64,000 bases of DNA from Capitulum mitella (taxonomy: Eukaryota > Arthropoda > Thecostraca > Pollicipedomorpha > Pollicipedidae): the NCBI GenBank assembly GCA_030062745.1, contig CP099845.1:15664903-15728902 (forward strand). Reading direction: 5' to 3'. This document shows, piece by piece, positions 1-64,000 of this stretch. The notes below the pieces were generated by a model, which saw only the letters and a list, made by a program, of their open reading frames with translations, had not been told where the DNA came from and ran no database searches. Both the position numbers and the translations under genes were made by a program. Numbering within the stretch: the stretch's first letter is position 1; each line of letters starts with the position of its first letter.

Positions 1-554
1 CCATTTTCTACCCATTCTGAGTAATTCATCGTCGATTTTGACGGTGGTACATTTTGGCCCACTACAGTTATTCGTGACCTGACCTCAGGTCAATGGCTGG
101 AAGTCACTGATACTTTGCCCAATGACGGTAACTAGATGTCTGCTTCACTCCACACTAAAAATGTTATGGAATATTGCGTCAATTTCCGAAAAAACGGCGA
201 CATGTGTTAAAAATGGGCTTGACCTTAGGTCAATGACCCGGAAAATTCCGAAAAATCCGAGATAGCAGATTTGTTGTATCCATCACGATCACTAATCCCT
301 GAAAGTATTATTGAGATATCTTGTTTTGCGAAAAAGTTAGAGGGCGCTAAACTTTTTTTGACATAGGTCTGTTTGACCTGACCTAGGTCAGGCATCTGAC
401 CTGAGCTGAGGTCAAAATTTTGACACGAGACGTGAAATTGATGGAGCAAAAGGTACACAAAGTTTCGTGACTCTGTGTTTGTTGGCTCTCTCGCAATCCC
501 AGAAAATCCTCAGGGGGGGCAGTCAACTGCCCCCCCCAGTCGGGGACTGGTTAA
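1..554 (-). mobile_element. TTAA-flanked non-autonomous element, family D, partial copy
   Basis: This block reappears in inverted orientation at about 22,855-23,400 with only scattered differences, which identifies it as an interspersed repeat. Its preserved end is at 551-554, where the sequence reads CCCCAGTCGGGGACTGG followed by TTAA; just inside is a palindromic G/C block (GGGGGGGCAGTCAACTGCCC) at 513-532. The interior has many AGGTCA/TGACCT half-sites. The other end lies left of the window. TTAA termini suggest mobilisation by a piggyBac-type transposase; no transposase is encoded. Short reading frames inside are not conserved as protein and are not called. Confidence 0.7.
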
Positions 555-1890
555 CTGACCGCGTTATGACAGAACTTCCCGCTCCAGTATCCGCGTCGAT
601 TTGGAACTTGGTTACCTGGTCGCAGCCGTAAATTTATGTTCGTCGAAATTTATGCAGTCGAAACGATGACGCCGTTTCGACCGCACTGATCGCAAGCCCA
701 TTCGAGACCTAGGTGTCCGGTGCAGTCTGCTCACCAGGCGCAGGACTCGGCTGTGCGGCGTCACCGCCCTGGCCGTGCTCAGAAACTCAGCCGTCGCGTA
801 CCAAGATATCCTGTTGCGACAAAACATAACTAGGAAGCAAGGTCGATTTTTCAACAGAAATTAACGCAAATGCAACCTTGCTACCAAACGCAATAAGGAA
901 CCGCATGACAAGCTGGTAAATGTTCGTCGTACGTGTATGAACGCAGCCCTGGCGGTTGGACCCACCTCGCCTGAGGCGTTGCCAACCAGACGCCCTAGTT
1001 CAGGGTCAGCGGCCCAGGGGCCGGCCAGTTTCGTGTCGACTGCCGTGAGGAGGGAGCGGAGGAAGTCTGCAACACTGACGGTAAGTTGCAGTAGCCACTG
1101 ACCTGAAAGCCGACTGTCTTTTTGCTCTGTTTGAGGGAGGAGGGAACGGTAGTTAGCTGTAGTATGTTTCAACTCGGCACCACCGGGAATATTCTGCTAC
1201 CCGCAGTCGCCGTGCGGGGGAATGAAATCTCCCCTCCCCATGTCTCATGGCTAAGAGGTCGATATCACAGAATCTAACGGCAATCGGTAGTGTATCCTCT
1301 CAAGGTCCGAAATTTGACACCGTATGTTGACATGCGATGTCGCAGGTCGTTGTAATGTGGATTGTAGGGCCGAAAAATGTCTGAGCATTTCATAGTTAGG
1401 TGGCGATTGGGTGACAGCGTTGAACTGGATATCAAACGGAATAGCACAGTCTGGTGCACCTGAAGGCATCTTGTACTAACACACCTCACCGGGTCACGGC
1501 AACTCCTTCAACTGGGGGGAGAGAAAAATTTCGGGTCAATTCCCTCCAGTCAACGCGCATAGCGCCTGTCAGATTTAAAAAAAAAATTGGGGGCTGGAGG
1601 CCCACCAACTTTTTTGAACGCTGGAGCCCATTGGCTCCCTCGTCCATGCACCTCGCTGTCGGATCATCGTGAAAAAGGAAAACGCAGCCTGACGTGAGCA
1701 AAGTTGAAGGCCTAGTGCATAACAAGGTAACTGTGAAGGCCTTCGTCGTGGCGTCACAGGACTGGTCAGATCCCAGATTTCTTCCGTATCCGATCTCTTG
1801 ATGTCATAGCTCATCACTAATTCCGAAAGTGGAGAATAGAGCCTTGTTCCGTGACAACTGATTTGAAGGATGCACTTTTTTCTGTTGTGT
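555..1890. other. intergenic, no gene recognised
   Basis: Only short overlapping frames on both strands are present, with no domain, splice structure or repeat that I can recognise. I see nothing here that supports a gene. Confidence 0.5.
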
Positions 1891-1891
1891 A

Positions 1892-1925
1892 TGCGGTTGT
1901 AAACTCCTGCGAGTTTACAACCGCA
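1892..1925. repeat. perfect 15-bp inverted repeat (stem-loop)
   Basis: TGCGGTTGTAAACTC at 1892-1906 is followed by a 4-base loop CTGC and its exact reverse complement at 1911-1925. It directly abuts a 23-bp tandem array, so it may mark the edge of a satellite or a foldback element. No T-run follows, so it is not a terminator-like structure. Confidence 0.85.
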
Positions 1926-2145
1926 CCGGGCGTAGTAAGCAGTTTGCCATAAGCGTAGTCACCGGTTTACCGTAGACGTATCAATCGATTTGCCGAAGGC
2001 GTAGCAGACTGCTTGCCGTAGGCGTGGTGATTGGTTTGCCGTAGGCGTGGTGATCGGTTTGACGAAGGCACAGTAACCGGTTTGCTGTAGGCGAAGCGGT
2101 CTGTTTGCTGTGGGCGTGGTAACTGATTCACTGTAAAGGTAGGGT
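1926..2145. repeat. degenerate 23-bp tandem repeat, about 9 copies
   Basis: Successive units resemble GGTTTGCCGTAGGCGTGGTGA with substitutions between copies. The two central copies (about 2010-2060) are almost identical. The unit is not a multiple of three and no frame stays open through it. Confidence 0.8.
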
Positions 2146-2259
2146 TAGGTCAGTCAATGACGGGTCGTCATTGGAGGAAACTAAGGAAATGCCTTGCCAA
2201 AAAAAAATCGGAAAGTGTAATTAAAATCATACGTAATGTATGTACAACACCTTTACACT

Positions 2260-2535
2260 ACTACTATAGACAACACTGTTAATGGGACGACTGCTAAACG
2301 ACTGCGAAAATACTACTAACGTCACTTCTGCTAACTTAACAACATAACAGCCGCTAACTACACACGACTGCTAATGACACTACTGCTGAACGACGATACT
2401 GATAACGACAGTACCGCCAGATGAGAACACCGTCAGCGGTACCGCTGATAATCACACTGTTGTTAAACGACACTTCCGAAAGTAAGTGCTACTGCCAAAA
2501 CAGCTAACGTCATTGCTGTTGAATGCGCCACCGGA
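2260..2535. repeat. degenerate satellite of ACTGCTAACGACACTACTG-type units
   Basis: The core words ACTGCTAA and CGACACTACTGCT recur every 15-30 bases. The reverse complement of this core (TTAGCAGTAGTGTCG) is the unit of the field at 9430-9853, so the two fields belong to one satellite family in opposite orientation. Confidence 0.65.
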
Positions 2536-2538
2536 CTC

Positions 2539-3844
2539 TTAACACGCGCACTGGAAAGCGGGGTCCTTTTTGTGCCCCCCACCTGTTTTTCTTGAATATC
2601 TCGAGAACGGATCTGAACTAGTTGCTGCTACTTTGCAACATTTACGGCAATTAAACAGGTCATCGAATGACGCAGGAAAATCGAAAATCTACCTAATACC
2701 TAAAAATAATAAAAAGAATCCGGAAATCCATCGGAAATTTTTGAAGTTTAAAGCATTTGAAGTCAGGCAAACATGGCGAAAACGACCGTTGTCGCTGACA
2801 AATGGGAACTTTGTGAAAAAACTAGCGTTCTTCTCAAGACTGCCGTTTGAACACAGTCAGGCGATGTCATTCGGGCATAAGTGATGGATGTCCCAAGACC
2901 AGGGTCAGGGTCAGCCAGGGTCAATAAGGGTCAAGGTCACCAAAGGCCAAGGTCAGACAGCTTGTGGCTTGGTCCAGCTTTGCATTGCAACATCTCAGTT
3001 TGTATGAAATATGGATTCAAAGGCCCTAATAAAAAAACGTGTGCGCACACTGATACGCCTACATATACCAAGGTCAGTGAAGGTCAGTCATTAAAGGTCA
3101 AGGTCCAATATCTTGTGAACTGGCCCAGATTTGTTCTGCGGCATGTCGATTTGTATGAAATATACATCCAAAGACCCTAATAAAAAGACGTGTGCGGACA
3201 TGGATACGCGTACATATATACCAGTCATTTCAGGTCAAGGTCATCAAAGGTCAAGGGCCACTTTTTCGGGACCTGGTCCAGATTTGCTTAGCAAGGTCAA
3301 AGGTCTTAAGTTGATATCAAGAGCATCTGACCATGACAGTTCCCCCTTTTCGTGTCCATGGCACCGCGTATGTGAACATTATACGAACATTGTAATACGA
3401 TTTGTACTTTACCATAACATGACTAGCAGAAGCCAGAAAAGTGCTTTTACGTTTTTTGTTATTCAGTTGTGGAAAAAAGTAATCCTCCTAGTTTTAAAAC
3501 CCTGCGCACGCCTATGAATTTTCTCAGATTTCAAATATGTGTACCAATGGTAGAAGTGCCATCCATAATCTCACGATTCATGCTAATTTCATCGAAATCG
3601 GTCCATAAGCAACTGAGTTATAAGAAGTCCAAGAGCATCCCCCATTTTTATATTTTTGCCCTCTGTATCCACCCCTTTCAGAATTTTGAAAACTTCTTTT
3701 TTTAAATGTAGTTTATGTCATGGCAAATCGATTGCTGTTTGTTGCGATGAAATCGGATGTATAGTTCTTGAGATCTTAGGGGGGCCGAGTCTCCCCCCTG
3801 CCGGGAATCGGCCATACCGTCTAGCTTTCCGCGAATAGGGTTAA
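2539..3844 (+). mobile_element. TTAA-flanked non-autonomous element, family A, copy 1
   Basis: The right half matches other family A copies (16,482-17,322; 48,066-49,210 inverted; 55,783-56,960). It shares the block around TTCGTGTCC, the AACATTATAC.AACA block and the end CTGCCGGGAATCGGCCATAC before TTAA at 3841-3844. The left boundary at the TTAA at 2539 is tentative. This copy is longer because about 180 bp are duplicated in tandem (about 2926-3100 and 3105-3290), each with the block TTTGTATGAAATAT and a CCTAATAAAAA..CGTGTGCG block. AGGTCA half-sites are frequent. No transposase is encoded. Confidence 0.65.
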
Positions 3845-5030
3845 TGTTTGCTTGATTGCTTGTTTGCGTGCTTGGTTGCGGCAGATTCCAGACGACTCGT
3901 GTCGCTAGGGATGACAAATTTAGCGTCATAAGATGATACGTGTTATCCGTCGAACCTCGGGCGTATGAGAACACGGAACAACTTTTCAATAATTTTGGTC
4001 TGGTCAAAAGCTGCGTTTTATTCACGGGAGGGGGATACATTGATAAAAACGTTCGCCGTGAAATTATTTGTTTCCTTGTCGCTCATAGGTTTTGTAAATG
4101 CCGAATAAGAAATAACTTGGAAAGCTAACTGTTGCAAACGATTGCAAGTGATCCCCCCCGTGGACATTGTTTCTCACAAGTCGTAGAGCGTGAGCTTGAT
4201 ACGGTCTGGTGGAACTTACAGCGCCTTCAAGGCTGAGCCCCAGGTTAATAACGTCGCATGGCAACCGGGTGTAGTTACGTTCTAAATAAGGGGAAAAAGG
4301 TGTGCAAAACTGCTTTTGAAATATAGGTTGAAAGGTGAAACCATGCAAAAAGCACATGTTAACCACAAATATGGGTGCACATTACACGTTTACGGAAATT
4401 ATTAAGGGTACGTGCAGGGGTATCGCCTTCGTGGGTGCGGTAAAGGATAGACGAAGCAGACAGCCCTCTCCAACTTCAGATGGCCAGGCTTCACTCCGTC
4501 TCTCCGACTATTGTGATCCTTTCCTGACCTAAGGTGGCCGCTCTCTTGTTAAAGACGTCCCCTCTCCGCCTTTAGACGGCTACTCGTGTGTTAGACGGTT
4601 CCTCTTCGACTTCAGACGGCCCCTTTCCAACTTACGGCGGCCCGTATCCGCTTCAAGCGCCGCGGCGCCGTTCCGTTTTTAGACTGACGACGGGCTGAAA
4701 GCAATAAGGTGCGTGCAAGGTGACCACGACATTGATTCAGGTGGTGAGAAACTGATATAGCACCAAACATGTCTGTTGAACAGCCTAATGAGGATAGTAC
4801 AGAACGTCCTGACAACGCTGCCATGTATCCACTTTTGCCACCGAGCCACCTTTTGAAAAATGTTTCCCCCACAATCGAAAATTCGTGGTGCGCTCCAGGG
4901 TACATGCACCCTTCTTACGCCCGTCTACAGCCATGCTGGCGGCACTGCTCGAACGAAGTTATGCCTATTTCATTCCACGGATGCATAGATTAGTCGAATA
5001 TGTGTGATTCAGGCCCGGATTATGAATATT
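3845..5030. other. intergenic, no gene recognised
   Basis: Only short frames occur here. The stretch 4500-4680 has loosely repeated 'CTTCAGACGGCC'-type words, which may be a decayed minisatellite. Nothing supports a gene. Confidence 0.4.
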
Positions 5031-8000
5031 TATTTATTTATTTATTTACGTCATGGGATCATCCACCAAAACATGACCGAGGCCACAGGAGCTGTTCTCG
5101 ATCCCGAGTCATCAAACGTGAAGGGTGCAAGAGGTAAGACACACACACACGCACACGCAGTACACTTGTCCCACAAGTCAAGCTACTCAGCTTTGGAAAA
5201 CAAAGTTTGTAAGATGTCGCAATAAGGTGCTGCTTCAGCTTGCGTCTGCACAGTTGTAAAGACATGCCAGCGATGTTTGGTGGCAATGTGTTGAACAAAA
5301 AGGCGGCGCGGTATACAAATTGCCTCTTTCCGGCAACCGAACCACAGATGCGAGGTAGGCTGAGCAGGCGGTCCTGCTTGGTATGTCTCGCGTGATCCAC
5401 CCGTTCGCTGTTCAGACAGTGCGATGCCGCAACGATGTCCTGGTTCGCTTGTACACCGGATCTTATAAAGTAATGTCAGTGTCTGGTGATCAGACATGCT
5501 ATGGGAGGGGAGTCAACCCAGGTTTTCCCGCACGGCCGAAATGTGCGCATGTTTTCTTTTCCCGGATATTACACGTGCAGCGGAATTGACAATTTTCTGC
5601 ACGGCAGCCATGTTTTGGGCCGAACTGTTTCCATAAACTGTGAAGCAATACCGGACGTGAGAGAAAACCAGGGCAGAGACAGTTACAGGAGGGGTACCGG
5701 AAGGAAGACAGCGTCGCAATTGGGAGATGCCGGTGAGAATCCCGAAACATTTGTGAAAGTTTAGAGATATATGAGAGTGCCAAGACAGAAAACGATCAGA
5801 ACTGGCTCCAAGATTTTGAACGTCATCGCCGGGATTGATACAGGTATTCCGGAACTTTACAGGAAATGAAGGAAGATTTCGGATATTTTGACGAGTTCTC
5901 AGAGGGCTAAGCTCGAATTTCGATTCGTTATCTTGAGACCATTAGAGCAAAAATACTCGTCTGACGAGGCCAACGCGGTCTCAAGGCTAGAAACAAAGAG
6001 AAGAAAACGCAGATTTTGAGCCAGTTACCAGAACCTGAGTGTCGCCGACCACAAAAGCACCGGCGGCACACAGGCTGAAGTCATAAGCAAAAACAGTAAA
6101 GAATAGGGGTCCCAGGGACGAACCCTGGAAGACACCCTGGTTAATGGGTCGCGGAGCCGAAATCTGCCTGTTATTGGAAGTGTCTGTAAAGCTAACACTC
6201 AGTATAACCCGTGAGATAATTTTTGAACTATTCGATGCTAATGCAGTGAAGCTGCAATTTGTGAGCAATTTGGAGTGGTCAGTCACATGAGAACATTTAC
6301 TGAGGTCAGTGAGACAAAAGAAGCAAAATTTTGCCCTGGTCCATAGCTGATAAAATTTTGCCCGACATGCTGAGGAGAGCGGTTTCGGTAGAACGGAGGC
6401 ACCGAAAACCGTGCTGGGTAGGAGCAAGGTGGTTAAAGGAGAGATATTGAGAGTTGGTTTTGAACAACTCTCAACTATCTTGGCAATGACTGGAAGGATA
6501 GAGGTAGGGCAAATTTTTTGTCAGGCACGTGTTGATGGTGCGCGGTAGGACATGTCCAATTGAGTTAACAGACATCTTAAAAACTCTAATATAGAGTTCG
6601 TCAGTACCGCACGCTGCTGAGTTCTTCATACTAGAAATAGTGCGTCGCAGGTGGTCGAAGGGATCGGCTGCACCCGGAAAGCGCATGCACCGACACGGGA
6701 CAGCTGGTCTGGGAGGCTGTAAGCAGCACCACGTTCGGCAACCTCGGCGGCCACTCGTGGTCCCACATTGACAAAGAAGTTATTGAGGACGTCAGGACCG
6801 ATAGATGACACTACGTTTTGGCTAGGTTGCTTGCCACCTATAATGTGGAGCATGTTGCGCCACACAGAGTTTGGTCCTTGAGAGTTGATTCTGTCGGCGA
6901 TGTCCTGTTTTGCGTCGTTCTTTTTCGCATATCGGACAACCCTATTTGCTTCGCGATACAGGTCCGAGCTGTAGCCAAACGTGCGCAGAGCTGACGCTCT
7001 GTGGGCGATGAGACGACGTGTTGCCTCTGAGCTAGGTGGCGCTGTCGGATTGCGCAGTTTCATGTCCCTAAACTGGGCGTGGCGTTCGAGGACAACTCGC
7101 AGGTTGTCAGCGAATGCCATCCACTTGTCAGTGATGCTAGCGGCATTGAACACTGCGTTCCAGTTACACTGCAGAAGGTCATGGTGGTATGCGTCGGTGT
7201 CGATGCACCGTAAGTCTGGCACGTACAACGTTGGTTTTCTGTCGCAGTCTGGGAATATCGTAGGTCATTCTAATAAATTTGTGCGGACGAGACAGCTTGG
7301 TATCAGCGCGTTTGACAAAATCCCAATTAACAATAAACACATCCAGCAGCGAACAAGCCGAGTATGTTGGCTCAGCAACAATTTGATTCAGAGAGTACCG
7401 GTCCAGAAAATCGGATTCCGACAGGCGGCGTGAGAGCCATAATCGACGAACAAATAACAGTTTAGATCACCGGTGATAACGATCATGCAACCAGAATGAT
7501 GTACGAGAACATATTAATATTGTGCTTCTAGATCTGAGAAATCTACTTCAAGTGCAGCTGCAGCGTTTCTTGGCATACAGTACACAGCACAATCAGTCTT
7601 TCGGGCCCACCTGAGTCCATATGCCATAACGTCTGAAGTTTAGATGCCGGATTTGTAGGACGAGGAATGTCAATTTTCTTTAGGCCTATCCCATCACGGC
7701 AAAGCAAACCCACACTCCCGTAACCTTTGGGAGCAAATGTACGGTCACAACGCTTAAAGACAAATCCTGGAAATACTAACAATTTGTTTAGTACACAAGG
7801 TTTCAACCAAGTTTCGCATAAAACCGTCATGTCATAGCCGTACCGACGCAGTTCATGCTGTAGCTCGATTGTTTTGGGTTTTAGAGACTGGACATTTATC
7901 GCACAAATCTTCAGCAGTTCGAAGCTGCCGTTCCCGCGCCAGGCATTTCCGCCTCTGTTGCCTCGCTGTCGGTGACGGGAGTGCCGGCCGCGGCGGGTTT

Positions 8001-8240
8001 TCCGGGCGCGGCCACCACGTCCGGCCGTGAGGACCGCCGCAGGCTGCGGGTCAGCTGGCGTCAAGGTCAAGGCCTCTCCGTCCCCGTGCGGTCGGGCGGC
8101 GAGCGTCGTAAACCGCCTGGGGCAAGACCCTGACCAGGCCGGTAGGTCGCGGGCGTGCCAGGGGCTGCGCCGAGACGGCATGGAAGATCCGCTCCGTGAT
8201 GGCAGGACGAAATTAATGTGGAACGTACCGTACATGTGCT
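5031..8240 (-). mobile_element. decayed non-LTR retrotransposon (LINE, CR1/Jockey-like)
   Basis: Reading on the minus strand, 8235-7543 encodes an apurinic endonuclease start, with 'NVQSLKPKTIELQHELRRYG', 'VLCETWLKP' and 'GSVGLLCRDGIGLKKIDIP'. 7228-6626 encodes the linker before the RT, ending 'VLNNFFVNVGPRVAAEVAER'. 6427-5987 carries the RT core with 'FQGSSLGPLFF'; the usual catalytic F/YADD is corrupted to a 'VVGDTQ'-type remnant. 5783-5059 encodes the RT thumb ('AAVQKIVNSAARVISGKR', 'YRAAFLFNTLPPNI'). Frameshifts and stops separate these blocks, so the copy is dead. On the minus strand it ends in an AAAT repeat (5031-5049), a typical LINE tail. Family assignment beyond CR1/Jockey-like is not possible by eye. 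Confidence 0.85.
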
Positions 8241-9429
8241 GTTACCGTCCATGGTCGATGTGCAGAGGTAGCAGCGGCGATCAGAAGACCGTTGACCGCC
8301 AGGAAAACCAGATGCCGCGCAATATCGCGGTGCATATTGATGCGGTAATGTCAGATGTTATGGTGTTGTGCACTAGATAGTTGTAGCATCGGAGATGCTG
8401 CTCTGCCCAGAGCTCGGTCAGATCCACACTAGGCACTCCTCAGTCACTCGTGCTCCTCAGTCAGTCGCTTCACGCATAGAACGCGGAGCGGCGCGTCCGC
8501 TCGGGGCGACGCGCACAACCGGACTGTGTATTCTCCGATGTATTCGTAGCAAATTCCAAGTGAATATATTTAAAATGACTCACATATATCCTAATAAATA
8601 ACCAGTGATGGCCTCAGTATTATAAGAAACTGAGTGTCACAGGTCGTCACGGCACGGTTTGGAGCCAATATGGGGCCAGCAACAGAGGTACGAACCTTTT
8701 GCGTTGTTTGAAACCCTGTAACCCTTTCCATTGTTTACTCCGCCAATGACTTCTTCCGATGTCACCTCCGCCCGCCCACACATCTGTGTGTGTGTGGTAG
8801 GGGACAAGGATTTGATGGCTTGTTTCGTAAAAAATAGGGGGCATATGCCCCGTATGTGCTCAGACGTTTTTCGTGCACTTTTTGGTTCCTGGCAAAATTT
8901 TGGTGTAGGAGCATGCACCCTGTGGGTATAAGATCACGTTCAGTATTTCGCCTCAGAATACCTCGTGGCATGCCATGATCTCCATCTGTTTTTACTCATG
9001 GATGCGTTTCTAGGCTATCTCAGGATGTGAGGCGCGTGACGGCACCCTACTGTGGCCACCGCAATGCTTTAATTACGTGATGTGTGACTGAAATTGAAAC
9101 TTCGCCACATAGGCCAGCTTTTCATCTGTGGAACGACATGAGGTCTCGGGTCTCATTTACGTCAACAACCTTTTCCTTTCCACGGTCGCCAGTTGGATCC
9201 GTATCAGATCTCTGAATCTAAAACAAGCTCGACTGGAATTACCTATATCTTGGCTGACCTAGGTGCTCATTTTTTCACACCAGGTAACTTAGCTAATCAT
9301 TTCAAGTTACTGAAAGTTGCGTCTGCCGCAGTCCGTTCCGGGAGATACTGGGAATAAACCAAACTCATGGCCACAGAAACCGTTTTCGTCATTAACAGCT
9401 TGTTAACAGTACGGTCGTTTACGGTCACT
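8241..9429. other. intergenic, no gene recognised
   Basis: Short frames on both strands without recognisable motifs, and a short GTGTGTGT run near 8788-8798. Nothing supports a gene. Confidence 0.4.
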
Positions 9430-9853
9430 GTCAGGAACATTAGAGTCGTGCAGTAATAGTGTCGGTAGCAGTGCTGTGGCGTCAAGAGTGCTGTTGGTAG
9501 CATTAGTGTCGGGTAGCAATAGTGTCGTGTGGCAGAAGTGTCAGTAGCAGTACTGTCGGCAGCAGTACTGTCGGTAACGGTAGTGTCGGTAGCAGCAGTG
9601 TCGTGTAGCAGTGGTGTGAATAAGTGCTGTCGGTAGCAGAAGTATCTGGTAGCAGTGGCGTCGTGTAGGAGTGGTGTCGTAAAAGTACTGTCGTTAGCAG
9701 TAGTGTCATCAGTGGTGGTGTCTTGTAGTATTGTTGTGGTTAGCAGTAGTGTTGTGAAGTAGTGATGTCGTTAACAGTGGTGTCGTGTAGCAGTACTGTC
9801 GTTAGCAGTAGTGTCGTGAAGAACTACGGTCGTTAGTAGTTGCGTCGTTAAGT
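9430..9853. repeat. degenerate satellite of GTCGTTAGCAGTAGT units
   Basis: The words GTAGCAGTAGTGTCGTG, GTCGGTAGCAG and GTCGTTAGCAGTAGTGTCG recur about every 15-20 bases over roughly 400 bp. The field grades into the homogeneous 35-bp array that follows and is the reverse complement of the field at 2260-2535. Confidence 0.75.
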
Positions 9854-10168
9854 GTCATAGCGGCACTGTCGGAACAGTCGTTAGCAGTGTCATAGCGGCA
9901 CTGTCGGAACAGTTGTTAGCAGTGTCACAGCGGCACTGTCGGAACAGTTGTTAGCAGTGTCACAGCGGCACTGTCGGAACAGTTGTTAGCAGTGTCATAG
10001 CGGCACTGTCGGAACAGTTGTTAGCAGTGTCACAGCGGCACTGTCGGAACAGTTGTTAGCAGTGTCACAGCGGCACTGTCGGAACAGTTGTTAGCAGTGT
10101 CATAGCGGCACTGTCGGAACAGTTGTTAGCAGTGTCATAGCGGCACTGTCGGAACAGTCGTCAGCTGC
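9854..10168. repeat. homogeneous 35-bp tandem array, 9 copies
   Basis: Nine consecutive 35-bp units start with GTCATAGCGGCACTGTCGGA or GTCACAGCGGCACTGTCGGA and end with TTAGCAGT. Copies differ at one or two positions only (CATAGC/CACAGC, CAGTCG/CAGTTG), which points to recent expansion. It is not a CRISPR array: there are no unique spacers. Confidence 0.92.
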
Positions 10169-10447
10169 ACTGCCGGAGCAACGAAACTGCACGTCGGCCG
10201 CCGCCAACGCGGCGGACAAAACCCCTGTGAGGCGAAACGTAGCCTTTTGTTGCCGCCGCCGCCGCACCACCGTCGGGTTCACCGACGAAGGATACTGACT
10301 GCACGAGCCAGCATCAGTGGCGGAAAATGGTATGCGTTTGTAGGATAACCATTAAGGTGCATTTGCATTTCGTATTAGTTTAAAATCTTAGATGTGTTTT
10401 GGAATGTGCGCAAATGATTCAGTAATGGCTTGTGCCCTTGTACCCAT

Positions 10448-10721
10448 CAGGCACGTAACCAGGATTTTCCTCGGGATGGGGGGCAAATGTCAAATTTTGC
10501 CATATGCCACAGGCATATGACGAAATTTACAAGAAAGACCGCAATTTTAGGCAGTTTATCTCATATTAAATGCACAGGAAAACATAGAATGTTCGCTTTT
10601 GCAACATATATATGATCACTATTACGTATTCATGCAAAATTGCCATGTATCTAGTGCAGACCGCTTGGCTCAGGAGGGGGGGCATGGCCCCTATGCCCCC
10701 CTTGACTACGTTCCTGGTGCC
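10448..10721 (+). mobile_element. hAT-like MITE
   Basis: The left end reads CAGGCACGTAACCAGGATTT and the right end is its imperfect reverse complement (ACTACGTTCCTGGTGCC), with matching G-rich and C-rich sub-terminal blocks (GGGATGGGGGGCA / TATGCCCCCCTTGA). The flanks GTACCCAT and ATACCCCT are a possible degenerate 8-bp target duplication. A second, inverted copy of the interior lies at 38,585-38,714. CAGNGGCG-type ends with 8-bp duplications are usual for hAT elements. No transposase is encoded. Confidence 0.6.
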
Positions 10722-12059
10722 ATATACCCCTATCAATGACGATCATTTATCGGCCCTTGAAACTGGAGAAAACCTTCCGCCTGGGCCGCCTGGGTTGCTG
10801 GACGCAAGCCTTCTGTGGTGGGACTTCTTCGTGGCGGGTGTGTGGTGCGGCTTCTTTTCAGATAGACAAAACAGCGAAAGTCATGAGTCACGAAGTATTT
10901 CGTTTCTTTTATATACGTTGATAAGGGTCGGATGTCATTTACGGTGCACTACACGTCTGCAAGACAGGCTTACATAGGACAGTTTGGTGCTACTGTAGTA
11001 ACAGACTTTTCCTGTTTTCATGCTTATCCGATGCAACTCTAGACACTGTTTCGAAATGTACCATTCGAATTACTCTGCGACGCTTATTCCAAGAGATTTG
11101 CGGGCCGGAAGTCAGTGGCCTTGAAACGTGCCCGAGGCCATGTGACGTCACGAAACCCCCAGGGGCCGGCGACCTGCATTGGCGGGTAGTCTTGTCGCGT
11201 TACATTTCGAAGTTTGGCGTCGTTCCTGTTCCCGCTGTCCTGGTCCGGCGGTTACTCGGCGAAGTGATATTGCTTTTGACGGTTTTGGGCACGTCAGCGA
11301 CCTCAGGCATTTCGCATATGCCATTTGGAGGGCAGTCGTCCCGCGCAGTCTGTAGCTCCCCGGCCGCTAACGGCGCACAGGCACGAGTCGCGGAACGTGG
11401 TAAGCACTGAGACAGCGCCTCCTTTAAATAATCTCAGATTCATTTTCATATAATTTGCAGCAATTCCTGTCCCACGACGGCGTCGACGGTGCTAAGCCCG
11501 CAACAGCGTTGGGAGGTTGAGACGAACAATCTTAGGCCGTTTGATCCGGGCAGTACTTAAGATTTATGAAAGTTTTTTTATTGCTTTGTCATTTTTGGAA
11601 ACTAACCCGGAGTCAGAGTTTAGAATTTACTCTGAGTTGTCACCCTTTCACACATCATTTAATTACGTGGGTATTTTGCCGTCAAGGTCGTTATTAGCAT
11701 AACCACTTGACCGACTGCCCTCCGTTTCCAAAACTCCGGGTACGTGGCTATGACCAGAGATATCAACAAGCTTTGCAGGTACGCGGCTATGACCAGGGTT
11801 ATCAGAAAGTATTACGTGGGTCTCATTAGTCAGTTTCCTCATCACAGGGAACCAAAACGGTGCAAGAGCCCGGCCACTGAGGTAAGATGCCCGGCACATG
11901 TGAATTGAGTATCGCGACTGTTTAATCGTATAAGTAACGATGTAGCCCTTGCCAGCTTACTAGTTTTCGCCACCTTCGCCATTCCAGACGAGGTAGTGCA
12001 ACTCCCACGCGTTTCCCCACCTGGTATGCTAAACGAAAATACAGATAGCCCTGACTGTT
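10722..12059. other. intergenic, no gene recognised
   Basis: Short frames only. 'GTACGCGGCTATGACCAG' recurs in similar form near 11,738-11,800 (GTACGTGGCTATGACCAG). Nothing supports a gene. Confidence 0.4.
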
Positions 12060-12775
12060 TTCGACAACTGTTACCCAGGTCATTTTAAGATGCATGGGAC
12101 GGTTGACCTGCCAGGTTGGGTCACACTCGGTCAAATCTAATTTTAAGTAATTGCACGGTTCTTTCACGTCGGGAAGGTCGCATGAGGTCGTACTGGTCAA
12201 CTTGACCTGGACTTCGAATGACCTTGAACGGGCCTTGCATTGTGCCGCAGCAGTTTCGTTGAAAGGTAACGTTCCATCACTTGAAGTAAACTCCGGAGCT
12301 TGACCTGATGTGACATTGAGCTTGAATGATCTCGTACCCGCCAAGACATAACCCATGTTTCCAAAGAACCGCATCATGTTTCTAAACACGTTTTGAAAGG
12401 GGAGTCGCAACAGGCCAGTTTTTCACGGGATTTGACCCGTCGTGACCTTGAGCTTAGATGACCTGGGTCTTGCAGCGGGTATAAAGTCACCTCATAGCCT
12501 GGTGGTAACTTAAGAAAGACTAGCAAACAACAGTCTGTGATGAACCACCTCGAAAATACCATTTTGACGATACGGGCCAGATTTTCCACATGTGTGATCC
12601 TCAGGCCCTCGAGAACGAGGTCACAGCTCAATGAACTGACTTGATTTCAGCTTGAAGGTTTCCGAACATGTGTAAAAAGGGTTGAAACTCAGCTAGCCGA
12701 AATTTCAGCCCAGTCGGCGGACCGGTTCAGCATCTGGGGATTGCACTAGCATCCCCCTGGACTGGCGAGGGTTAA
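12060..12775 (+). mobile_element. TTAA-element remnant with one visible end
   Basis: The right end at 12,758-12,775 reads CTGGACTGGCGAGGG then TTAA, close to the family C terminus (TTAACCCTCGCC in reverse complement). The interior from about 12,060 is rich in TGACCT/AGGTCA half-sites, as in the other TTAA elements. I could not find a matching left terminus, so the start is approximate. Confidence 0.45.
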
Positions 12776-13903
12776 TATAGTGTTTGCGCTCCGAGCTAAC
12801 CGGGTTGGTTGGTCCTGTTTTTGGTAATGATGGCTCTACTCTTCATATTCATGTCCACCTTTTACTTTATGAACTATCGTGATGTTGCCCATGCTGAATC
12901 GCTTAGCCATCCGCTCATTGACCTTCGTGCTTTCGCGGCTTGGAAGATTTCATAGTTTTGCAGCGTTCTGTTTTCTCTTTCTTCCGTGCAGTTGAACTCT
13001 CTCAGTGTTTCCCTTTTCAGTCAGCATGTCCCATACGGTCTGCATCCTTTTTTCGACGCATGCAAGGCCGTGGTGATGACGGACGTGCTCTCGTCCGCGC
13101 GGAGACGGCCATAGTGTACCTTTCAGCCAAGTTCATGACGAAAGAATGACGGCAGGAAAATCATATTGCGGTGCACGTGAGCTAATGTCATCAGAAAATA
13201 TAGCCGTGAACAGGCAGCAGGTATTTTGCTTGATGGTCTCCGAGCGTAGTGTCGGAAAAGCGGTACCCAAATTTCGATGCACTCTGTGTATATTGGTATG
13301 CTTAGGCAAGAGGTTCTGCTTTATACCTGTTTATTTAAAGATCAGGGCGTACTGGCAATTCACAAGCTTGTTTTGTTCGATAAGTCGTAATGCTCGTTTT
13401 TTCGTACTTGGTAATGGGAAGGTAATTGTAGCAAAGTTGCACATTTGTTTACCATTCCAACTTTTCAGCGTTTCAGAATATACGCATCCCATTATCAAGA
13501 AGTCCAATGCCTGTTCGGCTATCGAGTATCGACATCAATAGAATAGTTCCAGTGTGAATGACAAAATTGCCGTGGTAAACATGATTTGTTACGACACTTC
13601 CGTTATTGCAAATAGCAAATGGCGACCACATCACTTACAATGCCGTACAGGTTTCACACAACACACTACCCTTCACTGCCTAAATAACTGAAGCATTACA
13701 CAAGTGGAGGTAGGTCTGAAGTTGAAGTTCGTTATTCCGTTACTGCAATTTGCAATAACGGAAGTGTCTTAACACGGTATGGTCACTACGGCAGTTGTGT
13801 CAATCAACCCATGAAACATTGTTATTTATGTCGATACTCGATAGGCGAAAAGTGTACTGCATTGAAATGTTGAAGCTGAAGCAATAAAACGAAGTGCAAC
13901 TTC

Positions 13904-13925
13904 ACACACACACACACACACACAC

Positions 13926-13972
<47 letters not shown>
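13904..13972. repeat. (CA)n(TA)n microsatellite
   Basis: A CA run (about 13,904-13,926) passes through GATA into a pure TA run to about 13,972. Confidence 0.95.
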
Positions 13973-13976
<4 letters not shown>

Positions 13977-14704
13977 TGCGTGTTAGCCCAGCTATTTACC
14001 TACACATTAACATCAAGTTTTAAGTGTAATGGTTCTTGGTGATAGTTGCGATTCAGAGATAAGTAACGTGGATTGGTCAGGGTGTCTACAAGGTGCCACT
14101 TTACGTCGTTTTTACCCTTCTATTTCTAAGGCTGCTAATTGTCACGAACTAAGTTTAATAACAAAAGTGTCACGAACTCACGAACATGTATGCAATCATT
14201 GTGGCTCTGGTTGTGCGTATTGTGATTTTCATTTTTAAATGGTGCTTGTTCTTTTCGCAGTGCAATTTTCTCCCATCACATCAATGAAATTGCACATATG
14301 TCGTGAGAACAGCGCACATTGTAGCTTAACGCTTCTAAGCATTCCTTTCTCCTTAGGTAAAACCCCAATAACCGGCATATTTTACTAGATGTAAAAGGTG
14401 CGTAAGGTGCCCAGTGTTCATCAGAAAATAATTTTGGAAACCTTTCCTTACCTAACCTTTCCACTTACAGACCATTTTTTCAGAGCACTGACCTCGTATC
14501 TCCATAACCAAATATGACCAGAACGTAGAGGTGAGGGGTGTCCCGAAAATGGGTACAATTTGACACAACATCTGCGTCCCGAAGTTCGTATTAAATTTCT
14601 GGTTACACGGTTCCCGAGCAACGAAGAAGAATGTCAGGGGCTGATTTGTCTCTGTCGTAGACCGATGGGTGATTTAGCTCTGGCGTGCCATACTGTTTGG
14701 TGGA

Positions 14705-14896
14705 GAGCGGCTGCTGCTGGGGAGTGAACGTGTCCGGAGCGACTGCTGCTGGGGAGTGAACGTGTCCGGAGCGGCTGCTGCCGGGGAGTGAACGTGTCCG
14801 GAGCGACTGCTGCTGGGGAGTGAACGTGTCCGGAGCGGCTGCTGCCGGGGAGTGAACGTGTCCGGAGCGGCTGCTGCTGGGGAGTGAACGTGTCTG
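14705..14896. repeat. 32-bp minisatellite, 6 copies, upstream of the gene start
   Basis: Six units of 32 bp start with GAGCGGCTGCTGCTGGGGAG or GAGCGACTGCTGCTGGGGAG. Variants alternate (GG/GA, GCTG/GCCG), suggesting a 64-bp higher-order step. The array ends 58 bases before the start codon of the large gene, so it lies in its 5' UTR or proximal promoter. A minus-strand frame passes through it but shifts phase at each unit, so it is not coding. Confidence 0.92.
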
Positions 14897-14954
14897 GAGT
14901 GCCCAGAGAGGCGGTCCCTGTTGATATTGCTTTCCGTCCGGTAGCAGGCTGAAC

Positions 14955-15073
14955 ATGCCAGTCGCCATCCGGTGTCTGGTGCTAGCCTTGTTGCTGGCCA
15001 GGATGACCGGCCTGAATGCCAAACACCTGCTCCAGGCCCAACTGAGCAGCCGGACGCCCGCCGTCAGTACCAG
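14955..15073 (+). CDS. exon 1: signal peptide
   Basis: Encodes MPVAIRCLVLALLLARMTGL followed by NAKHLL, a basic n-region, hydrophobic core and small residues near a likely cleavage site at about 22. The mature N-terminus continues through 'QAQLSSRTPAVST'. It ends at CCAG with donor GTACGC, leaving two bases for the next codon. Any upstream non-coding exon is not identifiable; no TATA box is obvious. Confidence 0.8.
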
Positions 15074-18000
15074 GTACGCCACGCCGGACACATTGGACTG
15101 CATGCAGTGGACAATGACCTCTCACAGCTGCTCACGTAATCATCAGCCGAAGATATCACTAGTTTTTTCTCTTCGAAACGAGACTAGTGAGTGAGCTTGA
15201 ATCAAGAGCAGGTTTTAAGTTAGTTTGATTGTTTGAGTCTGTCCAAAAGTAAGTTGCCGTTTTTGGTCGTCATAGAAGTGCAAGGTGGGCACTTTTCTTG
15301 TTTTGCATGTGCTGATTTTGTGATGAAACCTTTCAGGCAGGACATAGACAACTACCTTTTCGACATGGAACAGCAGTTCAAGATTGACATGAATAAGGAG
15401 TTTATCAAAGAGTTCACTAAAAGAAAGCGTGATGCAGGTGAGTGGCAGTAAATTGTGCACAAGCCTTGTCTTAACTACCAGTCTGAACCTATATAGCGTG
15501 TTGCCGGTCGTCAATGGAGCCAACTTCATTTCATGTTTCTTTTTTATGTCCGGCGCTCACGATCAAGTGAGCAGGAGCGATTCCATCCACGAACCATGGC
15601 GACGTGAAGCTTGCCTCGGAGCTCAGCGTGGGCCAACGCGCCACATACAGCCCGGCGTTGTTGCTGCGTGTCGACCAGTACATCTGTTCACGCCGATTGA
15701 GATTCCCAGGAGCTGATTTCTGTGTTTACAGGCATTTTGCAGACCGAGATTGCCGGGCTCGGGGACCCGACCATATCACCCGGAATGGAAGTTAGCGCCT
15801 CAGACTTCTTCACATTCGAAGGACAAACATATGCTGTCGTCTCTCTGCGAACGTGAGTCTCTTGCGATCAACCGTTATTGGAAAGTGGCCATTTCCTTGA
15901 TTAAATGACTCGTACGTATGCGGTGTTAGTATTCCTCACACTGTGGTCCTGGTCAGGGATGTTCTTGCTCCGCATTGTTTCGGCCAGTGCGATCTCCGTC
16001 CGTCGTTAAGAGTCGAGCTCAGTGGTGCTGACGAGGTGTGGCTAGCATGTGACGCATATGGCGGACAGCCGCCACATGCGTCACTGATCGACAGCCAGCG
16101 GAGTCGGAATTCGAACTTACATCGTCCTCGATAGGTCAGCGGTAGGCGTCTGATTCCTAATCGCAAAGAGGGTTCGAATCTCGACTCCACTAGTTCTGCG
16201 TTTGACACATACGACTATGCGCCGCAGTATGTCCTCGTGAGGACCAAGCCATTGAGTTTGACATAAAGCGACAGTTGGAGATCGTATTGGTCAAAACGTA
16301 GTGTAACAAGAAACATTTCTGACAAGGACGAGCAGTACGAAATACACCAACACCCTGGGACGAACATAATCACCAGCACTGTGTAAGACCATTTCCGCGA
16401 ACAGAGCTGTGGCTGTGGCTGAGCCGACAGATGGATAAAATTACTGTGCTTCCGTTACATCGCACTTTGTCGTAGTCTTCTTTAACCGTATTTTCGGCAG
16501 TGGGGCTGAATCCTCACTCCGGTTTTTTTTTTGTTCGCCAATTTCAGGGGTTTTGAAGCAGTTTCACGAAACGATGACTTTTCCTACGTATGTTTTCAGT
16601 GTATTATGTGTAGTTATCAGTAGTCTTCATTTTATTTCGCGCAGGAGCAGAGCCAGGCCATGTTTTTAGGACGCATTTCGGACCATTTTGGCTGTTGAAC
16701 TGTTGAACTGTTCAAGGTAAAAGAAAAATGTCTTTCAAAAGATTCCTTGTGACCTTAAGGTTGTTGGATGTCATTTAAGGTCAAAGGTCACAGGCTGATA
16801 TTATGAACATGTGACCATGACAATTTCCCTTTTTCGTGTCCCTTGTGCCGCATGTGGTAACATAACACAAACATCGGAACAGGTTTTGTACGTCTTCATT
16901 GTACCATGATTAGAAAAGTTGAATGTGTTTAGTTTTTACGTTAATTAAGTCTGAAAGAGTTATTCCTGTTATTTTCGAAATCCTCTGAGCGATTATGATT
17001 TTTTTTGGAATTTCAAACGTATCACTCGAGGGGAACGTTCCATCGGTAAGATCTCGATTCATACCAATTACATCAAAATCGGTACATAAACAGCGGAATT
17101 AGACTGTCACTATCCCCACTTAAATTTTTTGCCCCTCTCCGTATCCAACCCTTTGAAGATTTCGAAACTTTTGTTGTAAAAAATGTTTTGTTGTGGGAAG
17201 TCGATTGTCGTTTCTGTCGATGAAGTCGGATGTGTACTTCTCGGGATCCTAGAGGGGGGCCGAGTCGCCCCCTTCCTCCTTGCCGGGAATCGACTATACC
17301 AGCCGTCCGGGAGAAGGGTGAACTGTATCTGTATCTGTTATATCCAGAACGGAAAACAAATATTCGACTGACCTTCACAACCACGAGGCATTTCTTTCGA
17401 TTCATCAGGTATTTGAATTCAGGGCCTGATGCTGCATCTGCCCCTTGTTGTAGTCTGAACGAATCGTACATTGGCCTGGTGACTGGGAACGCCTCGGAAG
17501 GCACTCTCAAGATTGAACATCGGGCCTCCTTCTCCATGCAGAGCTTCATTGACAGCCAGTACAGCGCCACGTTCCAACCCAGCCTGCAGCATAGAGTCGT
17601 CGAGATGAAGGTATCGCGATGTGCAGCTCAGTTGGGAGAGTGCTGGTCTGCTCGTCATGGCTAGACAGGCTCGATATTCCTCAGCTCTAAATGTTTAGGC
17701 CTACGGATCAGTTGGTGATTAACAGACAGTGACTTTGGTTTCCGTACGCCTGTGCATTATATTTGGCGGCACGGGTAGTTCGCCACAAAATGGACCGTTG
17801 CCTGAGGCTTTACGATCGGGTCAACACGATATTTCCAGTCTGTGCAGGCGCTGCTTAACGCCGGCTCGCATCCCAAAGAAGTAACTCGAAAATCATAGGA
17901 AATCCCTCAAGTCGTAATGCGAAAAGATAGCAGCGGAACAAAGAAGGGGTTTCGGTTGTTCTGTTCCATTCGCTTGCCTGGAAAGCCTAAGAGGAGCCGC

Positions 18001-21000
18001 AATATTAGAAGTGGCATCGTCAAAGCCAGTACAAGAGGAATTGTCTCCAGTTCAAGCATATTTTCAGTTTGCTCTATACGGTTTCGACCAGTGTTGTGCT
18101 GCCTTTGTGATGACAGCGGTTGATAAGAAATGAAAAGGTGTTGTTTACTCTTTGGTGAGACATCCGAATCCATCGTTTATATTACTGGGAAACCGGAGAT
18201 GTCGCGGACAGGTTGAACTGCTTGTGTTAAGTTGAAAGTGTCTGTCATACTTTAGCCAGGCGTTAACTAGCGTGATACGTAGTGGCGATAACGACAGCAA
18301 ACTCGGTGAGGCACATGTCTTGTGAACGCGAACGACGCCCCAAGTCGAGAGCCTAGGCGCTGGCGAGACGTCATGAAAGACTCAGTGCTGCTGCGTTCAT
18401 TGACACCACTTCCGGTCTCAGGCCTACGTGTACGACGGCCAGGTGTTCATCATGTCCTGTCTGGAAAACAGCGGAACGCTGCTCTTCATGGTGAGCGACC
18501 CGGCTGCATCGTGGACGCCCAAGTACCAGGACTCTGTGCTTAACCAGGATGAGGTGGCATCGGACTTTGCGTTTTTCGAGGAGAGTGGCCAGCTGCGAGT
18601 GTTTGTGGCCGTCAGTCATCGGCGGTCCGGCCACGACGGACACGACGTGCTGCCAGCCCACCAGTCCTAGTGAGTACGAGCCGCCGTTGCTGGCGGCCAA
18701 ACTGAGAGCTGCCCTCGGGTGAGATAGCTGCCCAACGCTCCCTGCTGGGCTGACTCAGACATACCGGGCCCGCCCCTCTTAATGACTTACAGTGGATATC
18801 GGCGGCCCCAGACTTCGCGGAGGCTAATTTTAACGTGTTCCCAATATTTCGGTGAAAACCGCTTCATATCGAAGGGGCTCAGTGATGTGTGTGGCTGCAC
18901 ATGCCTTGCGAAGGTTTGATTTCTTTCACAGCACGGTCTCCTGTTTTCGTGCCGGCAGTGTTTACCGTCTGTCAGGCGGTATAAAGTGGCTGCAGATGCA
19001 CACGGTGGCCACGCCTCAGGGCGCGACATCGGTTACCACATTCACAGATCAGCGCTGGACGTACATAGTCATCGGCCAGGCCTCGGTGAGATCAGCTGCC
19101 CATGGCAGGGTTATCATACTCACCTTCTGTGTCCGATCTCAGTCGCTCCGTTTGTGCTTGTTTCTGTCAGTTTGTCTCTGTTGTTCCGTCTCTCTGCCTG
19201 TCTCTGTGTCCCTCATGGTCCGTGTCTGTCTATGTCGGTGTCTGTGTCTTCGTCTGTCCGTTTGTCTGTGTCTTTGTCTGTCTGTTAGTATCTCTTTCCG
19301 TCTGTTCGTTTCTTTGTCCGCTCGTTGCTGTGCCAGTCTTTCCGTCTCCTCTGTCTCTTTATGTCTTTCTCGCTCTGTCTGTTTCGGTAAATGTGTTCAT
19401 CTGCCTGATTCCGATGCGATAATTCATTCATCTGGCTGTGGTCGATCTTTAATATGCTGGCTCTCTGCTCATGAGATAAATGGAGCATGCAAGAGAAATG
19501 TGTAAGATCTGTGGTTGCTTTGCCATATGAGACCAACTTAATGTAAGATGAGGATTAATTTCGAAAGTAGTCTCTATTGCTGAGCTGTTCTATATTGACC
19601 GGCTTCACTGTGGGTCAACGAAGTGGAGCGTCGAAGGAAAATAATATTCCCTTGCCACAATAGCAAAGTTATGTGGCATTGAAGGATGGCTTTATTTGCA
19701 GGTGCAGAGCCTGGTGTATCGCCACCACTGGTACACAAAGGAGCTGGAATTGTTCCAGTACCTGCAGTCGCAGCGTGCTATTTCCGTGGAGGCATTCTTT
19801 CATGACACCCAGATCTATGTCCTTCTTGTGAACGCCTACGGAGCGCCCACTATCTTCTGGTGGACCTGTTAGTTTCCACAGCTTTTTTATGCCATTTTTA
19901 AGACTGTAGCTCGGGATAATATAATTGTTAGTTTCGTTTCGCAGAGTATATGTATGGACTTGTATATTCCGAACAACAAAGATAGGTGTTGGTTGCTCTG
20001 TTAACCCTCGCTCGGCCAGGCCATTTTTACACCATCGCCCGGGGGGGCCCAAAACACCCCTCCCCATATAACTTTTGAACTAAGAGAGATTGAGCAACGC
20101 GATAGAAACCATTGTGTTGCTCGTTATGTAGAAAACCTAACGATATCCAATTTTTTGCTTTCACGTCAAAAAACAACCTCCCAGGTCAGTGATGACCTCA
20201 AAGTGGCCATACAAAAATGTATCGAAATTTTCTTCGCAGTATAGTTTCCAAACCTTCGACAGTGAACTAATGCTGTAAGCACCAGCGTGTTACCCATTGT
20301 CTTAGCTGTCGGAAAATGTGTTTTTTTAGATCTAGAGCATTGGGTGACCTCCCAGATCACGAAAGTGTTATCATAGCTGAATTTGCAGTGGGAGGCATAA
20401 TGGTCCCAATAAACTTTTGTTGGGTCACAGGTTAGACGAACGACGACACGCATGCCAAACTTGGCACACTGGTTTTCCTTGGGCTGGGAGGGGTCGCCCA
20501 TTTGGAGTCGCGGCTGCCTTGGTTCCCAAGGTCACCGCCAGGGACGGTCATGTCGTCTATTGGAAATCGCTCCTTGTCGAAAATCACTCTAGCTAGAGCC
20601 ATCGAATTTGATGTGCATGTAGGCGGGCACACGGTCTATTCTAAAATGTCGTTATGATGGCCGCGACGGTTTTTCAAGATCACCTGTAGGGACGCAATCG
20701 AATTTCGTATTTCGGAATTTTCAAATTTCTCAGACCCAGCGTAACAGTCTACAAATTGGCTTTACACCACGTCAAACGATGTTCATCAAGATAATGTTCA
20801 CTTGTTGGATCGTAATAAAGCATTCTTAAAACTATAGGCATCGCTTAGCCCGCATACAAAACTACAAGGGCGTTTAATGTCAATGTTTGATTTGCATGTT
20901 TGACCTAGCTTGACCTCTGATGGCCCGACCCGTCCTTTACACTAAAATCACGTCGTTAACACCATGATGTATGAAAGAAACATGGAACGCAGCATTGCAA

Positions 21001-24000
21001 TATCCAGTTCCTAGCAAACGAAATGTATTGTTCGATTAGGTAAAAAACATGGCCTTGACGAAAAGGTCACAGGTACGAACTATTACATGACAAATTCCAT
21101 AATTTTACGCAAGGCGTAGAGATGTTTGAAGCTCAGCTACAGCAAAAATCAGCATTTAATAAAAACCACAGGGGGTCCTCAAACGCTCCCCCCGCCGGGC
21201 AAAGGTTAAACCAAGTCACCGGGAACATAATGTCTGCTATTTGTGTACCTGGATCTGCCACGTGCTCGTGTCATCTATTTACCTTCAAGCTTTTCTGGAA
21301 GACTACGCGCGTATTGCTTGTGTGTATGTAGGGTGTAAAATACTTTAATGCAAAAATGGAATGGTTGCATTAAAAACCCCAAGGCTTTCGAGAAACACTG
21401 TCTTTATCTTCTCATAATTTCCAGCAAGTCCCATGAGCGTGTTTTTAGCTGTGGGCGTCCCGGTAACACTGTATGGTCAATTACAGCCGACCAGTTGTTC
21501 AAGTGGCAGTCACTGGACGTGGTATCAGAGTCTGACCAGATTATGTTTGGACATGTAGGCATCCTCCAGTCCGACGAAAGCTACATCTACATCGTCAGCA
21601 GGGTGAGAGCTCGTTCTGGAGATTGGCTACCTTCATCGAAAAGAGTGGGTGCTATTTTGTCTATCGGTAACTTGTCAGGTGACCAGGAGTGACCCATTCT
21701 AATCCACTACGACGCAAAACACCTTGCGTAAACTCCCAAACAATTAAGTGGGTTATTCAGAGAATATCGCAAGCCGTGACACTCCCTGCGGAGAAAGGAA
21801 GACAGAACGAGATTCATACTCTTGTGTGACAATCACTAGAACTAATGTAAGTAAACAAGAACAGGACAGGTAGTCCCGGCCTTGAAGCTTACGATTGTCC
21901 ATGAACAAATCCCGTAAGTTGTAAGCATAGTGTTCGTATGAACAGAGACTGGTTACCTCTTGAAGTTAGGATAGGGGCATTGGTAGGTTGATTTAACTAG
22001 AGGCCTACCACTAGGGCAACCCACTAAGACTGTGCAGTGTCCGTTGGGCCACCCCAGGATGCGTCTTATGTAACGGTGGCCTAAATAAGAAAATGTGCAG
22101 CACCCACTCGAGCAACTCATTAGTGCATAGCCAAGGCCACAAACACACCTGTCTTCTAGCAAATGTCATCGCCCACGCCCTCACATGCACACCCACATTC
22201 ACACCATCATAAACATTCGCACCCACACCCACACCACCATGCACATCCGCACCCATACCGATACGCACACGGGAAAACATGCACTCCTCAAACGACCGCA
22301 TAAATAAAAGATCAGACCAGGGTGGCTCGGGTGGGGCCTTTCGCAATAGGCAGGCAGATCAGAACTGAGTTTTTTGACCGCATCCGGCTAAGCCGAACAA
22401 GTTCATTAACGCGCAGGGGAAGGGGGTTTCGCGCTAACGCACACTATAAGGGCAACACTTTTGTGCCCCCCCCCGATCTCTGGAACGTAAAGAGGTAGAG
22501 ACACGAAAAGAGGGGGTAGGGTAGGATCATAGGTAGGGTAGGGTCACGAAGAATTAGGTTGTGTGCAATTTTCATGACACTGGGTTGTCTCAAAGATCAG
22601 ATTAGGTCTAGAAGGTTCGTTTTGGTCACTTTCTCGATCCGTTCAGGCCATTTCGCACGGCTTTTCGAATGAAACTGGAAAATGGCACGTGTTGGAGCCT
22701 TCAGACGAGGCATTCGCCAGTTTCTATTCCTTTGACTTCTGAAGTGAAGATTTCGGGTCGAGGCCATGTCAAGTCCTTTTTATTTTTGCAGATCATATTT
22801 CGAGTAAAGCGGAATACTGGTGTATCTTCAGTGTAAATAAGGGTGCTAAACATATCAACCCGCCCCCGACTGGGGGACTGTTGACAGCCCCCCCGAGGTT
22901 TTTCTGGGATTGCGAGAGAACAAACAAACACAGAGCCACGAAACACTGTGTACCTTTTGTTTCATCATTTCTTCATCTTGTCAAAATTTCGACCTCAGGT
23001 CAGGTCAGGTACCTGACGTAGGTCAGGTCAAACAGACCTATGTCCAGAAAAGTTTAGCGCCGTGTAACTTTTTCGCAAAACAAGATATCTCAATAATACT
23101 TTCAGGGATTAGTGAACGTGATCGATGCAACAAATCTGCTATCTCAGATTTTTCGGCATTTTCCGGGTCATTGACCTAAGGTCAAGCACATTTTTAATAC
23201 ATGTCGTTGTTTTTTTCGCAAATTGACGGAATATTTCGTAACATTTTTAGTGTGGGATGAAACAGACATCTAGTTACCTTCATTGGGCAAAGTATCAGTG
23301 ACTTCCAGCCATTGACCTGAGGTCAGGTCACGAATAACTGTAGTGAGCCACCGTCAGAATCGGCGATGAATTACTCCGAATGGGTAGAAAATGGTGGAAC
23401 TAGCTTGCACAGACGTAAGTAATACCAGGAACCTCAAAAAGTTTGAAAAAGTAACATATTTTGGAAATAAACAGGCTCTCGCGAATAACGCTCCGCCAGT
23501 TGTGTACATTACTAACTAATGAATTTTCCCAAAATTTTAGCATAGGAAACCACCACAAGAACCAGTAAGATCAATAAAATGCACATGGATAGGCTTTTTT
23601 CGCGACAATAAATGAACGCTAAAATTAGTTCTCGTCAATTTGTTACTGCATACGGCTGCGACGCACGCCGACAGCCGGCGTGAAAATTGCTGTGTCTTTA
23701 ACTCGGCGTTTCGACGTAAATATTGAACAAATATGAGAAATAAGATGTGTTTTGGCATTTGCGGACCTTTACTTGTGCGCTGGTGTATTTATTTGTGCGT
23801 TATTAGTCACAACCCTTGAGATTCAGGCCATTTCTCGGTCTCATGCAGTCGGCTACGAGAAAACATATATAGGGCGTGAATTGCTTACATATTATCTAAA
23901 ACTAAAAATGAGACCAGTTTCGAGCTCTGCTCGTCACAAGCTTTCCAACGATGTGCTTATTCTTATTGTACGACCGAGTTAGTTGGCGAGTTAGAGGGGG

Positions 24001-24490
24001 GGCTGCCGACAGCCCCCCCCCATTCGCGCATGATCGTAACGGACCGACGGTCGTGCGCGAGTTAATCATGCTTTCAGTGAAGATAGCCAACAGCGGTACA
24101 TTTCGTCACTTCCAGCGTTCACTAACCTCCGCAAGGGTAGAGGAACTGGAGCGAGGTCATGGACTTTGAATAAGATTTTTGATCCAAGGTAAATTCTCTA
24201 CCAACTGTTTACACGAAAGTTACTTCGGTATAATGAACAAATCTACATGATTTATTTGTGGTAAAACGTAAAACGTAAAACTTAAGGCGTATCAGTGGTG
24301 TGCAAACGTGTGTGTATTAGGTTCTCTGAATACATCTCCGATACAAATGGACATGCAAAGCAAATTTAGATCAGGTCACAAGCCAGTTGACCTTGGTCTT
24401 TGATGACCTTGACCTTTACTGACCCTGGCTTTGACCTTGGCCTATCCCTGAGTTAACCCAGACTGATGTAGGCTGATAAATGTTCAAACG

Positions 24491-24542
<52 letters not shown>

Positions 24543-27500
24543 ATAATCATTGTAACGTAATCTTATATATAACGGTAGTCCTGTCGCAAAATTCCCATTG
24601 GTCTGCGACAAACGCAATTTTTGTTATGTTTGTTTGCCTTCAAATGCTTCAGACTTCAAAAATTCCCAACCGTTCTTCGATTTCTTTGCGTTAAGCGACG
24701 AGTTATTGAATTGTCTGAAATGCCACAAAGAAGCTGCGACCAGCTTCGTTCGAGATTCGTTCGAGATTTTCAGAATCAAAATTACCGACCAAAATTCAAA
24801 ATTACCGCCCGCGGACAGGAAGCACGCCGAAAGACCACTACGAACGCATAGGGGCGTCTTGAATTAACTCAAACGAGCGCAGCGGCGTTTCCAGGGGGGG
24901 GGGGCGTCTAGGCCATGGCCCCCAACGGCGACTGGGGGGCCGAATGGTCATTGGGCCCCCTAAAAGACATGAGTATTTCAACCCAACCCTAGTTTAAAGT
25001 TGCTGGAACTCCGAATCCAGCCTATGGCCATCGTCTTTACCGTCCTCCCCCTCCGGTCAGTGACCTACCATTCATACCTAGCTGCTGAATACGCACTTCA
25101 AACTCACGGACAGCGTCTTTCACGCCTCTCCCCCCCCGGTCACCGACTCTGCTGACCTACCATCCATACCCAGGAAACTGGTTTGCGTCCCCCCCCCAAA
25201 CGGGACCGTTGACCGTCCTGAACTTCCGACTGATAACCATCATCTGGTCATACCTCATCTCACACCATGATTGAGATAAAAAAAAAAAATAAAAAAAAAT
25301 TTTAATAAAAAAAAGGAATTTTTTCTCCCCCCCCCCCCCCGGCCCCCCCTCCTGTTCACCCCCAACCAATAGCAAGGAAATTGTTTTCCCCCCCCCAAAC
25401 GGGACCGTTGAATCCGTCGCTGATCTATTGAGACCTGACCAGAACCACTTCTGACTGATAACCATCATCATGGTCCGCATTTCTACATTTGCGAAGCCTC
25501 TCAGACTCGTACAGCATAACATTCAAAAGCACATGCATCCATGATTGTATTGAACATTGAAAAGACATTCATAAGGATGAACAGACGTGCATCTCATTCG
25601 GGGGTACATGAAGACTGCAGTAAGCAACAACGAGCGTAATTGGCATATAATTTGATATGATTTGACACGTAGGAGACAAATAGTAGGGGAGACCGGGGTC
25701 AAATGTAACACGGGGCAATTGTAACAGAAGCTTTTACTTCGAAACTTACAAATGGATGACGCTGGAGGCACTACTGGACATGCGCAGTAAGCTGTTCGTT
25801 TTCTTCGCGGGGTTTCAGGCCGGTGCGGCGGGTGAGTCGATCGTGCTGTTCACAATTGTGTTTTTTGGAGTGTATTGTAACTTTGTTTATTTTTTAATAT
25901 GATCAGCTCATTCACGTATCTTACTAGACACGGGTTTAAGAGTTTGTGTGGGGTGGGTGAGGGTACCTGGTCAAAAAATGAGTGCATCAGTTGCCGCCCA
26001 CGCCGCCCTGTTTTGCTTTATTTTTGTCTTAAAGATGGCGTGGCGTGACGGGGACAACTGTAACATTTTTGCTGGGATCAAATGTAACAGTGTTACAACT
26101 GACCCCTCTGGCCAGACCATTAAACCTACATTTATGTAAAATATCAATGCACTTGGCATAAATGTAACCACTGGGGGCGGAGGCTATGGAAACATGTCCC
26201 GTCCAATTAATCAACATGCAATTTTGTTCCCAAATTCATTGTCAATATCATTCAAAAATCATACTTACGGTATTATTGCCACCAGTCCCTGATTTATCTT
26301 TTAGGTACTGTTTTGTCAGTTTTAATTTTAAGACGTGGTTACGTTCTTGGCGGCTAGTCACCGTGGTCTTACCGTAGGTGTTTCACCTTCACAGCGGATT
26401 TATTAAGATATTTTATTATTTTATTTATTGATTATTTTATTGATTAAATAATTCTAGTTTGACTTCATTTGGATGTTTCCGGGGGAAGTGTGGGACAGTT
26501 GTATATAGTTTAATTTGTCGTTCTCTGAATGTTACATTGAAAATACAGTATTGTATCCATGCATCATGGATGATATATATCATGCATCATTTCTGCAGAG
26601 GCTGATACATTGGGGATCGACAAGCCTGGTCCATCGGTGATCGAACAGTCTCGTCTATTGGGGATCGCCTCGAAGCAGCTCACCCCTGAAGCGATTCGGC
26701 CGCTACCCATGGCAGGTCCAAGAAAAAACAGCCGCGCGGGTCGAAAGCGAAAGGCCGCAATTCTGACTGACACTCTAGAAAAGAGAGCGATAGAGCTAAA
26801 AGAGAGTCGAAAGGATTGCAAACAAGCATCGAAGAAGCTCAATCTTGACAAGGACAAGCATGAAGAGAAGACGAAGGCTGGTGGGAAGAGGGCTCGGAAG
26901 ACAGCACGCAGGGAAAGCAGCAGTGATGATGAAGACGACGTCTTCTGCTTTTGATGAAGCGTCAGTTCTTGGCCTGAGAAAGGTAGAGCTGTTATCTAAT
27001 TCAGGAAAAGCTGCTGGAGTACTTGAGCCTTACGCCGTTGAGAAATCGTATTTTTTGTAGTGGAGTTGTGATTTTATTCCAGGAAAGGCTCAAGATGTAA
27101 GAGACAATGTTGTTCAATAAAGGCTGTTTTCGACAAAAGTGGCTTTCACTACACCACTACACCATTCGCTAACATGTTACATTTGATCCTAGGTGTTGTT
27201 ACAATGTACCCCGTACCCGTGGTTAATTGTAACAGCTGAAGTGACTTTTTGAAACAGTAATTTGGATACCTTAAAGTCGTTATTTCGGGATCTTTTCATG
27301 TCCGCTACAAAGGCAAAATATCAGGGTTTGTGACAACCCGAGAAAATGTTCCCCAACCCGAAATATTTTCATTCCAGGACCGAAAAGGTAAAAAATGTAA
27401 CATTTGACCCCGGTCTCCCCTACAAGTGTCGAAATGTTGACGATCTTAGAGGTTCGGCGCGAAGCGTAGGGATCGGAAAATTGTTGTCGAATCACATTAC

Positions 27501-30500
27501 TAGGCGTAATTTTGGACGCGGGACATCATTGATTCCCCTCACGAGGTAGAAGTAAGTACTGTATGGAACCGTGATAGCCACCAAGAAAGAGAAGACGCCT
27601 TTTGCCAGTGTTACGCCGATTTTTGCACAGCATGGCGATGGGTTAGATGCGCTGGGAGATTCGGAGACTTACCAGTAATGACTCCCATTACTGGTATATG
27701 ATTTCATGAAAAGAACCACACTTGGGAGTGGCGAATTACGTACTAAAAGCTTTCAAGCCATCTCAGCTCCTTATCAGAGTTTTACAAATACACAGCATCG
27801 ATTCTGTTTCACACATTCATCGACCATGTCTTTCTTAACACACGCACATGAAACAGTTTAATCAGAGCCTTTACTGCAGTAATTTGCTTTTATCATGCCG
27901 GCTACTACTTTGTTGGAAGAAAACTGATCTGGTGACATATTTATATTTTCCGTTGTGCTTATCAGTACCGACTCCACCATGCGCCGTTTGGTATAGTCAT
28001 TCGAACTGTCATTTGAACTGAACAATTTTGGCCTGGTCAAAATCTAGTGAATGACTAAAACCCCTGACATGGCCTGAAGTGGCACTTTTTTCGTTTCCAA
28101 CCCGTATATCCCTCCGTTGTTCGTATATCCTTTTTGATAGATCCCTCCCTGTCTCCTCGAGATACTCTCTTGGGGCAATGCTTACAGGGGATGGCATAAA
28201 CACCAATCCTTATGTCACTTTTTGGTTGTTTTTTTTTATCAAAGTTTTCCTTATCATGCCACGGCACGTAACTGCCACACCCACACCTTCCTCGTGACGC
28301 ACTTGTTGGAAGCCTTTTAGGCCTTCGCTATACGGCAGAAATAAAGATTTTTGGGAGGCGTCTATTTTCTTCCTATTTTCTTTTCAAAAAAGTGTTCGTC
28401 TAGCCAACAAATGGGCTTCATGAATAAGCTATTCCGGATATCGTAGTCCGACGAATACTGTTTTAATATTTTCTATTTCATTCGCGGATGTATCTGAGTT
28501 ACAAATCCAATACGCTGTGAGGAGTAATCCCGCAATTACTGCCTTTTTGGTTTGTTCATCAAAAAAGTGTCATTTTTCGTCATGTTAGGGATTTGTCATT
28601 CACTAGATTTTGAACAAGCCAAAATTGTATTCGGTTCGAATGGCTATATCAAAAGGCGCATCGTGGAGTCGACATTGGTTGGCACAACGGAAAATATGTC
28701 ACCTGGTCAGTTTTCTTCCAATGAAGTAGCAGCGGGCATGACAAGAGATATTGCAGTGATGGCTCCGATTGAATTGTTTCATGTGCGTACGTTAAGAAAA
28801 ACATGGTCGTTGAATATGTGTGGCAGAATTGATTCTGTGTATTTGTAAAACTGATGAGCCGAAATGGCTCGAAGCAGTTGGTTTTTAATACATAATTCGC
28901 GACTCCGAAGTATGGTTTAAGTTTCAATAATCACTGCGAAACTAAGTGCATTTGTTTCCAATATGAGCTCATGTTTTTCACCTATAGTCAATGAAAAAAC
29001 ATGCTGCTCAAGTTGACCCTGCTGGATTTTATGACTTATAAATAGAGGAGTTGCTGGGAGCGGTAATATTTTGTGACACAAACACCTCTTATCCCTGGAC
29101 GAGAAGCTGTAATGGCCGAAAGTTCATTGCGGATTTCGTCAGTAAAAGCCGGTGTATCTGTGTCAATGCCTGAAATTACAACCATTTATCAATATGTTGA
29201 ATTTGAAATCTGGAGAAGTGGAGTAATGGTGAGTACAAGTTTTCGTTGCGTTTAGTAAGGGAAAGTTAGCATGAAATTGTTAAAGAGAAATACTTCAGTC
29301 AGGCAGATCTTTTAGTTTTAAACAGTTTTTAAGGTGACTGAAGATCACTGAACTATAGCGCGTCAATGTCACGTCATGGTTTTCAGAAATTACCGTTTTA
29401 GGGTAAACTTTAAACTGCTGTTGCAAATGAATTTAATGACAGATTTTAAAACTTAATATGAGTGCGCAGATTAACTACAAAAAATACAAGAATAATTTGA
29501 TCGGCCTCAGGCCAGGTCACGAGGTCGGGACTAGTTCGAGTGAAAAGTTATTTCCAAACAACTTTAGTCTTAAAAACGGAACATTTTTGAACGAAAAATG
29601 TTCCACTTTTTCATTTTCAAAAAAACAAAAAAACTCAGGCAAACTACAAAATATACAAGAATAAGTTGAGGCCTGAGGCCAGATCATCAGGTCGGGACAG
29701 GTCAAGTGCAAAAGTTATTTCAAAACAACTTGAGTCCTAAAAATGGAACGTATCTAAGGGCCACTTCATGGCCTACCGGTGTACCAGGTTTCAGGTCGAC
29801 ATCAGGTCAGGTCACGGACAGATGGCAGAAAATGTTGCTCTCGCGTATCCCGTGTTGTTGAGGCAAAGCAGTGAGACGGCACTGAATTCTTCTTTAATGC
29901 CTGTTTCGTTGTTCATTGCTTACTTCAAGGCGAAAGTACGAGTAGTATAAAACAATGCTAGGGGATCCTATAGTTCTGAACTGTTCTAGGTGGTCTGGTC
30001 ACCGACTTAGGAGATGTTAAGTTATCTTGGTACACCTCCTTGTTTTTGGGGTTATTTTCTTTGGTTTCGAATTCAGTGTCCAGAATCACCCAAGTATAGC
30101 ATACGTTGGGCTAGGTAGGCCATTGACGTTTCGGTAACTTCAGCCTATATGAAAAGTTAAACCAGATCGCATGCTTTCGTTTTAGCCCTGTTTCGTCGAA
30201 ATCCGTCAAGTATATCGGCAGATCTCATGGTTGCAAAAGCTTCCCCCATACGAGTTTCAAGCGAATTCACTGTGTAAAAATTAAGTTAAGCGGAAGGCTG
30301 GTAAGTATTTCCACGTCGCCCCACTGACTCGTGTTTTGAGCGGCACGCCATTGTTTTTCACGTGATGATGCTAACAGCCTTGCATTGGGCGGAGTGCAGC
30401 CATTTATTAAGTGTAACGCTGGTGTGTGTTTCCACGTGTCTACATGTCGTGTATTAAGCTGGGCATTAAAGCTTGGTTTCACGTCACGTCCCGCTAGCAT

Positions 30501-33500
30501 TCTTGTATTGAGTGCAGCTTACCGTAGGTGCTGCTGTTTCAGAACACTGTCTATTTCTACACGACGTTCAACTCGTACAGCGGACACTTTTCGCTGTCGG
30601 TCAGCCACAGACTGCTGAGGACGGCCGCTGTACAGCACATTCAGGCGTTACGTGTGACGGCCGGCAGCCACTGGCTGCTGGTGTCTGTCCGTGAGGCCCA
30701 CGCCGTCCAGTGGATGGTGTTCCCGGTGCTCGTACGACAGGCGAACGTCGGTAGGTCATGCGGCAGGTGTCCTTTGGTTTTGATAAGGATAATGGTTAAA
30801 TCTTTTCCCTGATAATATGATCGTTTCTGTGTATGTCCGAAACGAACAGCATGTGTGGTAAGTGATAAAACCAGTAAGTGATAAAACCAAAGATCATTAC
30901 TACGTCACATGAAAATTGCAGCAGACCGCATGAATATAGCTAACGAGGAAAAGTAAGTACTAGCGTAATTAACATGTCTGTCTTTCGACACTCCCATATC
31001 GCATTCCTGTTGGGATTCGAGTGGTATGAGCGATATTCGGCGAAATGAACTGAACTCCGGATCATGAAAATATTTGCTGCAAAAGACTGTAGGCAGCAGG
31101 CAAATTGTTAAGCGGTCCTCGCACATGGAAAGATAATCTCCGTTTGAAGAAGCTCGTCATATTCGTGTTGCATTGAAAAGCGGCATTTTCTGTGCGATGA
31201 AGACTGAAACGAATTAGCCAGATGTCGCCAGCTTCTCTCAACTGCTGCCATGAGGGGTGTCACCAACTGCTCTCAGCTGTTGCCGTGTGAGGACGTCACC
31301 AGCTTCTCTCAGCTGTTGCGTGTGGGAGTGTCACCAGGTTGTGTTGTATTATACAAGCAGGAACATCCACACTTAATAGTGGCTATTAATTTGCCCATCG
31401 CGATGGCCGAAAATGGCACGAATAATGCGAAAAGGGGAAAGGGTACAGGGATGAAGATGTAACGATGTAGGACAGGCTAAGGTTCATGGAGCTCGGGAGA
31501 TGGGAGTGGATAATGCTTTTGGGGTTCGTTCCGCCGGAATTGGCGCCGCGCTCAAGGTGTATTTAATTTGGGGTAAGGAAAAATACAAGGGCAAATGAAG
31601 AGTAGAAATGGCAAAACACACATAAAAATAGACACTCGAACTGTGGATGATGTGAGCACTGTACGCCCTGTGGTGGTCGTTTTGTTTTCGTGAGCACCGT
31701 CTCACAAGTTTTCGAATGCTCGCTTTTATGTTATCCCTAGTGTGTCTGAAAGCCGCCTGGAGCTTGCTCTATATGCCATGTGCAGCAGCTTCTCTCAGCT
31801 GTTGCCGTATGGGGGTGAAGCCAACTGCTTTCTGCTGTGGTCACGCGGTGGCCCCGCTGCAGTGCTGACGCCGCCAGAGAGAGACTTGCTGCTGGACTGT
31901 CTGAGCCAACTGGACGAGGCGTTGGAGGCTCTGGACCGTGAGCTGGACGAGCTACTGCTGCTTTCCGTGCTGGTGTTTGTCAGCAACCGGGGTGACATCA
32001 TCAGGGGCGACGTCCACATCGCCTCCGACCTAGTCATCCAGGGCCCGGCCGATATTGACAAGGTACTTGCTCCCCTCCCAGCCGGACTGTGCTCGTGGTG
32101 TGGCCAATATTGACCAGGTGCGTACCTCCCTCCCAGCCGGACTGTGGTCGGGCCGGGTCCGCACGCTTCGCTGGTGGTGGTGACTTCCTTTGTGTCGGTC
32201 CAGCGACCTCTGCTCGATCTGGACTCGGCTGGGATCTCTGCGCCGACGCCCCTCGTGCGGAGGGGGGGGGGACGTTCTGCCCGAGCTCAGTCGTTTGACA
32301 GCTGGACGTGTCGTGTTACAGCTACATATTAGCTCCAGTGTGCCGATGGAGCTGGGCTCTGTGGACTTGGGAGACATTCGGCATCAGATGGCGCAATGCA
32401 ACGCCTCCATCGAGGCCCTCGGCAGGGGGCTGGAGACAGCCCTGACAGCCTCGTCACCGCAGACCATCACAGGTGCGGCACAGCGACCGGCCACCGGGGC
32501 CTGGTGCCGCTGCCGCCGCTGCCTGCTACTGCCGTCACTGGCAGTAGCGTGCGCTGCTGGCAACAGAACTGTCTGTTCAGGACATCGGGAGAAGCCACAA
32601 GGGGTACATGAACGATGAGGCGTACCGAGATCACTGCAGTGGAATGGCTGAAGAAGCTGCGGTGGTTAGTACACTGAGATGACTGCTGATTAGTTTGACG
32701 AGGTCAGATTAATTCGGATTTTGTTTCAGGACACTACACATTTAACAACCTTGTAGTGGAGGGGACGTTGTCAGTCAGCCAGGTGACGCGTTTGGAGACG
32801 CTGGATCAATTTCCATGGCACGGTCTGCTGAACTCTGCTTTGACATACAGCGGTAAGCTCATTGTGCTTCGTTCCTTTTGTTGTAATGCTGCAGGCGCTT
32901 TCCGTCTCAGTGGAAATGCTGCAAATTTGGAGCCAGGAATTGAAACCGTGAACATTGCTATGGGACTACTGTTGGTGTCAAATCATACTCTACCTAATCC
33001 ATGTGGATGATTTGAACAGTTATGGTTTGATGGTGATTAAATTCTGCGTGCCGCTGTTTCAGCTCAGGTACGGATTTCTTGAAAGGGTTTGGTCAAAATT
33101 GGACATTAAATAAGGATACTTCTCATAGGGGTCTAATGTTAAAAAGCTTGGGGTGTCTTACGCCCCGGACAGAGATTGCTTAAGTTTGACGTTGTTGATT
33201 CGGCTCTAGGAACCTCCCACTACCGGGGTCGGGCTGGTTGCACCACGAGGAATCTGGCGCGTTATAACATTACGGCCTATAATATTACGGCAAAGGACCA
33301 GCGCAACGTGAAGCGAGACATCATTGCTGTTGAGAGAGCAATGATTGTGGTTGTGGTGATTTTGGAAGGGAACACAGGCTTCCCTATGCGGATGTTTCCC
33401 TAACCGTAACGCTGCAGGTCAGTTTCAACGGTTCTTTTTGTCTTGGGCCAACAATACAAAACAAAGCATAGGTCGTGCTCAGGCTCGGATTCTGGTATTT

Positions 33501-36500
33501 GACATGGACGCGGTCGTACAAAGTGTAGTAAAAATACTTCCGGATCCTAAATCTTCCCTAATATTGAAAAAGCAACAAAGATGCATGCGCTACTGCGATC
33601 CATTTAGACACGAGCCTGCAACTTGTGGATCGAGAGTTATCCGATCTGGTGTGTTTAGTCTGAATTTTCCTCAGGTATTCGTTATTCAGACAAGACGACA
33701 TACTAGGCGACCCGAAAATATTGGCAAACAGCGCGTTCAGATACACGCATGCCAGTCAGCTGAACGGAATGCAAGTGACGTTCTGCCTCGCTTCTCTGAT
33801 AAGGGACGCACCATGTGTCTAAGTTAAATGGTGGAATAAGCCTAATGCAAAAATAGGTACTTGTGATTCCCTGAATGATTTACGAGACTTGACAAGCTGA
33901 GACATGCGTTTCTATTATTCCGACCTATGGCCTAATGGAGGGCTCGAATACGATGCACTCTCCTTGGGTGCACCTGTGCCTGCGGTAACCAGTCGGCCAG
34001 TCTGCTCGTGTCAGCTTGGCCACCACTGTGAGGTATGGTGGGGGGCGATCAGAAGCCTGAGCCTCTGCCCGGGCATCCCCTGTAGCATGGAATCTCGATG
34101 CGTTGACTCCTGTGGGAGGTATATTGAGTTTCCGACTGATTTTGACTAAACCTCTGCTTTTAGAATCAGATGCATTTTCAGAAAAGTAACCGACTAGGTT
34201 TATTTGGTGAAAATCGGTGGTTGTAGAAGCATTTTCACATCACTGGCTATTGTGAGCTAAATGCACATATCGATAGATGAAGCCTTTGCGAATAGGATTT
34301 CGGAGGCTGTTTTCGCTTACGTGCCCCCGATGGCCCAGAATTTGCAGTCAAGTATGTTCAAGACCAAATTCAGCGAATCACCCGTAGTGGCATCGGGAAA
34401 AATCAAAACAATTAGTTGTAATGTGGTTTTGTTGTATCACAATATTAGCAAGTTTCCTTGTCATCAAGCTCAGTTTGTCATTTGGGAAAACAGTAAAGCT
34501 GTTGTAACGCCAAATTATCATCTTCGACGTCATGGGTACCATGGTACCATGACCACGGAGGAAAAATTCACGTAGTAGAAAAGCTTTATCTTCGTATCTT
34601 CGCCGTACACTATGATTCAGCTCTTCTAAAAAGGGACAGAAAGGCGTTTTGCTCATTCTCTCTGCGTGCTACTCATTTTCAAATGAGTACTTTTTCGGCT
34701 GCTGTCGTTCGCAATCGACTGACCATATGTTTACGTATTCCGAACATTGAAATGGAACGTTTTACATGCGGACCAAATGGCTGAAAGTTGAACGTTGTTC
34801 TGTTTTTGCATTTGTCTGCAGGGACGCTGAAATACTGAAATACTTGATTTTATGAATGTATATATGTATGTATGTATTGAAGGCGTCCACACCGTGGCTA
34901 TTCTGCCCTCTCGTCAAAATTACAAAAACGATGATACACAATCACTTGTCAGGCGAAGTAAAACGCACTCATTGGAACACGAACGGCAGTCACGGTGTCA
35001 GGTGTTTCAAATGTTCTAAAAACGATGCGCGTGAGGCGGCATTCGAGGCTGCCGGAGGCAGGCGGTTCCAAGCCACTGCGGCTGGGTAGGAGAAGAGCCG
35101 CTGGGCCGCCGCCAGCCGCACGCGAGGCAGATATATGGCACGTGTGCCAATAGCAACCGCGCGGGTGCGGCGGCAGCAGACCTGGGCACGCGTAGGGAAA
35201 GAGCACGTATGGCGGACGGGCACGTGGGGGAGCGGAAAGCGTTGTAGACCTTCAGGTCACGCGTTCTGACTAGGTCCCCCACCCGACTCCACCCCAAGGC
35301 TTCCATAGACGGGGTAATGTGGTCCCCGCGTCGCGCCCCAGTCACCAACCTCGCAGCAAAGTTAATCACAATCATGAAGCAGATAGAACCCCAACAAACA
35401 TAAGACATCAGGTATCAGATGAAAGGTGACTAATGTTTACGTATGCATGAAATCACTTGTTTTTGGAGATACTGTTTCCTTTGACCTGTGGATGGTGTGA
35501 AATGAAGCACTTCAAGATATCAGTTTTTGTTTATTTTTATTTTTGGAGATAGAACGTTCCCGAAGGTATAGAAAATGGAACTGATCAGTACCAGTAGAAA
35601 CTTATGTCATAATGGACCTACGGGTGTTGTTATACAGACCTGTAGGACCTGTAAGTTTAGCAATTAACCCTCGCCGGGCGGTTTTTTTTTACAACCTCGC
35701 TCGACAGGGGTCCTAAAACGACCCCCCTAATAACTATTGAACAAAGAGATAGTGATTTAAAGCCATTGTGTGGCTGGTCTTATAAGCAGCTCAACGATCC
35801 CCGGTTGTTTGGTTTCAGGTCAAAAAGCGACCTAGGTCACAGTAATGACCTCAAAGCGTCCATGTCAAAATATGTCTGAGTCTTCTTAGCAATATAGTTT
35901 GCGAACTATTGAACATAAATCGATTCCGTAAACACCATTGTGTTGGCCGTTTTCTTAGCTATCGGAAAATTGAGTTTTTGGGTCTAGGTGAATGTGTGAC
36001 CTACCAGGTCCCGAAAATGTCATGGGGACAGAGTTTGCAGTGGGAGACATAGATAGTCTCATTATACTTTTGTCGAGTCAGATGTGAAACTAACGCCAAA
36101 TTTGTTGCACCGGTTCTCCTTGGGCTGGGACGGAGTCGCCGCTTTGGGCGGCCACATTAGTTCCCAAGGTCACCGCCAGGGACACTCATGTTTTACGGAA
36201 ATCGCCCTTGTCGAAAACCACTGTAGCTAGAGCCTTTGTTTTGGTGTGCAGGTAGGCGGACACACGGTCTGTTGTAGCATATTATCGTGGTTTCCACGAT
36301 AGTAACTGACCCAACGTGACCTTGACATTGGCTTTACATGACGTTAAACAACGTCCGTCAAAATAATGTTGACATGGTGGATCGTAAGAAAACATTCTTA
36401 CAAGTGTAGGTATCACTTATCCCGTACGCAAAACTACAGTGGCGTTAGACGTCAAAGTTTAATATGCATGATATCAACTTAGCTTGATCTCTGATGACTT

Positions 36501-39500
36501 GACCCTTCCCATGCATTAAAATCAGGTCATTGGCACAAACATTTACGAAGCAAACATTTAACACAACATTGCAGTGCCCATTTTCCTACAAATGATACGT
36601 ATTGTTCGACTTGGTTAAAAACACCTGACCTGACCTTGACAGAATGTTTGCAGGTCATGACGTATTGCATCAGAAACACTAAATTTTACTTAGGTGTGAG
36701 AATGTTAAAAACTCAGCTACAACAAAAATAAGCCCACCACCCCGTTGTACAAAAGCTATTTAAGAAAAACCGCAGGGAGCCCTAAAACGACCATCCTCCC
36801 TTGGGCGAGGGTTAAATCAGCTGAAAGCTGTTTTGTCTGTTGGGTCTCTGGCGGCCGGCTGGGTCCGCCCGTCACCGCCCGTCTGGGCGGCACAACAGCC
36901 AGCCCGAGCTCGACTACTTCGCGAGTCAGACAGAACTTGGTATTGTCTTCTTCCGCACTCATTTATCGACATGTTTTAAAAAACTGGATCATTGGTCCTC
37001 CCGTGGAACCAAATGATGAAGGTACTACAAGCTACGAATGGTGATTTCTAATGTGAATGAAGTGTTACTGAAAGTCTCTGAAGTGAAGAAAAAGGGACGG
37101 CTGAAAGCTATGCCATGATAAACCCATGTCCATTTGCGTTGTGAAATAACTGTGTTCGGTTCGGTTCGATTATGTTCGGTTATGTTCGGCTACGTTCGCC
37201 TGTGTTATGTTGAGTGCGCTAACTGCGGAGTGATGCCTGATGAGGCCGATTGGGTCGGGTGGGCGCTGGCACTGTGGAGGGATGTCTGGTTGGGTGTGCT
37301 CGCTGCGGAGGGATGCCTGGTTGGGCGCCCTCCTGTGGAAGAATGCCTATTTGGGTGTGTTTGCTATGGAGGAATTCCTGGTTGGGTGTGTTCGCTGCGG
37401 AAGAATGCCTGGTTGGGTGTGCTCGCTGTGGAGGGATGCCTGGTTGGGTGTGCTCGCTGCGAGAGAATGTGTGGTTGGGTGTGCTCGCTGTGCAGGGATG
37501 CCTGGTTGGGTGTGCTCGCTGTTGTGGAATGCCTGACGTGGGCTGGGTGGTCCGGCCTCCGCAGGGGACCAGCTTCTGCAGTATCCTCTGAACATCAGCT
37601 CCGGCTCGGCGGTCGGCGTTTCGCTGGCCGCTACAGCCACGCTCAACGGCGTCACCGTCCCAGGTTGGTAACCGTTGCTGGCCACCGTACCATGTGGCTG
37701 GTCCTGGTACTTCGGTTTCAGACTCTGCCCTTTAGAGCAAGGATCGATTACTCCTTGCTGCCGATCTGCTGAGCTGCCGATGTCTGGAATGGTTTTCTGA
37801 GCTGTCGGCAATGAGTCAGGGGACCACAACCTGCCTGACTTTCCGTGACTGCCGTCAGACCTGCAGTACACCAGTGGCTCCCAGACTGTCACCGGACGTC
37901 ATCGCTACCAGCAAGTGGGCATCAGTGGCGACCTGTGGCTGTCGTCCCTGCTGAACGGAGTGGACCTCAGCACGGCCCTGTTGCTGGGCGAGACGCTCAC
38001 AGTGCCGACAGCCAGCCTCCACTCGGCCAGCGTCGACACCCTGCTGGTCACCAACATCAACGGGGTGTGCAGACGTTACAAACGCTGTCGCCCGTTCTGC
38101 GGGCTTCTGCATCGACGCACCGGCCTGACCAGCTTGCGTGACAAAATGCACCAGTGCTACCCCAATGATAATCTCATATACTTAACCACCTGGCAGTTAC
38201 TAGGACATCTCGAGTCGGCGCTGGCATACGGAGGGGGCGGGGGCGGGGGTGGGAGGGGGGGGATTAGACGACCGCACTCAGCACCTTCGCAGCCAATAGA
38301 TTGGCTGATTCAAAAGGCAATTGATTTTCCACAATATGTCACCCCAGGCATGTAGTCAGGGAGGCGCATGGGGTCCATCCCTCCTCTGAGCTAAGCGATC
38401 TACACTAGATGTGGTACGAAGATTTTGTGTTACGAAGGTCGAACAAGGTCGCGCCAGCTGACGCCGCGGGCATAGTGGTCGGTCGCGGCAGTCTGACCGG
38501 CGTCCCCGCGGAGAGCACGTCAGTGTGTGCTTCTGCGACCCAGACAGAATAGAACAGATATCGTTTTCGCAGGGATGCGGAGTGATGGTCATGTATATGA
38601 TGCAAAAGCAAGCATTCTGTTTTCCTGTACGTTACGTATGAGGTCATTTACATAAAATTGCTGCTTGTGACAAAATATGGTATTTGTCCGATTAAAATCC
38701 TGGCTACGTGCCTGTGCCACCCCGGATGTCATATTTTTAGACCTCAGCATTATGTAGTAGATCATGTGCCATATCAAAGGTCACTGTTAAACAGATAGGG
38801 CGTGCCGTTTTTTTGCATACAAAGTGGAGAACACGCATATACAAAGGCTGGGATATTTAAAACGTGCGTAGGATTCGTTTACATACACCTGAAGAAAAAC
38901 GTTCTACAGGTCAACGAGTGGCATGTGGTACTAAGAGGTCAACTACTCGCTGCTTTAAGTATGCCTTAAATGACGCTTTAGGGTCCAGAAGTGCCATAAG
39001 GCTTCGTAAGATGCCTCTGAATGCTCGTGTTGACAGCAGACATTTTCAGAGAGCTGTCACAATTGGTTATACGACGTAAATTGACTCAGATTTGAAAAGA
39101 CGCAGTCACACAAGTTTGACCTTTGATGACAGTGTTGTGTGAGGTGGTGAACGGTCCGTAATGACATGGCATAACACACAGCGCACACAAACGGCCATCT
39201 TTCACGATCAATGGGGCAATGAAGATGAGGTGAAGTCTGGAACAGGACAGTAAAACATCGTCTTCCTGACGTCATGTTGACTGACCTTTGAGGACATTGG
39301 CAGAGTCACTAAAATATGCAGAATTGGTGTACCGAGGGGTACTGGGAATGTAGCGACGCTGCACTGTTGTCCTGTGGATCAACGCGACAGAGGGGAAAGT
39401 CAGCAAAAAAGACTGACGCTAAGCCAGCAAACTGTAGGCGAATCGTATGAGCTGATTCGTTTGTGGCGTTATACTCACCGGTTTTTGGTGTTCGGCCATC

Positions 39501-41996
39501 ACAAAGAAATTAGTCCAAAAGGTACTCCGCGCAAGAAATGATGTGATTCACGGGCGTACTAATCAGAAGTTTCAGATTTGTTTCTTCCATATAACGTGTT
39601 TATATGAAATGGTCTGTCATTGGTCTTGGGTTTCACTGGTAAACAAGGGTTAAATGGTTGCTTGCGAGGTGAATTCGGCGTTAATAGTGTGTCGTGAAGA
39701 CTGGACTCTGGTGGAGTTAACTCATTTGATGCTGTTACGGATGTGTATACATGGAGCTAGAACTGAGCGGCTGACTGGCCAGAATGTGCACGGCGAGCAC
39801 GCCGCCTTTGGCTATCTGTGGCTGATGTGCTGTTGGGACAGGCGGGACTGACGGCGTGGCAGCGGCACGCTGTTCACCTGGACCGGCCGCAAACGTTCGC
39901 CGGACACTTCTCGATCGAGTCGGCCACATTCGTCAGCTTGAGCATAGTCGAGCTGAACGGATACCACCTGAGCACCGTTCTGCAGTCGCTGTGGAAGAAC
40001 GATAGCGACGTCATAGCCGGTGAGTTCGTCTGGGCGTCCCCTCCAGGGTTGGCAGATTTCAGCCATCTGGTTTTAACTGGTTTAAACCATGTTCTAAACC
40101 GGCTGGTCGAAATCAGTTTAAGCCACCTGTTTGTTTAAATTAGAAAAGAGTAGTTTCAGCCACTTGCAGCTTCTGGTCCCGAAGTCATAAAATAAGCTAG
40201 GAGTTGTTTAGTCTAGTTAATTTAGTCTATTTATAGGAGTTATTTAGTCTATTTAGCTCATTTAGTTTTAGACGTTAGGAGTCGCGCTGTTTTTGGAACT
40301 GTCTGGTAAAGATCAAAACTATCATTTTCAAAAATAAGGTCTGCACCTACAGCAGTCACAATCTCGAATTCAGCGTGTGTGACATGCAGTCACTGCCAAG
40401 CATAAATGCTGAGACAAAGAAATGGGGCATGCAGTCATTCTGCAGAGTGTAACTCTATTAATGGGAGGTAAGTGAATCCATTAGTCAAATTTCTGATCTA
40501 GCTGAGTGCTGGGAAAATTATCTAAGAGTAGGTCCAAGGTGTTTAAAGGTGTTTAAAATATGAAAGGTGTTTAAAATATGAATGGAACAGAAATGCTATC
40601 GCTATGAACTGACATTCATATCCTGCGTTAAAAGAACAAAGAACAGAATACTTAAAAAAACAAATACAGAGCGATAAAAATAGGAATGCTTATGTAGGTA
40701 GGCGATAAAAAGTGCAGGCCAAGTAAACAAGGCAGTGTGCTAGAGCAGCAGCTCTTCCAGAGTACCATGCGTTTTCATATACTTACCCACTAGTCCTTCG
40801 ACCTGCGTGGTTATGTGGTTATCTGAGTGCTGCAGTGCTGCACCTATCACCACCTATCACATGTTTGTTTGTTGCGAGTTAGAACGTACAGCGTTCTGGC
40901 ATCCGTGTCTTGAGTCGAGTCTTGTCTCATCTGGCGTTAGTCAGTCGTCTGAGCACAGCGTGCAGTTTTTGTTCCAGGCCGTTTTAGATGTCATGAATTC
41001 GTGCTCAGGTCAGGGATGAGTAAACTGATCCCTGTTGTGTTTGTCGCAAGCGTTGAATATTTGTTCAGGTTTGAGTGCTGCCGCATTGCTACCACATAGC
41101 AGTAAAAAGACCGCACGCTGGAAAAAAACATAAATGGATGCTCATGGGGCCAGTGTTTGTCAATACTTGTACTAAAGTTGCCTTATGCCTAAATGACTGC
41201 TTCTCCCAGACCCCTCTACGAGTTGTGAATAGCCAGTACGATAAATAAAGTCACTTCGTAGGGTAGTTTCTTTGAGAAGCAATTTAAGCCGGCCTTAATT
41301 TATTTGGCCCGATTAAAACCAGTTTAAACTAATAAGTCACTGGCTGGCACAAATTCAATTTAAGCAGGCGCTTTTCCAACCCTGGCCTCCTCGATCCCCC
41401 ACCCTAGCCACCCCGCTCCCCGTTCCCTTCCGCCATCCAGCCGTGTGGCCGTCATCTACGTTTTACTTTGAGTTTTGTTTCTTCAGATGGCCTAGTCTGG
41501 TCTTTTTGGCGAACTTTACAGATAGTGGTGCCGTAAAATGTCGCTGCCGTGTTGCATTCAGTAAACGCCCGTTCGTAGTAACGAAGGCTCTCATGTTTTT
41601 GTAGGAACCACCGATTTCAGAGGGTCTGTTGTGGTGAACCAGCTGACATTCGACAAGATCAACGGCGTCTCGCTGTGGACGGACGTGCTGACCACGGACA
41701 CGGACCAGACGGTGACGTCCCAGCTGCAGGTGGACGTGCTGGACGTCTCGCTGGACCTCTCGAACGACCAGGTCAACGGGCTGGACCTCAGCGTGGACGT
41801 GGTCCGCACCAGCGGTGTGCCTAACTCTGTGGCTGGTGAGCGCATGACAGACACGGCACTAATTGAAATCTCCCCAGTTTTATGGAGACCAGGACCTCAT
41901 AATTTGAGTGGATCGTTTTTGGTGGCAAGCTTTGGCCAGGACTTCGTTCACTCCTTGTACACTGTTGGGGTCATAAGGAAATAACGTGGTCGCAGT

Positions 41997-42037
<41 letters not shown>

Positions 42038-45000
42038 AAACAAATGTTTCGCTCTGTATTCAAAGCTTCATCAGAATCTGGCAACGTTCCGCCGATGCAG
42101 GCAAGGCCACAAATTCAGCCAAATATACATGCACATAATCGAAAGCCACTCCGTACAGAATAGGGTACCGGTTCCAAAAATGGTGCAAATGGAGAACTTT
42201 TTCAGTTTCCACAACTGAATATCGCATTTCTGCACTCGCCCTGTGCGGGCATGCGACATTTTTACCCCCCCCCCCCGTTTCTTCCGCCGACCTCCCCGCC
42301 TTGGTGGCCACAAAGACTTGTGAACACCCACGAGATGTGTAACCCGCATCGTTTGTTCATCCCACCGGTGATCCCATTTGTCCCCAGCAAGGACATCCAC
42401 CTCCTCTACCTTATTTTCCCATAGTGGTTCTGGCTCCACACCTCCTCTAGGCCGACTACTTGTATGTATGGAATGGGGTGTCCGGGTGTGCAAAAGTGGT
42501 GTCTGACTGGAAGGAGGACCGAGGGCTCTAGCGTCCGTCCAGGTGATAGGTGGTTTTTGGATACCAGCAGTATCCAAACGATTGGATGCAGATTTTTGGA
42601 TACGGTACAGGCAACCATCCGTCTCCCCGACATGGCGGATGCGCCGTACACCGCACCCATAGATCACGTTCGCATTTTACATCCTATGGTCCTATCATGC
42701 GCAGTTACGCAATCTTTACGAGCCCCGTTGCCTGCATCTCATTCCCATACGTGCGCCTTCATATCCCACAGTTTTTCGCGGTCTTCTAACCGGTTTGTAG
42801 GTATGGTCACTCGTCTTTTCGTCCAGATTGTTCATGTAGTCTTCTCTGTTGAGAATGGCGGTCCCCGAGCCTTTGTCTTCGGAACTCACGATGATGTTAT
42901 GGAGCCCTGCTCGAGCTCTAATGAGGCTGAGCAGAGCTAATGAGAAGAGCCACGCCTTGCTCAGCCTCTAATGAGTTGAAAAACTGTCATGGCCCCGCTT
43001 CTTGATATCCCGAATGACATTGGTTACTTCGTCCAAGTTTACGCCCAGTTCTTAGGCGGTGATGACCATGCCTCTTTGAGTCCAACATAGGCGTCCGAAC
43101 AGGGTGCCAGGGGCCAGGGGGCCGGGACCCCCTTACTGGAGGCTGGTGCCTTGTCGGAAGTGGACACGAGGCGGCGCTTTGCTTCCCTAAGGTCCTAAAA
43201 AGTAAAATTAAGAAACCGCTTGAAGAGATGTCTGGAGGTGACTACCAAAACCCCTTCAATCAAACGCAGATTCTCCAGATCTCAAAGCCACCCACTTCAA
43301 CACGTTCGGGCTAAGGTTATCGAAAAAAAAAATAAAAAAATAGCAGAAAGTAGTGTTTTTGCGAGTTTAAGTCGAATGGAACGTCCAAGAATAAATGACA
43401 GTGACACGCGGAACGTGGCAGCCCACGATTGGAAGGAGTCATCTGGGACCGAGAAAGGATTTCTGAGAGAGAAGAGGTCCCCAGCAAAGAAGATACTTCT
43501 ATAACTGTGTGGGGTTACATCGTGGAACTAACACCTTGGAACTAAGAAACTAACCAGTAAGGGTTTTAAAACTAAAGGTGGAAGCTGTACGTGCAAGGAA
43601 TGTGGAATGCCCCAGCAATGAAAATTAAAGGTTCCTGGATGATGGAGGAGGCCTCGGGGGGGGGGGGACTGACGGAGAAGGCCCCGGAAACGAGGGAGGG
43701 CCCCTGGTTATGGAGGTCCCCACAGTGATGGAGAGTCTCAAATGTAAGGCGGATGCTTATTTGGGCCGTTACCATCTGGCCGGTGGCCCTCCGTCACGTA
43801 TGGGCAATGATGTCCGTTTTTTACCCGAAATTGATAGAGTATTCAAGGCAAGAAAAAGATGGTCGAAATCCGAAGATCGTAAAGTTCTCCTGCCTACCTA
43901 AAAAACAGGCAGGAGGAGAGCGAGACTGTCCGGAGAACGGGATCATGACGGTGGTATGTCACGGGCCACATGAACCATGGATGTACATAAATTTTATGGC
44001 TTAAATATGAACCTTGAATCTGAGTAAGGCTTGTAAACAGGCGCACTGACAGATTGTCCACACGCCCCGCTTGCAGGGACGGTGGTGTTCGCCAACGACC
44101 TGATTGTTACGGGCGACGTGGTCGTGGCGGACGGGGTCACGGTGAACGAGGTGGACATGTCGGACGTACCTGCGTTGCTGTCCAGCCTGGGCTCGCAGCA
44201 CTTGTCCCAGGACGTGGTGCTGAACGGCTTGTGGACGATCCAGGGCAGCGTGCACCTGACCTCTGTCAACGGATACAGGCTGGACCTGCTGCACCAGCTG
44301 TTCTGGACCAGGGACGGCGACCAGGTGATCAGCTGGGTAACCAGCCAGTGACAGCCTCCCTGGGCATGAGCTATCCGGTGCCGTGTGGTCATGTGAGGGG
44401 AGTCTGGGGCCATGCTGATCGAGGGTTACGAGATTACTTTTACCTGGCGTCGTACATGCACTGTCAAGGCAGGCAGGCAGGCAGGCTGGGATACCGCAGT
44501 GTTATGCGTGAATGCATAAACAGTCTTCGTCAGTTTTAAGCTCGTGTTAAGTGGTTCATTGCCATTGATGTTAGTCTTCTCTAGCCGCGGGTGGCAACTC
44601 GGTCCTGGTTTATCAGCCGAATACGAAAAAGTTCGGAGGTCCGTGCGGCTATGACATGTTGCTGTGGGTTGAAGGTTGCATACAAAAAAACGCGTCGTGT
44701 TAAAAAAAAAAAAACGGCACATGATTACGCATGGAGTACGCGTTAGTAAAAGGGTCGTTTAATGCCTTTAAAAGTCTAGATGTTTTGGCGCCACTTGACA
44801 TGCCTTCGTCAGTGAGACTGAGAAGCATAAATGAGAGTGCGAAACATAAAGTGCCAGTCATGCAAACAGCGACTAGGATAAATAGCTGGTTAAGAGGCTG
44901 GTTACATACCTTTATAGAGATAAAGATAAGATGGATGTTGATGGGGAGCTTTTTAGGCAATCATTCAGATAAATGTCAAAACGCACGCGTACACGCGCGC

Positions 45001-48000
45001 ATGCACGCATGCACACAAAGATGGGTGTAACTACCAAGAAAATCAAGAATCAAGAAGGCCGAAATGTGCTGAAAAGGGCAAAAATGTGGATCAGTGGATA
45101 GGAACAGTATTATATGGAGCTGATGGAAGCCTTCCCGTATTCTTGGTAAGTACGCTCCATTTTCTGTTATTCCGCTTTTCTATGGTCGACGATCACTGAC
45201 CACACTGACGAAAACATTATAAATTGTGCAGAAATACTCGGCCTTTTGGAAACATCAAACAGACCGTTTTGGCATGTTTAGTTAGAAAAAAATATTACCG
45301 ACTCCGATATATGATGTAGGATGAGGTATAAGATAGGGACGATGTTTGGTTTGAAAATCGAAATTATCACTCGTAAATTATGAATCCATAAGTTAACGGA
45401 ATTGGAGGGGCATTTTAAAGACGTTGGGTAGGATTTGATACGTCCGTAACCTTATATCCGGTAAAATGCAAGGATTTTCCAAAAATTCGCCAGACCATCA
45501 TCGGCAAGAAGAGGCAGACGTCCTTGAGCCCGTGGTAGTCGTGCTGGATTACTATGGAACAGAACGGAACACTGGCTATGAGGACCGCTTATAGTTTTTG
45601 TTGGTTCCGATAGCTCATCTTTTGCAGGTTACATGGTAAACTGCTTCAACTTAGGAGTGGGCGGTAATCTGTGACATGTCGATGTCGTCACGCAGGTATA
45701 GATTAAAGGACTTTGAATTCAAGGATTTGGTATCTAACTATGGTGTATTCTTCTCGCAGGATATTCCAACGCCTGTAACCATCTTAAACGGATTTACGGT
45801 AAAGGGTGATATGGAAGTGAGTACGATTAATGACATCGACACGGACAAGTTCATTAACGTCTCGACTGGCGGCACAGTTCAGAACGATGTCTCTTTTGAG
45901 GTAAGCAGCTGCAGTGCAGTGCAGTGCATTGTTGAGGAGGGGCCGTGCGCGTTGTCGAGCAGTACAGGACGTGCCGATGCGTCGGACCAGCTGTGTTTCC
46001 AGGGAATTCTGGATATCAGAGTATCTTGATAACTGCCTGGAGTATGAGATGTTCGCTGGAAAGAGAGGAGCTGGAAACACGACCCATGCGTGATGCTCTT
46101 CAGAGACGTCATGTTCTTGCAGGGCAACATCACGGCATCAGACGTCTTCCTGTCTCCCGGGGGACGCCTGAATGGTTTCGATCTGTCAGATTTTGCACTG
46201 ACAGTAGTGACGAGGGATGGTGACCAGTTTATCTTGGGGACCAAGGTAAGATCACTGAAGAAGCTAGTGTCGGTGTGGAAGACGCTCGCTGTCTGTGGGG
46301 ATTTTTCGTGATTCGTTAACAACCCATGTAACTGAGGAAAAGGTAAATATCCCGCTGAAACTGAAATCGTTCAGTTTATTTGGTTCTTGTATTGGTCTGA
46401 TTTGGACCATGCATAGTACAACGCATCTAGTCCTGGCGTTCATAGAGTCGATTTTACAGACGTTCTCTGGCGGTGTAAATGCTTCCAGCGTCGTGGTGGA
46501 GGTCATCAACGATCTCCGCGTGCCCGACGACCTCCTCCTGGTGAACGGAGACCAAACTCAGACGGGTACGTTGAAGGGGCGGGCCGAGCTCGGCTGACGG
46601 GTGAACACAGTCGCATTTGGTGACAAGATCTTGGACCGTGACGCGCTGGAAATTGTCCCACAAACGCTTACTGCTGCAGGTTCGCTGACGTTCCTCGAGG
46701 ACCTGGAGGTGCTGAAGGATGTCGCGTTCTATGGAGACGTCACCGTCACTAACGCCATCAACGGCTACCGCGCGGCCGACATACTGGACATTTTGACGAG
46801 CATGTGGGTGAACAGCACGTTTGGACAGGTGCTGATCATCAACGGAAACGCGCGCTGTGAGTATATGTTGTCTTTCGTGCACCTAGAAGAGCACAAATCA
46901 GAACCCCTCAGAACTATGCGTCAAAAGTTGGACTGACTGTGATGGTCCTGAGACATTGCGACGAGACATCGTTACGGAATAGGTTGTGTTTTCGCTCCGG
47001 AGGTCCGACGCTTTTGGCGAACAGCGTGAGACGAATGACGTTCGGCGTCATCCGAGTCTCGTGCCTTGTCCTGCCGCCAGTTAGTGACGTGCACATCATG
47101 GAGACACTGAATACGACGGGACTCACGGAGCTGCTGAAAGGTGCACTGCAGCTCGACAAGCACTTGTACATCTCCGGCAACTTCACAGTGAAGGGCAACG
47201 TGCTCTTCAACTCCGGCCTTAGCCTGAACACCGTGAATCGGCTGTCTTGGTCCGACTACCTCTCTTCGGTGAGGGACTATGGAGATTGTAGTGGTCTGGC
47301 TACCTCTCTTCATTGAAGGATAGTATGCAGACTGTCATGGTCTGGCCATCTTTCTTCGGGGAGATGCTGGATACAGAGTGTCTTATTCTGACCATTTCTC
47401 TTCCCTGAGGGGCTGGATGCGGACTGTTACGGTCTGACTACCTGTGTTCAGTGACAGGCTCTCTACAGACCATTCTGTTTTGACCACCTAGATGAAGACC
47501 TGAGCTGCTCTTACGATAGCGATTCCGGCCGCCTAACTTAACCTGTGCCGGAGTGTGTAACTGCGCGCCAGCAGCCACATACTGCACGGGCGTCACATTC
47601 CGTCCTGGCGTCAGGTACTTCATGTGGCGTCACCTTCTGCACGGGTGTCACACTGCACCAGCGCCACACTGCATCTGCGTCACACTCTGCACAGGTGTTA
47701 CATACTGCACATGCGTCGCGTCACGCTCTGCACGGGCGTCACGCTCGGCGTCTCTAGCGTAGCGGGTGTCTAAGTCGAAGTCGGCTCACATAAAACAAAC
47801 GTTTCCTCCGTATTTGTTTGATTTTGATACCGCCTGGCCCAGTTTACTGGCCAGTCATTATGCACTGAAAAAACATTGACAATAAAGCAGCAAAGTAAAA
47901 AGGGTGCGTAGAATCTCGCCTTTTTTGCCTGTCGCGGCGATAGCGCGGCCGCGCTCCGCAACGGCTGAAGGGCGTCGGGATGCATTTGCTAGGATCATAC

Positions 48001-51000
48001 ATACGTCACGCTACGTCATGGCTGTGACATTGCGTCTCTGCTCAACTCGGCTCGAGTTTGGTAATCTAACTATTCCCGGAGGGGTAGACGGCATGGCCGA
48101 TTCCCCGCAGGGAGCGGATTCGGCCCCGCTGAGATCTCGAGAACTACACATCCGATTTCAATTTTCAAGATTTTGAAAGGAGTGGATACGGGGGAGGGCA
48201 AAAGTCAAAATGGGAATATTTTTGGACGTGCTATAACTCTGTTGTTTATGGACCGATTTTAATGAAATTGGCATGAATCGAGAGATCTTGAATGGAACTT
48301 TTACCACTGGTCCATACGTTTGAAATTTTGAGAAAATTCATAGGCGTTCACAGGTTTTCAGAACTAGTTTGTTTTTTTCAGAACTGAATTAAAAAGTTAA
48401 AATCACTTTTTGGCCTTTACTGATCATGTTGTGCCGAAGAAGTACAAATAGTATTACATTGTTTGTATCATGTTAGCATAGGCGGTGCCAGAGATATGAA
48501 AAAGGAAGAACTGTCATGGTCACGTGTTCTTCAGGTCAGCTTACGATCTGTGACCTTGAATGACCTCCAGTGACCTTAGTCACTTGGAATGACCTTTCGT
48601 GTATTTCGTGTTGTTTGAAAACACTTTGAATCATTTGAATTCACGTTTTCCTAAAATTCCGTTTCACGGCTGTTAAATGTTATTTCTATTTCAGGGTACG
48701 CGCTCTGACATTTTATGTCGTAGCTCCGTGACCCAACCTAATATCAAGTTGAAAGTTGATTCGCAAGTAGAGGACACTGTTCTACGTCACATGTATTCCG
48801 GGTTTGCCATTTGAAAAAACAGCGCCAAAATTATTCTATGGAATCAGATTTTGACCTGACGTTGACATTACCTTCTAAAATGACCTCAGATGACCAGCAT
48901 TGTTTTTGTATGCTTAACCAACCATTTGCCTATACATCCGTATAAAGTGTTAAGTTCTGTCGTAACGCCGTTTTCTGGGAGACATTTCCCTTTCACCCTC
49001 AACAGGGCCAAAATGGCTTGAGGTACCTTTCAAAAACGTTGCCTGGATCCGCCCCTGCGCAAAATAGAATTACGAAATCTTGTTGCAGTACGTAGAAACA
49101 GCAGCAAGGAAGTCACCAAGTTTCGTGGAGCTGCGTCAGAAATCCGGAAATTAGCAAGTAACAAACCCGAGGCGCGGATTCAGTCCACCACCTGCCGGAT
49201 ATAGGGTTAAAATCTCGAATCCTGTTGTAGCAAACTGAAATCTTGCGCTTTGCTCAGTGCAGTAGGTCTAGGTTTGTTGATCTGGTGTGCGACTGGCCTC
49301 CAACGGCCAAGCGGTCGTTGATTGGCAAGTGCCATCAAACCATAATGGAACTTTACCAGTCGGCGACCGATAACTGTTGTAGGGGAGCCGCGACCGGTCG
49401 CGCAGCGGAATCGCTTGTCTTTGTTGCTCGTGTAAACTGGGGTTTAGATGTGTAATAAAACACCAGTTGATGACACGAGAGACGAGATTGTTTGTATCTC
49501 CGGCTAAGGCGTAATAATGTAACAACTACTACGTTATGCTCGACACAAACAACGATAAATGTTTGTTATAATATGCACTTTATGTATAAACGTGTTGCAT
49601 AAAGCGTTTGAATCTGTAACTATTCCATTCTTCATTTCATTGGCGACAGGAAAGTAAATAACCGACGTTGCGACAAGTTCTGTAATCTGACAGGAAAGTT
49701 CGACTATGACAGCGCCGCGTGACCTCCAGTCATTAACCCGCCACTGGCAGTGGTCCCCCCGGACGCATTCCTTAAATGTATCCCCAAAAAGTTCACGCAG
49801 TGACTTGAAACTTTCATCACCTTTTCTGACTTCAAATGTGTACATGCTGACAATATTTGGAAACGAGCTCTCTTTACATGTCCAAATGGCATAGGGACAG
49901 CCACGTTTTACCATACTACGTATGATCCTACTGTGCTGCTTCATTTTCAGTGTTTGTCCACTATGTGATGACTGTCAGGGGCGCTGCCAGGATTTTCTTA
50001 AGCTGGGGGGGAGTTGGGTGGAGCTCAGTGAGAACTGAAATCATACGAAAACCTCCTGCTGGGAAGACTATGTGCAATGGGTTTCATTAAAAAAGTGGGC
50101 CCTAAGGGGAGGGCCGAGCCCTCGACACCTCCTCTGACAGCGCTGGTGATGACTGTGGCCTGCATTGCCATTCTTGATCCCAGGTTAGGTCATCCGAGGT
50201 AAAATACGTATTTTTGTCTTACCTGCTCCATTGAAAATGCAGTTTAGAAACGGGACTGAGTAAACTGATGTTTTGGTTCAGTTAAATAAGCTGAAACAAT
50301 TATGCGGCATATTGCGCGTGCAACTTATGCACCAGGATCTCGGAACAACGCATTTTTTTGCATTCCGGCGTTTGGCGGTTACATGCACATTTCAGCTTAG
50401 CGAGCAATTGGTGAAGCTCGTTTGATGCTTTGAATAACTAGGATGGACATATCGGCCCTTGCTTGCATTACAACATAGGTCAGGTGACAGTCATAATATG
50501 AGATATGAGGCATACTGCCACACAGACTTCAGTCCAGGTAATCCATCGTGATTTTCGGATTTGACTTGACCTGCGACATCATCACTGACCCAGAAGTAAA
50601 AATATATGCTACAGGAAAGCACGGTTCGATATAATAAATTGCTGTTTGAACCAGCCAGATCGGGTGATTGGTGCCCGAGGTACGCAGGGGGCGTTAAACG
50701 CTCCGCACCCCGTCAGTGGAAGATGGTTAAAAACCCCAGTCAATGCAGGGTTTTCACGGGTCTGTAACTGTTTGATACCGTGCTGTAGAGCTCATTCGAG
50801 TGCGGCTGTAGTCCTACCGCAGCGTAGTGCGACACGTACACGCACAACACCGCGGCGCCACCTGCCAGCCGGTGGTGCCGACACGCCTGCAGCAGTGCTC
50901 ATCAGAGAGGCCAGATACGGGCCGGTGCGGTAGCGCCCTATACACCCATTAGTTCAGCAGTACTTACAAAAAGTTTGATGCGCTTAACATAGTCGATAGC

Positions 51001-54000
51001 GAAAAACTGAAGGGAGTCCCGAGGAATCTGCGCACCGATACGAAGGTTAAGCTTGTTGACTATTTCGTTTCGAGATATTAGTACCGTTTCCAGTCTATCT
51101 GGTCCTTGTCAGCACTAAGAGCTTCTTGTTTTTTCGTGTGCAACACGATATACACACGGGAAACAGGTAAAAACGGGTCACGAGCATCAGCACTGTACTT
51201 TTAAACACCATGTCTTCTTTACCATGGGCAAAATTACAATTTTTTTTGGCGTAATCGTGTACTTAGTTGTCAAGAAATAGCCATCTAGCTTGTTAAAGCT
51301 TTAATTCCCACCATTGCATTTGGCATAGGATAATGGCAAGGTCGCCTCGTTATAAAATCCAGCTCACACGTTTAGATAAGCATAAATACTATATCAGCAC
51401 TATCTTGACATGTTTCGGCGTCCTTCAGTTGACCTTGTCGGATGTCGGAGGCACCGTCTCTGGAACCACCACCCTGGCGTCGTCACTGACTGTGACGTCG
51501 CCAGCGCATTTTCTGGTGACGTCACTGAACGGCCTGATGTTAAGTGACCTGTACAACCAGTTCCTGACCCTGCACACGGACCAGGTCATTGGCCAGCGCG
51601 TCACTGTCAACGGCTTCGTCCGCTCAGGTAAGCTCGGCCGGCTCTACCAGCTGCGTCAGCCGCGCGCTCTAAGCCGGCAGCTGCAGCTGGCCGGAGTGGG
51701 CCGGCTGTTGTCGGCTGAAGTGGCCGGAGGGGCGACTGTTGACAGTCGCCGCTCGGTTCATCCCCCTTTTCGGACCGACGGCAACACTGCATTACAGCGT
51801 ATGTTTCTGGAGTTTCGGGTGTTTCGACGTCATGTATAGACAGAGAATGTCAAAACAGGACGGGCCGGTTTTGATACGCCTAAGCAGATTTGACATTGAA
51901 AATGGTGGAGCGTTGCAGACAGATGGTTTGCGAACTTCCCCATTTTTTGTACCAAACATCCGGAAAAGTCCAAACGGGACGTTGGAGAATTATTTATGCC
52001 ATTTGGGTATGCCTAGAAGCACAATTTATGTGTTCGTCGGCGCTCCGATGAACCAGGGTGCGTCGGTCTTGCTGCAATTGGCGGAGATCCCGTGGAAATC
52101 AGCGGAACGAAAAGGAAGACCTTTGTGAACTCGTCGAAGGCAAATATGGGCATAGAAAATTATGATTGTAGTCGTTGTACGATTTGATATCAGGAAATCT
52201 TTTGTATCCAAGACCTCAGAGGAAAGTATCTCGTATGTGAAGATGCATGGACATCATACGCAGCAGAAAAACAAAGCAAGATCCAAAAAGCCCCGAGTAA
52301 TACAGTGGGAGTCTGTGGATGACATATTATTTTACGTCTTTATGATGCGGCATATCTAGGAATTGTGGTTTTTGCTTCGTCTGATTCCATGTTCCTGAAA
52401 AGGTTTCATCCGAGATAGATGAATTTTTCATGTAAATGAATAGTCTTACCGGCGACCTTCCCAAGAAATATCTCACAGCTAGTGTTCTTCAAAGGTGTGT
52501 TGACATTTAAAGGAGGCTTTTACAGTAAAAACTAAATCAGGAAAGCAATGACACCATTCTTGACTTCTGAAAAGACAAGAGTGTGCTTTGGCCGGACCTA
52601 ACTACGTCCCATTACACAACACCCTCGCTGTCTTGAGGATAGATGCGGGCTTTTAAATCATACGCTGTACGAAGTAGAGTGGAGAGGCCCCAGAAACAAG
52701 AAGTTCGTGGCCAAAATCCGTCGCGTTCTTGGATGCCTGGACGCGGGAAGTGTTGTGAACGATGACGAGATGCTTCCTTGTGCGGGCGACAAACACCTAA
52801 AAGGCCTCCGCCAAGTTCCACTACAACTGTGAAAAATGCAGAAACAGCTTTGTGTTACCTTGCTTCATCGTTCCTTCTCATTGTCAGCTGTGGCAAAAAC
52901 ACGTCGTCTGGGTTCATAGCGGACGCTAGTTGTCACCTTCATCCTGTTAAAATGTTTCTTCTTTGGTTTTCTTTCGTTTTTTTTTTTTTTGTGTGTGGTA
53001 GCCCAGTAAAACGAGGATGCACATGTGTTGTAAATTAAATCATTGACCTACGTGGAGACGATGGAGCAGCCCGAATGAAAAGTACATACCTGCTTCCAAG
53101 TAAGTGTCGTTCACAATTTGCGATTGATTTTGGCCCGGCGTAAGAGCCATAAAGACTGCTGAACGGACATCGACATTTTTATAGCTGACTTATAAATAAG
53201 AAAAGTGCACAAAATGTCGTGGCGGAACACAGAACGATAGACGTTTGAGCTGCGGGCAACGGAGAGTTTAGTGGTGTAGTTTTGAGAAGGTGCGCTGGAG
53301 AAATCGAGTGGCGTGGGTGCAAAGACCGGCTTGCAGTACGATAACGCTGCGAGGGAGTACCGCAGCGGCTTATAGGTATGTACTTCTAAAATAAATGCAT
53401 ATGCCTTACCAGCATATACCAACAAAATCCATATACCCTTACGTACATAAATCCCATATAATAATAGTCGTAAATAGTAATAAATGCAAGTTCTGAATAG
53501 TAATAGTAATGATAGTAAATCCTTAACGTACGACGGGCTGACCCTACCCATTGCATCTGGGCTGGAAGATATACATGAGTCGCTATAATTTTTTTCAACG
53601 TGATTGCGACATGGTTGCCACTAGTCCTCAACGGGTTAACACCCGAAAAGCCGAGGTAAGTTCTACTGCAGTGCAAAACGCAACAGTGAACAATTTATTG
53701 CTGAGGAAAACACTGGCGGGTCCAGCCACCCGTTTTTTTCTGCCCTTTCGCCGTATAACCTAACTTACCCTCAGGTATGAATTTCTCCTCGGATTTTGGC
53801 CGCTCTGTTTTACTGTTTCCGGATTACTGATTTTGTAGGAAAATTTCACTAAAGAAGTCCAAGAATACGAAAGGGGCACGCCAGCCTTTCATTACCTGAG
53901 TCATTCTAAAACGGGCATATTTAGGCTGTTTTATCGTGCAGTTTAAGTAATATTGCAGCCTTCTCACATCATGAGCACATGCTTTCAACTTTCAGAGCTG

Positions 54001-57000
54001 ATTTTCCAATGGGAGTGCACCGTGCAGTGGTACACAGGTGTGAAAGGACGCATACCTATGCCTGCTTTACACAGATGATGCTTGTTTTACGTATTTATAT
54101 TGTCATTCCCTTAGGTTCTCGGTCCATGTAGCAGCAGTTAACGCGTGCACTCCAAATGCCGTGATTATTCTGACTGACGCTCCTCACCCGCACACGCCCT
54201 CTGCTCGCTTTGCGTACTAGAGTATTCTGACCGCTGATACTCTTGTATTCTGATACAGTACTTTCCGCACGACCTGGCAGGGGGCCGGGGGCAGCGTAGT
54301 GAAGTGGTTACCGTGCTTGTCTTGTGACCGAAAGGTCCCCGGTTCGAATCCAGGTAATCGCGACAGGTCGCTGTCTCTCGCGACGAACTGGCGTGAGAGG
54401 TTGCGACGCGAAGTGACCCTGGTAGTCGAGATGGTCTTGAAATAATCCAATAATCAACCACCCTGGCACGCTAGTCCAGGGGAAAGAGAGGGGAGGGGAA
54501 AGGAGAGAAGTAGAAGAAGTTTGCGAGCCGTCCGCCAGCTGTTTGCGACATTTGGTGCTAGCGTACCGAAGGGTGAGTACGAAAAAAGTCTCCCGGCTCA
54601 TTTCTTGTGGCGGGTAAGGGAATGCTGTAGCTACTAACTAATGTTACGTGCTTGTGCGGGGCAGCGCTATGGGTGCAGTCTCCATGCGTCGAAAATAATC
54701 TGGTCGTAATTTAACAGTTGCCTCAATAGCGCGGTTTTTCCGATAAACAAATGCATGTTATGGACATTCAGAGATAGTACGTAACGATCAAAACCCATAT
54801 TTTCACCTCATGTTTCTTGAAGTCACATTGGATCTTGTGTGAACCGTTTTAGCTCGTGAAAGCTACTGCTCGCCGAATGCTGATCTCGCTAGTAGAAAAA
54901 TATTTTTTGTGTGTGTGTGGCATCTCATTTCCAATTAAAGAATAAGAGATGACAGTAATAATATCCAGGATGAACTCTGCACGCTGACAGTGGCGTAGCC
55001 AAAGGGTAAAGGGGCCACGCCCTCCCCCTGAGGCCAAGTGAGTCTCCTGGCGGCCTAGTGGGCCCCCTGGGGCCGAAGGCCTAGTGAGCCCCAAGGCATT
55101 GGGCCCTTCGCCCCCATTGCTTTTGATAGTGAGGCGCCAGCAGGGCGCCTTACACTATCTTTGTGTATTATACTGTCCGAAACAGATGATTAAAACATCA
55201 CGAACCTAAATAACGTATTCTGACTATACAACAGAACTACGTTTGCTATGAAGAGAGGCCCCGGTCTGAATGGGCGTGTAGGGGTCTATGCTAGGTTGTT
55301 GTTGGGGGGGGGGGGGGGGGTCACTGCTTGTCCGGAGAGGGCCCCATGGCGTCCTATAAAAGGGGCTCTATCGGCCTCTGAAGGGCCTCCTTTCGGTCTG
55401 TATGAACGGCCCTGTTGGCCAGTGGACAGCTTTCCCGTCAGCTTTCAAAGGGGCCCTGCCTGCCTGTAAAGGCGCTGCTGTCGATCTGACGGGTGCGCCT
55501 TACATTGGTCGCTTTTTGGGGTCGTCACCAACCGTCGTTTTGCGCCATGATATGATTTGAATCACATGGGCCAGAATTGGTTGTAAAGGTCCCCAGTGGT
55601 TACAAGGGCCCTTGATCTGATTCGGCCCCCCTGAGCAAAATCCTGGCTACACCCTTGCTCTTTGACAACCACCGGTACAGGACAACCGCCTCGTTCCGCA
55701 GCAACGTTTTCATGGCCGTGGCAATTCACCTGGGAAAGCGGAGACCGAAACTGGCAACAGGGCTTCCATTCTCCCTTCACCAATGACCCTATTCTCGGCA
55801 GGGGGAATGAATTCGCCCCCTCGGGTTTTTGCTTGCCAGTTCCAGTGTTTTTGACACAGCTCCACGAAACGTAATGACTTTGCTTAGCTATTCTTTCTAC
55901 GTGCTGTGACAAAATTCTGTAACTCTATTTTGCTTAGGGGCGGAGGAAAGCAACGTTTTTGGGAGGCACCTCAGACTGTTTTGGCGTTATTGGGGGTAAA
56001 AGGAAAATGGCTGCCAGAAATGGCGTTTTTAAGAAAAAAAACATAACACTTTACATGATTGTACAGACAAATAGTTGGGCAAGCACCTGAAGTCACTCCG
56101 CGACGTCAGGTCAAGATCAAATATCAAAATTTGGTTTCATAGTAATAATTTTGGCGCAGATTTTCCAAGTGGCGACATCAAAATGTATATATCATGGAAG
56201 GGTACCCTCTACTTCTATACCGAGTTTCAGCTTGATGTCAGATTAGGTCACGGAGCTATGATCTAAAATATCCGTGCACATATCCTGTATCAAAATAGTC
56301 GTAAAATGTAGTTTTAGAAATAGAGTAAATGGAAATGATTGGAAACGTTTTCAAACAATATAAATATACTCAGGACAACCCCAAGTGAATCTAAGGACAT
56401 TGGAAGTCATAAGGTCAAAGGTCATAAGTTGACCTGAATAGCATGTGACCGTACAGTTTTCCTTTTCGTGTCCCTGACGCCCCCTATGCTAACATTATAC
56501 AAACACTCTAATACGATTTGCACTTCTTTAGCATAACATGGCTAGCAGAAGCTGAGGTGTTTATAGCGTTGTTGTTAATTTAGTTTTTGAAAAGCTACTT
56601 CTATTTTTGAAGTTCTGTGAACGCCTATGGATTTTCTCAAAATTTCAAATGCCTGCACCAATAGTAAAAGTCCTAATCATAATCTCACGATTCCCGCCAG
56701 ATTCATCAAAGTCGGTCCATAAACAACAGATTTATAACAAGTCCGAAAATATCCCACATTTCGACTTTTTTGCTCCCTGTATCCACCCCTTTCAAAGTTC
56801 TGGAAACTTCTTTCTCTAAAAATACGGTTTACGACATGGCGAGTCGATTGCCGTTTGTTGCGATGAAATCGGATGTGTAGTTGTCGAGATGTCGGGGGGG
56901 GGGGTGAATCCCCCTGCTGGGAATCGGCTATACCGTCTACCCCTCCGGGATTAGGATTAACTTTATTCGATTGATTGGTTCGCTGCTATTTTTTGCGGGG

Positions 57001-60000
57001 ACTATACATCGTTCACTTACACCTTCTGTAGTTGTTCGGCACTGATCTCAAATTGTCCCATGTCATGGTTTGGATCAGCGTGTTATATACCATTTTCGTG
57101 TTGGAATGCATCGGCATGGATAAGGAATGAACCCGCCATCCCAACTGGATCTAGTTACATCCGTAATTCAACCATGGACACCTACACAGACGCGTAGACG
57201 CATTTTGAAGAAATATGGTGCAAAGATGTGTGCTTAAATCATGTGTATGAAAATGTTACTTTGTCTATTATCTTGCCATGAATGAAAATCTATGGAGCTT
57301 AAAGGCAAAGATAACGACAGAGAATAAATATTTGTTACATCTTCCAACAAAATTTCCAAAAACTTTTCTTCCCAGTGATGGTTCCAGAGTACGTTTTTGG
57401 GAAGTATGTTTGAGGAATATTGCGCGCTCTAGAGATCATGCATTTTGACGTAGTCATGTATTATTTTAATGTATTTTAAAACATCGTCGATAGTTCTAGT
57501 CGTCGAAGTATTCTTGGCCTTCACAAGTTTATGTAATTTTGCGAAAAACTTCGGCCAGTGTTGAATGTGATGTATAGGAGATATATATAATATACATGAT
57601 CTAACAAGAGGGTCATGTACAGTGGTATTTGTATTTTATTATTCCCAAGAATTTGACTGTATTAATGAAATCACGCTAACTTCTGATTTTCGCATCTTTG
57701 TCCTCATATACCTCCTTGTAATACACACACACACATAATACATATATATATATATATATTATGACCACGGTTGTCTCCCGACATCGTTTTTGGAATGCGT
57801 ATTTCGTCCGATGAGGTGTTCAGTGAGCGTAACGGACATCTGCATCCGTGTATTTGATTTTGGTAATTCCACATATATAACGATCAAATAATATATATTG
57901 AATTGGCAATAAATATCAGGGGGCAGTTTCTTTCTTCTTGTTTCTGAGACTTCACTTACGGAATTAAACAGCTGTTACCATGTCGTTCTTGATCCCTCTT
58001 TTTCTGCTACCTGGATCTGCCTATGACCTGTTGCAATGGATGCGTAATATGGCATAAGACACATATGGAAATGGTTCCTTGACACAAATAGTCTCACCGG
58101 ATTCAGAACATAGGACAAAATATTAACGTCTTCCGGAAAAACATACCCCTTATCGTGTTTTCAAATGTAATGCGCTTTTTATCTCAGAATACGGTCTTTA
58201 GGCACGATCCAAAATAGTGGTCATATGATGCTCGAATATGATAGCCGATTACCGATGTTCCATCATACAGAAAGTTACCCGACTTTTCGGTTTACTGGGT
58301 CTGCGTATGGACATTTGTCATATGTATATGAAATGGAATGTGACGCGTATGGAACGGTTTTCCGAACACTGAAAAGCTCCCAAGATTCAAAATATGCTAC
58401 AGAATAAATAAATATTTCCGAAAAACGCTTACCCCTTTTATACGTCCTGGATACTCCTCAGAATTTTGAAAATCCACCTTCCTACCATCTGTGATTGACC
58501 TTTCAGTTGCCATTAGAATGACGTGATAAAACTGAAAATAAAGCGTGGTCAGAAAGCTTGTATAAGTAATATTTATACCCCCTATTTATACCCCCCATTT
58601 CGACCCCTGTTCCAAGGGGTATTGGAACCCTGGGCAGTGGGTAGCTGCATCCCTCAAACTTTGGCAGCGTTTAAAATTAACCCTATGGCGTTGCATGAAA
58701 AGAAACGAGCTTTCATATTTGCTACGTATGGTTGCATACGCATGAGCATAAGCATATACGTATACCTGTGTACATGGGGATAAATGCAATTAATCATTGA
58801 ATAATTATTAACAAAAAGTAACAAATAAATTTCCGTAGGCCAAAATGAAGTGGCCTAAATCCGTTGAGAAGCCCACATTTGAAGGGTGGTTAGGTTGTCG
58901 GGCTCTCGGCTGGGCCCCCAATCATCTCCAGAAACTGACTTCCCTGAACTAATGCTTCCTAAAAATGAGGCAAAACTTGGCCATCGGTTCAACTAACAAC
59001 ACTGTCACTCAAGTCAAATTCATTGCAAAATGCTGACACACGAGAAATTCGAAAGTTTTATGTCATGTCACATACGACACGTAAATATTTGCGTATCATC
59101 GCATAACGCACCGTTGAAAACAGCCCAGCTCGCGCGCTGATTGGCCGTCGGGCAGTTTTCTAGCATTCCGACGCAGCGGAGCCGGTTAGGCTGTCCCGCA
59201 TTGCGCACGGCCGAAAAGAGCTTAGCTCGCGCGCTGATTGGTCGCCGGGCATTTTTCCGAGCACTGTCAGTCCGAAGTGCCGAAAAGAGCCCGGCGCAGC
59301 CGGCGATTGGCCGACGGGCACTTTTGAGCCGGCGCAGAGTAGACTGCGCCGCAGGCAACTGCAAAAGTGCCCAGGGAGCGCAGCGATTGGCCGAGCCGGC
59401 CGCCGAAAGTGCCCGGCGGCGGCGGCCATTGGTCTAGCCGCCGGGCTAAAGTGCTTGAATGCGACAGGGGGTGTCGATCAAAATTGGCCCCCTAGCATTA
59501 GCTGATGAGTCCCACAGCGGCGCTCCCAGGGTCTTCCTAAGGGGGCTTGACCTCAGGGGGCCTCCGGTTTCAGGGAGCCGGCATATCGCGTTAGTTCTGT
59601 TGTAGTGATCTTGAAGTGATGCGCCTACATATCAGAAGTATAAATGTCTCATTGTTGTGCGCCGAAGATACACGAGGACAGTACATTTGTACATGGAAGT
59701 CTCGCGCGCCGAAGGCTCGCGACATTTTTAGGCTTTACCAAAATTTTATTTTGGTAAAGCCTATTTACCAAAACCTCGGCAAAACCAAAACCTTATAATT
59801 TACCAAAATTTTACCGTGTTTTGTGCATTTTGAAAGGCATCATTGTGTTCCCATAAATCTTCCGCGCCGAAGTCGCGCGGAATTTTTAGGTATTAGCATA
59901 TTACTCGAAATTTGGAAAGGAGCTATTGTGCGCGAGGAATTTTTGCGCGCCGAGGGTGCGGGTTATTTTTGTCTCACGGCGTTATTTTTGTCCATCAGCA

Positions 60001-63000
60001 CAGCACCATCGGATTCCATTTGTACCTATCTTTCTCCTGGACTGGTGTGTTAAAGGGTGCGCATTGGGCATATCAGTATATTCTTCAGGCACCACTCGTA
60101 GAAATGGGTGTGAGATAAGGGATCAGAGTCCGAGCAACAAGCACTGCGTAGTGGGAGCTCCAGTACCAAAGCATCCTATCAAACTATCCGGATCAAACTG
60201 ATCAGGCACAGTATCGAATAGCACCACCCTTTTTACCAGCCATGTGCCGTTCATAATGTAATATATTTCCCTAGTTTTGACAACGCTCTCCAGACTGCTT
60301 GACCGTGAAGGACATGAAAATTCCACTTCATTTTTTGACGCACCAGACCACCTACCCTAAACGTCAGTTTTGCAACCCAAACTTTCCATAGGTATCGTGG
60401 CTTGACATATGTGCACGACCCTGAAGGAGAATGCAGTCAGTCGAATTAGGAGGTGATGAGTTTTTCAACTTTCTCATCGTTTCTTTCTGAAGCCTTTCTG
60501 GAACTAATAATTAGGAGTATTTAGCAATAGTTCAAAAAAGAATATGCCTAAAGTTCAGAAGATTTTGAACGACGCGACTGGAGTCATTTTTGGCCGTCGA
60601 CAATTCGATCACGTTTCTGACCAGCGCGAGAAATTTGGCTGGCTCCCCTCCCAACAGTCTGCTGACTTGGCCACACTGAGCCTGGTACACAAGGTGCTCT
60701 CGCGTGGCGAACCGGAGTCCCTTGCTGATGTCCTGTGCTCGAACAGAACTGTAAGAGAGCAGACCACCAAGCAGGACAACTCCCTGCGTGTTTTCTCAAG
60801 AGCGCCCACGCTGTATAAACAGCTCCCCAATATGCTCACAGCGCCCCGATGTCTGTCTGTCTGTCTGTCCTGTCTCCTCATCTCTGGATTTGCGGCGTGA
60901 CATGGGCTTTTCTGCGGAAGACCCGCTTTGATCCCGGGCCGGCCGCCTCAGGTGGTAATGCGCAGCCCGTAACCGTCCCTATCAAAATAACGTATTTGGG
61001 TGTCACCAGTGACGTCACGGTCCTCGACCAATGGTTGACCGGCATGGGTCGGCCGTCAGCTGGGTAACCGGTTATGCCGGCTGTTTGCTTACGCCGAGGT
61101 TTGACTGGGACATTGGTCGGACATTATCTTATTGTATGTTGCATTTGATAATATCATTAGATAGTTTTATATTTTCGTGGATCCTGTTAGGTTGGCTTTG
61201 GCATGGGGTTAGAAATTGATACGGCTTTGTGTGCTAGGAGCCAGCATTTTTCTTAATGATACTTGAAAGTGTAGAGATTACAAACCTTTCGACCATTTGA
61301 ACTGTCCGCGACACGGACACCAAAGTAGTACGTGATCACGTCGAAGGGGTGATCTCCAGAAAGCGTGATGTTCCTCAAACATGCGTTCCAAAAACATTTC
61401 CTGGAACCGCCTCTGGAGTAGTTATTTTTTTTAGTTTGTTTTCGCAGCATGCGAACAACGTATTTAGAGAGTCACCAAGTTTCGCGGAACAGCTTTCAAA
61501 ACTCGGAATGGGAGCAAAAAAAACCGGAGGGGGTGAAGAGGCCGCGCCCACCCCCATCAGAACGGAATAGGGTTTCCTTCTCGATTTGGAATAAGAATGT
61601 GCACACTGCATACCACGTCAAAACATCTTTACACAATCGCCACGTTAAGCGTGGAAAAGGTTCGGGTGAATACCGCCGTGCTGGAAAGATAAAGGAATAT
61701 CTGCGCAAAAACGTCACGCTCGTTGCTACATAGCATGCCCTAACTTCATATCGGGCCATCGAAACCACTGGAGTTCTAGGACATGGTATACTCCCGTCTC
61801 TGGAAGACTGAAGTTTGGCATTAACCCTGTGGCGTCGAAAATAACGCAATTACTTGAAAACGGCCTGCGCGGCCTGTCCCCAAAAAGTAAGTCATGTCTT
61901 ATCGCATATCATTGATTCTTTATCCCCTATCCCTAAAAACGGGCCGTTCTGCCTCCATTGCCTCATACCAAATACTTTGACCCGAGCTGTTCGCAGTGAC
62001 GCATCAAAATAGTCGCATTGCAATGGTCATATATTTGATTCGGAAGTGATTGCCAATTAATAATGCGTGCCGGGACCGGATGCAGTACTGTGATCTCTGA
62101 TAGATAGTCGTTAATCGTTTATTTTTGTGCGGCGTATAATATCAGGCCGAAGATGTCCCTGCCCTGTGCCATTCGTCTGCTTGCATACCTTGTATGGCGT
62201 CCGTGTTTTGTTATCACCGTGCCGTTTGTAGCCTTGTTTCATAGTGGGCAGAGCACTGCCCCGTGAATGGCTGAGTCGTGTCCGACGCACGACTGAGTCG
62301 TTTTCCTTGGAGCACGATTTCCACGCCATGGCTGGTAGGCTGTGATTGGGTATCGCTCCGACTCTGTGTCCAGACGTGATGAACGTGAGCGCAGTCAACG
62401 GAGTGCCTGCTGACCAGCTGGTGTTTATCGACCGCGATCTGCATTTCTACCAGCGCGTCCACATCTTTGCCGACGTCACCACCAGCGCGCTGGGGATCAC
62501 CAGTGGCTCTCTTGGCAACTGCAACCTCACTCAGGTGGGGCCCACGGGTGGCGGCGCGTATTCGATTCACCAGTTAGATGATCACAAGACCGTGTTACGC
62601 AAACTCGTCCACAAATGTAGCCCTATCCAGACCCGTGGTCGGGGTTTTATTACAGCATTTGAAATGGAATCATTCGCGCTAGATTTCAGATCTTCGTTCT
62701 TCTTTGCAACCGTCAGGTGTGGAACACAGGCCTCAGAAGGACTGCCACCACCCAGACACTGACTCACGGCATTACTGTCGGGTCCCTCACCGTAAACGGT
62801 GACGTCACACTGAGTCAGAGTGTCATCAGAGACGAGCTGCAGGAACTGGTGGACCGCATCGTGACTGATTCTGGAGACCACGTGATCACCGGTGAGAGCT
62901 GGTGAGATTGCGTCCATACGGGATACGACATGATCACGGGTGCGAGCTCAGTGGATTTCGTCCACACAGGTTAGTGTCATTATTAGTGATAGCTGGGGAT

Positions 63001-64000
63001 GTTTTGTCCACACGGTTTACCATGTGATTACGCGTGAGAGCTCGTGAGATTGGAATCACGCGGGCGTTTGGTGTTTTGGATAGATGCTTGTGTTTATGTA
63101 TGGTGTCTAGTTTCCTGGCGTTTCAGAACAAAAACAGAGGGTGTTTAAATTGCCCCGCTGGGCGAGGATTATGACCGCTAGGATCTTAACTGAAGCGCGT
63201 TATGTTGCAGCGGACTCGTTATGTCCGTGTTCCTAACGAGAGCCAAAGTAGTGACTTTGCTAGGTCCTACTGTGCCGTGGAATTCCCTTAGTAGGTGCGT
63301 TTATATGGGCATTTGGAAAGCTGCCAGATTCCCGGCCAAGTTGGCCGGATTGACCAGCTTTGAAATAAATGCTGGTGGACTCAAGTCGGGCAAATCAATG
63401 GGTTTTGCGGTGAAGTTGTGGCCAGTGTGCCGTGACTTACCGTGTTATTTTCCGGGCAGGTGAGGTCGTCTTCCAACAGCCGCTGTTTGTAACGGACGCC
63501 AAGGTATCGCTCTACAACGGTGTTAGTGTCGCTGCCCTGTTCGAAGACGCCCTGACGTACGACGGTGTCGCGCCGGTAAGTGCAGCAGTCCGGCTCAGCA
63601 CTTCAGCTTTCTCATGCGGCTGTGGACTTTGCAGCGTCAGATGACAGCCGTTGGGGACCGCTGTCATTGAGGCGTAGAGGGGAGCCTTGCACCACTGCGT
63701 GTCCCTGCGCGACTGCGAGTCCGTGCGCCATTGCGTGTGCCTGCGAGACTGCGAGTCCGTGCGCCATTGCGTGTGCCTGCACGGTTGCGTGTCCCAACAC
63801 AGATTCATTGGCCGCCAGCGCCCTTCAGTCTTCCACGTGATGCTTAGACCCCTGGTACCGTTCGGATCCACCCGCCCCCAGGTGACGCTGGGACCCGAGC
63901 TAACGCTACGTGGCGGTGCGACGCTCGGTGACGTCACGGTGACGTCAGACGTGGCGGCTGGCCTGGTAAACGGGGTGGACGTGAGTGGATGGTACGCCGA
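14955..64000 (+). CDS. multi-exon gene: secreted EPTP-propeller protein with novel NG/DQ repeats (3' end outside window)
   Basis: Gene model joining 28 exons listed separately. The start is the ATG at 14,955 because it opens a clear signal peptide and the exon ends in a good donor. Order in the protein: signal peptide (residues 1-22), charged helix (about 40-73), seven-segment EPTP/EAR-like propeller (about 74-454), acidic leucine-rich helix (about 455-500), then repeated beta modules to the window end, more than 950 residues. The modules share a hydrophobic strand pair, an 'xNGxxLS' turn and often 'GDQvItG'. EPTP repeats are known from secreted or surface proteins (LGI, TSPEAR, ADGRV1); the C-terminal repeats are not familiar to me. 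Extracellular location follows from the signal peptide; the function is unknown. Exons are GC-rich, introns AT-richer and transposon-laden. Confidence 0.85.
15337..15437 (+). CDS. exon 2: charged helical segment
   Basis: The acceptor is TTTCAG; the first codon is completed as AGG. It reads RQDIDNYLFDMEQQFKIDMN then KEFIKEFTKRKRDA, an amphipathic, highly charged stretch likely helical or coiled-coil. Donor GTGAGT, one base carried over. The alternative acceptor four bases downstream gives an immediate stop, which fixes the start. Confidence 0.85.
15732..15852 (+). CDS. exon 3: first EPTP-like strand set
   Basis: Acceptor TTTACAG, donor GTGAGT. It reads GILQTEIAGLGDPTISPGME then VSASDFFTFEGQTYAVVSLRT. 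'DFFTFEGQTYAVVS' fits the aromatic-Gly-x-x-Tyr-hydrophobic pattern of an EPTP/EAR blade. Two bases are carried to exon 4. Confidence 0.85.
16049..16084. repeat. 16-bp stem-loop in intron 3
   Basis: GTGACGCATATGGCGG at 16,049-16,064 pairs with CCGCCACATGCGTCAC at 16,069-16,084 with a single A/G difference across a 4-base loop ACAG. It lies about 45 bases before a tRNA-like head, suggesting that both belong to one short retroelement. Confidence 0.75.
16124..16190 (+). repeat. tRNA-like head (SINE-type) in intron 3
   Basis: A pol III A-box-like TAGGTCAGCGG (16,132-16,142) is followed 28 bases later by B-box-like GGTTCGAATCT (16,171-16,181), with a CTGATTCCTAATCG segment that could form an anticodon loop reading CCT. 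The acceptor and T-stem pairings are poor, so a functional tRNA-Arg gene is unlikely; a tRNA-derived SINE remnant fits better. Confidence 0.5.
16482..17322 (+). mobile_element. TTAA-flanked element, family A, copy in intron 3
   Basis: Begins TTAACCGTATTTTCGGCAG (16,482) and ends CCGTCCGGGAGAAGGG with a decayed TTAA (TGAA, 17,319-17,322). The interior matches other family A copies, including the 'CAAACATCGGAACAGGTTTTG' homologue of the copy 1 block and the terminal CTTGCCGGGAATCGACTATA. At 841 bp it is shorter than the about 1.15-kb copies, so internal deletions are likely. Confidence 0.75.
17454..17610 (+). CDS. exon 4: EPTP-like blade
   Basis: Preferred acceptor is the pyrimidine-rich CCCCTTGTTGTAG; an in-frame alternative at 17,409 would add 15 codons. 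It reads TLNESYIGLVTGNASEGTLK then IEHRASFSMQSFIDSQYSAT and FQPSLQHRVVEMK. Donor GTATCG, phase 0. The boundary lies just downstream of the family A insertion. Confidence 0.75.
18422..18669 (+). CDS. exon 5: EPTP-like blade
   Basis: Acceptor GGTCTCAG, phase 0. It begins AYVYDGQVFIMSCLENSGTL, then 'LLFMVSDPAASWTPKYQD' and 'SDFAFFEESGQLRVFVAVSH', two strand sets with the Tyr/Phe-Gly-hydrophobic spacing of EPTP repeats. It must use the donor TA|GTGAGT, because reading one base further gives an in-frame TAG. Two bases are carried over. Confidence 0.88.
18959..19085 (+). CDS. exon 6: EPTP-like blade
   Basis: Acceptor GCCGGCAG completes a TAT codon; the nearby GTCAG at 18,975 would create a stop and is excluded. 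It reads YVYRLSGGIKWLQMHTVATP then 'QGATSVTTFTDQRWTYIVIG'. 'VYRLSGGIKW...TFTDQRWTYIVI' is a good EPTP/EAR match. Donor GTGAGA, phase 0. Confidence 0.88.
19130..19395. repeat. TCTG/TGTC-rich simple repeat in intron 6
   Basis: A long pyrimidine-rich tract of CTGTCTGTCTCTGTC-type words starts about 45 bases after the exon 6 donor. Overlapping Ser/Leu/Cys/Val-rich frames in it are a by-product of the repeat. Confidence 0.85.
19702..19867 (+). CDS. exon 7: EPTP-like blade
   Basis: Acceptor TTATTTGCAG, phase 0. It reads VQSLVYRHHWYTKELELFQY, then 'LQSQRAISVEAFFHDTQIYV' and 'LLVNAYGAPTIFWWT'. The order 'VYRHHW..F.Y...AISVEAFFHDTQIYVLLVN' is the clearest EPTP signature in the gene. Donor T|GTTAGT, one base carried over. 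Confidence 0.9.
20001..21209 (+). mobile_element. TTAA-flanked element, family C, copy in intron 7
   Basis: Starts TTAACCCTCGCTCGGCC and ends CCGCCGGGCAAAGG before TTAA (21,206-21,209): imperfect terminal inverted repeats next to the TTAA target. It aligns along its length with 35,664-36,815, sharing ACCATTGTGTTG, GGTCACCGCCAGGGAC and other blocks. Length is 1,209 bp. Half-sites for AGGTCA occur repeatedly. No transposase frame is present, so this is a piggyBac-like MITE. Confidence 0.85.
21487..21602 (+). CDS. exon 8: EPTP-like blade
   Basis: Of three AG sites only TCAATTACAG gives the right phase. It reads SDQLFKWQSLDVVSESDQIM then 'FGHVGILQSDESYIYIVSR'. 'LFKWQSLD' and 'DESYIYIVS' fit EPTP strands. 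It ends AGG with donor GTGAGA, phase 0. It is followed by the 8.9-kb intron 8. Confidence 0.85.
22140..22275. repeat. CACCCA-type simple repeat in intron 8
   Basis: ACACCCACATTCACACC, GCACCCACACCCACACCACC and similar words recur over about 130 bp. Confidence 0.75.
22855..24065 (+). mobile_element. TTAA-flanked element, family D, complete copy in intron 8
   Basis: Left end TCAACCCGCCCCCGACTGGG at 22,855 (one change from TTAA); right end GACGGTCGTGCGCGAGTTAA with TTAA at 24,062-24,065. Near each end lies a G/C palindrome (GACAGCCCCCCC and GGGGGGGCTGCCGACAGCCC). The left 540 bp are the inverted partner of 1-554. The interior includes dense half-sites such as GGTCAGGTCAGGTACCTGAC. Length is 1,211 bp, like families A and C. 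No transposase is encoded. Confidence 0.8.
24360..24545. repeat. TGACCTT-rich stretch followed by (TA)n microsatellite
   Basis: From 24,372 to 24,450 GGTCA/TGACC words recur about every 10-14 bases. A TA run fills about 24,495-24,545. Confidence 0.8.
24880..25510. repeat. C-tract-rich duplicated segment in intron 8
   Basis: A unit with a run of C followed by AAACGGGACCGTTGA and later CTGATAACCATCATC occurs at about 25,185-25,240 and again at about 25,385-25,475, roughly 200 bp apart. Long homopolymer C and A runs lie between them. It is probably a decayed mobile element; no ends are clear. Confidence 0.55.
25686..27420 (+). mobile_element. pogo-like (Tc1/mariner superfamily) deletion derivative
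   Basis: Both ends carry the terminal inverted repeat GGGGAGACCGGGGTCAAATG, identical for 21 bases, and TA flanks each side (25,684-25,685 and 27,421-27,422), the Tc1/mariner target duplication. TGTAACA words recur just inside. The only coding remnant is the transposase C-terminus at 26,610-26,954, listed separately; the DNA-binding and DDE catalytic parts are deleted. Length is 1,735 bp. The well-preserved ends suggest recent activity. Confidence 0.88.
26610..26954 (+). pseudogene. C-terminal fragment of a pogo/jerky-type transposase
   Basis: The 115-codon frame contains 'LTPEAIRPLPMAGPRKNSRA' then GRKRKAAILTDTLEKRAIEL, followed by a Lys/Arg-rich stretch and an acidic tail 'RESSSDDEDDVFCF'. 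'PE.IRP.P.AGPRK..R.RK....ILTDT.EK' is the usual tail after the DDE domain of pogo-type transposases. The conserved catalytic domain is absent, so it is a remnant; the ATG start is not meaningful. Confidence 0.75.
27671..27695. repeat. perfect 10-bp stem-loop at the edge of a large inverted repeat
   Basis: ACCAGTAATG, loop ACTCC, CATTACTGGT. It sits just outside the left arm of the inverted repeat at 27,700-28,915. Confidence 0.85.
27700..28915. repeat. large imperfect inverted repeat (foldback-like), arms about 345 bp
   Basis: The left arm (about 27,700-28,062) and right arm (about 28,575-28,915) are reverse complements with scattered differences. Matching blocks include CAATTTTGGCCTGGTCAAAA against TTTTGAACAAGCCAAAATTG, the CATGCGCCGTTTGGTATAG block against CTATATCAAAAGGCGCATC, and the outer AGTGGCGAATTACGTA against TACATAATTCGCGACT. 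About 510 bp separate the arms. Short frames inside are not conserved between arms and are not called. Confidence 0.8.
29495..29765. repeat. tandem duplication of about 160 bp in intron 8
   Basis: The block from AAGAATAATTTGATCGGCCT to AAAAACGGAAC recurs about 155 bp downstream as AAGAATAAGTTGAGGCCTGA to AAAAATGGAAC. Both include AGGTCGGGAC and GTTATTTC.AAACAACTT. Confidence 0.8.
30543..30750 (+). CDS. exon 9: last EPTP-like blade
   Basis: Acceptor GCTGTTTCAG, phase 0 after exon 8. It reads NTVYFYTTFNSYSGHFSLSV, then 'SHRLLRTAAVQHIQALRVTA' and 'GSHWLLVSVREAHAVQWMVF'. 'VQHIQALRVTAGSHWLLVSV' matches the EPTP strand pattern. Donor G|GTAGGT, one base carried over. Confidence 0.88.
31222..31335. 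repeat. 33-bp minisatellite, 3 copies, in intron 9
   Basis: Units contain CAGCTTCTCTCAGCTGTTGC or close variants, with a GTCACCA junction. A fourth unit occurs separately at about 31,786-31,820, immediately upstream of exon 10. Confidence 0.75.
31863..32062 (+). CDS. exon 10: acidic leucine-rich helix and start of the repeat region
   Basis: Among five upstream AG sites only CCCGCTGCAG gives the required phase. It begins VLTPPERDLLLDCLSQLDEA, then 'LEALDRELDELLLLSVLVFV' (helical, coiled-coil-like), and ends 'NRGDIIRGDVHIASDLVIQG' plus 'PADIDK', the first beta module. Donor GTACTT, phase 0. The donor region is duplicated just downstream. Confidence 0.8.
32043..32150. repeat. tandem duplication of the exon 10 donor region
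   Basis: The segment GGCCGATATTGACAAGGTAC, continuing through CTCCCAGCCGGACTGTG, is repeated about 54 bp downstream as GGCCAATATTGACCAGGTGC with the same CTCCCAGCCGGACTGTG. The second copy keeps a GT at the equivalent splice position. Confidence 0.85.
32322..32472 (+). CDS. exon 11: linker and helix of the first repeat module
   Basis: Acceptor GTGTTACAG, phase 0. It reads LHISSSVPMELGSVDLGDIR, then 'HQMAQCNASIEALGRGLETA' and 'LTASSPQTIT'. The tail 'SPQTIT|G' is the DQ-type motif closing a module. Donor G|GTGCGG, one base carried over. Confidence 0.8.
32730..32852 (+). CDS. exon 12: beta repeat module (symmetric 1-1 exon)
   Basis: Acceptor TTGTTTCAG. It reads GHYTFNNLVVEGTLSVSQVT then 'RLETLDQFPWHGLLNSALTY'. 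'FNNLVVEGTLSVS.V' is the strand pair of the module, although the NG turn has drifted here. Both flanking introns are phase 1. Donor G|GTAAGC. Confidence 0.85.
32853..34850. other. first part of intron 12, no further exon recognised
   Basis: Frames at 33,438-33,827 and 33,904-34,149 are open but have no motif, no fitting splice sites and no similarity to the module, so they are not called. Nothing else is recognised. Confidence 0.4.
34852..35405 (-). mobile_element. 3' fragment of a CR1/Jockey-like LINE in intron 12
   Basis: On the minus strand the sequence reads 'INFAARLVTGARRGDHITPS' then 'MEALGWSRVGDLVRTRDLKV', typical of the RT thumb region. After a frameshift it continues 'RLFSYPAAVAWNRLPPAASN' and 'SFLEHLKHLT', the usual C-terminus. 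It ends in a CATACATACATA-type tail at about 34,856-34,877. Only the 3' 0.55 kb is present, as in 5'-truncated LINE insertions. It is a different subfamily from the 5031-8240 copy. Confidence 0.85.
35664..36815 (+). mobile_element. TTAA-flanked element, family C, copy in intron 12
   Basis: Starts TTAACCCTCGCCGGGC and ends CTTGGGCGAGGG before TTAA (36,812-36,815), giving inverted termini TTAACCCTCGCC on both sides. It aligns throughout with 20,001-21,209 in the same orientation. Length is 1,152 bp. The better match between its two ends suggests this copy is closer to the ancestral element. Confidence 0.88.
37274..37550. repeat. 31-bp minisatellite, about 9 copies, at the 3' end of intron 12
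   Basis: Units resemble GGATGCCTGGTTGGGTGTGC TCGCTGYGGAG, with GATGCC/AATGCC and TGTGCTCGCT variants. The array ends only about 15 bases before the exon 13 acceptor. Its period is not a multiple of three, so the three long plus-strand frames through it are not genes. Confidence 0.92.
37565..37663 (+). CDS. exon 13: beta repeat module (symmetric 1-1 exon)
   Basis: Acceptor GGCCTCCGCAG. It reads GDQLLQYPLNISSGSAVGVS then 'LAATATLNGVTVP'. It opens with the GDQ motif and ends with an LNG turn. Donor G|GTTGGT. Its acceptor is unusually close to a minisatellite. Confidence 0.8.
37859..38064 (+). CDS. exon 14: beta repeat modules
   Basis: Acceptor TGCCGTCAG. It reads DLQYTSGSQTVTGRHRYQQV, then 'GISGDLWLSSLLNGVDLSTA' and 'LLLGETLTVPTASLHSASVD' and 'TLLVTNING'. 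It contains SQTVTG, LLNGVDLS and a second NING at the end, so it spans one full module and starts another. Donor GTGTGC, phase 0. Confidence 0.82.
38231..38262 (+). other. G-quadruplex-type G-run cluster in intron 14
   Basis: Five consecutive G-runs of 3-8 bases are separated by single bases (GGGGGCGGGGGCGGGGGTGG continuing to a run of eight G). It lies about 170 bases after the exon 14 donor on the coding strand. Confidence 0.85.
38585..38714 (-). mobile_element. truncated hAT-like MITE in intron 14
   Basis: On the minus strand it begins CAGGCACGTAGCCAGGATTT, the same terminus as the element at 10,448. It also shares the interior block ACAGGAAAACAGAATGCTTG. The distal end is missing. Confidence 0.65.
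39842..40019 (+). CDS. exon 15: beta repeat module
   Basis: Acceptor TTGGGACAG, phase 0. It reads AGLTAWQRHAVHLDRPQTFA, then 'GHFSIESATFVSLSIVELNG' and 'YHLSTVLQSLWKNDSDVIA'. 'ELNGYHLS' followed by 'NDSDVIA|G' is a complete module ending. Donor G|GTGAGT, one base carried over. Confidence 0.88.
40020..41604. other. intron 15, no element recognised
   Basis: AT-rich sequence with short direct repeats (AGGTGTTTAAAATATGAA at about 40,545-40,580; TTTAGTCTA words at 40,210-40,265). No exon or transposon is recognised. Confidence 0.5.
41605..41835 (+). CDS. exon 16: two beta repeat modules (symmetric 1-1 exon)
   Basis: Acceptor TTTTTGTAG. It reads GTTDFRGSVVVNQLTFDKIN, then 'GVSLWTDVLTTDTDQTVTSQ' and 'LQVDVLDVSLDLSNDQVNGL' and 'DLSVDVVRTSGVPNSVA'. 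KINGVSLW, DTDQTVT and QVNGLDLS are canonical module motifs. Donor G|GTGAGC. The GC content is well above that of the flanking introns. Confidence 0.9.
42000..42033. repeat. (TA)n microsatellite
   Basis: Pure TA run, directly followed by TAGACAAAACAAATGTTTCG, an order also seen at 3' ends of some retroelements. Confidence 0.9.
42034..42720 (-). mobile_element. possible decayed Penelope-like element fragment in intron 16
   Basis: On the minus strand 'VIYGCGVRRIRHVGETDGCL' loosely resembles the Cys-Gly...Tyr-x-Gly-Glu-Thr core of the GIY-YIG endonuclease of Penelope-like elements. The block ends near the TA microsatellite. The similarity is weak and the frame has no RT part, so this is only a suggestion. 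Confidence 0.25.
44077..44336 (+). CDS. exon 17: two beta repeat modules
   Basis: Acceptor CGCTTGCAG. It reads GTVVFANDLIVTGDVVVADG, then 'VTVNEVDMSDVPALLSSLGS', 'QHLSQDVVLNGLWTIQGSVH' and 'LTSVNGYRLDLLHQLFWTRD' and 'GDQVISW'. SVNGYRLD plus DGDQVIS show the complete module. Donor GTAACC, phase 0, an unusual donor shared with exon 24 (both end TCAGCTGG before GTAACC). Confidence 0.9.
44337..45759. other. intron 17, no exon or element recognised
   Basis: Includes an AGGCAGGCAGGC run (about 44,468-44,484) and a CGCATGCACGCATGCACA run near 45,000. Minus-strand frames at 44,426-44,960 have no convincing match. Confidence 0.45.
45760..45900 (+). CDS. exon 18: beta repeat module (symmetric 0-0 exon)
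   Basis: Acceptor CTTCTCGCAG. It reads DIPTPVTILNGFTVKGDMEV, then 'STINDIDTDKFINVSTGGTV' and 'QNDVSFE'. 'ILNGFTVKGDMEVSTINDID' is a compact strand-turn-strand unit. Donor GTAAGC, phase 0. GTGCAGTGCAGTGCA follows the donor. Confidence 0.88.
46123..46245 (+). CDS. exon 19: beta repeat module (symmetric 0-0 exon)
   Basis: Acceptor GTTCTTGCAG. It reads GNITASDVFLSPGGRLNGFD then 'LSDFALTVVTRDGDQFILGT' and K. RLNGFDLS and RDGDQFILG are near-consensus. Donor GTAAGA, phase 0. Confidence 0.9.
46460..46565 (+). CDS. exon 20: beta repeat module
   Basis: Acceptor GATTTTACAG, phase 0. It reads TFSGGVNASSVVVEVINDLR then 'VPDDLLLVNGDQTQT'. It has 'VINDLR' in the turn position and 'NGDQTQT|G' at the end. 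Donor G|GTACGT, one base carried over. Confidence 0.88.
46680..46856 (+). CDS. exon 21: beta repeat module (symmetric 1-1 exon)
   Basis: Acceptor ACTGCTGCAG. It reads GSLTFLEDLEVLKDVAFYGD, then 'VTVTNAINGYRAADILDILT' and 'SMWVNSTFGQVLIINGNAR'. 'FYGDVTVTNAINGYRAADIL' is a full strand-turn-helix unit. Donor T|GTGAGT, one base carried over. Confidence 0.9.
47081..47268 (+). CDS. exon 22: beta repeat module
   Basis: Acceptor CTGCCGCCAG. It reads FSDVHIMETLNTTGLTELLK, then 'GALQLDKHLYISGNFTVKGN' and 'VLFNSGLSLNTVNRLSWSDY' and 'LSS'. 'LYISGNFTVKGNVLF' and 'TVNRLSWSD' are the strand pair and turn. Donor TCG|GTGAGG, phase 0. A tandem array of this exon end follows. Confidence 0.88.
47253..47500. repeat. 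46-bp tandem array starting inside the end of exon 22
   Basis: The unit starts with the last coding bases TGGTCCGACTACCTCTCTTC and the donor, then GGACTATGGAGATTGTAG. It is repeated about five times downstream (TGGTCTGGCTACCTCTCTTC, TGGTCTGGCCATCTTTCTTC, TATTCTGACCATTTCTCTTC, CGGTCTGACTACCTGTGTTC). Later copies have lost a canonical GTGAG donor, except for weak GT sites. Confidence 0.85.
47535..47750. repeat. degenerate GCGTCACACTCTGCACGG-type minisatellite
   Basis: Units of about 20 bp (TGCACGGGCGTCAC, TGCACAGGTGTTACA, TGCATCTGCGTCACACTC) recur about ten times in intron 22. Confidence 0.7.
48066..49210 (-). mobile_element. TTAA-flanked element, family A, inverted copy in intron 22
   Basis: At the left CTAACTATTCCCGGAGGGGT and at the right ACCTGCCGGATATAGGGTTAA (TTAA at 49,207-49,210) form inverted termini. 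On the minus strand it matches the other family A copies, including the GGAATCGGCCATGCCGTCTA end and the TTCGTGGAGCTG / AACGTTTTTG blocks. Length is 1,145 bp. TGACCT half-sites are frequent (48,540-48,600; 48,850-48,900). Confidence 0.85.
49733..50730 (+). mobile_element. TTAA-flanked element related to family C, in intron 22
   Basis: Starts TTAACCCGCCACTGGCAG and ends CCCCGTCAGTGGAAGATGG before TTAA (50,727-50,730). The last 45 bp align with the family C terminus (GGGGGCGTTAAACGCTCCGC vs GGGGGTCCTCAAACGCTCCC). Most of the interior has diverged. A hAT-like MITE is inserted in it; without that, its length is about 825 bp. Confidence 0.65.
49976..50148 (+). mobile_element. 173-bp hAT-like MITE nested in the TTAA element
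   Basis: The left end CAGGGGCGCTGCCAGGATTT and the reverse complement of the right end (CACCAGCGCTGTCAGAGG) share CANNNGCGCTG. The 8-bp direct repeat ATGACTGT flanks it exactly (49,968-49,975 and 50,149-50,156). An 8-bp duplication is diagnostic for hAT-type insertion. There is no coding capacity. Confidence 0.88.
51429..51627 (+). CDS. exon 23: beta repeat module
   Basis: Acceptor GGCGTCCTTCAG, phase 0. It reads LTLSDVGGTVSGTTTLASSL, then 'TVTSPAHFLVTSLNGLMLSD' and 'LYNQFLTLHTDQVIGQRVTV' and 'NGFVRS'. SLNGLMLSDL and HTDQVIG are canonical. Donor G|GTAAGC, one base carried over. It is an isolated exon between two transposon-filled introns. Confidence 0.9.
51628..54286. other. first part of intron 23, no exon recognised
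   Basis: Just after the donor, GCCGGCTCTACCAGCTGCGT and related GGCCGGCTG/GGCCGGAG words recur to about 51,730, possibly a short decayed minisatellite. The open frames at 51,739-52,359 and 53,111-53,551 show no motif or fitting splice sites. Nothing else is recognised. Confidence 0.4.
54287..54475 (+). mobile_element. tRNA-derived SINE
   Basis: A pol III A box TAGTGAAGTGG (54,297-54,307) and a perfect B box GGTTCGAATCC (54,341-54,351) are spaced as in tRNA genes, followed by a non-tRNA body. The CTTGTCTTGTGACC segment could derive from an anticodon arm with GTC. The acceptor stem does not close, so this is not a functional tRNA. The 3' limit is uncertain. Confidence 0.65.
54980..55660. repeat. 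G/C-rich element remnants with GGCGTAGCCA / CCTGGCTACRC ends
   Basis: GTGGCGTAGCCAAAGGG at about 54,991 and AAAATCCTGGCTACACCC at about 55,637 look like hAT-type termini facing each other. Between them lie repeated GGGGCC / AGGCCTAGTG words and a run of 17 G (55,304-55,320). Target duplications are not identified. Confidence 0.4.
55783..56960 (+). mobile_element. TTAA-flanked element, family A, copy in intron 23
   Basis: Starts near ACCCTATTCTCGGCAGGGGG (TTAA decayed to ATGA) and ends CCCCTCCGGGATTAGGA then TTAA (56,957-56,960). The interior has the CTTTTCGTGTCCCTGACGCC and AACATTATACAAACACTCTA blocks seen in copy 1. Length is 1,178 bp. Confidence 0.82.
56961..59095. other. AT-rich part of intron 23, no exon recognised
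   Basis: Contains a CA/TA microsatellite near 57,724-57,758 and many TA-rich words. Short frames only; nothing supports a gene. Confidence 0.5.
59100..59450. repeat. GC-rich tandem units each with an inverted CCAAT box
   Basis: Five ATTGG cores occur (near 59,140, 59,240, 59,308, 59,384 and 59,429), most in the setting GCGCGCTGATTGGCCGTCGG, followed by GGGCA.TTTT. CpG is dense here, in contrast to the surrounding AT-rich intron. Overlapping Ala/Arg-rich frames on both strands are compositional. It could be a CpG-island-like regulatory block or a GC-rich satellite. Confidence 0.55.
59690..59960. repeat. dispersed GCGCGCCGAAG.TCGCG motif, three copies, with a perfect hairpin
   Basis: TCGCGCGCCGAAGGCTCGCG (59,701), TCCGCGCCGAAGTCGCGCGG (about 59,861) and TTGCGCGCCGAGGGTGCGGG (about 59,942) are each close to ATTTTTAGG/TTATTTTTGT. 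Between the first two lies a perfect hairpin: AGGCTTTACCAAAAT (59,729-59,743), loop TTT, and its exact complement (59,747-59,761). Confidence 0.7.
60544..60845 (+). mobile_element. LINE reverse transcriptase C-terminal fragment in intron 23
   Basis: The frame reads 'VQKILNDATGVIFGRRQFDH', 'EKFGWLPSQQSADLATLSLV', 'HKVLSRGEPESLADVLCSNR' and 'SLRVFSRAPTLYKQLP', the conserved order at the end of CR1/Jockey-type ORF2. The frame is open but lacks palm and fingers, so it is a 5'-truncated copy. It ends about 50 bases before a TGTCTGTCTGTC run and 100 bases before exon 24. Confidence 0.85.
60952..61063 (+). CDS. exon 24: beta repeat module (donor uncertain)
   Basis: Acceptor CGGCCGCCTCAG, phase 1 as required by exon 23. 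It reads GGNAQPVTVPIKITYLGVTS then 'DVTVLDQWLTGMGRPSAG'. Its end TCAGCTGG|GTAACC is identical to the exon 17 end, but the frame there is shifted by one base, and the resulting phase does not match exon 25. A weak alternative donor (ATGG|GTCGGC) would restore the phase. Either an indel, a missed exon or non-use of this exon is possible. Confidence 0.65.
61335..61573 (-). mobile_element. family A terminal fragment in intron 24
   Basis: On the minus strand it begins near ACCCTATTCCGTTCTGATGG and includes GAAACTTGGTGACTCTC and the CCAGGAAATGTTTTTGGAAC block, matching the left part of family A (compare 49,000-49,210). Confidence 0.6.
61574..62373. other. rest of intron 24, no exon recognised
   Basis: Searched for an exon that would repair the exon 24/25 phase mismatch; none with module motifs is visible. 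Confidence 0.45.
62374..62534 (+). CDS. exon 25: beta repeat module
   Basis: Acceptor TGTGTCCAG. It reads VMNVSAVNGVPADQLVFIDR, then 'DLHFYQRVHIFADVTTSALG' and 'ITSGSLGNCNLTQ'. AVNGVPADQL is the turn motif. It needs one base from the preceding exon. Donor GTGGGG, phase 0. Confidence 0.82.
62717..62891 (+). CDS. exon 26: beta repeat module
   Basis: Acceptor AACCGTCAG, phase 0. It reads VWNTGLRRTATTQTLTHGIT, then 'VGSLTVNGDVTLSQSVIRDE' and 'LQELVDRIVTDSGDHVIT'. 'GSLTVNGDVTLS' and 'SGDHVIT|G' are near-consensus. Donor G|GTGAGA, one base carried over. Decayed copies of this exon end follow. Confidence 0.9.
62870..63055. repeat. tandem decayed copies of the exon 26 end and donor
   Basis: The exon end ACCACGTGATCACCGGTGAG AGCTGGTGAGAT recurs as ACGACATGATCACGGGTGCG AGCTCAGTGGAT and as ACCATGTGATTACGCGTGAG AGCTCGTGAGAT, with TCCACACGG/TCCATACGG words between. 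Period is about 55-70 bp. Confidence 0.82.
63125..63172 (+). mobile_element. family C terminal fragment in intron 26
   Basis: ACAAAAACAGAGGGTGTTTA then AATTGCCCCGCTGGGCGAGG and ATTA align with the family C right end. Only about 48 bp remain. Confidence 0.4.
63460..63575 (+). CDS. exon 27: beta repeat module
   Basis: Acceptor TTTTCCGGGCAG, phase 1. It reads GEVVFQQPLFVTDAKVSLYN then 'GVSVAALFEDALTYDGVAP'. 'LYNGVSVAALFEDALTYDGV' is turn plus helix. Donor GTAAGT, phase 0. Confidence 0.9.
63697..63795. repeat. 36-bp minisatellite in intron 27
   Basis: Units of 36 bp (GCGTGTCCCTGCGCGACTGC GAGTCCGTGCGCCATT) recur about 2.7 times, each made of two related 18-bp halves. The frames through it are Ala/Cys/Thr-rich and are not continuous with the gene. 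Confidence 0.85.
63882..64000 (+). CDS. exon 28: beta repeat module, cut by the window edge
   Basis: Acceptor CCGCCCCCAG, phase 0. It reads VTLGPELTLRGGATLGDVTV then 'TSDVAAGLVNGVDVSGWYA'. LVNGVDVSGW is a canonical turn. The frame is open to the last base, so the gene continues to the right. Confidence 0.88.
   Translation, partial: MTLGPELTLRGGATLGDVTVTSDVAAGLVNGVDVSGWYA

Follow-up and report, generated by a model that had tools for sequence, protein, structure and literature searches.

The 64,000-nucleotide window of the Capitulum mitella genome analysed here on balance probably carries an intact gene of at least 27 exons, encoding a secreted, propeller-headed protein with a stiff, beta-rich rod of modules that is structural and adhesive outside the cell. 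By computation, the window holds an open frame, an EAR domain, and a repeat that finds no match in the libraries searched. The protein would begin with a signal peptide and continue with an EAR/EPTP beta-propeller, whose blades probably number seven. A short helical linker rich in leucine would lead into an array of modules, each about 42 residues long and at least 21 in number, that would run off the window; the repeat first noticed would form the C-terminal part of the gene. The propeller head may bind a partner, as is thought for the EPTP propellers of LGI proteins, while the module array could act as a stiff beta-rich rod, keeping the head some way off or packing into a matrix. Module fold, rod shape, and matrix role are putative and read from the sequence. 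An earlier note on this DNA had described a repeat, which it could not assign to a named domain family, in a large predicted secreted protein spread over several exons, and had inferred a long beta-rich rod or solenoid. This description stands as far as the large secreted-type repeat protein is concerned, whereas the rod or solenoid is a prediction from the hydrophobic pattern; the EAR/EPTP head, located upstream of the coordinates it covered, had been missed. Since the upstream EAR/EPTP repeats score above the gathering threshold, the protein represents a new architecture built on a known head.

The array consists of 21 contiguous head-to-tail modules, M01 to M21, which follow a degenerate 79-residue stretch termed M00. 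Module length ranges from 37 to 52 residues, with 19 of the 21 falling between 37 and 45 and M21 being cut by the window edge. A column profile of the 21 modules yields a consensus of 42 positions, about QTITGxVTFxGxLTVSGDVxVxTVNGVDLSDLLxxLLTxDGD. In the column table, Q, T, I/L/V, T, and G are followed by V-T-F, a G, L-T-V, then S, G, and D, V-x-V, and the series hydrophobic, N, G, hydrophobic, D, L; the module ends in L-L-x-x-L-L in helix-like spacing and a final D-G-D. The N at position 25 is present in 18 of 21 modules and the G at position 26 in 13. Hydrophobic residues occupy positions 3, 7, 9, 13, 15, 19, 21, and 24, and thereafter 27, 29, 32, 33, 36, and 37 in helix-like spacing, a pattern that predicted short beta strands and one amphipathic helix per module would fit. 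The earlier note had given the order as hydrophobic strands around a Gly, an NG turn, a short helix-like stretch, and DGDQxITG, and the column profile shows these elements in the same sequence. Its example motifs are all present in plus-strand frames within the range it had given: LLNGVDLS (about 37.95 kb), QVNGLDLS (about 41.77 kb), SVNGYRLD and DGDQVIS (about 44.26–44.33 kb), RLNGFDLS and DGDQFILG (about 46.17–46.24 kb), HTDQVIG (about 51.57 kb), and SGDHVIT (about 62.87 kb). The repeat it had counted as at least 15 segments is real, but the figure is an undercount of the 21 contiguous modules plus M00. Cysteines are few in the 980 residues of the array (three), and N-glycosylation motifs number 11.

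Eighteen predicted exons extend from 31863 to the window edge and, once joined as proposed in the earlier note, form a single open frame of 980 residues with an incomplete first codon and no stop. Each unit was scored by a leave-one-out profile against 500 shuffles of itself, with unit borders cut by eye and M00 tested yet never part of the training set; the fractions given below are the shuffles that reach the real score. Exon 10 (31863–32062, phase 1 to 0) encodes the leucine-rich helical linker (a coil by eye) and then the first half of M00, the second half of which lies in exon 11 (32322–32472, 0 to 1; M00 1/500), ending at the module border QTIT^G. M01 is found on exon 12 (32730–32852, 1 to 1; 3/500) and M02 on exon 13 (37565–37663, 1 to 1; 9/500). 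Exon 14 (37859–38064, 1 to 0; donor 1.1) contributes the end of M02, M03 (0/500), and the first part of M04 (7/500), and exon 15 (39842–40019, 0 to 1) the remainder of M04 together with M05 (1/500). M06 (0/500) and M07 (148/500) reside on exon 16 (41605–41835, 1 to 1), and M08 (0/500) and M09 (0/500) on exon 17 (44077–44324, 1 to 0), which has an alternative donor after 44336, also in phase 0. M10 (0/500) and the start of M11 are encoded by exon 18 (45760–45900, 0 to 0), the remainder of M11 (0/500) and the start of M12 by exon 19 (46123–46245, 0 to 0), the remainder of M12 (1/500) and the start of M13 by exon 20 (46460–46565, 0 to 1), and M13 (0/500) and the start of M14 by exon 21 (46680–46856, 1 to 1). 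Exon 22 (47081–47268, 1 to 0) completes M14 (40/500) and carries M15 (0/500), which ends on exon 23 (51429–51627, 0 to 1) ahead of M16 (0/500) and the first part of M17 (0/500). The remainder of M17 and the first part of M18 (415/500, without support on its own) fall on exon 24 (62374–62534, 1 to 0), and the remainder of M18, M19 (1/500), and the start of M20 on exon 25 (62717–62891, 0 to 1). Exon 26 (63460–63575, 1 to 0) holds M20 (0/500), and exon 27 (63882–64000), cut by the window edge, M21 (0/500).

For 17 of the 22 units, at most three shuffles match the real score. M07, M14, and M18 are not significant singly, and M02 and M04 are moderate. The two halves of the array also recognize each other: a profile of M01–M10 scores 8.9 bits on the second half versus 7.5 for the best of 1000 shuffles, and a profile of M11–M21 reaches 23.5 bits on the first half versus 12.2, the tested half being free of set borders in both comparisons. 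With these half-array profiles, neither the reversed halves nor the N-terminal part in either orientation scored above −0.1 bits, where they were reported at all. The initial profile, built from seven seed segments, recovers its seeds by construction and therefore proves nothing. The modules are thus a genuine repeat, with greater regularity than first described. No further module exons were found in the introns at E below 1 when the profile was run against stop-to-stop stretches of at least 20 residues; matches elsewhere at E 1.2 to 5.9 were taken as chance. Five of the 17 array introns share place and phase, being inserted in phase 1 directly ahead of the ITG glycine, a pattern that growth of the array through exon duplication would produce. 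The other 12 lie off the module border, so that a rule of one exon per module holds only partially.

The module matches no domain in Pfam, PHROGs, or solved-structure libraries convincingly. Eight of ten single-exon open reading frames have no Pfam family at E ≤1, the other two reaching best E-values of 0.057 and 0.35. Twenty modules scanned singly hit two Pfam families, one module each, with a best E of 0.012 and no score at the gathering level; both families, ThiS-like (E 0.012, 1/20 modules) and LED_rpt (E 0.13, 1/20 modules), were rejected as chance. The spliced array of 979 residues yields a best Pfam E of 0.047 with no match above the gathering score, and no Calx-beta match at E ≤10. The earlier note had left the repeat unassigned and had taken a strong match to a known domain family as refuting its reading; no such match was obtained in the libraries searched. 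Against PHROGs, the same 20 single modules hit seven families, one module each (best E 0.036), and the whole spliced array none at E ≤1. Among solved structures, the module profile gives a best E of 0.58 and one real exon open reading frame 1.3. A two-module exon, one per collection, retrieved no relative from IMG/VR, GTDB genomes, or phage records, an outcome that an animal gene would lead one to expect. Even without a Pfam entry, a repeat may be common in animal databases under the label of uncharacterised protein.

The boldest alternative, itself unlikely, is that the modules build a trimeric fibre resembling phage tail fibres, in which three chains, beginning at the leucine-rich helix, would twist together into a beta-structured shaft bearing three propeller heads. 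A predicted leucine-rich helix does lie directly ahead of the array, and the typed consensus resembles phage proteins: it matches Pfam BppL_N with E 4.6e-5 (23.3 bits, just below the cut-off of 25.8), a virion structural protein as the best of 20 PHROGs families at E ≤1 (E 0.002), and PDB 5e7f, ‘Major structural protein 1’ (E 0.078), a phage baseplate protein. However, this consensus is artificial. In Pfam controls consisting of one reversal and nine shuffles, none of the ten beat E 4.6e-5, but the nearest came to 6.7e-5 and 4.3e-4 (shuffles) and 1.3e-3 (the reversal), each with another family; with shuffles as near as 6.7e-5, the BppL_N match is close to chance and carries little weight. The real spliced array, in contrast, attains only E 0.35 with BppL_N and no PHROGs family at E ≤1, and a tblastn search with one two-module exon and the consensus retrieved nothing from 50,697 phage records. 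The consensus matches among solved structures (Tako8, a designed repeat protein, E 1.5e-6; a myxobacterial hemagglutinin, 0.033; 5e7f, 0.078) and PHROGs (best E 0.002) were uncontrolled and not counted. The typed consensus is thus alike to the beta repeats of phage tail fibres and baseplates in its GDxTIxGxxTFxG units and Gly-separated short strands, whereas the real array lacks a PHROGs match and the one exon a match in phage records. It is a doubtful, speculative proposal that the modules constitute a new animal repeat family, each 42-residue unit combining several short strands of beta structure, separated by Gly, with a turn at Asn-Gly and a helix, and forming a phage-fibre-like trimeric or a solenoid rod that bears EAR heads. 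To our knowledge, no extracellular fibre design of such rods with EAR propeller heads has been described in animals.

The preferred reading of a single propeller-headed gene requires the array exons to be joined to the region upstream. The window is eukaryotic in style, with short plus-strand open stretches flanked by splice-like borders and long, repeat-bearing introns between them. Joining nine upstream exons to the 18 array exons through splice sites and phase gives a 27-exon chain with a single frame of 1434 residues, free of stops and still open at the window edge. Exon 1 (14955–15073, ending in phase 2; donor 4.2) supplies a start codon and, judged by eye, a signal-peptide-like N terminus with a hydrophobic core, which suggests that the protein is secreted. 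Exon 2 (15337–15437, 2 to 1; donor 8.1) fits in phase and leads to exon 3 (15732–15852, 1 to 2), where the first EAR-like blade, E1, begins by eye. The following blades, likewise assigned by eye, are E1–E2 on exon 4 (17454–17610, 2 to 0) and E2–E3 on exon 5 (18422–18669, 0 to 2). Exon 6 (18959–19085, 2 to 0) encodes E3–E4, with the best Pfam EPTP stretch lying in E4, and exon 7 (19702–19867, 0 to 1) E4–E5; the open reading frame of the latter alone matches EPTP with E 0.0012 and 19.3 bits (cut-off 21). E5–E6 on exon 8 (21487–21602, 1 to 0) and E6–E7 on exon 9 (30543–30750, 0 to 1) are EAR-like by eye. Exon ends were placed by sequence and splice sites scored with simple matrices; several ends were picked among alternatives for phase fit, so that phase agreement is only partly independent. 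Scores below 1 occur at nine sites, namely the acceptors at 15337 (−0.8), 21487 (−0.4), 30543, 31863, 32322 (−0.2), 39842 (0.3), and 46460 (0.2) and the donors after 17610 (0.5) and 19867 (−1.3); the sites at 37859 and 38064 lie close to 1. The splicing of the 27 exons is predicted.

It is distinctly unlikely that two neighbouring genes, one for the EAR head and one for the modules, have been wrongly joined. Such an error would be suggested by an intron of 8.9 kb (21602–30543) and one of 1.1 kb (30750–31863) near the border and by the weak acceptors at 30543 (0.6) and 31863 (−0.4), but phases fit over both border introns, and the exon that fills the gap is the clear best of its region. Between 21602 and 31863, the chain required at least one exon leading from phase 0 to phase 1. 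In an exon scan of 21.6–31.9 kb, the stretch 30543–30750 ranks top with a combined codon and splice score of 44.9 and the required phases; it is followed by two overlapping variants and then by the next non-overlapping candidate at 4.0. Because the exon was found by codon and splice score—the codon-usage training having excluded it—and both required phases are present, it lends more independent support to the chain.

The head is probably an EAR/EPTP propeller of seven blades. The spliced N terminus matches Pfam EPTP (PF03736) with E 1.2e-7 and 32.1 bits (gathering cut-off 21) in two stretches, the best being residues 268–299 within blade E4 (residues 264–312); an earlier N-terminal draft gave 33.5 bits. 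Seven blade-like segments, E1–E7, were cut by eye, two stretches being recognized by Pfam. By sequence, the head appears LGI/TSPEAR-like, and solved-structure searches with the N-terminal draft or a six-segment EAR profile did not retrieve LGI. When the first 489 residues were scanned against Pfam, neither a leucine-rich repeat family before the propeller nor a thrombospondin-type laminin G domain appeared at E ≤1.

EAR propellers are known from a few proteins with links to epilepsy, deafness, and the development of teeth and hair. ADGRV1/VLGR1, a very large G-protein-coupled receptor, resembles the predicted protein in combining an EPTP domain with a long extracellular array of repeats, but its array consists of Calx-beta repeats, which the modules described here do not match; the C terminus of the present protein, where a seven-helix membrane domain would sit, lies outside the window. 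TSPEAR shares EAR repeats and differs in its thrombospondin-type laminin G domain, which was not found here. We know of no module array in TSPEAR, and the order of EAR head, helical linker, and module array fits no EAR protein known to us (LGI, TSPEAR, ADGRV1). Among the matches listed from the open-licence literature, none concerned an EAR protein that carries an array of this kind. The excerpts of one study (PMC3691968) describe ADGRV1/VLGR1 as a large protein with an EPTP domain and the seven EPTP repeats of LGI as most likely a seven-bladed propeller serving as a scaffold for protein binding. LGI1–4, which combine leucine-rich repeats with an EPTP propeller, share the secretion and the EPTP/EAR beta-propeller predicted for the present protein, whereas no leucine-rich repeat family was found ahead of the propeller here and, as far as those excerpts go, EPTP is the C-terminal part of LGI with no 42-residue array after it (PMC3691968). 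An EAR head on a long repeat tail absent from Pfam would widen the EAR family and provide a defined, testable repeat, through which relatives now filed as uncharacterised could be found and named. Should the repeat turn out to be a new rod fold, it would add a building plan for extracellular fibres. Membership in the Nasrat, Polehole, and Closca group of arthropod eggshell proteins, which are large and secreted and keep the vitelline membrane together, is highly improbable for this protein. The idea is a hunch from the type of protein: excerpts describe the group as secreted structural proteins that evolve fast, with about 22–25% fly–mosquito identity (PMC10576393), and report transcripts annotated to the group in shrimp ovary (PMC7040003, PMC6131155). 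The available parts of that literature name no EAR domain or such repeat in them, and the group is patchy outside flies: Nasrat and Polehole were not found in the pea aphid genome (PMC3639227), nor group members in a horseshoe crab embryo transcriptome (PMC4711587), according to excerpts of both reports.

Several other elements were observed in the window. No RNA families or tRNAs were detected within it at the settings used. Two exon borders are duplicated in tandem: a 55-base duplication (32047–32150) runs across the 3′ end of exon 10 and yields a second copy of the donor site there, unused in the frame, and a second, 46-base repeat (47248–47363) spans the 3′ end and donor of exon 22. The copied donor after 32117 was rejected, as the frame stops ahead of it. 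Tandem repeats are also present at 9851–10165 (nine copies of 35 bases, 97% matches) and at 14705–14899 (about six copies of 32 bases, 94% matches), the latter stopping some 55 bases short of the predicted start codon. Upstream of the gene, a minus-strand open frame at 5990–6520 is probably a LINE remnant, with a weak match to Pfam RVT_1 (E 5.2e-4, 20.2 bits, cut-off 29.6). An inverted pair of 240 bases (189–428 and 22976–23215, 92% complementary) adjoins a second pair (55–194 and 23211–23350, 94%), and the two together probably represent two copies of one dispersed element. Another dispersed element occurs on both strands at 3528–3706, 48162–48326, and 56642–56820, its copies being 76–79% alike.
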